A stretch of 64,000 nucleotides of DNA from Haliclystus octoradiatus (taxonomy: Eukaryota; Cnidaria; Staurozoa; Stauromedusae; Haliclystidae). The stretch lies in the NCBI GenBank assembly GCA_916610825.1, contig OU744446.1, positions 23,822,445-23,886,444 of the forward strand, read 5' to 3'. Both the position numbers and the translations under genes were made by a program. The notes under the pieces were generated by a model. The model did no database searches, had not been told where the DNA came from, and saw nothing but the letters and a program-made list of their open reading frames with translations. How positions within the stretch are numbered: position 1 is the stretch's first letter; each line of letters starts with the position of its first letter. Shown here piece by piece: positions 1 through 64,000 of the stretch.

Positions 1-2
1 GG

Positions 3-312
3 TGTTCTTGTTTCGAATTGTTTACTTCCTTACTGATTTATTTACTATTACTGACACTGTTTATATACTATATTTTTGCTGACATGAAGATTATTCTAGT
101 TTAAGAAATTTCTAGGGATATTAGTTTACAAGTTAATTAATTGATTTTTACAGAAATTTCTAGTCTTCAATGTTTACAAAATTACATGAATAAGAGGCAA
201 CGAATATTCCAGCGTAATCTAGCACGTCATACATTTGCTTATGTCACCTAATGTGCACACATACTATATGTAGATCTAATTATATATGTTTTAAAAGATT
301 AATTATTAAACA
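3..312 (-). repeat. BEL 3' LTR
   Basis: This 310-bp repeat is almost identical to 15716-16025, with only a few substitutions visible. It begins TGTT and ends AACA on the plus strand. It is the downstream LTR of the minus-strand element, since the C-terminal codons of pol lie just to its right. Confidence 0.9.
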
Positions 313-321
313 CTCTCTCCT
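313..321 (-). other. BEL polypurine tract
   Basis: The minus strand reads AGGAGAGAG immediately upstream of the 3' LTR. This is the expected place and composition for the plus-strand primer of an LTR retrotransposon. Confidence 0.7.
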
Positions 322-371
322 AGTGAGAGAACTTTATTCATAATATAAAGTTTTTGAATGATAATACTTAA

Positions 372-510
372 TTAATCTTCAATTTCTATAACTACTTTAT
401 CTGTCCCTTTGACTGATTTTTCTTCAATTTCTTCCTTCGTTGCTATCAGCACTAGCTTTGCGATTGGTCTGTTGTAGGTACTTTTCTTTGTCTTTATAGT
501 CACTTTTTTC
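372..510 (-). pseudogene. BEL pol C-terminal tail, separated fragment
   Basis: The minus strand translates without interruption from 510 to a stop at 372-374. It contains VTIKTKKSTYNRPIAKL, the typical C-terminal tail of BEL integrases, followed by an acidic end. It continues the integrase reading frame that breaks off near 9838. The two parts are in frame once the 9.3-kb insertion and one copy of the 8-bp duplication are discounted. It is a displaced end of pol and not a gene of its own. Confidence 0.85.
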
Positions 511-615
511 CACGATTGGCTATTACGTCGAAAAGTTTTATGTCGAAAAGTTTAACGTCGAAAATTTAACGTCGAAAAAAATAAACCGCAAAAATGGATG
601 TTTAATGTCGAAAAG
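511..615. repeat. Left terminal repeat region of the 9.3-kb element
   Basis: Successive copies of a short motif (acgtcgaaaagttt / atgtcgaaaagt) start about 13 bp inside the element. The reverse complement of the same motif ends the element at 9775-9829. Confidence 0.75.
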
Positions 616-666
616 CGGTTTTATTGCCATTTTATTTTTCTGCGTTTTTTTTTATTGTGCTGTTAA

Positions 667-3494
667 AGTGGGAATAAACCCCCAGACTATCTTTACATAT
701 GTAGTAGAACTCGACGTGAAAAAAACGATGGCGTAATTTTTTTTCGATCTGGAAATTATTTCTTGGTGAAAAATGCCTTCAAAGTGGTGTTTTGACCAAA
801 TGTCGCTTAGCAAAAAAAAGGGATTGGATCTAGCTTTATGACGACAAAGTCACAAGTCGTGCGGTTTTTCTAATAGACTTTACATCGAATTAATCACGCG
901 ATGTTACGTTTGAGATGGCGTAGCTCTGTAACGGCAATCTATTTTTCTCTTCCACAAAACTGAGGTAAGGAAGAACATATAAACTCAAGAGTAGCAAAAT
1001 TTCAGATGATTTAATGATTTTGAAGTTCACGAATTTGAAGAAAATAAAAATCAGAAAATGTTTCATTCTTAGCACGTGTTATACAGATTATATTTTAACA
1101 TATCATTCTCACACATATTTAACACATATCAAAAGATTCTCTGGTGACCACAATAGCTAGATAAGTAGAATTTATTGTTGTAAGCATGTGTCTGAACTGA
1201 GAATGGAGTATTCTTTTGAGGGTAAAAATCATAACGTATGGCGGGAAACGCTATAAGAACACCATAACCGTTAATTTTATAGTCCTCTTTTCACAGAAAC
1301 GAAATCTGCTCATCTGATTTATCGTCTCTGTAGAAAGGTATTTTGTGCAAAGTAGCTTCTGCACTGTACATTACCACATACTATAAACTACAGATTGTGA
1401 TATGAATGATGCTAACATGTTCTACTTTCTAGCCAAAGGAATGAATACTAGACTTGTAATACAATTTGATGGCGTATGTATAACCAGGAACGAGACTTCA
1501 CATTGCAAAACCCTAATTTTGTTAATCAGATAACGTTGGTAGAGAGGATAACAAGTTATGCAATGAAGATATACCGCAAAACCAAAAAATGATAGAATAT
1601 GCATAACCGTAGTTCTAGTATACGGCTGTAAACTTGAATAAGAACGTCCAAGCCCTCATATCATTTTTGTACTATTTTCCGATATTTTATAGAATTTTAG
1701 AGTGTAATGTACTGAAGAATTTTCAATCGTTTTATAATAATTGAATGCTTGGTGATTGAATGATGAACACTTTGTTAGACTATTGAGTATATAATATATC
1801 TATCTACAGTCGTATAAACTATACGATTACATGGTTAAAGAATTACTAGACAAACATCAATTTCAAACTTAAACTTTGAAATGATAATTGAAAAATGTCT
1901 ATTTAATAATTTAGTAATACTTAAAGAAATCCGAAAAAGTACAATTAATACTTTGCAGTACCAACTATTTCGAAAGAAAAGTCGTCTGTGCAAGCCTGTG
2001 CAAATCGAGTCAGTTTACATTCACATTTAGATCAAGAAAAGGATATCTTGTAGAAATATTTACTCAAGAACAAATTTCAGATAGAGTTAAAAATAGTTAT
2101 AACTTATATAGCGTAGGATAAAGCTATTTCGTAGGGCACGTGTCTAATTAAGATTTGAAGAAGTACTGCGGTCACACAGAATACGTAACTAATATGTATC
2201 ACCAGACTAGTCACAAAGGAACACTCGCACCGCCTGACATTTGTGTTTATCCGCAATCTATATCAGATTCTTCGTAAAGGTTTACTTGACATGGATTTCA
2301 TGATGGTATATGCGATAAAAAAAACACACAATAATTGGAGCAACAGTTTCGATTTAATCTCAAATCATCTTCAGTCAATGTAAAAAGATAGAGTTAAAAA
2401 GTTACATGAATATTTATATAAAAATCTAATTAATTTGTCTATTGAATTTATCGGAACGGTATTATACTTTTTAACAATGGCAAGCAATAATTACAGGAGA
2501 GATATTTTAGCACAATAACTAATTACGAATATACGATACAAACACGGTGAAATAACAGTTACAATCAAAAATAGTTTAACAGCGGCAAAATGCTCTTTGG
2601 TATTGTTCTTCCATTTTCTGTATTTCTTCTGGTCGTTGTTTAATATATTGCCGACCTGAGTGGTCGACATGACAGCATTGCGCATGTCACGCAAGATAAT
2701 AACAGTTAGATTTAGCGTAACTATGAATATGGAATAGTAATAGTTTAGAACAAATTGACAAGCAGAAAAACCAAGTACGGGTATACTTCAAGACAGATAC
2801 AATGAAATAATTATTACAACCAAAAACAAATAATCCAAAATCCATTCATCAATGGCAAAATGTTCTATCAGATTGATTACCAACTTTCTGTAAATCCTCT
2901 GGTCGTTGTTGAAAAAAATGCCGACCTGATTGGCCGACATGACAGCATCGCGCATGTCACACAAGACAATAGACAAATTAATTAGATTTTTATATAAATA
3001 TTCATGTAACTTTTTAATTCTCTCTATTTGCATTGCCTGAAGATGATTTTAGATTAAATCGAAACTGTTGCGCCAATTAGTGTGTTTTTTATCGCATATA
3101 CCATCGTGTATATCAGATTCATCGCGCTTAATGACGCTACGAGAAATTATTTCGACTGAGCGTTGCAATAGATTTTATTCTGCTCCTGTAATCACAAATT
3201 GCATCTTTTTACGTAATTCGGGAGTGTATATATTTGTTCATGGCTCAGCCTTGTCAGAAATATTTGTTGTGTGACTTCTCGGAGCTAGGTCACCTCAAAC
3301 ATAGCGTCGCGTGATCAGCCCACTCTAAAGTCTGTTAGACAAACCGCACGACTTGTGACTTTGTCGTCATAAAGCTAGATCCAATCCCTTTTTTTCTCAG
3401 CGACATTTGGGTCAAACACCACTTTGAAGGCGTTTTTCACCAAGAAATAATTTCCAGATCGAAAAAAAATTAGACTATTGTTTTTTTCACGTAA
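667..3494. mobile_element. TTAA-target foldback element, copy 1 (right end truncated)
   Basis: It starts AGTGGGAATAAACCCCCAG directly after TTAA (663-666). A long inverted terminal repeat of about 200 bp lies at 667-880 and about 3335-3490, and the body matches the complete copy at 50620-52691. The right terminus lacks the outermost 40-odd bases and the second TTAA. No transposase is seen. TTAA target plus AGTG termini suggest a non-autonomous Kolobok-like or piggyBac-like family, with Kolobok-like preferred. It carries its own insertion at 2271-3108. Confidence 0.75.
2271..3108. mobile_element. 838-bp inverted-repeat insertion inside TTAA element copy 1
   Basis: Copy 2 of the host element lacks this stretch, and a 12-bp direct repeat (tatatcagattc, 2259-2270 and 3109-3120) flanks it. 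The ends are inverted: about 140 bp at 2300-2440 match the complement of 2965-3107. Between them are two tandem related segments (about 2480-2720 and 2780-2960). These give two similar short minus-strand reading frames, 2491-2694 and 2788-3033, sharing an NNDQ..YRK motif that I do not recognise. A 12-bp duplication is longer than usual for DNA transposons. Confidence 0.6.
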
Positions 3495-3529
3495 AGAAAT
3501 GTTAGTAATTATTTCCATTCAAAATACCA

Positions 3530-3790
3530 CGGTTTTTAAATATGAAGAATATTGCCAGCGTGCACCTATCGCAGGGGCGTGCAGTAAAAACTTTTTAAAT
3601 ATGAAGAATACTACCAGTCTAGTATTAAATTAAATACGAAGAATACTACCAGCGTGTTCCTATAGCAGGGCGTGCACTTTAAACTTTTTATTAAATATGA
3701 AGTGTATTACCGGCGTGCACCTATCGCAGGGGCGTGCACTTAAATACTTTTCATTTCAAAGGGCTTTTTCATCAAGTTATTCATTTTCGA
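3530..3790. repeat. GTGCACGCC-type minisatellite, left cluster
   Basis: Three to four units of about 60 bp combine a tatgaagaatat(t/a)acc core with gcgtgcacctatcgcagg. They are the reverse complement of the larger cluster at 8795-9600, so the two clusters form opposed subterminal repeats of the 9.3-kb element. Confidence 0.75.
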
Positions 3791-4323
3791 CATTAAACTT
3801 ATCGGGACACAACGCCAACGCGATACAACGCAACAGTAACGCACGAATTTGATTCATTACAAACTCCTGCTAAATAGCTATAATTAAAACTACAGACGAA
3901 GGTGTATATATATGTTATCTTTGTTTGGTATCCAATACTATTCATTTTAAAGGGATTTTTCATCGAGTTATTCATTTTCGACATTAAACTTATCGGGACA
4001 CGACTCAGTACCTGTGCCTATATAGGTGAAAGTTTTATTCTTCGAATGATATATCGTTTTCTATTACATCCTAGAAATTATTTGACATGCAAATGATCGA
4101 TATCGAACGATTATTTAGTATAGAACTATTTCATAAATATTTAACAACCTCATGTAAGTTCTTTATTTTATTATCAATTTATATGAAATCAACAAGAGGC
4201 TGAAAAGGTAAACGAAGAGAATGACAACGAAGAGAATAAATATATAAAGAAATTTTATTGTATTTAGTTGTAATTAGAGGATATACATTTTAACTTGATA
4301 TAAATTGTTGTTAATAGAAAATC
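3791..4323. other. Spacer of the 9.3-kb element
   Basis: It contains two inverted relatives of the neighbouring satellite unit (around 3760-3815 and 3940-4010, each holding ttcgacattaaacttatcgg) and otherwise AT-rich unique DNA. The short reading frames here show no protein features, and no gene is visible. Confidence 0.6.
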
Positions 4324-7300
4324 AAAAGTATTGGACACTGTAGAAAGGTAACATGTAGATACACATTCGTATGAAGTAATAACTATCAATTATAGTTATT
4401 TAAGTATAGTTTGTAATGAATCAAATCCATGTGTTATTGTTAGTGATGAAAATCGCGTTGTGTGAAAATCGCGTTGTGTCCCGATAGGTATAATGTCGAA
4501 AATGAATAACTTGATTAAAAAACCCTTTAAAATGAAAAGTATTGGACACTGTAGAAAGGTAACATATAGATACACATTCGCATGAAGTAATAACTATCAA
4601 TTATAGTTATTTAAGTATAGTTTGTAATGAATCAAATTCATGTGTTATTGTTAGTGATGAAAATCGCGTTGTGTCCCGATAGGTTTAATGTCGAAAATGA
4701 ATAACTTGATTAAAAAACCCTTTAAAATGAAAAGTATTGGACACTGTAGAAAGATACCATATATATACACCTTCTTATGTAGTTTTAACTATCAATTATA
4801 GTTATATAAGTATAGTTTGTAATGAATCAAATTCATGTGTTATTGTTAGTGATGAAAATCGCGTTGTGTCCCGATAGGCTTAATGTCGAAAATGAATAAC
4901 TTGATTAAAAAACCCTTTAAAATGAAAAGTATTGGACACTGTAGAAACGTAACATATAGATACACCTTCTTATATAGTTTTAACTATCAATTATAGTTAT
5001 TTAAGTATAGTTTGTAATGAATCAAATTCATGTGTTATTGTTAGTGATGAAAATCGCGTTGTGTCCCGATAGGTTTAATGTCGAAAATGAATAACTTGAT
5101 TAAAAAACCCTTTAAAATGAAAAGTATTGGACACTGTAGAAAGGTAACATATAGATACACCTTTTTATGTAGTTTTAACTATCAATTATAGTTATTTAAG
5201 TATAGTTTGTAATGAATCAAATTCATGTGTTATTGTTAGTGATGAAAATCGCGTTGTGTGCCGATAGGTTTAATGTCGAAAATGAATAACTTGATTAAAA
5301 AACCCTTTAAAATGAAAAGTATTGGACACTGTAGAATGATACCATATATATACACCTTCTTATGTAATTTTAACTATCAATTATAGTTATTTAAGTATAG
5401 TTTGTAATGAATCAAATTCATGTGTTATTGTTAGTGATGAAAATCGCGTTGTGTGAAAATCGCGTTGTGTCCCGATAGGTTTAATGTCGAAAATGAATAA
5501 CTTGATTAAAAAACCCTTTAAAATGAAAAGTATTGGACACTGTAGAAAGATACCATATATATACACCTTCTTATGTAGTTTTAACTATCAATTATAGTTA
5601 TATAAGTATAGTTTGTAATGAATCAAATTCATGTGTTATTGTTAGTGATGAAAATCGCGTTGTGTCCCGATAGGCTTAATGTCGAAAATGAATAACTTGA
5701 TTAAAAAACCCTTTAAAATGAAAAGTATTGGACACTGTAGAAACGTAACATATAGATACACCTTCTTATATAGTTTTAACTATCAATTATAGTTATTTAA
5801 GTATAGTTTGTAATGAATCAAATTCATGTGTTATTGTTAGTGATGAAAATCGCGTTGTGTCCCGATAGGTTTAATGTCGAAAATGAATAACTTGATTAAA
5901 AAACCCTTTAAAATGAAAAGTATTGGACACTGTAGAAAGGTAACATATAGATACACCTTTTTATGTAGTTTTAACTATCAATTATAGTTATTTAAGTATA
6001 GTTTGTAATGAATCAAATTCATGTGTTATTGTTAGTGATGAAAATCGCGTTGTGTGCCGATAGGTTTAATGTCGAAAATGAATAACTTGATTAAAAAACC
6101 CTTTAAAATGAAAAGTATTGGACACTGTAGAATGATACCATATATATACACCTTCTTATGTAATTTTAACTATCAATTATAGTTATTTAAGTATAGTTTG
6201 TAATGAATCAAATTCATGTGTTATTGTTAGTGATGAAAATCGCGTTGTGTGAAAATCGCGTTGTGTCCCGATAGGTTTAATGTCGAAAATGAATAACTTG
6301 ATTAAAAAACCCTTTAAAATGAAAAGTATTGGACACTGTAGAAAGATACCATATATATACACCTTCTTATGTAGTTTTAACTATCAATTATAGTTATATA
6401 AGTATAGTTTGTAATGAATCAAATTCATGTGTTATTGTTAGTGATGAAAATCGCGTTGTGTCCCGATAGGCTTAATGTCGAAAATGAATAACTTGATTAA
6501 AAAACCCTTTAAAATGAAAAGTATTGGACACTGTAGAAAGGTAACATATAGATACACCTTCTTATATAGTTTTAACTATCAATTATAGTTATTTAAGTAT
6601 AGTTTGTAATGAATCAAATTCATGTGTTATTGTTAGTGATGAAAATCGCGTTGTGTCCCGATAGGTTTAATGTCGAAAATGAATAACTTGATTAAAAAAT
6701 CCTTTAAAATGAAAAGTATTGGACACTGTAGAAAGATACCATATATATACACCTTCTTATGTAGTTTTAACTATCAATTATAGTTATATGAGTATAGTTT
6801 GTAATGAATCAAATTCATGTGTTATTGTTAGTGATGAAAATCGCGTTGTGTCCCGATAGGCTTAATGTCGAAAATGAATAACTTGATTAAAAAACCCTTT
6901 AAAATGAAAAGTATTGGACACTGTAGAAACGTAACATATAGATACACCTTCTTATATAGTTTTAACTATCAATTATAGTTATTTAAGTATAGTTTGTAAT
7001 GAATCAAATTCATGTGTTATTGTTAGTGATGAAAATCGCGTTGTGTCCCGATAGGTTTAATGTCGAAAATGAATAACTTGATTAAAAAACCCTTTAAAAT
7101 GAAAAGTATTGGACACTGTAGAAAGGTAACATATAGATACACCTTTTTATGTAGTTTTAACTATCAATTATAGTTATTTAAGTATAGTTTGTAATGAATC
7201 AAATTCATGTGTTATTGTTAGTGATGAAAATCGCGTTATGTGCCGATAGGTTTAATGTCGAAAATGAATAACTTGATTAAAAAACCCTTTAAAATGAAAA

Positions 7301-7712
7301 GTATTGGACACTGTAGAATGATACCATATATATACACCTTCTTATGTAATTTTAACTATCAATTATAGTTATTTAAGTATAGTTTGTAATGAATCAAATT
7401 CATGTGTTATTGTTAGTGATGAAAATCGCGTTGTGTGAAAATCGCGTTGTGTCCCGATAGGTTTAATGTCGAAAATGAATAACTTGATTAAAAAACCCTT
7501 TAAAATGAAAAGTATTGGACACTGTAGAAAGGTAACATATAGATACACCTTCTTATGTAGTTTTAACTATCAATTATAGTTATTTAAGTATAGTTTGTAA
7601 TGAATCAAATTTCATGTGTTATTGTTAGTGATGAGAATCGCGTTCTGCCCCGATAGGTTTAATGTCGAAAATGAATAGCTTGATGAAAAAACCCTTTAAA
7701 ATTAAAAGTATA
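4324..7712. repeat. 17-unit satellite array with 796-bp higher-order period
   Basis: Seventeen tandem units begin at 4324, 4535, 4730, 4925, 5120, 5315, 5526, 5721, 5916, 6111, 6322, 6517, 6712, 6907, 7102, 7297 and 7508, each starting aaaagtattggacactgtag. The unit is 195 bp, or 211 bp where the 16-bp segment gaaaatcgcgttgtgt is doubled. Four unit types repeat in the order A-B-C-D, giving a period of 3x195+211 = 796 bp. Blocks 4730-5525, 5526-6321 and 6712-7507 follow this, with an extra A-B dimer at 6322-6711. No coding potential is seen. Confidence 0.95.
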
Positions 7713-8794
7713 CGGAATGTCGCGTTGTTACTTGATAAGTTTAATTTCGAAAACTAAATTTAAGATTGATCAAAAGTTTCTTCGTGAATCATTTCAGAGT
7801 GAAAGATAGCAACAAAAAACTACAAATAGATTAGTTATTATACCATCGTCAATTGAAAAGAATAAATATTAATTTACAAATTATTTATAGGTTATAATGG
7901 ATTTATAAACTTAACACATTGTAATTGTTATAATACTGCTAGAAATTAAACAATGAAAAAGGAAGGAACCTAGTCAATTACAAGTGTGCTATATTTATGC
8001 AGTACTTTACAAATGGAGTCGGGAACGGATAGAGTCCCTTTGAGTGCATTGTGAAGTTTTTAATCAAGGATAATTAACATGTACTACACAGTCGAATTTA
8101 TTGCTGCATTTTTCTCTACTGAAAATAATTGTTGTGATTCATCCATAGTTTTATTGTGTGAATGTAAAGGTCTTCCGATAATATCTGCCGTGAATGTAAA
8201 ATTGTAAATGTATTTGAACTGACGATGGTATAATGAATAATACCGAAATTTTTTCAACATCACTTCTTGTAGTTTTTTGTTGCTATCATTCACTTTGAAA
8301 TAAATTTAAGATGGAATTGTAATAAAATAATACACCCTCGTATTAGGTTAATACTATAAGTTATTATATATATATTTTTTTTTGGGGGGGGGGTAACACG
8401 GTAATTCCAGCCTCTGCAAAGAACAAAACTTGAAAATGCCCCTAAAAAGTTCCTAAAATCCAACAAAATACGGTAATTTTTTATTTTTCCAATTCAAAGT
8501 TGATTTCTCAAAACTCTCAACAAATTTGAAAAGGAGATTAAAATCTGAATTTTGCAATCCAATTTTTCTCATCATAATCGTTTATCGGGATGAACAATTT
8601 AATCAATCGTTGTATCACGTAGTTCTTTGTTTCACTATTACGTTTGACCATGGTTTGACTATTTCTCAAAAATGTAGTGTATTTCCGCAGTATCCTTTTG
8701 CCACCGGGATTGTGTCTGTTTAACAGTGGGGAATCTGTCATAACAAAGCGAACAAAGTTAGTGTACGTGTAAATAAGATAAATTCAAATGTAAT
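7713..8794. other. Non-coding part of the 9.3-kb element with a short foldback
   Basis: About 80 bp at 7795-7870 (gatagcaacaaaaaactaca...) recurs inverted at 8210-8300, making a foldback of about 500 bp. A T run followed by ten G lies at 8371-8392. The small reading frames at 8084-8293 and 8526-8741 show no family features, and no gene is visible. Confidence 0.55.
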
Positions 8795-9600
8795 ATAGTT
8801 AAAAGTTTCAAGTGCACGTCCCTGCTATATAGGTGCACGTTGGTTTAATAGTCTTCATATTTAATTAAAGTTTTGATTGCACCACCATGCGATAGGTACA
8901 CGCCAGTAATATCCATATATAAATAGTTTTTTAAGTGGACGCCCTGCTATAGGTGCACGCCGGTAATATTCTTTATATTTAGTTTCATGTGCACGCCCCT
9001 GCTATGTACACGCCGATAATATTCATATTTAAAAACGTTTTTTAAGTGCACGCCCTGCTATAGGTGCACGCCGGTAATAATCTTCATATTTAAATTCAAG
9101 TTTTAAGTGCACGCCCCTGCTATGTACACGCCGATAATATTCATATTTAAAAATGTTTTTTAAGTGCACGCCCTGCTATAGGTGCACGCCGGTAATATTC
9201 TTTATATTTAGTTTTATGTGCACGCCCCTGCTATGTACACGCCGATAATATTCATATTTAAAAAAGTTTTTTAAGTGCACGCCCTGCTATATGTGCACGC
9301 CGGTAATATTCTTCATATTTAAATTCAAGTTAGAAGTGCACGCTCATACGATAAGTGCACTCCGGTAATATTCTTATTTCGTTTTATGTGCACGCCCCTA
9401 CTATAGGTACACGCCGGTGATATTCTTCATATTTAAATTCAAGTTATAAGTGCACGCCCATACGATAGATGCACGCCGGTAATATTATTCATATTTAAAA
9501 AAAAATTAAGTGCACGCCCATCAGATAGGTGCACGCTCTTAACATTTAAAAACTTTTACGTCCACGCCTCTGTTTTAGGTGCACGCTATCGATATTTTAG
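8795..9600. repeat. GTGCACGCC-type minisatellite, right cluster
   Basis: About a dozen degenerate units of roughly 60 bp alternate gtgcacgcc(c)ctgctat and aggtgcacgccggtaatatt with (t/c)ttcatatttaaa spacers. Many unit pairs form local palindromes because gtgcac is self-complementary. Orientation is opposite to the cluster at 3530-3790. Confidence 0.85.
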
Positions 9601-9837
9601 GTTTTCGTTTCGTGTAAAATTGCGGTAATTATTTTACTTCCGCGGCAAATCGTGCCGGCTCCTTCTTGTATCTACGTCATTTCGTGCAAAATTGCGGCGA
9701 CAAGTTTTGCCGCGCGGCAAAATCTCGTAGATGCACGTGGAAAAACGTACATTTTGGGATTTATGTCGAAAATTTAACGTCGAAAAATATTTTTCGACGT
9801 TAAACTTTTCGACGTTATAGCGTACAATCCTTTTTTC

Positions 9838-11567
9838 ACCAGGCCATCTGTTCCTTTCTCTACGTTTGTTATGATAGCTAGAGGCCACACTGCTCTTGGT
9901 GCATTTCCATTTATACCAGTTTTCTTTTCCAAAACGAGGTCGCCAATATTTAAGTTTCTTGACTTCGTAAACCATTTCGTTCTGCATACCATTTTGTTTG
10001 GCATTTTGTTGTACCAATGATTCCAAAAGGTTTGAATCCTCTTCTGAATTGCCTGCATTCTGTCTTTTGGGTGGTTATAGTCCGTATCTTTTGGTTGAGG
10101 TAAGATCATATTTTGTCCATATAATAGAGAATTTGGTGTTATCATTGATGTCATATCCAAAGGGTCTGTGTTTGACATGGGCCAAAGAGGGCGAGAGTTA
10201 ATAAGGTATGTGATTTCTGCCATGACTGTTGTCCATTCATCTGGGTTGAGTGTTCTGTTGTTGTAGTTTACCATTGCATCTAGGGCTTTTCTGACCATTT
10301 TTACAAATACTTCAACTGCTCCATTTTGGTGAGAGGCTGTTGGACAATTCCAATCCCAGGTAAATCCTTGTCCTTTTAATCTATTTTCTAATAATGTTAC
10401 TTCCCATTCTGACATGATCTTTTTTACATTTTTTGATGCTCCAATAAGGTTAGGACCTTGGTCACTATAAAATCTGGTTGGATGAATACCACGAATGCTT
10501 GCAAATCTTCTCACTGCCATTAAAAATTTCAAAGATGATAGTCCTTCTCCACCTTCTTGATCATAACAGTACTCCAAGTGTACTGCTCGAGTTGTTGTGC
10601 AAACAAATACCGCTGCATGTGCATCTTTCACTACTCCACGTCTAAGTTTTGTCTTTAACGGACCAAAGAAGTCTACTGATGTATTCCAAAATGCAGGATT
10701 GTTGCCTTCCATTCTGAAGTTTGGTAGTTGTCCCATCTGTTGCTCTAGTAGTTGTCGATTTCTTGTTTGGCAAAATAGACAACACTTTCTTATCTTTTTT
10801 AATATTCTTGTAATTCCAATAATCCATAATCCATCGTTTTCAATTGCTGCAATTGTTCTATTCAAGCCAGGATGACCAGTACTCTCATGGTAATGTTCTG
10901 CTAATTTTGCAATAACTTCTTGATGTAACTTCTGAGTTTCTTCTGGTGTTTTAGGGATGATGATTGGTGATACTAAAGCAGGACTGAAATCTTTTGCTTG
11001 ATATAAGCGTCCTCCCAAGCGATATACCTTTTCTTTGTTGTCAAAAAAGGGACACAATTTCTTGAAACTTTTGTTATCCCAATCAGTGAATGCTTGTAAA
11101 GCTTTGAAAATTGTAATTTCACCTTCTTCTTTAAATTCCTTGTGGACACTTTCTACTGCTTCTTTCCACGTATTTTCCTTTGTTGCGATGGTCAGTATTT
11201 TTTTGCTCAATTCTTTGTCTAGTAGCTGAGGTTGTTCAATATTAATAATTGCATTCAACTTCTTCTTTGATACCTTTCTTTTCTTTTTATGCTTCTTTAC
11301 AGCTTTAATTTCTGCTGGATCTTGTTCTACTTCGATGTTATTCCTGATCTCATCTGTTTCAAATTCTGGAATGTCTTCATCATACAGAAATGTTGGTCCT
11401 TTATGCCATTCTTCTAAGTTAATGTTGTTTTCTTTTGTTAATGGATCTGCTGCATTATGTTTGGATGGCACATATTTGAATCTGCTGATATCTGCAGTCT
11501 CTTGTATTTCACCAATTCTGGCTTCTACAAATGCTTTCATCTGTTGGGTGGTTGACCTTATCCAATG
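9838..11567 (-). pseudogene. BEL integrase and RNase H C-terminal part (pol, broken)
   Basis: The reading frame contains a BEL-type connection (YVPSKHNAADPLTK), then an HHCC zinc site (HYHESTGHPG...CCLFC). The DDE integrase core follows, with its three acidic residues in VDFFGP, YSDQGPN and HQNGAVE. It runs to the insertion of the 9.3-kb element near 9837, and its true C-terminus is at 372-510. An in-frame TAA at 11568-11570 cuts it from the reverse transcriptase. The frame on both sides of that stop is the same, so this is a nonsense change and not an indel. It would act in insertion of the cDNA but cannot be made intact from this copy. Confidence 0.9.
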
Positions 11568-12922
11568 TTATACCACTTTTGAATCTACCCAATAGGTAAC
11601 AGACTTGATCTCTTGTCGTATAGCATCTCTGGCGTTATTGACAAGGCGTACCATAATTAATGAGGCTACCAATTCTGTTCTAGGTATTGTCCATCCACGA
11701 ACAGGTGTCACAAGTGCTTTTGCTGCCACGAATCGAACAGCATGTGTACCATTTTTCAACTTCCATCTGAGGTAAACACAGGCACCAAATCCTTTTTCCC
11801 CACCATCAGCAAATGCATGTAACTCAGGTTGATCTATTGCATCGTCTACTTTCATGCTTCTGGAAATGGACGTCCCCAGTTTTTCCTCTAATTCAGTTAT
11901 TCTTTGCATGCAGTCTTCAGTTTCTTCATCTGTAATGACTGTGTCCCATTCATATCCTCGATGCCAAAGTCCTTGCAATGGAATTCTGAGGTTGACCATA
12001 GCTGGAGCCAGTATTCCAAGAGGGTCCCATACTTCTGCTACCAGGCCAAGTATAATTCTTTTTGTCAGTTCAGATTTGCTTCTAATTAAATTCAGTACTG
12101 TGTTAATCTTTAATGAGATAGTATCTTTATCTTTATCCCATTGATGTCCAAGGATCATTGTTGTTTCATCTTCCTTTGTTTTATCATTATCTTTATATTG
12201 AACAAGTTGCTGTGATGTTTTCTTATCATCATTGTTTTCTTTGTTCATCAATTGTTCAATGTCTTCATTATTTGAGTGCCATTTCTTGATTACAAATTTT
12301 CCTTGCTTTAGTATTTCAGTTGTCTCTAAAATCACCTTTTCTGCTTCAATGATGTTTTCTTTGGAGTCTGCAACGTCGTCCATGTATATGTGTTTTTTTA
12401 CTATCGTTGCTCCAATTGGCCATCTATCAGCTGAAGTATTGGCCAGAAAATGAAGACTTGCTTGTGACAGATCAGGGCTTGGCGGGTCACCAAATAGTAG
12501 TCGATTCCATTCATACGCTGTAGGCTCAGAGCTTGCATCTTGTATCCACAGGAAACGATGATAAGGTCTGTCTTGAGGTGATATTGATATCATATTAAAC
12601 ATCTTCCGAATATCTCCAGTGAAAGCTATAGCTTCTTCTCTGAAGCCAACCAATACTTTGAAAAGTGAATTTAACAAATCAGGACCTTTTTCTAAAGCGT
12701 TCCCGATTGACATTCCTTTGAATTCTTTGGCTGAATTCCATACAACTCTTGTCGGTGTGGATGAGCTTCCTTCTCTCTTCACAATGTGATGTTCTATGTA
12801 GAATGCCTTTTCACCTTCTTTGTGTTTTACTTCAGTCACAAATCCCGAGTTGATGACATCTTTTATTGCCTTATTGTAGTCTTCATATTCTCCTGTTTTC
12901 TTCATTTTATCGACACGTTTCT
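11568..12922 (-). pseudogene. BEL reverse transcriptase and RNase H (pol, broken)
   Basis: The minus-strand frame has reverse-transcriptase landmarks: TRVVWNSA, GDIRKMFNMI, and the catalytic YMDD in HIYMDDVADS. An RNase H region follows with HAFADGGEKGFGACVY and the late YWVDS motif. It ends at the TAA stop at 11568. At the 5' side it joins the preceding protease frame by a one-base frame change at about 12920. The local bases do not form a canonical slippery heptamer in the zero frame, so an indel is more likely than programmed frameshifting. BEL pol is normally one long polyprotein, so this piece is a fragment. Confidence 0.9.
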
Positions 12923-14385
12923 TTAAACAGCACTGACATCATTGTAATTGTTGACCAAATTTTCAGGAAATCCTTCTTTCCATGGTAAGCTTACTTCAAC
13001 TCTGCCATCGTCATTAAACTTTGTGTGCTGTTGTGACATCTTGATGAATCTTGACTCATTGATTTCATTATCTGTACATACACATCTCTTTGTAGTGTTT
13101 ACTCCTGCCAGATCAGCCATAAACAGTTCTTTAATTTCATCGTTTGATTTTCTTGTTTCTTCGTCAAACTTTACTGTTGAAATTCTTTTAACGTTGGCTA
13201 CATGCTTGAATTTGTTGCCTTTTCCTCCAACAACTGTCCATCCCAAAGGGTATTCAATGGCTGTCGCTTTGTTTGCATTGACCACTTCTGTTTCCACTTT
13301 GTTCATTTCTTTGTGTAATGGTTGTACATCTCTTCCTAATAATATATCAATCTCTCCACCTTCTCTATCTACCATATTCTTTAGATGTTGTAGATGAGGA
13401 TTTTTGATAAAGAACTCCTCAGTTAATTTACTTGCTGCTCCACAGAGTTTTCCAATGGCATATGCTTCTATTATACCATGTTCTTGTATTGGTGTGAGGC
13501 GTCCAATTGTTAGACCATATTTTGTAGTTTTTTCTTTGTGTTTTCGTCCTCCTACCACTTCATACTGGATGATGGTATCTTCACCTTCTATGCCAAGGTT
13601 CTTCACAAATTCTGTTCTTACCAAGGTGGTGTCTGCGCCGCCATCTATTAGACATGTTGCTTTTTGGAGTCTTGGTGTACCATCTGGGTTGTTGTATCCA
13701 CTTTTGACCCAAATCTTGAGGATTGGTAATCTTGGTGATTCCTCGTCATTGACATCTTTGGCACTGTTGGCATTCACGGTGTTGGTAGATATTTTCTTAG
13801 CTTCATGATTTTCTTGATTTGTTGCACTAGATCGATGAAGAAGTGTATGATGGTCTTTCTTGCATTCTTTGCATTCTGATTTGGACTGACACTTGGGCTT
13901 GATATGACCTCTTTGAAGACATTTGAAGCAATATCTTTTACCTTTGATATATTCTCCTCTTTGCCATACAGTCATGTCTTTGAATTGTTCACATTCATCT
14001 ATATCATGTTTAGCATCTCCACATAGTAGACAATCTTCATCTGTATTTGAATTGAAACTATTGAACTTTGCTGATTTTGTACCGCTTGTGTGTCTTTCTT
14101 TTGTTGACCATGGCTTCTGTTGCTGGTTTTGTTGCTTCTTTTCTCTTTTTCTACTGCTTGCTGAATCAATTCTTCTCTCTAAGAATTCTAGAATGTAGTC
14201 TGCTGATAATTCTTCTACTTTAATGTCTGATGATTTTTTTGCTAATCTGTTCTCCTGTGCTAACTGATCCTCAATTTGATCTTCAAATTCATAACCAGTC
14301 TTTCGTTTTAAATCTTTCACGAACTCTTCATCTTTAATACGATATCCTTTACCAAAATCGTTAAGATACATCATATGTGTCCTCT
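12923..14385 (-). pseudogene. BEL gag C-terminal zinc knuckles and protease
   Basis: The frame encodes a Lys/Gln-rich segment, then Cys/His zinc-knuckle motifs (CLLCGDAKHDIDEC, CFKCLQRGHIKPKC, CKECKKDHH). An aspartic protease follows with active-site CLIDGGADTTLV and a flap-side LLGRDV motif. Its start overlaps the end of the upstream gag frame by a few bases in another frame (14371-14374), so gag is split by a one-base change here. The protease would mature the polyprotein in the virus-like particle. The piece is one of four fragments of a once-continuous gag-pol. Confidence 0.88.
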
Positions 14386-15232
14386 TGTTGACACAAACTT
14401 CTGAATTGTCTGAGCATCGTGATCTATCAGTGGCTTCAGGCGTCTAAAATCCCACATGAGTTCATCTGAAATCTTCCTATCTGTTATGACCAACTTTAGA
14501 GCCGTCCATGCGTCTTCAAGGGTTGATCTTCCTTCTATTGTTGCATGAAATGCTTCAGGAATGGTTTTTTCAAGCCATTGTAACTTAACATCATCGTCGT
14601 CTACTGCAGCATTCTTCATTGCAGACACAAATCTTTTCTTGTATGGGGAAAAGCTTTTAAAATCACCGTTCCACGAGTTAGGTGTAAATCCCGCTAACTT
14701 AATCGTTGGTATTGTTCTTGGCTTTGTTCCTTTTGATTCTTGAACTGCTTTGACTGCAACCTTTGTTGCTAATTCAATCATTGTTTCCATGGTGATAACT
14801 TGTGGAATATTATTCTGTTGTCTTTCAACATTTTCTATGTTTTCTTTTTTCTCATGCTTTATTAATTCTTGTTTCTTTTTTCTTTTGTTGAAATTTGCTT
14901 GATCTTCTTGTTGATCTTCTTGTTGATCTTCTTGTTGATTCTCTTGTTGATCTTCTCGTTGATTCTCTTGTTGACTCTCTTGTTGATCTTGATCGTTTTC
15001 CTGATCGTCTTCTTGATCGTCTTGTTCATCGTCGGAGTTATCGCTTGCATCGGTGACGTCATTATCCTTATGTGAGGCTGTTTCATCATGGTGATAAGTT
15101 GTGGCGCTCACTTTTGCTTTTGTTGTCTCCGTGTTTAATTCAAGTTGTTTTCGTTCATTTAATATTTGAAGTTTTTCTGCTTCAAAGTTTAATTCTTCTT
15201 GTTTTAATGTCGCTGTGAATTTCTCTATAATG
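14371..15232 (-). pseudogene. BEL gag central part
   Basis: The frame holds a long acidic, Gln/Asp/Glu-rich low-complexity stretch of repeated QQED and QQEN units. A capsid-like segment follows (PTIKLAGFTPNSWNGDFKSF, then LKPLIDHDAQTIQKFV), typical of BEL/Pao gag. Upstream the frame stays open past 15111 to about 15232, beyond the first ATG, and joins the N-terminal gag frame through another one-base change near 15238. The tandem gaa/caa-rich codons make a simple repeat at about 14890-15020. Confidence 0.85.
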
Positions 15233-15238
15233 GTTGCT

Positions 15239-15499
15239 TCACTGGTCTATATTTTCTTCGATTTCATCACTTAGCGCATTGTTTTCTTCCAAAACTGCTA
15301 CGTAAGTATTGCTAATTATTTTGTAGCTATCAAATGCCTCTGTAATTTTTCTTCGTATATTTTCCCATTGATCCAAATACGCAACCTTGTTTTTCGTCTG
15401 CTGGTGAAACGATTCTACTTTAAACAACTTTGATCGTCTCTCCCATTTTCTTCTCAAATGTTCGGCGTCATCGGCGAAGTTTGTAAATTCTGAAGTCAT
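15239..15499 (-). pseudogene. BEL gag N-terminal part
   Basis: The 86-residue frame starts MTSEFTNFADDAEHLRRKWE and is rich in charged helix. This is the usual coiled-coil-like start of BEL gag (AYLDQWENIRRKITEAFDSY). It ends at a stop that falls at a frame change into the central gag frame. The leader to the 5' LTR (15500-15715) is about 215 bp. Confidence 0.75.
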
Positions 15500-15715
15500 C
15501 GCGCTTCATCCAATCTTCGTCACTACCTTGATTGTATCCAAAATACTAATTCGAAACTGTTTGGTTTCCTTCTAATGAGCTTGGACGATTTCGAATACAG
15601 GGCCAAGATGAATAAATAATTACCAAGTCTTCTAATGTTTTGATAATAATATAATTCAAATAATAAAATTAACATACATAGCTTTACTCAGTAACAATCT
15701 TTAGCTTCATCTAGG

Positions 15716-16025
15716 TGTTCTTGTTTCGAATTGTTTACTTCTTTACTGATTTATTTACTATTACTGACACTGTTTATATACTATATTTTTGCTGACATGA
15801 AGATTATTCTAGTTTAAGAAGTTTCTAGGGATATTAGTTTACAAGTTAATTAATTGATTTTTACAGAAATTTCTAGTCTTCAATGTTTACAAAATTACAT
15901 GAATAAGAGGCAACGAATATTCCAGCGTAATCTAGCACGTCATACATTTGCTTATGTCACCTAATGTGCACACATACTATATGTAGATCTAATTATATAT
16001 GTTTTAAAAGATTAATTATTAAACA
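15716..16025 (-). repeat. BEL 5' LTR
   Basis: It has the same length and nearly the same sequence as 3-312. The leader and gag follow on the minus strand, which makes this the upstream LTR. Confidence 0.9.
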
Positions 16026-16818
16026 TCGAGCCTTGATCGTGATGGCTGACCGTGATATAATTTCGAGCCTAATGATATTGTCTCAAGTCTCGTGATGATC
16101 TGCCGTGTAATGCTGTTGAGCCGTGATAGTTTGGCAAGGGCGATGTAATGTACATATCCGCTTGTGAGTTTCGGATTAAATGTGAGATAAATTTGTGTGT
16201 AAAGCATAAAACTGAAATGTGCAGTGTAGATCATAGATGGACTATAATATAGGTCCAAGTACAGAACCCCGGGGAACACCACAACAAAGTTTTCTACTAG
16301 ATGAAAATTGATTGTTTTACAAAATGTATTCTATCAGATAGATAAGATTGTAACCATGATAATGCTTTGTTGTAAATTCCAAAACGGTACTCAAGCCTAT
16401 GTACCGGTCGTCAAAGCATGGAAGCTGCGCCCCCAAGAAGAAAATTTTTCTTGTGATTGTTGCCCCTGAAGCTGCAATTTTTATCGATAATTGGCTGTTA
16501 AAATTGAATTTTTTGCCATTTTCTTCATAAATTTGGTTGAAAGGGTGGATTTTGGCGCCCCTGAATTCAAATTTGATTGATTGCCGCCCCTAACTTTTTT
16601 CGACGCTGCCGCCCCCGAGATCTCGGCGAAAGTTACCATACTTTGCAAACCGGCTTGTGTAGTAGAATTGAATGATCGAATGATCGACAGTGTCAAAAGC
16701 TGCAGAGAGATCTTATAAAACAAGTATTACACCTTGGCTGTCGTTAATAGCACAACGAATGTCATTGTGGATACGTGTTGAAGCAGTTTCAGTACTATTT
16801 CCTTTTTTTACAAAGTGT
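16026..16818 (-). pseudogene. LINE reverse-transcriptase fragment, degenerate
   Basis: On the minus strand, 16665-16790 gives a reverse-transcriptase segment containing IHNDIRCAINDSQGVILVL and DLSAAFDTVDHSI. Around 16240-16310 the motif CGVPRGSVLGPIL appears, followed by a decayed YADD/TQIYL region. Both are typical of non-LTR RTs of the L2/CR1/Jockey groups. Between them, about 16390-16640, lies unrelated DNA rich in GCCCC and TTTT that breaks the frame. Stops and indels make the copy dead. The left end abuts the BEL 5' LTR and the right end abuts a MITE. Confidence 0.75.
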
Positions 16819-17200
16819 CTATTTGACCGGCAGTCGCAGTCATTATGGATTCAATTGCGTGTGCGCGCACAGGCAGCCAAATACGTCATTAACTCAATCC
16901 TGTGTTTCGCTCGTCCCAGGGTTAGGGTTAGGTTCAGGGTCCAAACACGTGATAACCACCCGGTTAGGGTTAGGGTTAGGATCCGATCACGTGATAACCA
17001 CGCGGTCGAGTATAAATCCATTTCTGTTCCACGCGGCTTCGTCGGTTGTCGTAGCTCATTCGGAGTGCGTCTGACAAGTGTGCAGGTCATGCTGGCTCGA
17101 TTCCAGGTCGTTCCAAAGTTTTAATTTATTTTTTATTTTATGTTCGTTCATAATATGCATACGTTGGTATCCATAATGGCTGCGACTGCCGGTCAAATAG
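16819..17200. mobile_element. MITE with internal telomere-like repeats
   Basis: Inverted termini CTATTTGACCGGCAGTCGCA (16819 onward) and its complement ending at 17200 enclose 382 bp. Two clusters of TTAGGG-type repeats (16917-16935 and 16962-16980) are joined by the duplicated cacgtgataaccac. The element lies in or beside the LINE fragment. A clear target duplication is not visible. Confidence 0.7.
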
Positions 17201-18397
17201 TCACAGCGTTTTTTGTATGCCAGATGTCAAGTTGAAATCTGACTTGAGAGTGTGCAGACTCAAACTCAACATCAAACAAATAGCGAGAACACTTAACAGC
17301 TAGGCTATTGATGAAGTCAAGGTGAATATCGTCTGATCATCAAATCATTGATTTCTGATAGTTTTCAATTGGTTTCAATAAATATTTGCTTTGTTTGTTG
17401 TTGGAAATTCAATTCACCGTCTCGTCAGAGTCTTTCAAGTTGAATAATTTAAATTTATTCCTTGGTTGCACGGTTACACACATTCGATTATTGACAGCCT
17501 CTTCGCTTTACAGATTGCAGAATAACTGTGATTTGCAAAGTAATTGGGATTTTACCTATGACTCTGAGTATCAACTCTACATTGTATAGTGACTGTAACA
17601 CTGTTCTAATCGGAACTGTGCTCTTAGAGTCGTAGCTGGCTCCAGAGTCGGCATAACATTTATACTTATATATTTGTAAAAACTAAATAAAGAGACATGA
17701 TTGTAATAAAATCATAAATATGTGAGAATCTGATCAAGTCAATTTCAAATATGGAATGATTGAAATAAAGTTAATACAGCTGGAAAATATGTGTCATAAT
17801 ATCTTCAGTGAAATGTATAAGCGTCTATAACTACTGTATTATCAACAGTTAAATCATTTAACAAACCTTTGGCCAACGATGATAGGCAATCTCGGGAAAG
17901 GTTTTAGAAATCACCAATATGGTTGACATCCTTTTATTCATCTATTTTCCATATATAAATTGCAGGGTGTGACTGTTGTTATCTGAATTGCACTGCACAA
18001 CAATGCAAATTGTTAGTTTTTATAAGGCAGTTTAACACACCATAAGGTCTATATTGATCAATATTGTGCTCAAAGTTGGCATCATACAAAAAATTACAAT
18101 TTAATAAAAAAAAAAATAGCTCCGCTACGCTCGGACTCATGGTGAATAATTTAATAATCAAAATAAACCAATGGAAATCAAATTCAATAGAATATCAAAT
18201 CAATCAAATCATCATGCAAAGAAAAATCAAATCAAATCAAATTCAAAAAAGTAAACCAATCCAATCGAATGGTATAAAAACTAGATCAAATAAAAAAATC
18301 AACTTCAATCAAATAAAATAAATTATAACAATATCCAAATAATATAATAATATAAAGAAAAATATATCCAAAAAATAAATCAAAGAAAACGTTAATG
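17201..18397. other. Non-coding stretch
   Basis: No exon with conserved features is seen. The ORF at 17386-17589 has no recognisable motif. 18100-18380 is A-rich low complexity with repeated aatcaaatc. Confidence 0.5.
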
Positions 18398-18478
18398 CAA
18401 ACCAATGGGATTGAGCCCCGGACCCCGCGCGCCTTATGCAGATGCTCCAACACTAGACCATACCAAGATATAACAAAC
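18398..18478 (-). repeat. tRNA-derived SINE-like relic
   Basis: The minus strand carries an A-box-like TGGTCTAGTGTTGGAGCA and, at the proper distance, a B-box-like GGGCTCAATCCC. The A-rich sequence at 18160-18380 follows on the minus strand's downstream side. This suits a tRNA-headed SINE. A tRNA gene is unlikely because the acceptor stem does not pair well. Confidence 0.45.
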
Positions 18479-19428
18479 GAAGTGATTTTCACTACTTATA
18501 ATTCAGTTGTGAGTTGTAAATGACGTGCGAAATTGTCTCTTTTTAAGCTGATGTCACTAAGAATTAAAACATTTTAATAAACCAAATAAAACCATGACGA
18601 CTGGCTTAGCAGTTTGATGTAATAAATAACTTCAGAAAACAATACAAACAATAAATATATAATACTGTCTTGTCTAAGCCCCCAAACAAATGATGAATTG
18701 TCAGTTTAAAAGTTCTCATGGTCAAAACACAACAACAATTATCTTCGAAGTTTCACCTCAAATAGTGATGTTACAGAACGATTAAAACCTTTCATTAACC
18801 ATTTCAAATGACAAGAAGAAGAAAACAATCATGTGTTCTACCAATGAAGAGATAATCACGATGTAAACTAATCCAGGAGTATTAGAAAACATTTCATTTA
18901 ATAATGCAATTGTAATCTCGCTAAGCTGCGAGTCGGCCATCATGGCGGGCAATGGAAAAAAATTTTGTCAAAAAAATTTTGCTAAAAATTTGGAATAATC
19001 ACACAGCATGCCCATTGTATTTTTAACAATAAAATGGTGTTTCTTGCACAATCGTTTTTTGTTCGACCTTTGTTAGCACGCAAAGCAGTATGTTGAACGT
19101 TATTTTAAAAGAACAATAGATTTAGTCAAAAATGAAATGAAATGAAAACGTTTCCACCATGACAGCATAGACTCAAGGTCACTTACGTAACCATGAGTCA
19201 AAAATTAAAATAGCAAATTACTAACAAAATGTATTATGCTGTCTACAGTACTGTAGGCTAATCAATTACTTATTGTCAAAAGTTGAATCAGATATAATTA
19301 TTAATTATTTTGAATCAGTGACCTTAGCAAATTGGAATATCCAAATTCCAAAGAGGCTTATTTGATAAACAAACATACTTGTATAACTTTAACGTTATCT
19401 GAATATTGAGGAATTTGATCTTTTTAAG
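18479..19428. other. Intergenic or 5' intron DNA of the kinase gene
   Basis: No exon with clear coding signal is seen between the SINE-like relic and the first recognisable kinase exon. The start codon and any N-terminal exons of the kinase gene were not found, so this may be part of an upstream intron. Confidence 0.5.
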
Positions 19429-19588
19429 GTTTTCATCTTGAGCAAGATGAGTTGAAGTCATGGCAAAAAGTTGCAGGTGGAGGATTTTCAAGTGTATTCA
19501 CAGCACGCCATAAAGGATCGTTAGTAGCAATCAAAGTGTTAAAGAAAAGTAAACACAAACTGCAAATCCTTGAAGGGACGCTTTTGAG
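19429..19588 (+). CDS. Kinase exon A: glycine loop and catalytic lysine
   Basis: The exon follows an AAG acceptor and an in-frame TAA just upstream, so it must start after about 19428. It ends before GTAAAT at 19589. It encodes ELKSWQKVAGGGFSSVFTAR followed by VAIKVLKK, and helix C with Glu48. Its last two bases join the first base of the next exon to make Arg53. Confidence 0.88.
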
Positions 19589-22500
19589 GTAAATTGCTTT
19601 CCTAAGCTACAAATAGGTATGTTATTATGTAGGCATACAATAATACAGTACATGTGATAACAACTTCAACTCTTTGCGTACTTTATCAAAGGAAATCATA
19701 TATCATAAAGGGTCATATATCAATATGGAAAAATACCCCTGTGAAATCAGTTCATGAACGTTTAATGGTGTTCATGAAAATTGGACGATTAAACATTCAT
19801 GAACAGTCCATAAAAGTTTATAAAGTTCATAAACTCAGCTAAATTTTTCACAGGGGTACAGTAGGTGTGGACTTACTTCTTGGTAAGTAAGATTAATCTA
19901 TGTATTCCCCTGTGATTTTGATATATTCGACAATAATAAATATGTAATTCCTTATGAAAACCATGCTCAAATTGATAATATCTCAATTATTTCATTATCT
20001 ACTTGATTAGTCCTTTTTCTATTTTATGAAAATTACTAGAAGTGGAATCTCGAGAACAGGAATTCTGCCAGGGCATCATCATCTGTATTATGTAGGCTTG
20101 TAGGAACCTTCCTGAACCATCTAGAACATTCTAGAACATAGGAGAACCTACATGACTCCCCGCATGACTCACAATGACCGTGCATGATCTAGCAGCTTCT
20201 AGCATTTATCTAAACACTATAAATACAGTAAATGAAAACTATGAAAACTATGAGAACTTAATGTACAGTCTACTATCAACATGTCAACTTGGAATTAATA
20301 TTATTATTCATAAGAAGAAATATACCATACAAATCAATTCAACCTACGTTGTTATTATCATTTCTTCAACATAATTCTACAGTTCTCATCAATTGGTCCG
20401 TCGAATTATAAGAACAACTCATCAATTGGTCCGTCGAATTATAAGAACAACTCATCAATTGGTCCGTCGAATTATAAGAACAACTCGTCAATTGGTCCGT
20501 CGAATTACAATAACAACTAATTATGAATAATCTTCAAGACTTTACAACATAATAAAATCTGAAAGTATTTTATTACAACATGGAATTGAACACAACATTT
20601 TATTCACGACCGCGGCATCAAAACAATATAACTAGATTGATTTTCACACTGAAGAACAATGGCATTTTACGTAACTAATCAAAATACGCAGAAAACACAA
20701 GAAATGGAACTAAACACAAGAAATGGAACTATAAACACAAGAGTGGAACTATGGAACTACACACGAGAAATGGAAATAAACACAAGAAATGGAACTGAAC
20801 ACAAGGAATTGGATTACCCAAAACTGAAGAGACTGAACTAAAAAAGTAAGATTTTAAAATACTGAACATAAACCATTGAACATTCCAACATTTTGGAACT
20901 TTTAAATATTGAACACTAAACATTGGACATTCCAACATCATAAAACTTTTAAATATTGAAACATTCAACATTCAACTAAGAACATTGAAACACAATGAAC
21001 ACACTAAGAATACTAAACGAACTAAGAAACACACTAGAACACACAACAGAGTTTAAAATTAAACACACAAGAATAAGCAACAACTCAAGAAAATACTGAA
21101 TTCATCAAACACACAAGAATAAGCAACAACTCAAGAAAATACTGAATTAATCAAGCACACAAGAATAAGCAACAACTCAAGAAAATACTGAATTCATCAA
21201 ACTCACAAGCAAAAAATATGACTATAAAAGAAACATTGAAGATTACCAAGCTCATAGAAGAAACTGAAATTAAACCAAATATAACACTTGTATGAAAATT
21301 TCTTTTTCTGGAAATCCAAAGCAATTAAACAAATTGGTATGCACCAAAATTGTAATGAATTTTCTCATTAACTGTTATGCAATTAGTCTATAAGCATATC
21401 TAAAACCTTCATTAATAGCTTCTTCTACTATACCATAATTACTTACATTTATATTTACATACATTTATTATTTACAATTTAGCATATATTAAAGCATTAA
21501 TCTTTCTCATTTTTAGCCTATATCATGCACCTTTATTTATGGCTCCGCCATCTGGCGGGGGGAGTTATGTAGGAACCTTCCTGAACCATCTAGAACATTC
21601 TAGAACATAGGAGAACCTACATGACTCCCCGCATGACTCACAATGACCGTGCATGATCTAGCAGCTTCTAGCATTTATCTAAACACTATAAATACAGTAA
21701 ATGAAAACTATGAAAACTATGAGAACTTAATGTACAGTCTACTATCAACATGTCAACTTGGAATTAATATTATTATTCATAAGAAGAAATATACCATACA
21801 AATCAATTCAACCTACGTTGTTATTATCATTTCTTCAACATAATTCTACAGTTCTCATCAGGCTTACACATTGATAATTTAAATGTATTCAAATGTTATA
21901 CAACAACGTAATGGAGTTGATAGGCTATCAACAATTGTGATCTTATATCATACTAGCAATTGCAATGAGCTACTCGCATTGCTGGTTAATATTGTAGGCC
22001 GCGTCAGATTTGAAGATCCCCTGCGAACAGTGGAAGTTATGATGTATAGCAGCAAAGACCCCAAAATCAAAAGATACGTTTTGAATCGATACGAAAAGTA
22101 CAAAACACAAATAAAACAGCAAGACAATTAAAAACATAGATCAAAACACAGCGATTCGAATGATACTACTTTCAAACATATTCATGGAGAATTCGGGGAG
22201 TTATTAGCGTACATGCGTTTGAAGCAACTCTCTTTTATATGTTAAGATGAATAAATCTCCTTAACATACAGTAATACATTTCAAGTATATTGAGACATTT
22301 CTCTCTGTGATTTTCAGGAATCTTGGACACGAAAATATTGTTGCATTTCGGGGCATCGGAAAATTGTCGAGTCCACTTTCTGGTATCAAATTCTCAAATC
22401 AACATTTCATTGTAATGGAATATGTGCCAGATACTGTCCATCGTTACGTTGGCCGTCGTTCAACATATGAAAGTAAAGGATTATCTCCTAGTGTTGTGTG

Positions 22501-25500
22501 GGATTTTGCACGTCAAATAGCAAATGGGTTGGCGTATTTACACACACTTAGTGAGCCAACTGCTCACCGGGATCTGAAGCCAGACAATTTGCTGGTATGA
22601 TTTTCAACTTTGGATATCATGATTCATTTGATTAGTTGCAAACTTGATCATGTATATATTTGTATACTGTGAAAGCTTCCTCACTCTGTTCTATGGTGGC
22701 CCATCGTTCTCATAGCATATTTCAACAAAAAACGATAGAAACAGAATTAAAATACAAAAAATTGTGGAATAAAAATGAAAATACAATAAAATAATAATAA
22801 AAAAAAAATAAGTAATAAAAAAATAAAAAAAAAAAATAAAAAAATATTAAAAAAATATTAAAAAAAAAAAAATAAAATAAAATAAAAAAAAAACAAAATA
22901 AAAAAAATAAAAAAATAAAATAAAAAAAAATAAAAAATAAAATAAAAAAATAAAATAAAAAAATAAAAAAATAAAATAAAAAAAAATAAAATAAAATAAA
23001 AATAAAATAAAATAAATTAAATTTAATAAAAAAAAAATAATAATAATAAAAAAAATAAAAATAAAAAAAAATAAATAAAAAAATAAATAAATAAAAAATA
23101 AAAAAAATAAATAAAAAAATAAAAAAAATAAATAAATAAAAAAAAAATAAATAAAAAAAATAAAATAAAATAAAAAAATAAAAAAAATAAAAAAAATAAA
23201 ATAAATAAATAAAAAAACAGACATTGAAAACCGAAACACAACTTCTGTTTTCATTTCAAAATCAAAATCGGTTTTACCACTTCACAGCCCATCGTTCTCA
23301 TAAGACTTCTGTTTTCATTTCAAAATCAAAATCGATTTTACCACTTCACAGCCCATCGTTCTCATAAGACTTCCGTTTGATTTTGAAACTGAAACTCGCA
23401 TGTGTCTTTCAGCCCATTGCTCTCATAGCCTGCGGTCACGCAAGCTGCGAACTGTGTGGCTGCGTCCGTCGAGCTTCGTCTATTACCCTCCGTGACAATT
23501 TGTGACAATATTAAGGATATGCTTCGATCACTTGACAAATACATACGTCTTTCAAGGACAGACTATATTGCCAGCTGTTGGTCAAGTGTGCCAAAGACAA
23601 ACCCAGTCATACTCAGTAGAATATTTTAATAATTTACACTCAATCGCTTTGAATGAATGGTTCACAATACTTTAAAGAATAATATCTACAGCAGTGCTCC
23701 CGATGTAAAATAGTGTCAAGGCAATGTGCATATAGAAGACGTAGTATAGGCATTATGTCACAATTTATATTATTTAAAAACATACTGATAAACTATAATA
23801 ACTATTTAGTATGCCTCGGCTATATGACCGATTGACCACACATCCACGCGTAAGGCCGTCTTGCGTGACTACGTCTACGAAGTATACCGCTGCTCTTGAG
23901 CGGCGTGCATATTATGCCGCACGCTATGAGAACGCTGCTAGCAACATTCGAAAATGAAAATGAAAATGAAATGTTACTTAGCAGCCCATCGTTCTCATAG
24001 CCCGCGGTACGTTTGGTCAGCGCAAATAGCTGCTCACGGTACAGTTGCTCACGGTTTTATGCAACGTAGCTATGCAGGGATTACTTTTGATTCGAATGTA
24101 ATTAGTTACAGTTACTTTTTCCTCTACTTTTTATGAATAAGTCCAAACACATCCAACAGAAGCAATGAGACATATATGAAGTATTCAAATAATATTTCTG
24201 TATTTACATCTGTTAATTAATCAAATGTTCTTGTTGACAATATAAATACGAAAACAGATACCCGACGAATATTTCACAGCGACGTCTTTTGCGTGTTTGA
24301 ATGGTATGGTCTAGACGATCCCCCTAATTACCATAACAAAGAAAATCTCAAGTTACGCGCCATTAGTTCTATTCCAGGCTTGGTTGCTATGACAATTAAT
24401 TGATCGAACAGACATATAAGACATGAAACCGTGAAACGCTCGTTGAATCACTTGAATATTATAAACTCGGAAAACAGATTGTCAAACAGAATGTCACTTC
24501 CCTGAATATAATTTCCTTGACATCCAAATTCATAACAGGATTTCCTGCAGTTGTAGGGAACTTTTTGTCTGTGTTTTTATTGTTCTTGGATGGTAACAAT
24601 AAGAACAAAATATTTTGACTAATTGAAACACAAAAGCGATCGAGAAGCTGCCAATTTTCAGCAATCTTTTGTAAAAAAAGTAACGGAAGAAAGCGAAAAT
24701 TTTGTGAAAAAGTAGCGAGTAATCGTTATTTTACTTTCAATCCTAAATGTAACTAGTTACAAGTAGAAGTTACTTTTACAGAAAAGTAACTAGTTACAAG
24801 TAGAAGTTACTAAAAAATGACTATTACCAGTAACGTCGTTACTTTTGTAATCGTTACTAACATCTCTGTCTATAATGCATGTATGTGTTAACTTTGTTAT
24901 AATTATTGAAGGCTATCATATCCGTTTTTATTATTACGAAGCCTTTTTCACTCAAGTGGTTATCATATCTGAATACACGCTATCACATGGTTTTTATATA
25001 ACATGAAACATATTATTGTTAATCAGCTCATAAATTCACGCTTGTATTTAACCACGAATGAGCCAACATGCGAAAACAAGGTCACACCTAAAATCATATT
25101 TGCTTGAGCATTTGTGTATTTCTCTGTCTCCTCTGCACCATGTACACTGACCCGAATTTTTACAAATCTGTCATTAGCTGTTGAAACTGTCAACTGTCAC
25201 TGTCATAATCTGTCTTTTGTCTAGCGAGATTAATCCCTGCATAGCAACGTTGCATGAAACCGTGAGCAACTGTACCGTGAGCAGCTATTTGCGCTGACCA
25301 AACGTACCGCGGACTATGAGAACGATGGGCTGCTAAGTAACATTTCATTTTCATTTTCATTTTTGAATGTTGCTAGAAGCCCATCGTTCTCATAGCGTGC
25401 GGCATAATATGCACGCCGCTCAAGAGCAGCGGTATACTTCGTAGACGTAGTCACGCAAGACGGCCTTACGCGTGGATGTGTGGTCAATCGGTCATATAGC

Positions 25501-28500
25501 CGAGGCATACTAAATAGTTATTATAGTTTATCAGTATGTTTTTAAATAATATAAATTGTGACATAATGCCTATACTACGTCTTCTATATGCGCATCGCCT
25601 TGACACTATTTTACATCGGGAGCACTGCTGTAGATATTATTCTTTAAAGTATTGTGAACCATTCATTCAAAGCGATTGAGTGTAAATTATTAAAATATTC
25701 TACTGACTACGACTGGGTTTGTCTTTGGCACACTTGACCAACAGCTGGCAATATATTCTGTCCTTGAAAGACGTATGTATTTGTCAAGTGATCGAAGCAT
25801 ATCCTTAATATTGTCACAAATTGTCACGGAGGGTAATAGACGAAGCTCGACGGACGCAGCCACACAGTTCGCAGCTTGCGTGACCGCAGGCTATGAGAGC
25901 AATGGGCTGCAAGACACATGCGAGTTTCAGTTTCAAAATCAAACGGAAGTCTTATGAGAACGATGGGCTGTGAAGTGGTAAAACCGATTTTGATTTTGAA
26001 ATGAAAACAGAAGTTGTGTTTCGGTTTTCAATGTCTCTTTTTTATTTTTTTATTTTTTTTTTTTATTTTTTATTTTTTATTTTTTATTTTATTTGTTTTT
26101 ATTTTTTTTTTATTTATTTTTTTTTTTTTTTTTTTTTTTTTTTTATTTATTTATTTTTTATTTTTCTTTTTTTTCATTATTTTTTTTTCTTTTATTTAAT
26201 TGAATTTATTTTCTTTTCTTTTCTTTTTTTTTCTTTTCTTTTTTTCTTTTTTTCTTTTCTTTTTTTTTCTTTTTTCTTTTATATTTTTTTCCTTTTTCTT
26301 TATTTTTTTTATTTTTTCATTATTTATTTATTTTTTTCATTATTTTATTGTATTTTCATTTTTATTCCACAATTTTTTGTATTTTAATTCTGTTTCTATC
26401 GTTTTTTGTTGAAATATGCTATGAGAACGATGGGCCACCATACTGTTCCATGAACTTTCCATGGAATAGTGTCATTTTAGGCTACTAGGTTTCGAGTTGC
26501 ATACAAATGCAGGCTTATCTTGAGATATAAATCGTCTGGCTTAACTGTTTAAAATAAATTTATGAAGAAATCTATGTAGCCTAGATAATCTGATCGAAGC
26601 CTTAATTTAATTGAGAAAATATTCTATGTAATTTTTTGCTGTTGAAAGAAGCAGAAAGTTTTGAAATGATAAGTAGAACGCACAGGATTTTATTTACTGA
26701 ATTAGGTACTATTTAGTTGCTCCCAAAGCTCGTGGAAGTTGTAGCCATACCCCTAAAAATATCCAGGAAACACTAACCCAAGTGTCATGAAGTTGTAAGG
26801 TAGGCCTACAACATTTTTGGGGGTTTTCCGAATTAAATTCTTATCAGAAAATATTTTATAAGAATATAATTTAATTTCCATAACACCGGTTTGTTTGTTT
26901 GTTTACAAATTTGATAACGTTATATTCCAAATCTTGTTCCGATAATTATTTCTGGATATATAATTCCAAATAAAGATTAGATGATAGCACATCTTATTTT
27001 TTTCACTTTCATATAAATATGTGTTTTTGTTTGTTTACGTTTGTTTACAAATTTGATAACATTCTATTCCAAATGATTTTCCAATAATAATTTCTGATCA
27101 ATCATTATATAATTTCCATCTAAAGATAAGATAATAACACATCTTATTATTTTCAATTTCATCTAAATATATGTGTTTTCATTTGTTTACTTACGTTTGA
27201 AGTTCATTCTGAGAATATATAAATTATCTTTGCAGTCATAAAACAAAGGATTATGTTGTTTTGTATTTGCGAGACAATAGAAATTCATTCAAGTGCGAAC
27301 TATTTAATTGGCGCTTCAGTCTGAGATATGATTGTTGTTGAAAAAAGTAAAAGTTTTCATTGGTATTTCTTAACTTAGATGTATTTATTTAAAAAATAAA
27401 GCCGGCCAAGTACCCCTCTGGTTAATGACGAATCTATTGATATGTGTTTCAAGTATATTGCATCTAAAACGGCATTGTGAATCCCCGCCTCACATACAGA
27501 CACACATACAAATGGAAATAGCCTAAATTTAAAAGTAGATTTAGTATTCATGGACTATTTAGGATTTTGATGAATCAATCATAGCGTTTTACGTGGATCT
27601 TTATAAAGCAGGACAAACTACAGTACCACAATAAAAACATTGCCGTGCACAGGTAATTACAAATTGCAAAATTGCACTTAAGTGAACAAGTTACATATTA
27701 GGTAGAATGAATAATGTATAATAAAAGCTTTTTGCTTAATAGGTTTGATAAGAAGACAAGCTATATAATAGACGTAATTTTGTGACGTTTCGTACAGTCT
27801 TTCATATTTTGTTGATGGATGGAATTTTGTTTACAATTGTGATTTGCGGGAAGCGAATTATGTTGGGTTCACTTCCCAACAACGGAAATGTAGTTAAAAC
27901 ATATAAATATTTATGTATTTTAAATTTCTATCCTTTTAATTTTATTCACTTAAAAATGTCATGTCAGATATTAGTATAATGACAAAGCGTCGCAAAAATT
28001 ACGTCTATTCTATCCTTTGTCTTCTTATCAGAATAATTTATAAATTAAAATAAAATATGAGTAAACTTTGATTTGAAATGTTTGACTGATGTCAAAGAAA
28101 CTATTTCTTGTGGGAAATTGTTCCAAACAGCACTGTACGATTTAAAAAATTGGCTTGCATTTAACACCGCACCTAAATAAGCATGAATTCACACCAAAAA
28201 ACATGTTTCCCGCACCTAAATCACTGAGTGCCGCACCAATATATTTCAGCACTTAGATAAGGTTTTCCTCACCTAAATGAATTATTCCGCACTTAAATAT
28301 GCAATTTTCTAGTGAGTTTTTCATAGCACTAAGATAAAACAAAATCGCATCTAATAACACTTTTCCCCATCGAATTTTTGACATTTGACGCCGCATCTAA
28401 ATAAGCATAATTCGCACCAAAAAAATGAAATAGCGCACCAGTAACTAACTCAGTTTACCACCAACATCTTTTAGACTTAAACATATCTTTAATTAATTCA

Positions 28501-31500
28501 TAGCACCTAAATCAAGATCAATTCAAAATGTGCCTAAGTAATTTCCTAACTCTGCACCGATTTATATGATTCCGCTTTTATTGGATTGGTCACAAATAAA
28601 ACGTTGGCCAAAAATGTTGTAATATTATAATATAGCTACTTTTTATTCACAATACAGTATTGATACATTTAAGACCCATGAACGACACATTGAAAACTTG
28701 AAATCTGTTAATAACAATAATAACAATAAATAAACAATTTATTGACCAAAGACATATATGTAATATCCAAAAATTATGACGAAAGAACGACATATGCTCA
28801 GATCAATATCATCGTTGTAGTTCAAATGTGAATTGAATAATGATCAAAACAGAAAATTGCATTCATTATCTGATCGGATTTCGTGCCAAAGTCAGAGTAA
28901 AGTGTTGAAATGTGTTTCCTGCCAAATTGACGGGTTTCTTTTAATAAATCTGATGCTGTTAGGATAGTGCTACATTAAAATTATGAGGTGCGGGGAAAAA
29001 TTGACTACGTTTCATTCAAATTAGGTGCGCAAAATAGCTGTTTAAGTGGGCTGACGATCATACATAAATGTGATCGGATTAAGTGCGGAAATAGATTAGC
29101 CTGGTGCGGCTGGCGCATTTGTTTGATGCTACTAGAGAAAGTGCGGAAAGCATGTTTTTAGGTGCTGCAATAATTTTAACCGCTTAAAAAATAGTGATAA
29201 CAAGCATCCATTTTCGCAGTTGCAATATGTATAAAGAACTTTCGTGCCCTTTAGAATGTAACACTTCCGTTCTTTTACAGCGCAATTAAGAGAATCAAGA
29301 TCCAAGTACGCAGACGCAGATCCAGGAATTATTTTATGGGGGTCAAAATTAATTATATCACTTGACACGCCCATTTTGTACACCAAAGAAAATTGAGCAA
29401 ATAGAATTGAGTCAGTCAAAAAATCAAATAATAGTATCTATTACAAAGCGTGTTTTATATCTGGGTTTCTATTAATCTATCTGCCTTTCAAAAATTGGGG
29501 CAGGGGATATACATTTTATGGACTGCCCCTTTATACATGCATTTCACGGAAATGGGCCTGGCAGAGAAAATTTATCTTTGAGACAAGGGTATGTAAAGAC
29601 CTGTATCCGCGCCTGCTACTATGTCTATTTTTTAAAGTGGCATTGTTGTAAATGAAGTTTCAGTGTAATATTTTGTTCAAATTTTGAAATGTTTATACAG
29701 TTTAAAAAATAAAATTTGCAAATCCCACTGTATAATTTGTGCAGTGACACATTCAAAATAGTACTAATACATTGCTCCTTAAATACATAATAATATTTCA
29801 AATTTTAAATTACATCACAGATGCTTTTCAAGGCGTGGAATTTGTTACTTGTTGCTAAAAAGCTCATGAACATTCTATGAACATTTCATGAACTTATAAA
29901 CTTTTTTTCATGATGTCATCAACAATTTCATCATGATGTTTTGTCATTTCCCTTCAAATGTTTGATGATGCCATCAACAGTTTTTCACAAAAAGAAACAT
30001 TGTTTCACAATTTTAAAGATTGGGATACTATCATTGGTGATAAGAAAGTTGATGTTTCTATTCATATCTGAATCTCGTAGTGATTTTTATCTTGACTAAT
30101 TAATTCAATTGACTGTATTAAATTTGAATATAATACTTCAGAACTCTATAGGCCTTTTAGTAAAATCAATAGTCAAGCATACATAACATGGTAGCAAGTT
30201 TCAAAGTTTAATATTTACTGTATAGTATTGATGATGATACTGAAAAATTACTGAATTATCCCTTAGTTCCTTGTCTTTCTTCGCAGCTAGATCCTTCAAG
30301 TCTAAAAATTAAATTAGCTGATTTTGGACTGGCTCTGAGCGACATCTATGGTGGTGAAAATCAGGAATTTAATCTTCGTTGGGCTTCTCCTGAGTTATGG
30401 GAGGAATATCTCTTGCAAATTGATTCATGTGCAGATGAAAGTCAGTATTCTCCAGAGGAAACATATCCGTCATTTGATACAGGTAAGATATAAATGTGCC
30501 TACTAGTTTGAAGGAATCACAAGCAATAAAGCAAAAGTTGAGAATAGTAAAGGCTGCCATAAAAAGGCGAATTAGAAGTCTTTTCAAGGAACCCCTGCAA
30601 AATATTCATGAAAAGTTCATGAGATTGTATACCATCAAAAACATTCACTTTCAAAAAGGTTGTGAACTGTCCATGCAGTTCTCTGGAGGAAAATTCTGAT
30701 TAAGATTCTCGTAAGCATTTCAAGAACATTTTGACATAGGAAAATTGAAATCACTTAAATCTTGTAAATTAGCAGATTTTTTTTTTCATTTATTTATTTT
30801 ATCAAAATTGACAGGGAAAACAGAGGGAGTCACATAATATGATCTCTCACTAAAATGTAGCCTCATTACAACTTATGTTGATAAAAATTAATATAAATTT
30901 AAGCATGCAAAATTATTGTTTGTTTTACATGCTGCATAATATATATATATATATATATATAGAAATTATGACTCAAAGATTACGAGTTCGGTCCGTTACT
31001 CTGAGTTTCGCGTAAAGACGCTCTTCAGACGGTTTATTCATAATGAAAAATATACGTGTATCAACGCAAGTTTATACATATCATACTAAAGGCGTTTCTA
31101 TTGTCTAATTATCGCATATCTATTGAAGTTCTTAGTCTATTGTTATTCTATTATGTTTTTGTATCCTTATAATTCTCAAGGTAAAATTTGTTCTCATGTC
31201 TGCACTTGGAAATTAGTTCCGACCTTTTGTTTAATAAATTGTCATATTCATAGTAAATAATATGCAGTTTTTCTGTGAGGCATAAATTACATTTTTTCTG
31301 GATATTATTATAGGCAGCAGCAGTTGCTAGTATCGACCATTTGATGTTGTAGTTGATGTTTTTTTCTTTTAATCTCCAGACAAGTTTTGATAATTCTGTG
31401 CTGTTCTGATACTTTTTGTTTCTAAAAGATGATTTATGCTGCGTGTGGCGCTGTTTGAAAGTGCCTTCTGTTAGTCCGATGTAATTTTTGCCACAGGGGT

Positions 31501-34500
31501 CTCGCGTTGTGGTGACGTTTGCGTTATACACTACGCTTGAGGTTAGGCACCTGTTATCAAGCGGGCAATTGGCTTTTGTTCGGCAGTTACATAACTTTTT
31601 CCGTCCCTCGTTGCTTTTTGTATCCAGAATTTTCTTATTATGGCATCTAATTATGGTTTCCATGTTTGCCATACAGCTATAGCTTACCTTTACGTTATTC
31701 TTATTAAATATCTTATTAAATTTGTGAGTTTTTGGATAATGTTTGTCAATAAGTGTTAAAAATTTCTTAGCTACATTAGTGTTGACATTTAAGCTGTAAG
31801 GCGGGTTAAACCAAATAATAATGCGTCTTCGTTTTTCTTGCCTGTTTGTAATAGGTTCTGTAGAGTTGCACTCCTTGTAGCTAAATTCGGCGGCGTACCC
31901 ACTAGATTTTAGTACGGCTATATATGGTGCTTTAGAAGTTTCAAATGCCTCTTCATTAATAGATAAGTCCGAGATTCGTTGATTTATAGCTATCGGAATT
32001 TGCTTGATAATATTTCTTGGATGGTTGGATTCAGCATTAATGTAGGTAGGTTCGTTATTGGGTTTTCTATATGGTTGGTAGGTACCATTATTTAGATTAA
32101 GCGTAATATCAAGGAAATTAATTACTTTTAAATTAGTTTGAATTGTGATTTTTAAGTCAAAACTTTTAAAAATTTTAATCAAGTCTTTTCTCACCCTTTC
32201 TGCTTTTGGTCCTGATGTATTTTTTAATAAAGCAATACCATCATCTCGGTAGAGGCCAATGTTGCCTATTCCATACTTTTTTGTAATCTTGTCTAAGATA
32301 AAAAGTCCAACAAGCTCGCAAATTTCAGCACCGTCATAGCTGCCCATGGTGACGTCAAATAATTGGCCTTTGTTCTTTTTCATCCATGGTGTATTGTTAT
32401 CAAATAATAATGATTTCCTAGCATGCAAGATTATTTTTATTTCATTTTGAGATATATTTGTGAACTTTTGCGCGTAATTTATTGCGTCCAGTAAGAGTTT
32501 TTCCGTAATTGATGGGTAATAGTTTTCTATGTCGAAAGTGGCAAATGAGTGTTTTCTTTTATTTCCAATAGAGGAAAACCAATTGATAACGCAATGGAAA
32601 AACACAAGCGCTGTTATCAATTGGTTTTCCTCTATTGAAAATAAAAGAAAACACTCATTTGCCACTTTCGACATAAAAAACTATTACCCATCAATTACGG
32701 AAAAACTCTTACTGGACGCAATAAATTACGCGCAAAAGTTCACAAATATATCTCAAAATGAAATAAAAATAATCTTGCATGCTAGGAAATCATTATTATT
32801 TGATAACAATACACCATATGGATGAAAAAGAACAAAGGCCAATTATTTGACATCACCATGGGCAGCTATGACGGTGCTGAAATTTGCGAGCTTGTTGGAC
32901 TTTTTATCTTAGACAAGATTACAAAAAAGTATGGAATAGGCAACATTGGCCTCTACCGAGATGATGGTATTGCTTTATTAAAAAATACATCAGGACCAAA
33001 AGCAGAAAGGGTGAGAAAAGACTTGATTAAAATTTTTAAAAGTTTTGACTTAAAAATCACAATTCAAACTAATTTAAAAGTAATTAATTTCCTTGATATT
33101 ACGCTTAATCTAAATAATGGTACCTACCAACCATATAGAAAACCCAATAACGAACCTACCTACATTAATGCTGAATCCAACCATCCAAGAAATATTATCA
33201 AGCAAATTCCGATAGCTATAAATCAACGAATCTCGGACTTATCTATTAATGAAGAGGCATTTGAAACTTCTAAAGCACCATATATAGCCGCACTAAAATC
33301 TAGTGGGTACGCCGCCGAATTTAGCTACAAGGAGCGCAACTCTACAGAACCTATTACAAACAGGCAAGAAAAACAAAGATGCAATATTATTTGGTTTAAC
33401 CCGCCTTACAGCTTAAATGTCAACACTAATGTAGCTAAGAAATTTTTAACACTTATTGACAAACATTATCCAAAAACTCACAAATTTAATAAGATATTTA
33501 ATAAGAATAACGTAAAGGTAAGCTATAGCTGTATGGCAAACATGGAAACCATAATTAGATGCCATAATAAGAAAATTCTGGATACAAAAAGCAACGAGGG
33601 ACGGAAAAAGTTATGTAACTGCCGAACAAAAGCCAATTGCCCGCTTGATAACAGGTGCCTAACCTCCAGCGTAGTGTATAACGCAAACGTCATCACAACG
33701 CGAGACCCCTGTGGCAAAAATTACATCGGACTAACAGAAGGCACTTTCAAACAGCGCCACACGCAGCATAAATCATCTTTTAGAAACAAAAAGTATCAGA
33801 ACAGCACAGAATTATCAAAACTTGTCTGGAAATTAAAAGAAAAAAACATCAGCTACAACATCAAATGGTCGATACTAGCAACTGCTGCTGCCTATAATAA
33901 TATCCAGAAAAAATGTAATTTATGCCTCACAGAAAAACTGCATATTATTTACTATGAATATGACAATTTATTAAACAAAAGGTCGGAACTAATTTCCAAG
34001 TGCAGACATGAGAACAAATTTTACCTTAAGAATTATAAGGATACAAAAACATAATAGAATAACAATAGACTAAGAACTTCAATAGATATGCAATAATTAG
34101 ACAATAGAAACGCCTTTAGTATGATACAGTATGTATAAACTTGTTGTAGTTAAATGAAATTTTACTGAGGTTAAACACTATCTTTGAATCCCGCTGCAAG
34201 CTCTCCTGTTAAATGGCACAAAGTCTTCTTATAGACACCAATCTGCCTTAGTGTTGAATTGAGCACATGTAACAGCATGACCCTGTCAGTTCCTTATTCC
34301 TAGGACCCTAGATTAAGCTAATTATCGGTGCGGCTCAGGGCGATACTGTTCTTTCTTTGCTTCAACGCACCGCTGAATGGTTGAGGAAAGTTGATGAGGG
34401 TTTATGCTTATTGAATGGCTCGTTTGATCTGTGACTGCATGTATGCCTATGATCTGTTATGTAAAAGCCTTTCATCTAAACAATGATGTCAAGTTTGTAT

Positions 34501-37500
34501 ATGAACACAATTGTTATGCTGTTGCTATTGTATTTGTTGAAGCGGTTGATTTATGTGCTGCTGATATTTTACGCTGTTCATTGTTTACTTTCGCTTTACT
34601 TTTGCATTTTACATTGTTCGCTGTTCATTGTTCATTGTTTATTTTTTATAATGTCCTTGTGATCTAGATAAATTTTAACATGATCCGCTATGGATTATTA
34701 GCGCCTTTAAATAACATTTGTTCTGCTGCCTGTAAGATATTATGCTCTCGATCGGCATTCGTTGTGCTGTGGCCTGGTCACGCTATTGCAAAATTCACGG
34801 GAGGGTGTTTGCTGCCACAGACCTGACTGTTTTTTGTAACCTGTAAACTGTTTGGCCAATTCACTTAGTTTATATATAGTTTCCAGGAGATTTTACTCAA
34901 AGGCACATGATTGAAAATGCATCAATGAAGCCAAATAAAGTAAACAAGATATTCCAACTCGACTGTCGCAATCTTGCTTTGTTGGGATGAATGACGGTGA
35001 CAAAATTTACGTAAACGATGTTTAGTTTTAACTGCGTTTCAAAACTGATTTATTTGATTGTTGCGCTGGTTTTGATTGTTTGCGATTCGAAGTAGGTTTT
35101 GCACAATCATTCAATCATTCTTAATTATTCACCATTCTGCAATCACAAAAGTATTTTATGCCGGTTTTACCGCATGCAGCCAGCCTATTGTGTGAAAAAG
35201 GCGCAATGCTATTTTTGGCGATTTTTGTCATGATTGCACACTGTCGACTATCTTTTTTGTCGCGCCATTTCAAAGCTATTTTGTTGAAAGGTCATAGGTC
35301 ACGCCTTCGAATTAATTTTCCATAAACACGCGAGATTCATGCATGAATTATTAACTGCTTGTAAACAAAGGAAGTGCAGGAAACTGTTTTCGCTTAAAAC
35401 TGTTACTCCGTGTGATACACTTTTGTGATTTATGTACGTTTGGCTCAATCCCATCGATTTGCTACTAACTGATTTCACAAGCGTAAACATTCGCGTTTAT
35501 CAGGCGATAACATGCACATTGTTTAGTATGTTTAGGAGATTCAAGGAAAATTTAAAGTTGTTTTTAAAGTAAACCAAAGGCAAATATGAGCGGCTCTTGT
35601 TATCTTGTTATTTTGTTGCAGTTTCACACCGTGTTGACCGTTGTTAAAAAGTTGAAATTATGCTAGAGACCATTTTGACAAAAATGATTTAGGCCAGATT
35701 ACCACAGCAGCCAGCCCATTATGTGGAGAAGGCGCAATGCTGTTTTGGTGATTTTGTCATGATTGCACACTGTCGAGTACTTGATCGTCTACTATCATTT
35801 TTTGTCGCGCCATTTCAAAGCTATTTTGTTGAAAGGTCATAGGCTTTCGAATTAATTTTCCATAAACACGCGAGTTTCATGCATGAATTAATTACTACTT
35901 GTAAACAAAGGTCCACTGCAGGAAAAAGTTGTTTTTAAAGTAAACCAAAGGCAAATATGAGCGGCTCTTGTTATTTTGTTGCATTTTCACACTGTGATGT
36001 GTAATAAGATAGTAATAATGAAGTCAAGAACAACACATGAGTTTTGCTCACACAGAGCTAATCAAGCTATATTCGCAGCACACAGCTAGCGCATCTCTCT
36101 TCAACTACACCCATGTATTCGGGGGAGAAAATACTTCCTCTGCAGATATCTATTGTTCCTAATTTCTATAGTTCTATTATTCTATTGTTTATTTACACTA
36201 CATTCCCCCATGATTTCTAAATCATTTAATAAACTCAATAAAGATAATAATTAAAATATATACAAAACAACACATTTTTATGTAAATATATACAGTCAAA
36301 ACTCCATATCAAAATTAGCAAAACGTTCAGGCAGACGAACGTTTCTTGTTGATCGTCTTAAAAGATTTGTGTTGTCATTAACATTATCAATGTCATCATT
36401 GGCAACTGGTGCAATTCGATTATTGTCAATTTCAATTCAATTCCATCATTTTCATCACCTTCGTCCCGAAGCGGAACCTTTCTCAAATGTGACACATGTC
36501 GCGGAACACCATCAACTTCTACTTGAGTGTTAGAAATAATTGCATTGACAATCCCACCACGCCATGGAGTAGAGCAACATACCTGGTCTGACGGTTTTAC
36601 ATAGACAACATCATTAACATCAAACGGGCAAGATTCCACATCTAAATTAAAACCTCTATTTGTAAAACTACATAATGGATCCAGCAACACAATTTCATAT
36701 CGATAAATCAATTCAGCTGGAGTTTTATCCCCATCATGGGGAGAGTGATTATACCAAAAAACCATTTCCAAAATAGACCGTTTTGAGCGAGCTGCCATTC
36801 GCTTAATCGTCCTGTGGTTGCGCTCAACAATGCCATTACCAGAAGGTTTATATGCGCATCTAAAATGCCAATTAATTTGCCACGATGAAAATAAACGTTT
36901 TAGCTCTGCAGCTGTAAATACACCATTGTCAAACATAATATCTTTAGGTGGACCATGATCAATAAATAAAGAATTTAAACAAGAAGATACCACAGGTGCA
37001 CTTTCATTAGGAATACGTTTTCAAATAGCGAAACGACTTGGCCCGCAATCAACAATAGTTAAAAATAATCCTTTAGATAATGCGTAACGTCAACAGCAAG
37101 TCGATTCCATGAATGTTTTACATCTAAAGATCCATGATCCCATGTAACGGGAGACGGATCAATTGATCGACACACTTCACAATTAGCAATAACATCTGAT
37201 ATTTGTTGCTTTTTGGTAGTCGGAAAACGTTTTTTAGCTAAATGAAATGAGCGTTTCACTCCAAAGTGATGTATATTATGTAAAGATATTAAATCTTGCA
37301 TAGATGGTAAGTTAGATAATACATTAACATTACACACAGCAGTCTCATGTTCATTATTATTGTCTACCGCAAATTTGGTTAACCAATTTTTTGGCACACG
37401 AGTTAAACAGTCCGCACAATTCGATTCGGATTTAATTAATGTCAATGTAACTTTTAAATGATATTCATCAATTAATTTGCGCATTATAGATAATCGTCTA

Positions 37501-40500
37501 CGTACTAACATTTCAGATAATCCTTTAGTTTTTATACGATGACTATTAGTCAGCATAGCCGACATCCAACCATATACAGTTGCCGAATCGATCATTATTG
37601 ATATTTTAGTTACATTCCATTTCAAAACAGTATTTAAACCTTTTAATGCAGCTTCCAATTCGGCAATGTTAATATGGATACCATCATTTGGTCTCAACCA
37701 ACATACATCTTCCACTGTACAATTATCAATATCAATCCGAGCTCCTAAAGCAATGTTACTAGCATCACACCAAACTACAGCTGATTCAAAATTGTTACTA
37801 ATATTCCATTGACCACAAACAGGGTCATTATTTTTAACACAACTTAATAATTGACGTAATGCCCACATAACATTATTTGAAACGAGTAAATCCCATCCAA
37901 CATCGTTACATTGACGTTTCAAATAAGAACAAGCAACACGTAGCCAACCTGCTATGGGATAATGACCAGTAAGTTGACCAACAAAAGAAAATAATTGGCG
38001 GCGAGTTAAACGATCATTTTCTTTCAAAATTGATAAAACATTGTCTCTAGTCCAAAATAAATTGTTTGATTTTAAACATTTCTTGATTTTTAAACCAAGT
38101 ACCCTTGCACCATCAATTAATTCTGGTTCTTTCGTAACTAACCCATATCGTGACAAATGGGATTTTACTTGATCAACAGAAACAATATCAAGATTAATAA
38201 TTACATCATCAATATAATTGTCAGTTCCAGATGAAATAATAGGATCAAGTGATAATACCTTTGACAAAACAGCAGACATAATTTTTGGAGCAACATTTAA
38301 ACCAAAAGCCTGTTAAACAATATATTTCCCCCTCAAATCGAACAGCTTGATGACAAATCAATTCCGGATTAACGTGGAGTTGCAAATAAGCTTTCTTTAA
38401 ATCTAACATGGTAAGATTAGTTCCCATTTTTCGCCAAATGCGTAATTTTCCACAACAAACATCACTTTGTCCTGTATATGATGGAATATATTCATTCAAA
38501 ATACGAAAATCCATAACAGGTCTTACCTTGTTCTTATTTTGCTGTACAATTGCCATTAAAGGAATAATATTTGTAACTTCACCATGGATACTTTTGTTGT
38601 AAGGCACCAGCCATCCATTATTTATCCAAACATTCATTTCATCATTAAAAGAGTTTAAAACATCTTCATTTTTAATTTGATATTGTCCAATATTAGCATG
38701 TAATAAAGGTTCCTTGCTATCATGCCAGTTCCAGCCTACAATCCATTTAGCACCATCAAATTTTGCGTAATAATCAACGTCATTTAATTCCAACATTGAT
38801 GGTAGCAATACAGATTGGGCAGCACATAATGATTTATCATCTAAAGTTTTAGAAACACAATCACGCCCACCAATAAATAAACCACCGATCTTTTTAATAA
38901 TATCCATACCCAGTACACAAACAATACCATCCATAAGTTGCGAACTAATTAAAAAACTCCATTTTATGAGTTTACCTTTGATATAAATTTGAATTTCCTT
39001 GGACCTGTTACATATCGTAAAACTTCCATCTAATAACATGACTTTACATGTTGTATCAGATAATAAATGATTGGAAATAACATTGCTACCAATAATGGAA
39101 GTACTACATCCAGTATCAACCAATGCGTTTACATCTTTCCCTTCAATTGTCACTGGTAACATCGGTAGCGCTGACACATTTAATGGGGGGACGACACTGG
39201 CGCCAGCATACCCTCCCCATCTTCGTTTTCCACCACATCATCATTTTTTAAAATGCCTTGACAATTTCTGGCTATATGTCCAACTCCCCGACATCGATAG
39301 CAAATTAAACAGCCACGAAATTTTGAATGCGAATTTTTAGTACTTCCTTGTTGGAATTTTGCTGCATAACACGTTGAATTTTCTCGATTAGATAAAGTTA
39401 CAAGAACTCTTGATTTTTCTACAATGTCACATAAGGAAAATTCTGATATGTTAGTAAATGCTCGTAACTGAGCCGAAGCCTCATTTGGTAAACCAACAAC
39501 GAAAGCACATTTCAATAAATTGTCATTTAAAGAAGAATCGAACAAACCTCCCAAACGACGCAAATCAGCCAGGAACGCATCGACTGTCTCGTCATCTCGT
39601 AATTTTCTTGCAGAAAATTGTTCATACGCTGAAAATTGATTGTCTGCAAATACTTTCATCAATGCCGCTTTCAACAATTTAAAATCTTTTTTATCAGCTT
39701 CTGATAATTGCTGATACACAGCAAAAGCTGCGCCTTCCAGAAAAAGTGGAACAAACAATTCCAAACCATCGATACCTTGAAGCTTTGCCACCAATTCTAC
39801 TTTCTCAATCCAAGAAGGAAAATCTTCACCCAAAGCTCCATTAAAACGCTTCACGATATCTGTTATCTTAATTGACATATTTGCCACTATAGCTTGTAAT
39901 AAGATAGAAATAATGAAGTCAAGAACAACACATGAGTTTTGCTCACACAGAGATAATCAAGTTATATTCGCAGCACACAGCTAGCGCATCTCTCTTCAAC
40001 TACACCCATGTATTCGGGGGAGAAAATACTTCCTCTGCAGATATCTATTGTTCCTAATTTCTATAGTTCTATTATTCTATTGTTTAGTTACACTACATGA
40101 TGACTGCTGTTAAAAAGTTGAAATTATGCTAGGGACCATTTAGACCAGCACACTTCCGGTAATAAAAGCTGAGAATGGGTTTAGTGAAATTGGAGACAGT
40201 TTTCTACAAAACATTCATGCGCTGGAAGTCAGGTGTGTTAGTAGAATTCATTCAAATTGACTAGGAATTAAGGCCTTTCAATTTAAACAAACTTGTTTCA
40301 GAATGGGCTGCATATTATCATTCAAAATTAATTATTCAGAAAGCCTGTAATAATTCTTCCAATTTGCTAAAATTTTTAAAATTTGTAAGTTTCAAAAAAT
40401 ATGTCTTCGACTGTCTGTCCTGCTCTCAAATATGCTGCTGATCATGAAGCACAACATGTCTATTTATCCTGATGATGATGTTTATACTGATATCAAGGCT

Positions 40501-43500
40501 TAATTCCTGCTGCTAGAGTCCCTAGATCAGACAGAAAGCCTCTGTACAATGTTCTGCTCGATGAAATGAAGAGAGTCGCGACTCCATGCTAAAGATACTA
40601 ATTACTAAAACTTTTCACGTATTTCTAAAACAATGAGAGGCCGATCACATAAGCATACCAAGTTGTAAGAAGACAGTGACCTGTCAAGCCAATCGAGACA
40701 TGAAATCACAGCAGGACAAAGTTACTAGTTTGGCATTTAAACCCTCATATAATTGATAGAATGGGACGACTTTCCCAAGAGTTCTGTTAGCATGTATGCT
40801 GAATGTCTGTCATAAATCATGTGGGTAAAAGAGTTTGCTTATTCCCAGCCTATCTAAACACAATACCATGGTCCATGGTGCCGGAAGGCTGGAGCAGTGG
40901 TTGGATCAGCAGGTTTTACCAGATATTTTCTCAAATAACTGTTTGATTGACTTTTGATTTGAAGAAGTCTTTAACGAAGCATTTGCAGTGTTTTGATACC
41001 AGCTTTGAAGCACTCTATCGCAAACAACTTTTCAGTTTTAAAGAAAGGCATTTATCAAGCCTGATCAGAATAAGATTTGATTCTGTTGCCTTTTAAAATG
41101 TAAGAATCAAGAACAATTGGAGGTTCCCCCTCAGTCACAGCCATCTTTCAAATTCTGCCTCATTTTCAAACCAAACCTGCTTTTAGAAAATCTTCAAATA
41201 TTGCTCAACTAATTAGCCTAGCTCCACAAGGCCCACTATTCCGCTACTCTACAGATGTGCCTTGTAATAGTTCAGCGAATGGAATGATGTGCTATCTATT
41301 TTATAAAACAGTTAAACCATTCATCTTAATAATACAACAATATTTTGGCCCAGGTGCTTGGTTGGTGGGAGGTGGCAGGCGGCAATAATTAAAAAGGCCG
41401 GCAGAACAAAGGCAGACCTGACACCACCAACCAAGCTCCAGTCACACTGCTAAGTCAGTGGAATTCCTAGTCATACTTACCAACCATAACTTTGAATGGG
41501 AGGAGGGTGGGAGAAAAATTGTTCCACATTTAACCAGCAATAAACAAAAGCAGCCCAAACTCCGTCGTCAATAGCATAGCCTAGCATAGCAACAACAACA
41601 CCTCAATGGCAGCAGCACGGCCCAAGCATTAGCATAGCATAGCAACAACAACAACACCAACGACAGCAGCATGGCCCAAAGCATTATCATAGCATAGCAT
41701 AGCAACAACAATAACATCAATGATAGCAGCAAGACCCAAAGCATTAATATAGCATAGCTCAGCAACAACAACAACACCAACAATAGCGGCATGGCCCAAA
41801 GCATTATCATAGCATAGCATAGCAACAACAATAACATCAATGATAGCGGCAAGACCCAAAGCATTAATATAGCATAGCTCAGTAACAACAACAACACCAA
41901 CAATAGCAGCATGGCCCAAAGCATTATCATAGCATAGCATAGCAACAACAATAACATTAATGATAGCGGCATGACCCAAAGCAATAATATAGCATAGCTC
42001 AGCCACAACAACAACACCAACGATAGCGGCATGGCCCAAAGCATTAATATAGCATAGCATAGCAACAACAACAACAACACAAACGATAGTGGAACGCCCC
42101 AGGCATTAGCATGTCATAGCAGCAACACAAATCCTAATTCACAGCAATCAACAAGCATATTTGACCAGCATCAAAAACAGCAGCCCACACCACAATCATC
42201 ATTGGCATAGCATTATAACCGTAAATATGACCTCAATTAAAGCAGCATCAAAATAAATTTACAACTTGCGGAAGTTGGCTGAAATGAACTAAGCAGCAAG
42301 CTGGCAAGGCAAGGAATGAATAAAACGCCCAAGAAAACTGTAAAGTAGATTAGATGACCCACTGCGTAATACCTACCCCCTCCTGTGAACCCGAGCCTCA
42401 ATACCAGGCCCCTTCCTCTAACCTACAAAGTAATAGCTCACAATGTACGCAACTTAAAGATGATGGTTTAACCTCGGTAAAATTCCATTTAACCCCAAAT
42501 ATAATATACTATTTTGAGACACACAAGTGTAATTTACATGTGTAACGATGTGCCCGTGGTGTGCAAAACAATTTTTAACGCGTTTGAATTCATAAAGACA
42601 TTGCAACTAATTTTACAAGCTAGAAATTTGGCCAATCACCACCTAATTTGAGGTCGCATATGCTAAGCTTTGATTGGCCTTTCCGATTTTTGTAAGAAGC
42701 GCATCACTTCGTTCACTAAACGCTACAGGGGCATGTGGCAGAGGTCTAACAAACAATTTCCCGACAGTTTGTTTCTTAACGTTTGCTTTGGTAAAAACAT
42801 TTTATCAGCAATATTAGTATTTAGAATATTGGATTTAATTATTAATGCGCATGGGTTCAGTTGACATAAAAGACGGATACATCAAATTGCCTGTTTATTA
42901 CTGTATGTGAACAGAATATATGAGCTTTTTGGCCTTTGTAATTTGCTTTGGAAGACCAGCTAAAAAAGTTCCTGCTTTTGCCTCACATAATTCGTTATGA
43001 TATTCAAGAAGAAAACAGTTACAGATATTTGATTTGTGCTTAACCATTTTCAAAAACTCTATATATTTGTTTATTATGTAAGCACTTGTCTTGACTCATA
43101 ATTTAGCAATCAAAGATCAGCCAAAAAAGAAACAGAAGCTTAAGCAAATGAACAACAGAATTTAATCGCTGTGATGACAGCAGGGAAGAGTTTTTCAACT
43201 ATTCAGTGCACCTTGAAACAGTCTTCGTTATTACTCGAAAAGTGAGATGATCTAAAAAGAATCAAGTGGCAATAACTCAATTATAAAAAAAAAAAAAAAA
43301 ATTAAGCTGATACGGATATTTTGAAAATTGTCTGTGATCCGATGCTCTGGCCGGATCACGAAAGGCTCCTAGGGTATACCCCCAATGTTATTGCTATGCT
43401 ATCCTAATGGTTTAGGCCATGCCCCCATCATTTGTGCTGTCGTTGTTGTTGCTACGCCAACGCTTTTGGGCCATGCCCCTATCATTGATGTTGTTGTTGC

Positions 43501-46500
43501 TATGCTATTCTATGCTATTGTGTTTGGGCCGTGCCGCTATCATTGGTGTTGTGTTGTTGCTATGTTATATTTTGGGCCATGCCGCTAGTATTGATGTTGT
43601 TGTTGCTGATGTTGCGATGCTAATGCTTTGGGCCGTGCTGCTATCATTGATGCTGTTGTTGTTGCTATGTTAATGCATTTGGGCCATGCCACTATTATTG
43701 ATTTTGTTGCTGTGCTAATGCCTTTGGCCATGCCATTATCATTGATGTTGTTGTTGTTGATGTTGCTATGCTAATGCTTTGGGCCATGCCGCTATCATTG
43801 ATGTTGTTGTTGCTGATGTTGCTATCACGGCCGGATCTATTATTTTGGGCCTAAAGCAGAAATCATAAATAGGGCCAAAACTTCCCCAAAACTTTTCACT
43901 TGACAATTAATCCACGAAAACAAAGGTGTCTGCAGATTCGAAGTAAATTTTCACACCTTAATGATACAATTGAGTTAGACCCTGCGTTAAGTGTTAAATA
44001 CTGTAGCCTTATTAGCGTCACCCTTTTGTACATGGAAAAACCTATATTAAACATTATTAGTTTGCAATTGGTTGTGATGGAATGAATCACTACGAAAGAT
44101 TCGCATTATGGGAGGAACCACTTCAATTGCTAATGGAATATAATTTCTGAGATCTGCAAGTGATTTGCATCAGAGCTAGGTATCAATTTTCTGATGATTT
44201 TGTTGTTGCTTGCTGATTTCAACATTATAAAAAAAAAATTAAAAAAAGCTGTAGAACGTTTTCTTAGTCTACTGCCCTGAAAATCAACCCTGATTTATTA
44301 TGTACCATCAGAACTAATATGCACTTCTCACGGTGCCTTTATGCATGTTTCTGTTTTCATCAATCCTTGTTTATCTGATTCAAATATTCAACCGGTGCTT
44401 GGGTATGTTTGGTGGGAGGTTCAGTCATCCCTGACCCTCCTCCAAGCACCTTGGAGGTAAGGTTTGGTGGTGTCAGGTCTGCTATTGCTCAACTAGCTAT
44501 TGTATTTTGCTGCCAACCTCCCACCAACCAAGCACCTAGGCCAAATTTATTGTGATGTTAAGGATTCGAGATAAAGGGTTTAATTGTAGTTAAAATCCCC
44601 ACCCTTTGGTGGGGTTTTGGGATTGGTGCTTGGTTGGTGGGAGTTACTCATTCGTTCGTTAGGCAGCTAAACTCGTGCTAACCTGTCTCCACCACTCGAA
44701 CCAAGCACCGTCACACTGATATTCAGTGGAGAAATTAAAACTACCCTGTTGAAATAAAGGTTAGACATTCTACATTTTTATACAGAAATATCAACTCAAA
44801 CATAGACTCTACATTCATCTAATAGCAGTCACTATAGTGTCGAACAAAGCCTAGCCTATATGAGACTAAATACCTGCTAACTTATCTAGAGTATAATCAG
44901 CAAAGACAGTAATGGAGAGGGCGGGTGGGAAGCAATCGAATCACGACTGTTTCGTGTACGTCTTGACATATTTGCGTTGCGTTTAATTAAATGCGAATTC
45001 GTTCGTTCGTTATCGACCTCCTAGCAAGCTAGCACATGCAAGAATGACTACACCCTTACAGTATCACGAGACTTACCCTCTGTTGTGGAGAAGAGGCTGA
45101 CCAAGATCACATGATTCCAGGTAATGCAGTGCACTTATGCCTCGTGGCATCTGATGGCATACATTCAAACGAGGCAATTCCAGCATAACGATTGTACATA
45201 GGACGTACTTCGAACCCCCTCAAAAAGGTCTGGATTTTAACCTCAACTACATGATATATAGTTACAATTAAAATCCCCACCCTTTGGTGGGGTTTTGGGA
45301 TTGGTGCTTGGTTGGTGGGAGTTACTCATTCGTTCGTTAGGCAGCTAAACTCGTGCTAACCTGTCTCCACCAAAATTGGACTCCAAGGTGCTTGGAGAAG
45401 AGATACAGGTTCTTATCTGTAGCTCCCACCAAATTATGCCCAAGCAGCAAGCACAAACATCAAACTGACTTTCTGGAAAAGACATCAAACTATGCCAGAA
45501 CACTGGAAAAGGTTGAAAGTGATGCTGGTGAAGTTCTGGTATATAGCAGATACGCTTGGCTATTCCAGCGTCCTAGAGCTTTGATGATATGATCTGGAAT
45601 GCCATTACGACCAGCCACTGTTGCGGCCCCAATTCTGAAACTGTGCGTTGAGAAATTTCCGGGAATTTTGGACTCCACAAAGATAGAGCGCAACCAAGAT
45701 GACAGACGAAGACGAGACAAGGTATCGCCAGATTTATATAAGAAAAGGGGTCCAGCCTTTTCACCACGCTTGAACAGATAAGCAGACATAGCTGCAACAG
45801 CACACAGTCTTGATGATCCAAGGCCAATATGGACATAACATCCTTCACGGAATGAATCAGTTTTGGATGCCTTGATTCTAACTCGCATACAAGTAGGTGT
45901 AATGACTGAATCGAAAGACAGATCAGAAAGCTGCAAATGGATTGCTGAATCAAAACTTTGTAGATTCGGTACGATGAACTCTGATGACCTGAGGAATCCA
46001 AAGTATGCTAGCGTGCATGCAGCCCAAAACATTATGTGGTCTTCACATGAGAAATTCAATGACCGATGAATAATTTCCATGAGCGAGTCTGTAATGGGCA
46101 GACGAGGTATAGTGCTGTCAAGGTGTGTCTTTTTAATTCCTTGACAAAGTCGATGGAGGCGTGCACAATTTATTAGTGGGTCTGCAAAACCTTGCTCTAG
46201 ATGTAATGCTCTTACAGCCGATAGGTAAACCTTGATTGAAGGTAGCTTGAGTGAATCAGACAAATGAGTCACAAACAAGCATAACATTGACTCAGTAGTG
46301 GGACAAGGAGATGAATAGCCATGCTGAGTTGAGAACACCAGAAAACGATGTTGGGCCGATGAATACGTACGTCTAGTGGAGGGTGCCAGGCTGTTGCATA
46401 TAAGTTGCTGACATCTTGCTTGCAGTTGATTTATGCCAGGTCCATCAACAACCGGTTGTCTAGCAGTGTTGGACAGTCTTTGGCAGAGGGTGCCAGTTTG

Positions 46501-48099
46501 AAGAATACCTGCCAATGAAAGCGAGATAATGCATCAGCAATCCCGCTGTTGATGCCAGCAATATGCTGTGAAGTGAAAGAAAAATTCTGTTGTGCGGCCA
46601 CAAATAGTAATTTTCTTAATAGTCGCATGATTATAGGAACCTTAGAAGTCCGACAATTGAGAATGTGAACAACTGCTTCGTTGTCGCATCGAAAATTTAC
46701 ATGACAACGGGTCCAGTCTGAACCCCAAATGTGAGCTGCAACTACAATGGGGAATAGTTCCTTATATGCAATTGATTGCTCTGCTTGATATTTGCTCCAG
46801 ATTCCATTAAACCAATTTCCTTGGTAGTATGCACCATAACCCATTGAACCAGAAGCATCAGTAAACAATTCAAATTCAGCGACTGTTGGCATTCCTGGGA
46901 ACAACCAAAAACTGACGCCATTCCATTGACCAAGGAAGTTATGCCACCAAAACAAATCTTGCTTAAACTCGCAATTCAGTCGCACCGGATGAGAGTTTGA
47001 TCTAAAGGAGCCCAGCAAATTCAACATACGGCGTATAAAGGTGCGACCAGGCCAAACTACTTTAGCTGCATGGTGTAAATGACCAATAAGAGATTCCAAT
47101 TCGTTGCGGTTACATCGCCGTTTGGAAACCCACGACTCTATCAGAGATTGAAGGTTGGCCAGTTTGTCTGCTGGGAGACAAGCAGTCTGAGTTAGAGAGT
47201 CTAGCTCAATGCCTAGTACAACCATCGACGTAGAAGGTCCTTCACATTTTTTGGAATTGAGTGGTAGGCCCAATTCCCTGCATACCTCTTGTGCTAAATA
47301 CCATTGGCGAGCACATTGATCTGAATCAGGTGGCCCTACCATGATAAAGTCGTCCAAATAGTGGACAATATTTGACACATCAAAATGGAATGATAGAATC
47401 CATTCGACCGCTTCAGCCACTGCGTTGAAGATAAATGGTGCCGATCTCAACCCAAATGGTAGGGTCAAGTCTACAAAGTAATTGCCTCGCCACTTCATAC
47501 CTAGTAATGCCCGGTCTGTCGGGTGAACTGGAATATTCCGGTAAGCAGCTTCAACATCGAATTTTGCCATCAGCGCTCCAACCCCAAGGCTTCCTATCAT
47601 TGAGAGAATCTGGTCTAGCTGGACATAATGCATACTAAATTCAGACTTATCAATGCCATCGTTGACGCTAGAGCCACAGGGGGCTGAAAAATCTACTATG
47701 AGTCGCCATTTTCCTGGTTGATTCTTCTTAGGAATAACACCAAAGCTACTGACTTGAAGTCCATTGATAGGAGGAATGTTGAAAGGGCCAGCAACTCTTC
47801 CTAAGTATACTTCATTGTCCAGATAGTTATCAATCACTGAAGAATATTTGTGGGCCGAAGCATTATTTTTTTTGGATGACTTGAGACGTTGCATAGGGTT
47901 AAAACCCAATCTAAAGCCTTCTCTGATTCCACTTATAACGTAAGAAGCAAATAAGGAATTAGGATGAGAGGTCAAATAATAGGCAAAACGATCCACTTGT
48001 AAAGGAGTGATTGATGCAATTGAAGGCATAAGACTGGCAGCTAGAACAAAAATCAAAACACACTGAGCCACATCCAATAATTCGCTCAATCAACACTGA

Positions 48100-48145
<46 letters not shown>

Positions 48146-51100
48146 AAAAAAAATTACGGATTACGGATATTGGTCCGCTATTCTGTATTCCGTATTTTAA
48201 TTCGGTGAATCCGTTAAATTTGATTGCGGACTTCTCGGTCGTTACGTCTGAAAAGATCGGCTGCTATCTAAAAAAATTATTTTCGATCGTAGCTGATGAA
48301 TTTGGCAGCTAAATGAGACAAACAAAGGGGGGGTGTTACACAATAACATTGACCATGCCTTGGCCAATCTAAAAGAGAGGAAGCATTTATTAGCCAATCG
48401 GCTTTGACTACATTTTATAATGAACTATTGGATTGAGAAACGAATTTGTGAAGCTGCCTATTTGTTTGGTCTACAAGTAACGTTTTTTTTTTTTTTTGGC
48501 GACACAAGCAAGGTAAACTAACTGCCTTGAGATTTACTTGAATAGTAACGTAAATTTGCATTTAAGTTTTGATTTATAATTCAATCGGCTCCAATTTAAT
48601 CTACACTCGTATAACAACATCGAAAGTTACAACAATAACCAGCGATCAAGGTGCGATAAATTGAATATATTTTTTCATTTACCGCTAACAGCAGTTTATG
48701 TTTTTGTAAATAAAACTGACAGTACTATTGCACGCATACATTCCTCGACCTTGGTTTGAAATCGTGACCTTATTGAAGTCGTGATAAACAATGTTTCGGA
48801 TAATTAAATCGTCACAGTTGAGACACTCAAAAACAAAAACAAGACATATTTTATGAATAAGCTCAATGACCAATAACTCGCTTTTTGTAACACATGCCTC
48901 GGTTTTCAGACTTATATGGCCACAAACAAGAAACTTAGAACAACCCTTCACCGTTTTTTAATGACAATAAATAGACACAAAAAAACACAACGAATTGAAT
49001 TGAGTGTCAAATAATCATTGAAACACTATGATAACATTAAGAAAAGAGTAAATAAGATAAAAACAATTATAAATCCACTAACTACTATTTTGTCAGTGAA
49101 GGAAATCAACAGAATAGAAATAAAATAAACAAACTAGACCAACATATATATAAGGACTAACGCCGTTGCAACTGCCTGCTGTCGGAAGGCTTGAGAGGTT
49201 GTACCAAAGCTGGCACATTAGATTGTTTATTGCAGTCAACACTTCGATGGCTTTCTGAACATTTTGAACATATATGATTGAATCGGCATACTCCATACCG
49301 CGATGAACACCATCCACCGTTCCATGATGTGCAAACTCGTAATCCGTTAGTGGAACCTCGTGGTTCTGCACCTCTTGTAGCTGTACCACCTTTTTCCGAA
49401 CGCGTGTGGTCTAGTCGAGAGCGAACAACAGCTCCAGCAGTATGGTACGTGTATAATTGATGGTTGATTAGAGACCAATCTGATTGTTGACTAGCTGCAG
49501 CGTGTTGTCGAAAGGCTGTATCATAGGACAACCACGCCCAGCAATTGAATTGGCGGAATAGCCGGATTATGACAAGTTTATAAGACGATAAGTCCTTCCA
49601 TCGTCCAGGGCAATAAGTGGTTAGTACTGACATAAATATTGTGAAAGCTTCCACCCAGCTGATAATATCGTCAATCTTTCGACGATTTGATTTTGGCTCA
49701 CCAATTAAAATAGCTAGACCGTCCATAACTAATTGTGGCTCTGACTCAACGTCAACCACCGAAGGCGACAATAGTTCAGATAGCTCTATGAAGCGACCAT
49801 TGACTATCTGACCAACCAGCTTAGCTGGAATTGGCGAGTAACCTGGACCAATAATATAAGGTTGAAAGACCTGTGGCAGCGTAGGCAATAGGCTGCTGGT
49901 GATTGGTGTCGTAGTATCCAGTGATGCAGATGTACCAGATAAATAAGTGGCAGCTGCAACGGCGTCTCCGCTAGACAACGGCATAGAAAAAGTATTCACA
50001 AAAGAGGGCATAGACAATAAACCTGACGTACCTGGATTAACGCTGGCATTTGCAGTTGGTAAATGTGCCGATGGTGCGCTTACCGGAGCCGATGGTGATG
50101 GTCTACTAGCTGCCATTACAGCTTGTGCCACGTCGTTAACAAAATCCTGGCGTTGTTGAGGGTCTTCAAACATACCACTCGGAAAAGGAACTTCTGAAGT
50201 GACTTGAGGAGACGTAACCAAAGATGATCTTGATTCCGGTATCACATAAGGCATTGAAGCAATCGAATCACGACTGTTTCGTGTACGTCTTGACATATTT
50301 GCGTTGCGTTTAATTAAATGCGAATTCGTTCGTTCGTTATCGACCTCCTAGCAAGCTAGCACATGCAAGAATGACTACACCCTTACAGTATCACGAGACT
50401 TACCCTCTGTTGTGGAGAAGAGGCTGACCAAGATCACATGATTCCAGGTAATGCAGTGCACTTATGCCTCGTGGCATCTGATGGCATACATTCAAACGAG
50501 GCAATTCCAGCATAACGATTGTACATAGGACGTACTTCGAACCCCCTCAAAAAGGTCTGGATTTTAACCTCAACTACATGATATATAGTTACAATTAAAT
50601 GAAATTTTACTGAGGTTAAAGTGGGAATAAACCCCCAGACTATCTTTACATATATAGTAGGACCCGACGTGAAAAAAACAATGGCGTAATTTTTTTTTCG
50701 ATCTGGAAATTATTTCTTGGTGAAAAATGCCTTCAAAGTGGTGTTTTGGCCCAAATGTCGCTGAGGGAAAAAAAGGGATTGGATCTAGCTTTATGACGAC
50801 AAAGTCACAAGTCGTGTGGTTTTTCTAATAGACTTTAGATCGGATTAATCACGCGATGTTACGTTTGAGATGGCGTAGCTCTGTAACGGCAATCTATTTT
50901 TCTCTCCCACAAAACTGAGGTAAGGAAGAACATATAAACTCAAGAGTAGCAAAATTCCAGAGGATTTAATGATTTTAAAGTTCACGAATTTGAAGAAAAT
51001 AAAAATCAGAAAATATTTCATTCGTAGCGCGCGTTATACAGATTATATTTTGACATATCATTCTCACACATATTTAACACATATCAAAAGATTCTCTGGT

Positions 51101-54100
51101 GACCACAAAAGCTAGCTAAGTAGAATTTATTGTTGTAAGCATATGTCTGCACTGAAAATGGAGTGTTCTTTTGAGGGTAAAAATCATAATGTATGGTGGG
51201 AAACGCTATTAAGAACACCATAGCCGTCGGTTTTATAGTCCTCTTTTCACAGAAGCGAAATCCGTCCATCTGATTTCGCGTCTCTGTAGAAAGGTATTTT
51301 GTGCAAAGTAACTTCTGCACTGTATTACTAATCCTATAAATTACAGATTGTGACGACATGATGCTAACATGTTCTACTTTATAGCCGAAGGAATGAATAC
51401 TAGACTGGTAAAATAATTTTGTGGCGTATGTAAAATAAGGAACGAGACTTCACATTGCAAAACCCTAATTTTGTTAATCATATAACTTTGATAGAGAGGA
51501 TAAAAATTTATGCAATGAAGATATACCGCAAAACCGACAAATGATAGAATCTGCATTACTGTAGTTCTAGTGGCTCTAGTATACGGCTGTAAACTTGAAT
51601 AAGAACGTCCGAGCCCTCTATCATGTTTGTACTATTTTCCGATATTTTATAGAATTTTATAGTGTAATGTACTGAAGAATTCTCAATGGTTTTTTAAATA
51701 TTGAATGCTTGGTGAATTAATGATGAACACTTTGTTAGACTATTGAGTATAATATATCTATCTATACAGTCGTATAAACTATACGATTACATGTTTTAAG
51801 TTTTACTAGACGAACATCAATTTCAAACTTAAACGTTGAAATGATAGTTGAAAAATGTCTATTTAATAATTTAGTAATACCGATAGTTAAATAAATCCGA
51901 AAAAGTACAATTAACACTTTGCAGTACCAACTCCAGTACAATTAATACTTTGCAGTACCATACTCCAGGAAAAGTCGTCTGTGCATGCCCGTGAAAATCA
52001 AATCAGTTTACATTCACATTTAGATCATGAAAAGGATATCTTGTAGAAATGTTTACTCAAGAACGACTTGCAGATCATAGAGTTAAAAATAGTTAAAACT
52101 TATATAGCGTAAGATCAAGCTATTTTGAAGGGTACGTGTCTACTAATTAAGATTTGAGAAGTACTGCGGTCACACAGAATACGTAACTAATATGTGTCAC
52201 TAGACTAGTCACAAAGGAACAGTCGCACCGCCTGACATTTGTATTAATCCGCAATCTATATCAGATTCATCGCGCTTAATGACGCTACAAGAAATTATTT
52301 CGACCGAGCGTTTCAATAGATTTTATTCTGCTCCTGAAATCACAAATTGCATCTTTTTTACGTAATTCGCCAGTTTATATGTTTGTTCATGGCTCAGGCT
52401 TGTCAGAATTTTTTTTTGCGTGACTTCTCGGAGCTAGGTCACCTCAAAGATTACGTCGCGTGATCAGCCCGCTCTTGAGTCTGTTAGACAAACCGCACGA
52501 CTTGTGACTTTGTCGTCATAAAGCTAGATCCAATCCCTTTTTTTTCTCAGCGACATTTGGGTCAAAACACCACTTTGAAGGCGCTTTTCACCAAGAAATA
52601 ATTTCCAGATCGAAAAAAAAATTACGCCATTGTTTTTTTCACGTCGGGTTCTACTACATATGTAAAGATAGTCTGGGGGTTTATTCCCACTTTAAACACT
52701 ATCTTTGAATCCCGCTGCAAGCTCTCCTGTTAAATGGCACAAAGTCTTCTTATAGACACCAATCTGCCTTAGTGTTGAATTGAGCACATGTAACAGCATG
52801 ACCCTGTCAGTTCCTTATTCCTAGGACCCTAGATTAAGCTAATTATCGGTGCGGCTCAGGGCGATACTGTTCTTTCTTTGCTTCAACGCACCGCTGAATG
52901 GTTGAGGAAAGTTGATGAGGGTTTATGCTTATTGAATGGCTCGTTTGATCTGTGACTGCATGTATGCCTATGATCTGTTATGTAAAAGCCTTTCATCTAA
53001 ACAATGATGTCAAGTTTGTATATGAACACAATTGTTATGCTGTTGCTATTGTATTTGTTGAAGCAGTTGATTTATGTGCTGCTGATATTTTACGCTGTTC
53101 ATTGTTTACTTTCCCCTCCCTACCCATCCCTTTGTTGGTTGATAAAGGTAAGTATAACTAGGAATTCCACTGACTTAGCAGTGTGACTGGAGCTTGGTTG
53201 GTGGTGTCAGGTCTGCTATTGCTCAACTAGCTATTGTATTTTGCTGCCAACCTCCCACCAACCAAGCACCTAGGCCAAATTTATTGTGATGTTAAGGATT
53301 CGAGATAAAGGGTTTAACGTTGATACACGTATATTTTCATTATGAAGAAACCGTCTGAAGAGCGTCTTTACGCGAAACTCAGAGTAACGGACCGAACTCG
53401 TAATCTTTGAGTCATAATTTCTATATTGCTCTGCTTTTAGCATTGAGCACTCTCATTGATGTTTTGCCTCACACATTTATAATTATATATATATATATGT
53501 GTACAAAATTGATTTTATGCATGCTAACACAGAAAATTGAGTCTGTCATTGCTTCGGTTTAGAAAGAAAGCTCATCTCATGAAATCGTAAATGATTGTGC
53601 AAAATTACAACTGCCTTTCAAGCTTCGGATTAGAGTTTTGAATCTCTGAATGTTTTGATGTCATTTAATGCTGGTACTTCACAGTCCCATGATGGGGCTC
53701 GTACATATTCTTCTCAATTAGCATGGAATTAAAATTAAGAAATTCATTAATAAACAGGGCCCACATGTTGCAAACCGGTAAAAATACGGCATCCAAGTGT
53801 CATTCACATACAAATTTTTCTTGTCAGGCACTCATTGGCATCCAGTCTATTTTTCTACATGCACATTTCTCAATCATGTACACAGATCTGACACAGTTCC
53901 TTTTGCTAATTGCACATTTCTGAAATCCGCAAGTAATATGCATCAGCGCTAGCTATCACTTTTCCAATGATTTTGTTGTTACTTACCAATTTCAACACTC
54001 AACAAAATGAAAAACTGTACGCAAGAGCAGTATCTCCTAGTATACTGCCCTGAAAATCAACTCAGGTTTTATTACGCATCAGAAGTTTTAAATATGCACT

Positions 54101-57100
54101 TTTTCAGTGCATTGATACATGTTTCTGTTTTCATCAATCTTTGTTTTTCTGTTTCAAATATTCAATCGGTGCTTGGGTACATTTGGTGGGAGGTCCAGTC
54201 ATCCCTGGCCCTCCTCCAATTACCTTGGAGGGAAAGGTTTGGTGGTGTCAGGTCTGCTATTGGTCAACTAGCTATTGTATTTTGCTGCCAACCTCCCACC
54301 AACCAAGCACCTAGACCAAATTATGGTGACGTTAAGGATTTGAGATGAAGGGTTTAAACATAGGAAACACTATATTTGCATTGAAAGGAATGAAATTAGA
54401 AATTCAGTGAGTTTACAGGGTTTACAGTGATTGCCATTTACCTGCAAAACAGTTTGTTATTTCATAAAGTTTTTACAAACAGTTCATAAACTGTCAATGC
54501 AATGTTTATGAGATGTGCATGAACTGATTAATTATTTGCAGGAGGTATTCTGTCACAACATATGGCTCATTCATGTAATAAAATATCAGCTATGAAGGCT
54601 TTGTTTCTAAAACGGCCTTCATTGATGGAAGTTCTAATAATAGTACCCAGCATATAGCGTTATGAATAATTACATTCATAGGAGGTGGGACATTGATGTT
54701 ATTTGCAGCAAGATTGGCTGTAATACTTTTGACGTTGTCATTTTTGATGATTTAAAACACTTTTCCCCAGTTTTCGAAGAATCAGTCGAAGAATAAATGA
54801 TAAAATTGAAATGATTAGCTTTTTGGAATAAATTTCAACATTCCCCATCAGTTTGAATAAATTTCTTCACATTTCTTTCTCACCCTCCTCCCATTACCCC
54901 CAAGTATTAAGGTAAAGAGGTTAGTATATTAGATTCCACTGTATTATCAGTGTGACTGGTGTCTGGTGGTGGAGACAGGCCTCTCTTCCAGCCAGCTTAT
55001 GTCCACAATGGCTGTATCCCACCATACAAGCACCTATGCCAAATTCTAGATATCTTAGACAGTTAAGTTTAAAATATAATTAAATAGATATATTTGATTG
55101 GTTTTGTGTGAGAAGATATATCGAGTGCTGTGTAGAATGTAGATCATACATTTGAAATACTGTAACATATTATCAATTTATTGTCTAGCTTATTATATGT
55201 CAGCTGATGTGTATGCATACGGATTGGTGTTGGCCTTTTGTTTGACTGGTGAACTTCCATGGGGCAGTCTTGTAACTACCAACACATTAAATGGAAAAGC
55301 GAACTACTCATATCTTGAAAGTCTGATTAGAATACCTGAGACGCTGTCTAAAGATGACCCACTTAGAAGACTCATCTCCGGATGTAATCAAAAGAAGAGG
55401 GAGGATAGGTTTTCATCTGCCGAAGAAATTGTTGGTTATTTCTTCAGAGGTTAGAAATTCAAACAGATTGACCATTTATATATAGCAAGTTACTATCATT
55501 AATTAATACATAATCCTCACTAATAAATATGTCTGTCCGACACGCATGCCTCTCTAGCAACTATCCCAGAGTAAGTTCAACCGGAAGCAGGCTGACTGAT
55601 GACATTCAATTGATCTGCATACTAAGCAAGTGGCGCACAGTCTCCTATGAGCTATTGATATTTGGCTCACCAGACTACGAGTAACAAGAAAACAAGAAGG
55701 CATCAGAAAAACACGAAACTGAGTGATTGATTTTCACCTTAAAATTTTCTCCTGAAGTGACTCGACTGAACCAAATATCATTATATCAATAGCTCATAGG
55801 TAACTATGCGCCAATCGCTTTGAATTAGTTTACACAACTTTTATAAACATTTGCATGACTTTTTCTCCTATAAAATGTTTTGACTCTTGGTCAAATTGGA
55901 AGTTCTCGTTTGTGATGTCAAATTTGAATTGTAAGATTGATTGTGTTTTAGATCTTTGTTTTCATATGGTGATTTGGTGTCATAACTCTAAACCAATCAG
56001 ATTGATCGAATCAATTTCGTTATAATACAAATGAAGTTAGCCTGTGACAATGTTGACTCTATCACAAAGATCACAATCCAGCCCACTACTTAATTAACCA
56101 CTACAACTGGTAAACGCTGCAAATTATCATACAACTTCAGTGCTCTAAATACAAGAGACGAGGCTGTTCTACAATTAGGCATTAGAAAGGCATTAGATGG
56201 TCAAGTACGGTAGGCATTAGAGAGGCAGCGCATGCGTGCTAAAGTCTAATATTCAAAGATGTCCAGAATGGGATTGTGTCTAGATGTAACCATGCAATGT
56301 TGAGGACATTTTAAAATATTATTATGTAACCAATTACTTTTTCTTTTGGGATGGGAAAGCATTGTGATCAATTCATTACACGGGTCTCCAGAAGTAGGCA
56401 TTAAAGACACATGCATTGCATTTAGCATATTTTGAAATATAGTCTCAACTATACAGGTAATTAAAAGACAATAACATGTTTTGCTTGAATTTCTCTAGCT
56501 GGCATCTTTGATAAACCGCAAAACAACATTTCAGAATTCCTAAAATGACCTTGACAACAATCAGTTAATTAGTTTGAAAACATTGGGTTTCTGTCAAAGT
56601 TGTTGCATCTCTTTCTGTTACATGCTAGAGGTAGCTTTATGCTGGCAATCTGTCTTAAATCATACAACACTTGTTTTCCAGATCAAGTGAATCCATATTT
56701 GAAGGATGCAGCCTCTGCTGAATTTTTTTGCTGTGGCTTTATGAAGGACACCAGTATCTTTGTTGCAGATAGCTTAGTTGATGAGGTAAACTCTTTGTTC
56801 AGTTTTAAAGATAGGCTACAGTATTTTCTAGACTAAAGAGTTTAACACTTGTCCCAAGTTAGCTGAGTGTAAATTATTTGCCTTGATTGCTTCCTGCAAT
56901 TTAGCTTTTGCATCGCACTGAGTTATTCCGAACTACAATCACAACACTTGCCATTGCGCTCAATGCATGACAGAGGTTCATCCAGTAACTCAAATGATAG
57001 CTAATACCCCCTAGTGCGCTCAATGTATTGTACCTCTTCACCTGCTACGCACAACTTGAACTTACATGGCTCACACCACCAGCTAATTACAAAAGACCAA

Positions 57101-58934
57101 ATAAGAGACTAGCAAGTAGAGGCATTACTTTTTATTAACTATACAAAATATAATAAATTGTGTATCTGCATTGTTATGTTACAGAAATCTGAGGGATACA
57201 ACCAAACACAAGCAGAACCAATTGGATACCCTGCTAATTGTTTAGTGTGTGAGGTTGATACTACACCAAAAGAAGGCAAACGTTTTCCAGTTGAAAATAA
57301 CTGGGATAGAGAAAGTATGTACCGTGATGGATATAGTAAATTCAAAAAGGTAAATTCAAATCATATTCAATTATGTATGTTAGACCACCCCTTTCGATTA
57401 TTGGCAATTATTCATCTTAATAAAAGCTCTCAATAAAATATACCCTACTTTAAGCGGTGGCGTAGTTTTGTTCTAGATCTATATTCCGATATCTGGACTC
57501 AAAATCGTGACTTGCTTAAATTCCATACATAAACTAGTAGACTATCATCACTGTAATGGCTGGGTATCATCAGTTATTTTTTAATTAAAAGTCAAAGGAA
57601 CGTTGGAAGTTAGATTTTTGTTGACATTGATTAGAATTTATTGAGAGAAAAAAGTCAAGTCTAAAATAGCTCACACATAGAACAATGAGATGCTGGTGCA
57701 GCAACAGAAAAACCTGAGCTCCCTTCCTGTACTCAATTAATTAGCTCACAAAATAATTACTTTCAAATTGTATATTTTCCTTTTTTTACTGATTAGCAAG
57801 CTCATGAGGGTCACATAGATGATAATCCAACTGTTCCACTTAGAAGTCTTGATCCAACACGGGAAGGGTTAGAAGAAAAACAAGAGGTTAATCTCACATT
57901 TGTTCAAGGAACATATGTTCACCATCGTGCAATGCGTGATATTTGGCGATCACTTTCTGAAGAAGAAAAAAGTCAAGCCTTACCATGTAAATTGACTGTT
58001 AGTCCAGCGTATAGTACATCATTTGGCCTCCATGTTGCTATTATCACTGCTGATCCACAACCAAGATTTTTATTTTGCAGAAGATCAATCAAAGGTATGT
58101 GTTAAGCAGGCATCTTGTTATCAAAATAAGTTGATCTCTGTTTTATGTTTTAAAATAATAATACAAGGAGGAAAGAAAACAGTAGGTCCACAAAGACCAC
58201 TTTGCATTGCACATATAATCATAGTCAATTGTATTTGCTTCATCTACATCCTTGCCATTTGCTGGTATCCCATCATAATTGAAAAAATAATTGAAATGAT
58301 AAAGTATTGTTAAAATGATGCTTTTATAATTCTTCTTGATGACCCAGAATGGGGAGAAATTGAAAATATTTACCGTATTGAGTTTTGATAATAGTTTATG
58401 TTTATAATTCTTATTTTGACAGTTGGTATGTCATCTCCGGGGAAGTTTACATGTGGTGCAGTTGAGAGTGTTTCTGTTAAAGATTATGTAACATTACCAG
58501 AGCATCCTGAGAAAACATTTGTGTCACTTCTTAAAACAGCAGCAAGAGGCCTCTTTGAAGAATTACGCATTGAACTCAAAGAAGAAGAATTTGGTGCCAT
58601 TTGTCTCAGTACAATTTACTTGAAATATGACACACATGAATGGGGTCTTTGCGGTTTTGTTGATTTGAACGATAAAAGAATTGCACCAGAGCGTCGGTTA
58701 ACTGCTGAGATTATTCGTTCTAGATTTACAAGTGGCCCAAAAGATAAGTTTGAACATAAAGATATCCATGATGTTGATTTCACAATGGATAGTATGATGA
58801 AATTTATTCAAGAAAATCAAAATGATTTTGCTAGTTCTGGAAAATTAGTTGCTGTCAAAGTTATGCAAGCATTCTTTGGCCTTTTAGCTGTTGAACATGC
58901 GTTTAGTGCTGCTTTGAATCCAACACAAGATTAG
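19429..58934 (+). CDS. Protein kinase with C-terminal Nudix-like region (eight visible exons)
   Basis: Eight exons (19429-19588, 22318-22594, 30287-30482, 55189-55449, 56682-56785, 57185-57349, 57797-58094, 58423-58934) join with matching phases into about 656 residues. Residues 10-297 form a protein kinase with all catalytic landmarks: GGGFSSVF loop (16-23), VAIK lysine 35, helix-C Glu48, HRDLKPDN (136-143), DFG (157-159), SPE (179-181), helix-F Asp217 and a late Arg284. It should phosphorylate Ser/Thr (HRDLKP), resembling tyrosine-kinase-like families. A linker (298-450) leads to a Nudix-like region (about 460-650) with LHVAIITAD, FLFCRRS, SPGKFTCGAVES and AARGLFEELRI. That helix keeps R..xEE, but the usual RE glutamate is Gly and the late Gly is Arg, so hydrolase activity is doubtful. 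The 5' end is not found. Introns of 2.7, 7.7 and 24.7 kb are filled with transposons. No established ortholog name is claimed. Confidence 0.88.
20099..20391 (+). repeat. TRIM 5' LTR
   Basis: The 293-bp LTR starts TGTAGGAACC and ends TCATCA. The duplicated target GGCT precedes it. A chance 66-codon frame inside it is reproduced exactly in the other LTR. Confidence 0.88.
21568..21860 (+). repeat. TRIM 3' LTR
   Basis: It is identical to the 5' LTR wherever I compared them, is preceded by a G-rich polypurine tract (21553-21564), and is followed by GGCT. Confidence 0.88.
21985..22131 (+). other. Orphan exon-like reading frame in kinase intron A-B
   Basis: After an acceptor-like ttaatattgtag, an open frame runs GRVRFEDPLRTVEVMMYSSK and onward to a stop at 22129-22131, ending YEKYKTQIKQQDN. 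Composition and charge pattern look like real protein, yet it cannot be spliced into the kinase without breaking helix C. I do not recognise the family. It may be an exon remnant or processed fragment of another gene, or chance. Confidence 0.3.
22318..22594 (+). CDS. Kinase exon B: hinge and HRD catalytic loop
   Basis: The acceptor is ttttcag at 22311-22317 and the donor GTATGA begins at 22595. It encodes residues 54-145, including HENIV, the hinge FIVMEYVPD, the long helix E ending GLAYLH, and AHRDLKPDNLL. It ends in phase 0. Confidence 0.9.
22692..26442. mobile_element. 3.75-kb giant foldback element
   Basis: Two arms (22692-24083 and 25231-26442) are inverted copies of each other around a loop of about 1.15 kb. 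The ends read TATGGTGGCCCATCGTTCTC and its complement, flanked by the 6-bp repeat CTGTTC (22686-22691, 26443-26448). The motif ccatcgttctcata recurs at least five times per arm. Each arm also holds a several-hundred-base A- or T-rich tract (22790-23215, 26040-26390). No transposase is visible. It sits in kinase intron B-C. In RNA it would form a very long hairpin. Confidence 0.88.
24084..25230. other. Loop of the giant foldback
   Basis: This is unique DNA apart from short alternations of gttactttt and agttacaagtagaagttac (24700-24860) that form small hairpins. No gene is visible. Confidence 0.55.
26449..27745. other. Intron DNA with a tandem duplication of about 150 bp
   Basis: Two diverged copies of a segment beginning gtttgtttacaaatttgata lie at about 26893-27030 and 27037-27185. 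Nothing else is recognised, and no exon is seen. Confidence 0.5.
27746..28030. mobile_element. MITE, 285 bp
   Basis: Inverted termini of about 45 bp start tgataagaagacaa, followed in both by (t/g)aatagacgtaattttt. The 65-codon open frame inside shows no domain and is taken as chance. Confidence 0.65.
28140..29180. mobile_element. Element-like region with opposed subterminal repeats
   Basis: The left half has about a dozen copies of a cgcacctaaat-type motif (28160-28570). The right half (28985-29170) has the complementary ttaggtgcgg / aagtgcgg motif several times. Opposed clusters of short transposase-site-like motifs around a unique centre are typical of non-autonomous hAT or CACTA elements. 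Exact ends and a target duplication could not be fixed. Confidence 0.5.
29181..30286. other. Intron DNA, nothing recognised
   Basis: This is AT-rich sequence upstream of kinase exon C. The minus-strand frame 29132-29419 has no recognisable motif. Confidence 0.5.
30287..30482 (+). CDS. Kinase exon C: DFG and activation segment
   Basis: The acceptor is cttcgcag at 30279-30286 and the donor GTAAGATA begins at 30483. It encodes residues 146-210 with IKLADFGLALSDI and RWASPELWEE, followed by an acidic activation-segment extension (CADESQYSPEETYPSFDT) longer than usual. It ends in phase 1. Confidence 0.9.
30483..30955. other. Start of the 24.7-kb kinase intron C-D
   Basis: AT-rich sequence runs to a (TA)n microsatellite at 30938-30960. 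The Penelope-like element begins at that microsatellite. No exon is visible. Confidence 0.5.
30956..32590 (-). mobile_element. Penelope-like element, left arm of head-to-head pair
   Basis: A 1.63-kb, 5'-truncated copy reads leftward. Its tail (30961-31150) ends at a (TA)n microsatellite. Its mirror image is the right arm at 32613-34143 plus 53318-53425. The two are separated at the centre by only 22 bp. Confidence 0.88.
31151..32590 (-). CDS. Penelope-like reverse transcriptase with GIY-YIG endonuclease (5' truncated)
   Basis: The open frame of about 480 codons contains FDIENYYPSI, the catalytic YRDDG and FLDITLNLNNG. A Cys-rich spacer (CNCRTKANCPLDNRC) leads to a C-terminal GIY-YIG nuclease with KNYIGLTEGTFKQR. 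This order is diagnostic of canonical Penelope-like elements, which prime reverse transcription at a nick made by the nuclease. The N-terminal RT motifs are missing. The frame stays open across the centre to 32674, but those extra residues are antisense of the opposite arm. Unlike the other arm, this copy has no internal frameshift. Confidence 0.88.
   Translation of the reverse strand, partial: VINWFSSIGNKRKHSFATFDIENYYPSITEKLLLDAINYAQKFTNISQNEIKIILHARKSLLFDNNTPWMKKNKGQLFDVTMGSYDGAEICELVGLFILDKITKKYGIGNIGLYRDDGIALLKNTSGPKAERVRKDLIKIFKSFDLKITIQTNLKVINFLDITLNLNNGTYQPYRKPNNEPTYINAESNHPRNIIKQIPIAINQRISDLSINEEAFETSKAPYIAVLKSSGYAAEFSYKECNSTEPITNRQEKRRRIIIWFNPPYSLNVNTNVAKKFLTLIDKHYPKTHKFNKIFNKNNVKVSYSCMANMETIIRCHNKKILDTKSNEGRKKLCNCRTKANCPLDNRCLTSSVVYNANVTTTRDPCGKNYIGLTEGTFKQRHTQHKSSFRNKKYQNSTELSKLVWRLKEKNINYNIKWSILATAAAYNNIQKKCNLCLTEKLHIIYYEYDNLLNKRSELISKCRHENKFYLENYKDTKT
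32591..32612. other. Centre of the Penelope inverted pair
   Basis: A 22-bp asymmetric spacer lies between two perfect 20-base palindromic flanks, gaggaaaaccaattgataac and its complement. Both copies are truncated at the same position here. Confidence 0.85.
32613..34054 (+). pseudogene. Penelope-like RT/GIY-YIG, frameshifted copy
   Basis: It has the same domains as the left arm: FDIKNYYPSI, YRDDG, the Cys-rich spacer and NYIGLTEGTFKQR. A 2-bp AT insertion at about 32817 (ccatatgg instead of ccatgg) splits the frame into 32613-32825 and 32822-34054. A few substitutions separate it from the left arm. It is also 5'-truncated, so it is inactive. Confidence 0.88.
32613..34143 (+). mobile_element. 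Penelope-like element, right arm (proximal part)
   Basis: This is the inverted duplicate of the left arm. It stops at aaacttg (34143), and the missing last 108 bp of its tail resume at 53318, so the arm is split by a 19.2-kb insertion. Together the two parts have nearly the same length as the left arm. Confidence 0.85.
34144..35994. repeat. Unclassified repeat family, copy 1, left part
   Basis: 34144-34600 matches copy 2 (44584-44593, then 50599-50619, then 52692-53110) with two insertions removed, so it is the empty-site version. Further right is a 533-bp tandem duplication (gcagccagcc... at 35176 and 35709), the second copy of which is interrupted by the gypsy element at 36000. No gene is visible. 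Confidence 0.75.
36000..36202 (-). repeat. Gypsy 3' LTR
   Basis: It is 203 bp long and differs from the 5' LTR by a few substitutions. Confidence 0.9.
36358..37065 (-). pseudogene. Gypsy integrase C-terminal half
   Basis: The frame has the last two DDE residues of the integrase core (MFDNGVFT and GNGIVERNHR) and then a C-terminal segment (DVVYVKPSDQVCC...VSHLRKVPL). A TGA at about 37021-37023 and a one-base change at about 37060-37070 separate it from the N-terminal half. Confidence 0.85.
37059..38300 (-). pseudogene. Gypsy RT C-terminal half, RNase H and integrase zinc domain
   Basis: The RT catalytic motif is YIDD in DNYIDDVIIN. RNase H follows with VVWCDASN, INIAELEA and IMIDSATV. The integrase HHCC zinc site is HNIHHF...CEVC, and the first integrase aspartate is in LAVDVTHYLK. 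The upstream frame change at about 38300 is one extra T in a TTTT run. Confidence 0.88.
38300..39177 (-). pseudogene. Gypsy protease and RT N-terminal half
   Basis: The aspartic protease motif is LVDTGCSTSIIG, with a later CVLGMDII. The RT fingers follow with VRPVMDFRILNEYIP and TMLDLKKAYLQLHV. The frame then slips by one base at about 38300. Confidence 0.88.
39180..39878 (-). CDS. Gypsy gag
   Basis: The open frame of about 232 codons starts at ATG 39878 (MSIKITDIVKRF). It has a capsid-like helical region (FSARKLRDDETVDAFLADLR) and one CCHC zinc knuckle (CYRCRGVGHIARNC). It appears uninterrupted. The stop lies next to the protease frame start, so a frame change or readthrough would be needed between gag and pol. 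Confidence 0.88.
   Translation of the reverse strand: MSIKITDIVKRFNGALGEDFPSWIEKVELVAKLQGIDGLELFVPLFLEGAAFAVYQQLSEADKKDFKLLKAALMKVFADNQFSAYEQFSARKLRDDETVDAFLADLRRLGGLFDSSLNDNLLKCAFVVGLPNEASAQLRAFTNISEFSLCDIVEKSRVLVTLSNRENSTCYAAKFQQGSTKNSHSKFRGCLICYRCRGVGHIARNCQGILKNDDVVENEDGEGMLAPVSSPH
39895..40097 (-). repeat. Gypsy 5' LTR
   Basis: It is 203 bp, TG...CA, and is followed on the plus side by the TGATG duplication. Confidence 0.9.
40103..41555. repeat. Unclassified repeat family, copy 1, middle part
   Basis: It continues the segment cut by the gypsy element (gttaaaaagttgaaattatgc... also at 35642). Near 41343-41470 is a gcttggttggtgggagg / ccaccaaccaagc segment. Its complement recurs at 44520-44548, 53180-53270 and 54289-54305. 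No gene is visible. Confidence 0.55.
41556..42120. repeat. Minisatellite of about 65 bp, forward cluster
   Basis: Eight to nine units contain agcatagcaacaacaac...atagcggcatggcccaaagc. They create long but meaningless Leu/Val-rich reading frames on the minus strand. The complementary units form the cluster at 43380-43835. Confidence 0.85.
42121..43379. other. Spacer between opposed minisatellites
   Basis: No conserved reading frame is seen. 43287-43301 is an A run. Nothing else is recognised. Confidence 0.5.
43380..43835. repeat. Minisatellite of about 65 bp, inverted cluster
   Basis: Six to seven units of ttgggccatgccgctatcattgatgttgttgttgc are the reverse complement of the cluster at 41556-42120, giving a foldback of about 2.3 kb. 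Confidence 0.85.
44130..44583. repeat. Terminal part of the unclassified repeat family
   Basis: It closely matches 53910-54355, including tactgccctgaaaatcaac and the paired ccaccaaccaagcaccta segments. It ends gagataaagggttt, the same end as the copy that finishes at 53317. Confidence 0.8.
44591..44694 (-). repeat. Split direct repeat B2
   Basis: It matches 45269-45372 and contains the hairpin ccccaccctttggtgggg. Confidence 0.85.
44929..45270 (-). repeat. Split direct repeat A2
   Basis: It is 342 bp long and matches the element's 5' end at 50256-50597 with no visible difference. Confidence 0.88.
45269..45372 (-). repeat. Split direct repeat B1
   Basis: It lies directly against A2 and matches B2. 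The B1-A2 junction has the arrangement expected of Ngaro-type ends. Confidence 0.85.
45490..46515 (-). CDS. Ngaro-like tyrosine recombinase
   Basis: The 341-residue open frame has a SAM-like N-terminal DNA-binding part (SLAPSTRRTYSSAQHRFLVF, then IKVYLSAVRALH). The catalytic core follows: first Arg in LAYFGFLRSSEF, a Lys-containing strand near RIKASKTDSF, the box HSFRIGAATVAG (His and second Arg), GRW, and the nucleophile Tyr in AYLLYTR. All residues expected of an active enzyme are visible. It overlaps the RT/RNase H frame by 85 bp. It should integrate the circular cDNA without making a target duplication. Confidence 0.9.
   Translation of the reverse strand: MAGILQTGTLCQRLSNTARQPVVDGPGINQLQARCQQLICNSLAPSTRRTYSSAQHRFLVFSTQHGYSSPCPTTESMLCLFVTHLSDSLKLPSIKVYLSAVRALHLEQGFADPLINCARLHRLCQGIKKTHLDSTIPRLPITDSLMEIIHRSLNFSCEDHIMFWAACTLAYFGFLRSSEFIVPNLQSFDSAIHLQLSDLSFDSVITPTCMRVRIKASKTDSFREGCYVHIGLGSSRLCAVAAMSAYLFKRGEKAGPLFLYKSGDTLSRLRLSSWLRSIFVESKIPGNFSTHSFRIGAATVAGRNGIPDHIIKALGRWNSQAYLLYTRTSPASLSTFSSVLA
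46431..48089 (-). CDS. Ngaro-like reverse transcriptase and RNase H
   Basis: The 552-residue open frame has RT motifs WRLIVDFSAP, AKFDVEAAYRNIPV, LPFGLRSAP and catalytic HYLDDFIMVG, and the GIELDS motif. RNase H follows with ELFTDASGSMGYGAYY, YKELFPIVVA, FRCDNEAVVHIL and IADALSRF. No internal stop is present. Its first Met is followed by a hydrophobic stretch, and the start is uncertain because an A-rich run (48096-48152) lies directly upstream. Confidence 0.9.
   Translation of the reverse strand: MSELLDVAQCVLIFVLAASLMPSIASITPLQVDRFAYYLTSHPNSLFASYVISGIREGFRLGFNPMQRLKSSKKNNASAHKYSSVIDNYLDNEVYLGRVAGPFNIPPINGLQVSSFGVIPKKNQPGKWRLIVDFSAPCGSSVNDGIDKSEFSMHYVQLDQILSMIGSLGVGALMAKFDVEAAYRNIPVHPTDRALLGMKWRGNYFVDLTLPFGLRSAPFIFNAVAEAVEWILSFHFDVSNIVHYLDDFIMVGPPDSDQCARQWYLAQEVCRELGLPLNSKKCEGPSTSMVVLGIELDSLTQTACLPADKLANLQSLIESWVSKRRCNRNELESLIGHLHHAAKVVWPGRTFIRRMLNLLGSFRSNSHPVRLNCEFKQDLFWWHNFLGQWNGVSFWLFPGMPTVAEFELFTDASGSMGYGAYYQGNWFNGIWSKYQAEQSIAYKELFPIVVAAHIWGSDWTRCHVNFRCDNEAVVHILNCRTSKVPIIMRLLRKLLFVAAQQNFSFTSQHIAGINSGIADALSRFHWQVFFKLAPSAKDCPTLLDNRLLMDLA
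48096..49156. other. Non-coding gap between Ngaro-like gag and RT
   Basis: A nearly pure A run of about 57 bases (48096-48152) and a T run (48483-48498) flank AT-rich DNA without recognisable coding. Ngaro frames usually lie closer together, so an extra insertion here is possible. I see no terminal repeats proving it. Confidence 0.45.
49157..50296 (-). CDS. Ngaro-like gag
   Basis: The 379-residue open frame starts MSRRTRNSRDSIASM within repeat A1. A Ser/Pro/Ala-rich region is followed by a helical capsid-like segment (DIISWVEAFTIFMSVLTTYC, FRQFNCWAWLSYDTAFRQ). A Cys/His-rich C-terminal part has CTSWNGGWCSSRYGVCRFNH and CSKCSESHRSVDC. This matches the gag layout of Ngaro and DIRS elements. 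The first ATG is in the duplicated A repeat, so A2 carries the same start region. Confidence 0.82.
   Translation of the reverse strand: MSRRTRNSRDSIASMPYVIPESRSSLVTSPQVTSEVPFPSGMFEDPQQRQDFVNDVAQAVMAASRPSPSAPVSAPSAHLPTANASVNPGTSGLLSMPSFVNTFSMPLSSGDAVAAATYLSGTSASLDTTTPITSSLLPTLPQVFQPYIIGPGYSPIPAKLVGQIVNGRFIELSELLSPSVVDVESEPQLVMDGLAILIGEPKSNRRKIDDIISWVEAFTIFMSVLTTYCPGRWKDLSSYKLVIIRLFRQFNCWAWLSYDTAFRQHAAASQQSDWSLINHQLYTYHTAGAVVRSRLDHTRSEKGGTATRGAEPRGSTNGLRVCTSWNGGWCSSRYGVCRFNHICSKCSESHRSVDCNKQSNVPALVQPLKPSDSRQLQRR
50256..50597 (-). repeat. Split direct repeat A1
   Basis: This is the 5' terminal repeat of the Ngaro-like element on the minus strand and includes the gag start. Its copy A2 is at 44929-45270. 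Confidence 0.88.
50620..52691. mobile_element. TTAA-target foldback element, copy 2 (complete)
   Basis: The 2072-bp element is AGTGGGAATAAACCCCCAG... with the complementary right end, flanked by TTAA at 50616-50619 and 52692-52695. Terminal inverted repeats are about 210 bp (50620-50835 against 52478-52691). The site without it is at about 34165-34180 (gaggttaaacac). No transposase frame is present. Non-autonomous Kolobok-like is the best guess; piggyBac-like is the alternative. Confidence 0.88.
52696..53317. repeat. Unclassified repeat family, copy 2, right part
   Basis: 52696-53110 matches 34172-34590 almost base for base. It then jumps directly to the terminal segment (53112-53317), so copy 2 lacks the long middle found in copy 1. 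Confidence 0.8.
53318..53425 (+). mobile_element. Penelope-like element, displaced end of right arm
   Basis: The complement of 30961-31067 resumes here (cgttgatacacgtatatt...gagtcataatttctatat). It continues the arm interrupted at 34143. Confidence 0.85.
53426..55188. other. End of kinase intron C-D
   Basis: It contains a partial, older copy of the unclassified repeat's terminal part (53910-54355). A further relative lies around 54890-55040 (agtgtgactggtgtctggtgg). The frame 54007-54348 is inside the repeat and is not a gene. Confidence 0.55.
55189..55449 (+). CDS. Kinase exon D: C-lobe helices F to I
   Basis: The acceptor is attgtctag (ending 55188) and the donor GTTAGA begins at 55450. 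It encodes residues 212-297 with SADVYAYGLVLAFCLTGELP, then GCNQKKREDRFSSAEEIVGY, the C-lobe with its conserved Arg. It is phase-compatible with exon C 24.7 kb upstream (completing Ala211) and with exon E (starting Asp298). Confidence 0.9.
55450..56681. other. Kinase intron D-E with a small hairpin MITE
   Basis: 55632-55820 has inverted ends (ggcgcacagt..ctatgagctattgata and complement ..tatcaatagctcatag..actatgcgcc). Nothing else is recognised apart from short palindromic stretches at about 55535 and 56225. Confidence 0.5.
56682..56785 (+). CDS. Kinase gene exon E: linker
   Basis: The acceptor is gttttccag and the donor GTAAAC begins at 56786. It encodes residues 299-332 (QVNPYLKDAASAEFFCCGFM and onward), with no known motif. 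It sits right after the kinase domain and splices in frame on both sides. Confidence 0.82.
57185..57349 (+). CDS. Kinase gene exon F: linker
   Basis: The acceptor is tgttacag and the donor GTAAATTC begins at 57350. It is exactly 55 codons (residues 333-387) in phase 0, with ANCLVCEVDTTPKEGKRFPV. No known domain is recognised. Confidence 0.82.
57797..58094 (+). CDS. Kinase gene exon G: start of Nudix-like region
   Basis: The acceptor is actgattag and the donor GTATGT begins at 58095. It encodes residues 388-486. The second half (TVSPAYSTSFGLHVAIITAD, RFLFCRRSIK) reads like the first beta strands of a Nudix fold, where the substrate-side strand precedes the Nudix box. Confidence 0.82.
58423..58934 (+). 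CDS. Kinase gene last exon H: Nudix-like box and C-terminus
   Basis: The acceptor is attttgacag (ending 58422), with a TAG stop at 58932-58934. It encodes residues 488-656. SPGKFTCGAVES corresponds to the pGkw..gG.ve start of a Nudix box. An insertion of about 20 residues precedes the helix AARGLFEELRI, in which Arg and two Glu are kept. WGLCGFVDLND would be a later strand. A hydrophobic helix (MQAFFGLLAVEHAFSAAL) closes the protein. No nearby AATAAA is seen, and candidate sites lie more than 1 kb downstream. Confidence 0.85.
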
Positions 58935-60719
58935 AACGGGTGTCAATGATTCACAATTTGAAATCTGCTGAAAATTGTAAAGAGCACAAAGCAATTCAAG
59001 TGTGAAGAGTGCGATGTAGCTGTGAAATGCTCAGTCATATGCTATAAATATTTGATATTATAATAATAATGATAATATGTAGCTGAATTTTATATGAAAT
59101 TGTAATTTATAAGTCACATTGCTATTTTCAAAATAGACTTTTTTTATTGATTGCTTTTTAATTTTAAACTTGATTATTTTTTATTATAAGCTCTATCCAT
59201 TTGATATGGATCCAGAAAAGCTTGAAATATCATACTCTCTTTTATTTAATTTCCGTTATCTACAGTCTCACTTACTGTCATGTTGGTAAGTGAGAGTGTC
59301 CTTTGCTCATCTTATTGTTTTCCAAAACAAAGGAAACTCGTCAAACCATGCGATATGATGTAAAATATTTTCAAGTTGTCCAGGGGGCCGTCTTCATTCC
59401 AAATTCGTTTTTGAAATGGTGCATATGAAAAAGTCTGCAATTTGGCCTCATGATCATCAGTAAAAGCTCTAGAGCTGTCAGAAATGTTTTAACCGGAAAT
59501 GATGTTGTTTTCTTGCCTCAACCAGCTGGTTCCGCTGTTTTGGCAATTAAATTGTCTATCTACAAAATGCTGTAAACTTTCTAAGAGGCGAGTGATGCTG
59601 GTGGTGTTGATGAGAGCCATGATTTTATTTCTGTTGTCAGTTGCTTTGGTCAGTTTGATCAAAAATCTATCAATTATTAGATGCAATTCTTATCACATTG
59701 AAGATAGATCATTTTAACTGCTAATTTCATGCCATGTGAACCCCCGACTATTTCATGTTTCGAAAAAGTAAACAGTCTAACCTAATAGTAGTGACTTCCC
59801 TTCACAGTAAGCAATTGTCCCACTTTGGTCACCAATTTACAAACACTACATACAATTACTGCCTGTTTATTACGGTCAATTCGTCTAGGCTCTAGGTCCT
59901 AACTAGATGGTTGTTATAAACAGGTTTCACTGTGCAACTACCGCTGAAAAAAAAGTGTTGAGTTCATGAAATTGTCCATTTAACGTTCATGAACTGTTTC
60001 ACGTCTAGGTTGATTCGGAGTAAATCATTTTGTTTGCTAGATGCATCCTAACTCTTGGCTTATACAAGTGGGAAATTGAAAACTCATTGTCGGTATTCTT
60101 ATTTATTTTTACATCATCAGTCATCATAACTGACTTTAATGTAATAGAAGTTCATATAAAAAGTTCCATTGAAGAAGATTTCAATTCAGCACACAAATAT
60201 TTTCATTTCATTTTTCTCCTTTTCTTTAAATGTAATATAGGTCTTCAAATATATTTATTATATATACATTAATAAACTTAGGTTTTACAAATGTTGTTGT
60301 TTTAAGAATTGAATGCGCTGAACATAGACTAGTTCCATTACTTAAAGTGAGAAGCAAAATGATTGGACTTGCATATCAGCATGTGTAATATTTACAGAGT
60401 AACTGTCTTGAATATTCTCTAAATATTGAGATATTGATCAGTAGTCTTGGAAAAGTTCTACTTTATTTATATTGTAAGCAAGACTGATCGATAGCTTCTT
60501 AAATCCATTAAGAAATCAAATAATTGAAAATACTTTTGAAAATCCGTAAATTTAATGGAGCAAGAAACAATTCAGTTGTCGTTTTTATGGTGTTATCCTG
60601 ACAGCATTTTCACAGAATGTACATAAAATCATGTATTTAACAGCCGCATAGATATGCAAGCAAGGCCTTCAGTTTGATTGTAAATTGTAAACTTATAACC
60701 TTGGCTGTTGTCTCTTCCT
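58935..60719. other. Region between convergent genes
   Basis: It holds the 3' UTRs of both genes and no conserved reading frame. An aataaa at about 60270 on plus and a tttatt at about 60466 (aataaa on minus) are possible polyadenylation signals. Confidence 0.5.
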
Positions 60720-60893
60720 TCATTCGTCATCTTTTTCTTCATCTTCTGAATCAGAATCGTCACTTTCACTGTCACTTTCGTCTGCTTTCTTCTGTTTCCA
60801 CATTTTTGCCATTTCAAGGAGTTTCAAATTAGGTTGATTAATTGCTTCATCAGGAAATATGTAATCGTAATATTCTTCCCAACCAGCATCCAT
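60720..60893 (-). CDS. crn: crn terminal exon
   Basis: It is 57 codons plus stop, after an acceptor reading ttcacag on the minus strand. It begins MDAGWEEYYDYIFPDE and ends in an acidic tail. The ATG is internal, not the start of translation. Confidence 0.88.
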   Translation of the reverse strand: MDAGWEEYYDYIFPDEAINQPNLKLLEMAKMWKQKKADESDSESDDSDSEDEEKDDE

Positions 60894-63335
60894 CTGTGAA
60901 TAGTTTTGAAAGAATGTTTATAATAAATAAATGAACACAATGCTTTCACCTAGGTTAAACATTTACAAATTGAAGACAATCAGACATAGGAATGGTACAA
61001 TCCTATCTATCCAATTGATAGAACAGAATGTAGTTAATTCATTGTCAATGCCGTGTGCCTTGTTCTATCATCAACAATCTACTTCAGAGTGACATTACTA
61101 AATTGCATGGGATTTAAGTTCACTATTCTAATAAGTGACACCTCTACTAAATAGCAATGTGAAAAATCTGAAAATTTGAATTAGTAAATATCATAACCAA
61201 GCTCTTTGATGTTGTTTTATTTGAGTAAACTTATTTGTTAGGTTAAAACGCTCAGCATCACAAAATTTGGTATTTGAACTTATAGTTGTGCCCTTCCCCT
61301 TCTGATAGTAAAGTTCTGCATTTGTGGAGAATAAAATTATTATATCATTATATTTTTACATCCAAGCAAACTTCTTGGCTACAACTTCAATAATAGCTGG
61401 ACTACCTCAGGGACGGATTAAAACAATGCTGTGCGTGATAAATTATGACGTTCTGCAGCTAAAGTATGACATCTTTCGGTGTCTGTAACTTGCGGGCGTG
61501 CTGCGTGCGTTTACAGGAAATACGTCATAATTTATCATCTTTTTGTACTACAATTTTTAGCGTCCTGATGTTACAAAAACAGTTCTAAATGTAACAAAAA
61601 CTTGGCTAAATTTTGCAGTTAATGTCATGTCGCAATGGTCGGGTACTTTACTCCAGACTTGATTAATTTACAGTATTAATATTCTGATTTATTAAACATT
61701 CATTGTTCGACCGCTAAATAATGATATTATTAATGACAGCTATAACGTTTTATGATATTACCGTTTTACAGTGTATACAGTATTAAACATATATACCAAT
61801 TTCAAATTAAAAATTGAAAACTTATTTTCAGTAATTTCGAGGCAATGCATGTATCACATTGATGATATGGTCATATTGATACAGACTTCGATAAACATTT
61901 CAGAACTTTCTAACCCCTACAAAAAATTACGTTTTCGTGTGATGGATTTGAATTTTCCTGCCAAATCAAGTTCAACAATTCATGGAAAATTCTTAAATAT
62001 ACGGCTTTACTTTTTAATCTCTTAATAAATTAATCAAGTCTGGAACTCGGTCTGGAATAAAGTCCCTGTCAATTACAACATGACAGCAACTGCCTAATTT
62101 AGACAGGCCAGAACTTCTTTCATAACATCGAGACGCTAAAATTTGTAAACGAAGGTCGTAGTCAAAAAGGTGATAGATTATGGCGTATTTCCTATAAACG
62201 TACGCAGCACGCACGCAAGTTACAGACACCGGGCATCTTTAATTGTAGAGCTTTCCACTTCATATTGCGTATAACTAGTAGAACACAACCATGCAGTGCT
62301 CAATATCAGCTCAATGTTATCCTTCTAGGATTCTAATTTAATATTTGTCATATGACCAATGATCATATCATTGAATATTAATGGTGCTTAAGACAAAGGA
62401 GAAGCATTTATCTTTGAGAAAAGATCATTCCACGTTAAACGACAAGGAATTGTTAAATCAGCTTGTTGAGAATTGTAAATTTAGACAATCTATGCTATAA
62501 ATGTTTGAAGAAACAAATTTGCTATTTAAATACAGTCGGAATTGCTTAATATCCGCCCTCTGGTAAGGATGGGACATTAATTGGGACATTAAATGGGACA
62601 TTCAACGATGGGTTATTTACTGAGTTTGACTGTACAGTATATCTGGTCGTCCAATCATGAAATCCTTTATTGTGAAGAAAATTGCAGTGTGTAAATAATG
62701 ATGTGATTGTTAGCCTATCATTTGATTTTTAAAACTATTTTGCCAGCCTATTTCTGCATTGTATTGGATAGTCTGGTGTGATGCCTCAAATGAATCAGTT
62801 GAATGTAATTATAAGAACTGATAAATAGCTACATATAATACAGACCCCATCGTCCGTCTCCACTTTTCTTCTTTTGACAACACGTTTTGGCATCTTTTTC
62901 TCAATTTCTCCCAATGATGTCTCATCACCATACTGAACCTAAATCGAAACAGATAGACCATGATTGAACTTTTCAAAATGTATGAAAGCGATGTATGTGT
63001 ATATGAATTTTTATTTGCATAAGCCGGTCAATATTCTAGCAGAGCTACAGCAATAGTCAAGATGATGTCAAGAGATCAGGATATGCAAGTATGTCATTGA
63101 GAAGGGCAATGTTCTGTGATTGACTGATTCTCAAGTTGTCCTAGGCATTGAATAGTCCTCAATAGGAGGCATACTATTTGGAAAATCATCATTGATGTCA
63201 CAATTAGATCATATGCCTGGGATATTGTTTGTGTAATAATATACCTCAAATTCTTTCCAGGAATTTAACAACATCATTCTTTCCTCTTTCATCTCCATTC
63301 TCTGCAAAGCCTTATCACCACGCGAGTAGATAGTC
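60720..63335 (-). CDS. crn: Crooked neck / CRNKL1 pre-mRNA splicing factor, last three exons
   Basis: Three minus-strand exons (63245-63335, 62846-62938, 60720-60893) splice in phase. They give IYSRGDKALQRMEMKEERMM, then KKMPKRVVKRRKVETDDG, then GWEEYYDYIFPDE, NQPNLKLLEMAKMWK and an acidic Asp/Ser/Glu tail to the stop. This is the conserved C-terminus of crooked neck, a HAT-repeat scaffold of the Prp19-associated spliceosome complex in the nucleus. The first exon is the end of the last HAT repeats. Some 120 residues are visible, and the N-terminal HAT repeats lie right of the window. The gene is convergent with the kinase gene. The middle intron hosts a MITE. Confidence 0.88.
61477..62233. 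mobile_element. MITE in crn intron
   Basis: The 757-bp element has inverted ends of about 90 bp (CGGTGTCTGTAACTTGCG...) and is flanked by the 7-bp repeat CATCTTT (61470-61476, 62234-62240), or 8 bp with one mismatch. A hAT-type origin would fit. The short frames inside it are not genes. Confidence 0.75.
62534..62634. mobile_element. Possible short pogo/Tigger-like MITE
   Basis: About 100 bp lies between tacagtcggaattgc and ttgactgta, with short inverted CAGTC ends next to TA. The interior repeats gggacatta three times. The inverted ends are too short for certainty. Confidence 0.35.
62846..62938 (-). CDS. crn: crn penultimate exon
   Basis: It is 31 codons in phase 0, with minus-strand acceptor gatttag and donor GTCTGTATT. 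It encodes VQYGDETSLGEIEKKMPKRV and the basic KRRKVETDDG motif, a likely nuclear-localisation stretch. Confidence 0.88.
63245..63335 (-). CDS. crn: crn exon, end of HAT repeats
   Basis: The minus-strand acceptor is tatcctag and the donor GTATAT. One base completes a codon from the upstream exon, then IYSRGDKALQRMEMKEERMM and LLNSWKEFE follow, matching the last HAT repeat of crooked neck. Confidence 0.88.
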
Positions 63336-64000
63336 CTAGGATAAAATATATCATGGACATTATCTGATTCCAACAATATTGTAGCAGTGGAAAAGAAATA
63401 AAGCATCACCATATCTCATCAGTAGTTATTAATTAAACTCATCATAGATAGCACCAAAGCAACATGGGAAGCATTCAATAGGGTACTGAGACTGACATGA
63501 GGACCAATAAACATCAAATGATAATTATCGAAAGAATTGGTTTGTGAGAAACTCTATCTTAAAGTTTCCAGTAACACAGTCGTAGGGTAGAACCCATTCA
63601 AAGCAAAATATTCTGATGAAATATTAGACGTTATTTTCAAAGGTTACCAGTCGTACCGTCCACTGGTGATGTTGTCCATTTCCGAGAACGTCCTACCGAA
63701 TACCATAACATCCAAGGTCCAGGTTTAATAACAGCTATAGATCATTCACTTTGTTATACAATAAATCAAAACGACAGTTTATATTGATATATATTAATTT
63801 TAAAACATGAATAACTCTCAAGGGCGATAATATTAGTGTTTTTGTTTTCATAAATTTTCGAAATTTCACGCGTTTACTCCAATGAAGGCCAATTAAAGTT
63901 TCGTCAACTTACAATAAGTAAATGATGTATAAACCGTCTGTTTAATATTATGTCATGTGAAATCTCTTCTATTAAATACTCTAAACATTTGTTCAAGTTA
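63336..64000. other. crn intron or flank, one weak exon candidate
   Basis: On the minus strand, 63655-63716 reads MVFGRTFSEMDNITSGRYDW before a GTAACC donor-like site. It does not match crooked neck as I know it, and nothing else here is recognisable. Confidence 0.35.

What the first reader, a model, noticed from the sequence alone, without database searches (positions are those of the whole stretch)
19429..58934. Protein kinase fused to a Nudix-like region in one spliced gene
All eight exon junctions agree in phase, and the kinase catalytic residues are all present, so this looks like a working host gene. The C-terminal region reads as a Nudix fold: an LHVAIITAD strand, an RRS...SPGKF turn, then AARGLFEELRI. 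The helix resembles the RGLxEELGI style common in prokaryotic Nudix proteins. Two box residues are changed (RE to RG, late G to R) and an insertion of about 20 residues splits the box, so it may bind a nucleotide-type ligand rather than cleave it. A kinase gated by a metabolite-sensing Nudix-like module is not an arrangement I know.
Basis: partly seen in the sequence, partly recalled or inferred. Interest (0 to 1): 0.85.

Follow-up and report, generated by a model that had tools for sequence, protein, structure and literature searches.

The report
Animal kinase with NUDT22-like sensor domain
An ancient, apparently unstudied animal gene joins a protein kinase to a relative of a sugar-nucleotide-cutting enzyme that has lost a key catalytic residue, so it may be a kinase switched by a sugar-nucleotide signal.

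The parts
19429..19588 (+). exon A: short pre-kinase stretch, Gly-rich loop, VAIK lysine, alpha-C Glu
   Evidence: AG/GT borders, frame open; conserved positions
22318..22594 (+). exon B: kinase N-lobe end to HRDLKPDN
   Evidence: own-genome match
30287..30482 (+). exon C: DFG, activation segment, SPE, start of the stretch before helix F
55189..55449 (+). exon D: kinase C-lobe
   Evidence: Pfam Pkinase E 2e-32 over residues 12-291, spanning exons A-D
56682..56785 (+). exon E: start of the NUDT22-like unit (NPY...FFCCGF...IFVADS)
   Evidence: about where the model/NUDT22 superposition begins
57185..57349 (+). exon F: N-terminal part of the NUDT22-like unit
57797..58094 (+). exon G: rest of the N-terminal part, first Nudix strands (FGLHVAIIT, FLFCRRS)
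   Evidence: homologue model
58423..58934 (+). exon H: split Nudix box (GAVES...AARGLFEEL), HEWG strand, GPKDKFEH, SSGK helix, stop codon
   Evidence: conservation

Best explanation
The gene encodes a TKL-like protein kinase fused to a NUDT22-type Nudix unit of about 330 residues. Shown by computation: one spliced gene with no second match to its C-terminal part in this genome, relatives from sponge to chordates, kinase catalytic residues kept, and a NUDT22-like predicted fold in a homologue. Inferred: the Nudix unit keeps a conserved pocket that binds a nucleotide sugar (a UDP-sugar is the first guess), does not hydrolyse it or does so poorly because the first metal-binding Glu is Gly, and binding switches the attached kinase on or off, so the protein reports sugar-nucleotide or pyrimidine status by phosphorylation.
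Against: No ligand, activity or gating data were found. Sequence-only similarity to NUDT22 is weak: hhalign P 0.024 and 0.034, and 2 of 60 block-shuffled controls scored as high, the best of them higher (30.5 against 24.5; reversed profile 13.9). Pfam NUDIX was reached by 2 of 11 members, best E 0.11. NUDT22 itself is said to lack a conventional Nudix box (PMC5688067, passages) and yet hydrolyses UDP-glucose, and AtNUDX9 works with a heavily altered box, so an altered box alone does not prove loss of activity. NUDT22 residues that bind the substrate were not mapped (Carter 2018 is not held). Both models are of homologues, not of the window protein. Domain placement in the full-length model is uncertain (pTM 0.52). 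The window gene's 5' end is missing.
Confidence: 0.6

Rival explanations
1. Bifunctional enzyme: the Nudix unit is still a hydrolase, using the remaining acidic residues, and kinase and hydrolase act in one pathway, like the TRPM2 chanzymes.
For: Two box Glu residues and the HEW Glu are kept in most rows. NUDT22 lacks a conventional box (passage) but hydrolyses UDP-glucose; AtNUDX9 has an arginine, three glutamates and two aliphatic residues of the motif replaced and is still a GDP-mannose hydrolase.
Against: The first Glu is Gly in 64 of 65 rows; NUDT9 RILGEE mutants, which lack it, are inactive; vertebrate NUDT22 (16 of 16 in A3) and the separate NUDT22 of this genome keep it.
Confidence: 0.2
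2. Protein-binding pseudo-Nudix: the unit is a docking or scaffolding domain, like TIRR, and binds no small molecule.
For: TIRR and syndesmos are among the structural matches; that TIRR works by binding protein rather than by catalysis is recalled, though a listed entry is its complex with 53BP1. The first box Glu is lost.
Against: The most conserved stretches include CGAVES, RGLxEE, YLKxDxHEWG, GPKDKFEH and SSAK, which lie at or near the Nudix box and the matching strands and fit a ligand pocket; this placement is by motif and was not measured on the model.
Confidence: 0.18
3. Annotation or assembly artefact: two genes wrongly joined across the 24.7 kb transposon-filled intron C-D.
For: The intron holds several retroelement ORFs, and no transcript of this species was available.
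Against: The kinase domain itself spans exons C and D, splice phases agree, and 62 of 64 homologues have both parts in one protein, some with a frame that almost fills a short contig (P0044: 732 aa on 2,319 bases).
Confidence: 0.02

Closest known systems
NUDT22 (UDP-glucose/galactose hydrolase of animals; plant relative AtNUDX9)
   Same: Predicted overall fold over nearly the whole protein including the N-terminal part, insertion in the Nudix box, late SAK motif.
   Different: NUDT22 is a stand-alone enzyme with E, D and E in the box helix; here the first Glu is Gly and a kinase is fused in front. Sequence similarity is at the limit of detection.
TRPM2 with its NUDT9-H domain
   Same: A signalling protein with a C-terminal Nudix domain that, in vertebrates, lacks the first Glu and binds rather than cleaves (PMC6461439, passages; PMC5671594, start of abstract in the listing).
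   Different: The effector is an ion channel, the Nudix subfamily is NUDT9 and the ligand ADP-ribose.
NrtR and AraR (bacterial Nudix transcription factors)
   Same: Nudix fold in a regulator; NrtR's Nudix domain with ADP-ribose is PDB 3gz8 and AraR is 5bs6 in the list; their mode of action is recalled.
   Different: DNA-binding output, prokaryotic, no kinase.
TKL-type kinases (CTR1, B-Raf)
   Same: Kinase fold and catalytic residues; CTR1 is the best Foldseek row of the full-length model, B-Raf matches over the whole domain by sequence.
   Different: The lists are mixed (ASK1, CDK2, ERK2 close behind; GSK3 first over part of the domain), so the kinase group is not settled. I know of no TKL kinase with a Nudix unit (recalled).

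Membership tests
eukaryotic protein kinase | kinase fold with VAIK Lys, alpha-C Glu, HRD Asp, DFG Asp, APE Glu | tested here: met
   Pfam Pkinase E 2e-32, 113 bits against cut-off 31.7; residues present and conserved
TKL kinase group | closest relatives among TKL kinases | tested here: inconclusive
   CTR1 and B-Raf match, but so do ASK1, CDK2, ERK2 and GSK3; no kinome tree was built
Nudix superfamily (fold) | Nudix fold | tested here: met
   model of homologue P0011 against solved Nudix structures; the window's own protein was not folded
Nudix hydrolase (catalytic motif) | GX5EX7REUXEEXGU box with metal-binding Glu | tested here: not met
   insertion in the box and Gly for the first Glu in 64 of 65 rows; Pfam NUDIX absent or at best E 0.11
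NUDT22 family | NUDT22 overall fold including the N-terminal part | tested here: met
NUDT22 family | clear sequence relationship to NUDT22 | tested here: inconclusive
   hhalign P 0.024-0.034; 2 of 60 shuffles as high
NUDT22 family | E, D and E in the box helix (invariant in the 16 vertebrate sequences of A3) | tested here: not met
   G, E, E in this family (aligned)
NUDT22 family | UDP-glucose/galactose hydrolysis | not testable with these tools
   needs purified protein
Nudix-type sensor in a signalling protein (works like TRPM2 NUDT9-H) | ligand binding that gates the attached effector | not testable with these tools
   needs binding and kinase assays

The most novel reading that the evidence does not exclude
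An animal-wide signalling system, with no vertebrate among the 42 named members found, in which a protein kinase directly reads a nucleotide sugar through a NUDT22-derived domain that has given up catalysis, while the ancestral NUDT22 enzyme persists in the same genome and can consume the same ligand.
Probability: 0.45. Interest if true: 0.88.

Novelty: new variant of a known kind. Interest (0 to 1): 0.72.

Why it matters
I know of no animal protein kinase that senses a sugar nucleotide directly (recalled, not searched as such). If this family does, UDP-glucose or a similar compound would be a direct intracellular signal. The family is ancient, has members in laboratory species such as Nematostella and Ciona, has no Pfam family for about half its length, and makes a sharp prediction that one purified domain can test.

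Tried and rejected
Pfam, NCBIfam and PADLOC scans of the C-terminal 269 residues gave nothing useful, nor did PDB sequence searches with the single sequence or the 11-member profile. A profile search with A2 gave 65 proteins, 59 of them with E below 1e-55 and the weakest 7e-28, at 40-67% identity to the window; by length and identity they look to me like members or exon pieces of this family, and I checked none at its gene. No separate enzyme family was reached. Pattern-based scans of prokaryote genomes (59 pattern matches, none confirmed) and viral contigs (7, none confirmed) gave no relative; they can miss distant ones.

The 5' exon was sought by tblastn in the window, in the window's start plus 20 kb upstream, and in the genome with a relative's first 107 residues (best E 4.2): not found. 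hhalign against NUDT22 was only suggestive. The homology search with NUDT22 scored only the 7,996 candidates sharing most words and listed 120 of 571; the listed rows that bear names are vertebrates, so I have no invertebrate NUDT22 except this genome's own.

The organism was not identified. The tree of 41 domains puts the window protein with seven unnamed sequences, support 94/85, on a long branch; deep order is unresolved.

Literature: eight searches. By the titles and abstract starts listed (15 of 48; 0; 20 of 42; 2 of 2; 4 of 6; 10 of 62; 2 of 2; 10 of 19,774) none is about this family. [quoted passage not shown] Most subscription papers and preprints are not held.

Considered and rejected: two genes joined by mistake (see rivals); transfer from prokaryotes (nothing found supports it). 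On checking I set the second rival to 0.18, from 0.20, only so that the odds do not exceed one.

Full report
What is in the sequence. The window is G000:C1:23822445-23886444 of a 262 Mb genome in 33 contigs. I located eight exons on the + strand: 19429-19588, 22318-22594, 30287-30482, 55189-55449, 56682-56785, 57185-57349, 57797-58094 and 58423-58934. All 8 acceptors are AG and all 7 donors GT; the joined frame is open for 656 codons and ends at a stop. A search of the whole genome found these eight exons in order on one strand; the other 20 of 28 matches are weak and lie in the kinase region (query residues 6-313), so the C-terminal part has no second match (a lower bound by the tool's own note). 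Exon A begins inside the protein. In 58 homologues the median is 62 residues in front of its first residue, poorly conserved; I did not find the exon(s) in the window, 20 kb upstream or elsewhere.

A family, not an oddity. A search with residues 300-624 found 64 proteins with E up to 1e-3, the weakest at 1.7e-59, 39-58% identical, coverage 73-100%. By the names given, 42 of 64 have an organism: 15 Cnidaria, 17 Mollusca, 4 Branchiostoma, 3 tunicates, and one each of Lingula, Glandiceps and the sponge Oscarella; 22 have none. No named vertebrate, arthropod or nematode is among them, though absence was not tested taxon by taxon; the same database returned many vertebrate NUDT22 proteins. 62 of 64 carry a Pfam kinase. 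The names are mostly 'uncharacterized', 'hypothetical' or borrowed from other kinases. Some proteins almost fill short contigs (P0044: 732 aa on 2,319 bases; P0043: 726 aa on 2,346), and P0024 is labelled as a complete ORF of an assembled transcript; I infer that these are transcripts, so both domains lie on one mRNA in relatives.

The tree of 41 C-terminal domains (the window plus my choice of 40 of the 125 proteins returned) groups hexacorals (100/98), lancelets (99/99), tunicates (100/99) and, less firmly, molluscs (90/71); bilaterians hold together (98/98), the octocoral stands apart from the hexacorals, and deep order is unresolved. This fits mostly vertical descent.

The kinase. Pfam Pkinase scores 113 bits, E 2e-32. 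Over 65 rows (the window plus 64) the catalytic Lys is kept in 59 (5 gaps), HRD Asp in 60 (4 gaps), DFG Asp in 60 (3 gaps). In the full-length Nematostella model the first Foldseek rows are CTR1 and ASK1, with CDK2, ERK2 and others close behind; by sequence GSK3 ranks first over part of the domain and B-Raf matches over the whole. I call it TKL-like with moderate confidence.

Relationship to NUDT22 by sequence is weak. hhalign gives P 0.024 and 0.034; with a larger alignment the score was 24.5 against a mean of 16.8 (sd 3.5) for 60 block shuffles, 2 of which were as high (best 30.5), and 13.9 for the reversed profile. The alignment it finds is sensible: RRS, the box helix, the stretch from LT to the E after GP, and the SAK motif fall on each other. 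The case for NUDT22 therefore rests on the fold.

The active site. In the family the box helix reads RGLxEE. The position of the first Glu is Gly in 64 of 65 rows and Cys in one; the next two are Glu in 65 and 60 of 65. In vertebrate NUDT22 they are E, D and E, invariant in 16 of 16 sequences. The same genome carries a separate NUDT22 on contig C4 (E 1.1e-18 to a sawfish NUDT22). A second open stretch about 1.2 kb further along its strand reads KEVRDEV and aligns with the NUDT22 box helix (BLAST E 0.002), so E, D and E are kept there; I did not splice that gene. In NUDT9 the first Glu binds Mg2+ and the RILGEE mutant is inactive; human TRPM2 lacks it and is not an enzyme (PMC6461439, passages). 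Against this, NUDT22 is itself said to lack a conventional box (PMC5688067, passages) and AtNUDX9 works with a heavily altered one. The Nudix-like part is the most conserved part of the protein (median identity of the window to others 0.55 in 63 rows, against 0.38 for the kinase in 60). A near-invariantly altered catalytic position in an otherwise very conserved domain is what I would expect of a ligand sensor.

Likely ligand. Human NUDT22 converts UDP-glucose to glucose-1-phosphate and UMP (PMC10101856, passages); AtNUDX9, which its authors compare with vertebrate Nudt22 (28-31% identity), hydrolyses GDP-mannose (PMC4566977, section 19). A nucleotide sugar is therefore the first candidate. 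This is inference by family.

Mechanism proposed. Ligand binding to the NUDT22-like unit changes the activity or partners of the attached kinase. Shown by computation: architecture, predicted fold in a homologue, conservation, residue change. Inferred: ligand, lack of hydrolysis, gating, pathway. The full-length Nematostella model leaves the domain arrangement open (pTM 0.52) and adds two N-terminal helices of unknown role.

Verdict. The parts are known kinds; the combination is one I could not find described in the eight literature searches named under Tried and rejected, and the decisive tests are simple.

Noticed in passing
L016 (G000:C4:30003459-30006908), minus strand of the locus: A stand-alone NUDT22 gene in the same genome: an open stretch with GGHPEPK and, about 1.2 kb further, one with the box helix KEVRDEV.
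   Followed up: partly
window 9634-15246, minus strand: BEL/Pao-type retrotransposon ORFs upstream of exon A (Pfam Peptidase_A17, Integrase_H2C2, DUF5641).
   Followed up: partly
window 31151-34054: Two near-identical coding stretches in opposite orientation inside intron C-D, the + one split over two frames; by motif (recalled) a Penelope-like reverse transcriptase with a GIY-YIG end; Pfam found nothing in the two ORFs scanned.
   Followed up: no
window 36358-39956 and 45490-50347, minus strand: Both inside intron C-D: ORFs that look like an LTR-type element (DUF7047; integrase and RNase H-like matches below cut-off), and a reverse transcriptase (RVT_1 E 3e-15) beside a tyrosine-recombinase-like ORF (Phage_integrase E 1e-4, below cut-off), which looks like a DIRS-type element.
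   Followed up: partly
window 20099-20391 and 21568-21860: A 293-base direct repeat, identical in both copies, flanking about 1.2 kb with no ORF of 90 aa in intron A-B: looks like a small LTR-type element, recently inserted.
   Followed up: no
window 4463-7711: Tandem array of a 195-base unit, 16.4 copies, 93% matches.
   Followed up: no
G000:C7:5314018-5440684: Five spaced kinase-like matches; four have the same score and two TGA stops inside, the fifth three stops: a possible local array of kinase-like genes or gene remains.
   Followed up: no
kinase domain, between the APE motif and the helix F Asp (window exons C-D): This stretch is 35 residues in the window protein and varies widely in the family (median 19, range 11-80, 27 of 61 rows at 25 or more, median acidic fraction 0.24).
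   Followed up: partly
P0216, P0242, P0196, P0198, P0223: NUDT22 gene models that also carry a Pfam 2'-phosphotransferase (PF01885) or DnaJ (PF00226) domain; probably neighbouring genes run together by annotation.
   Followed up: no
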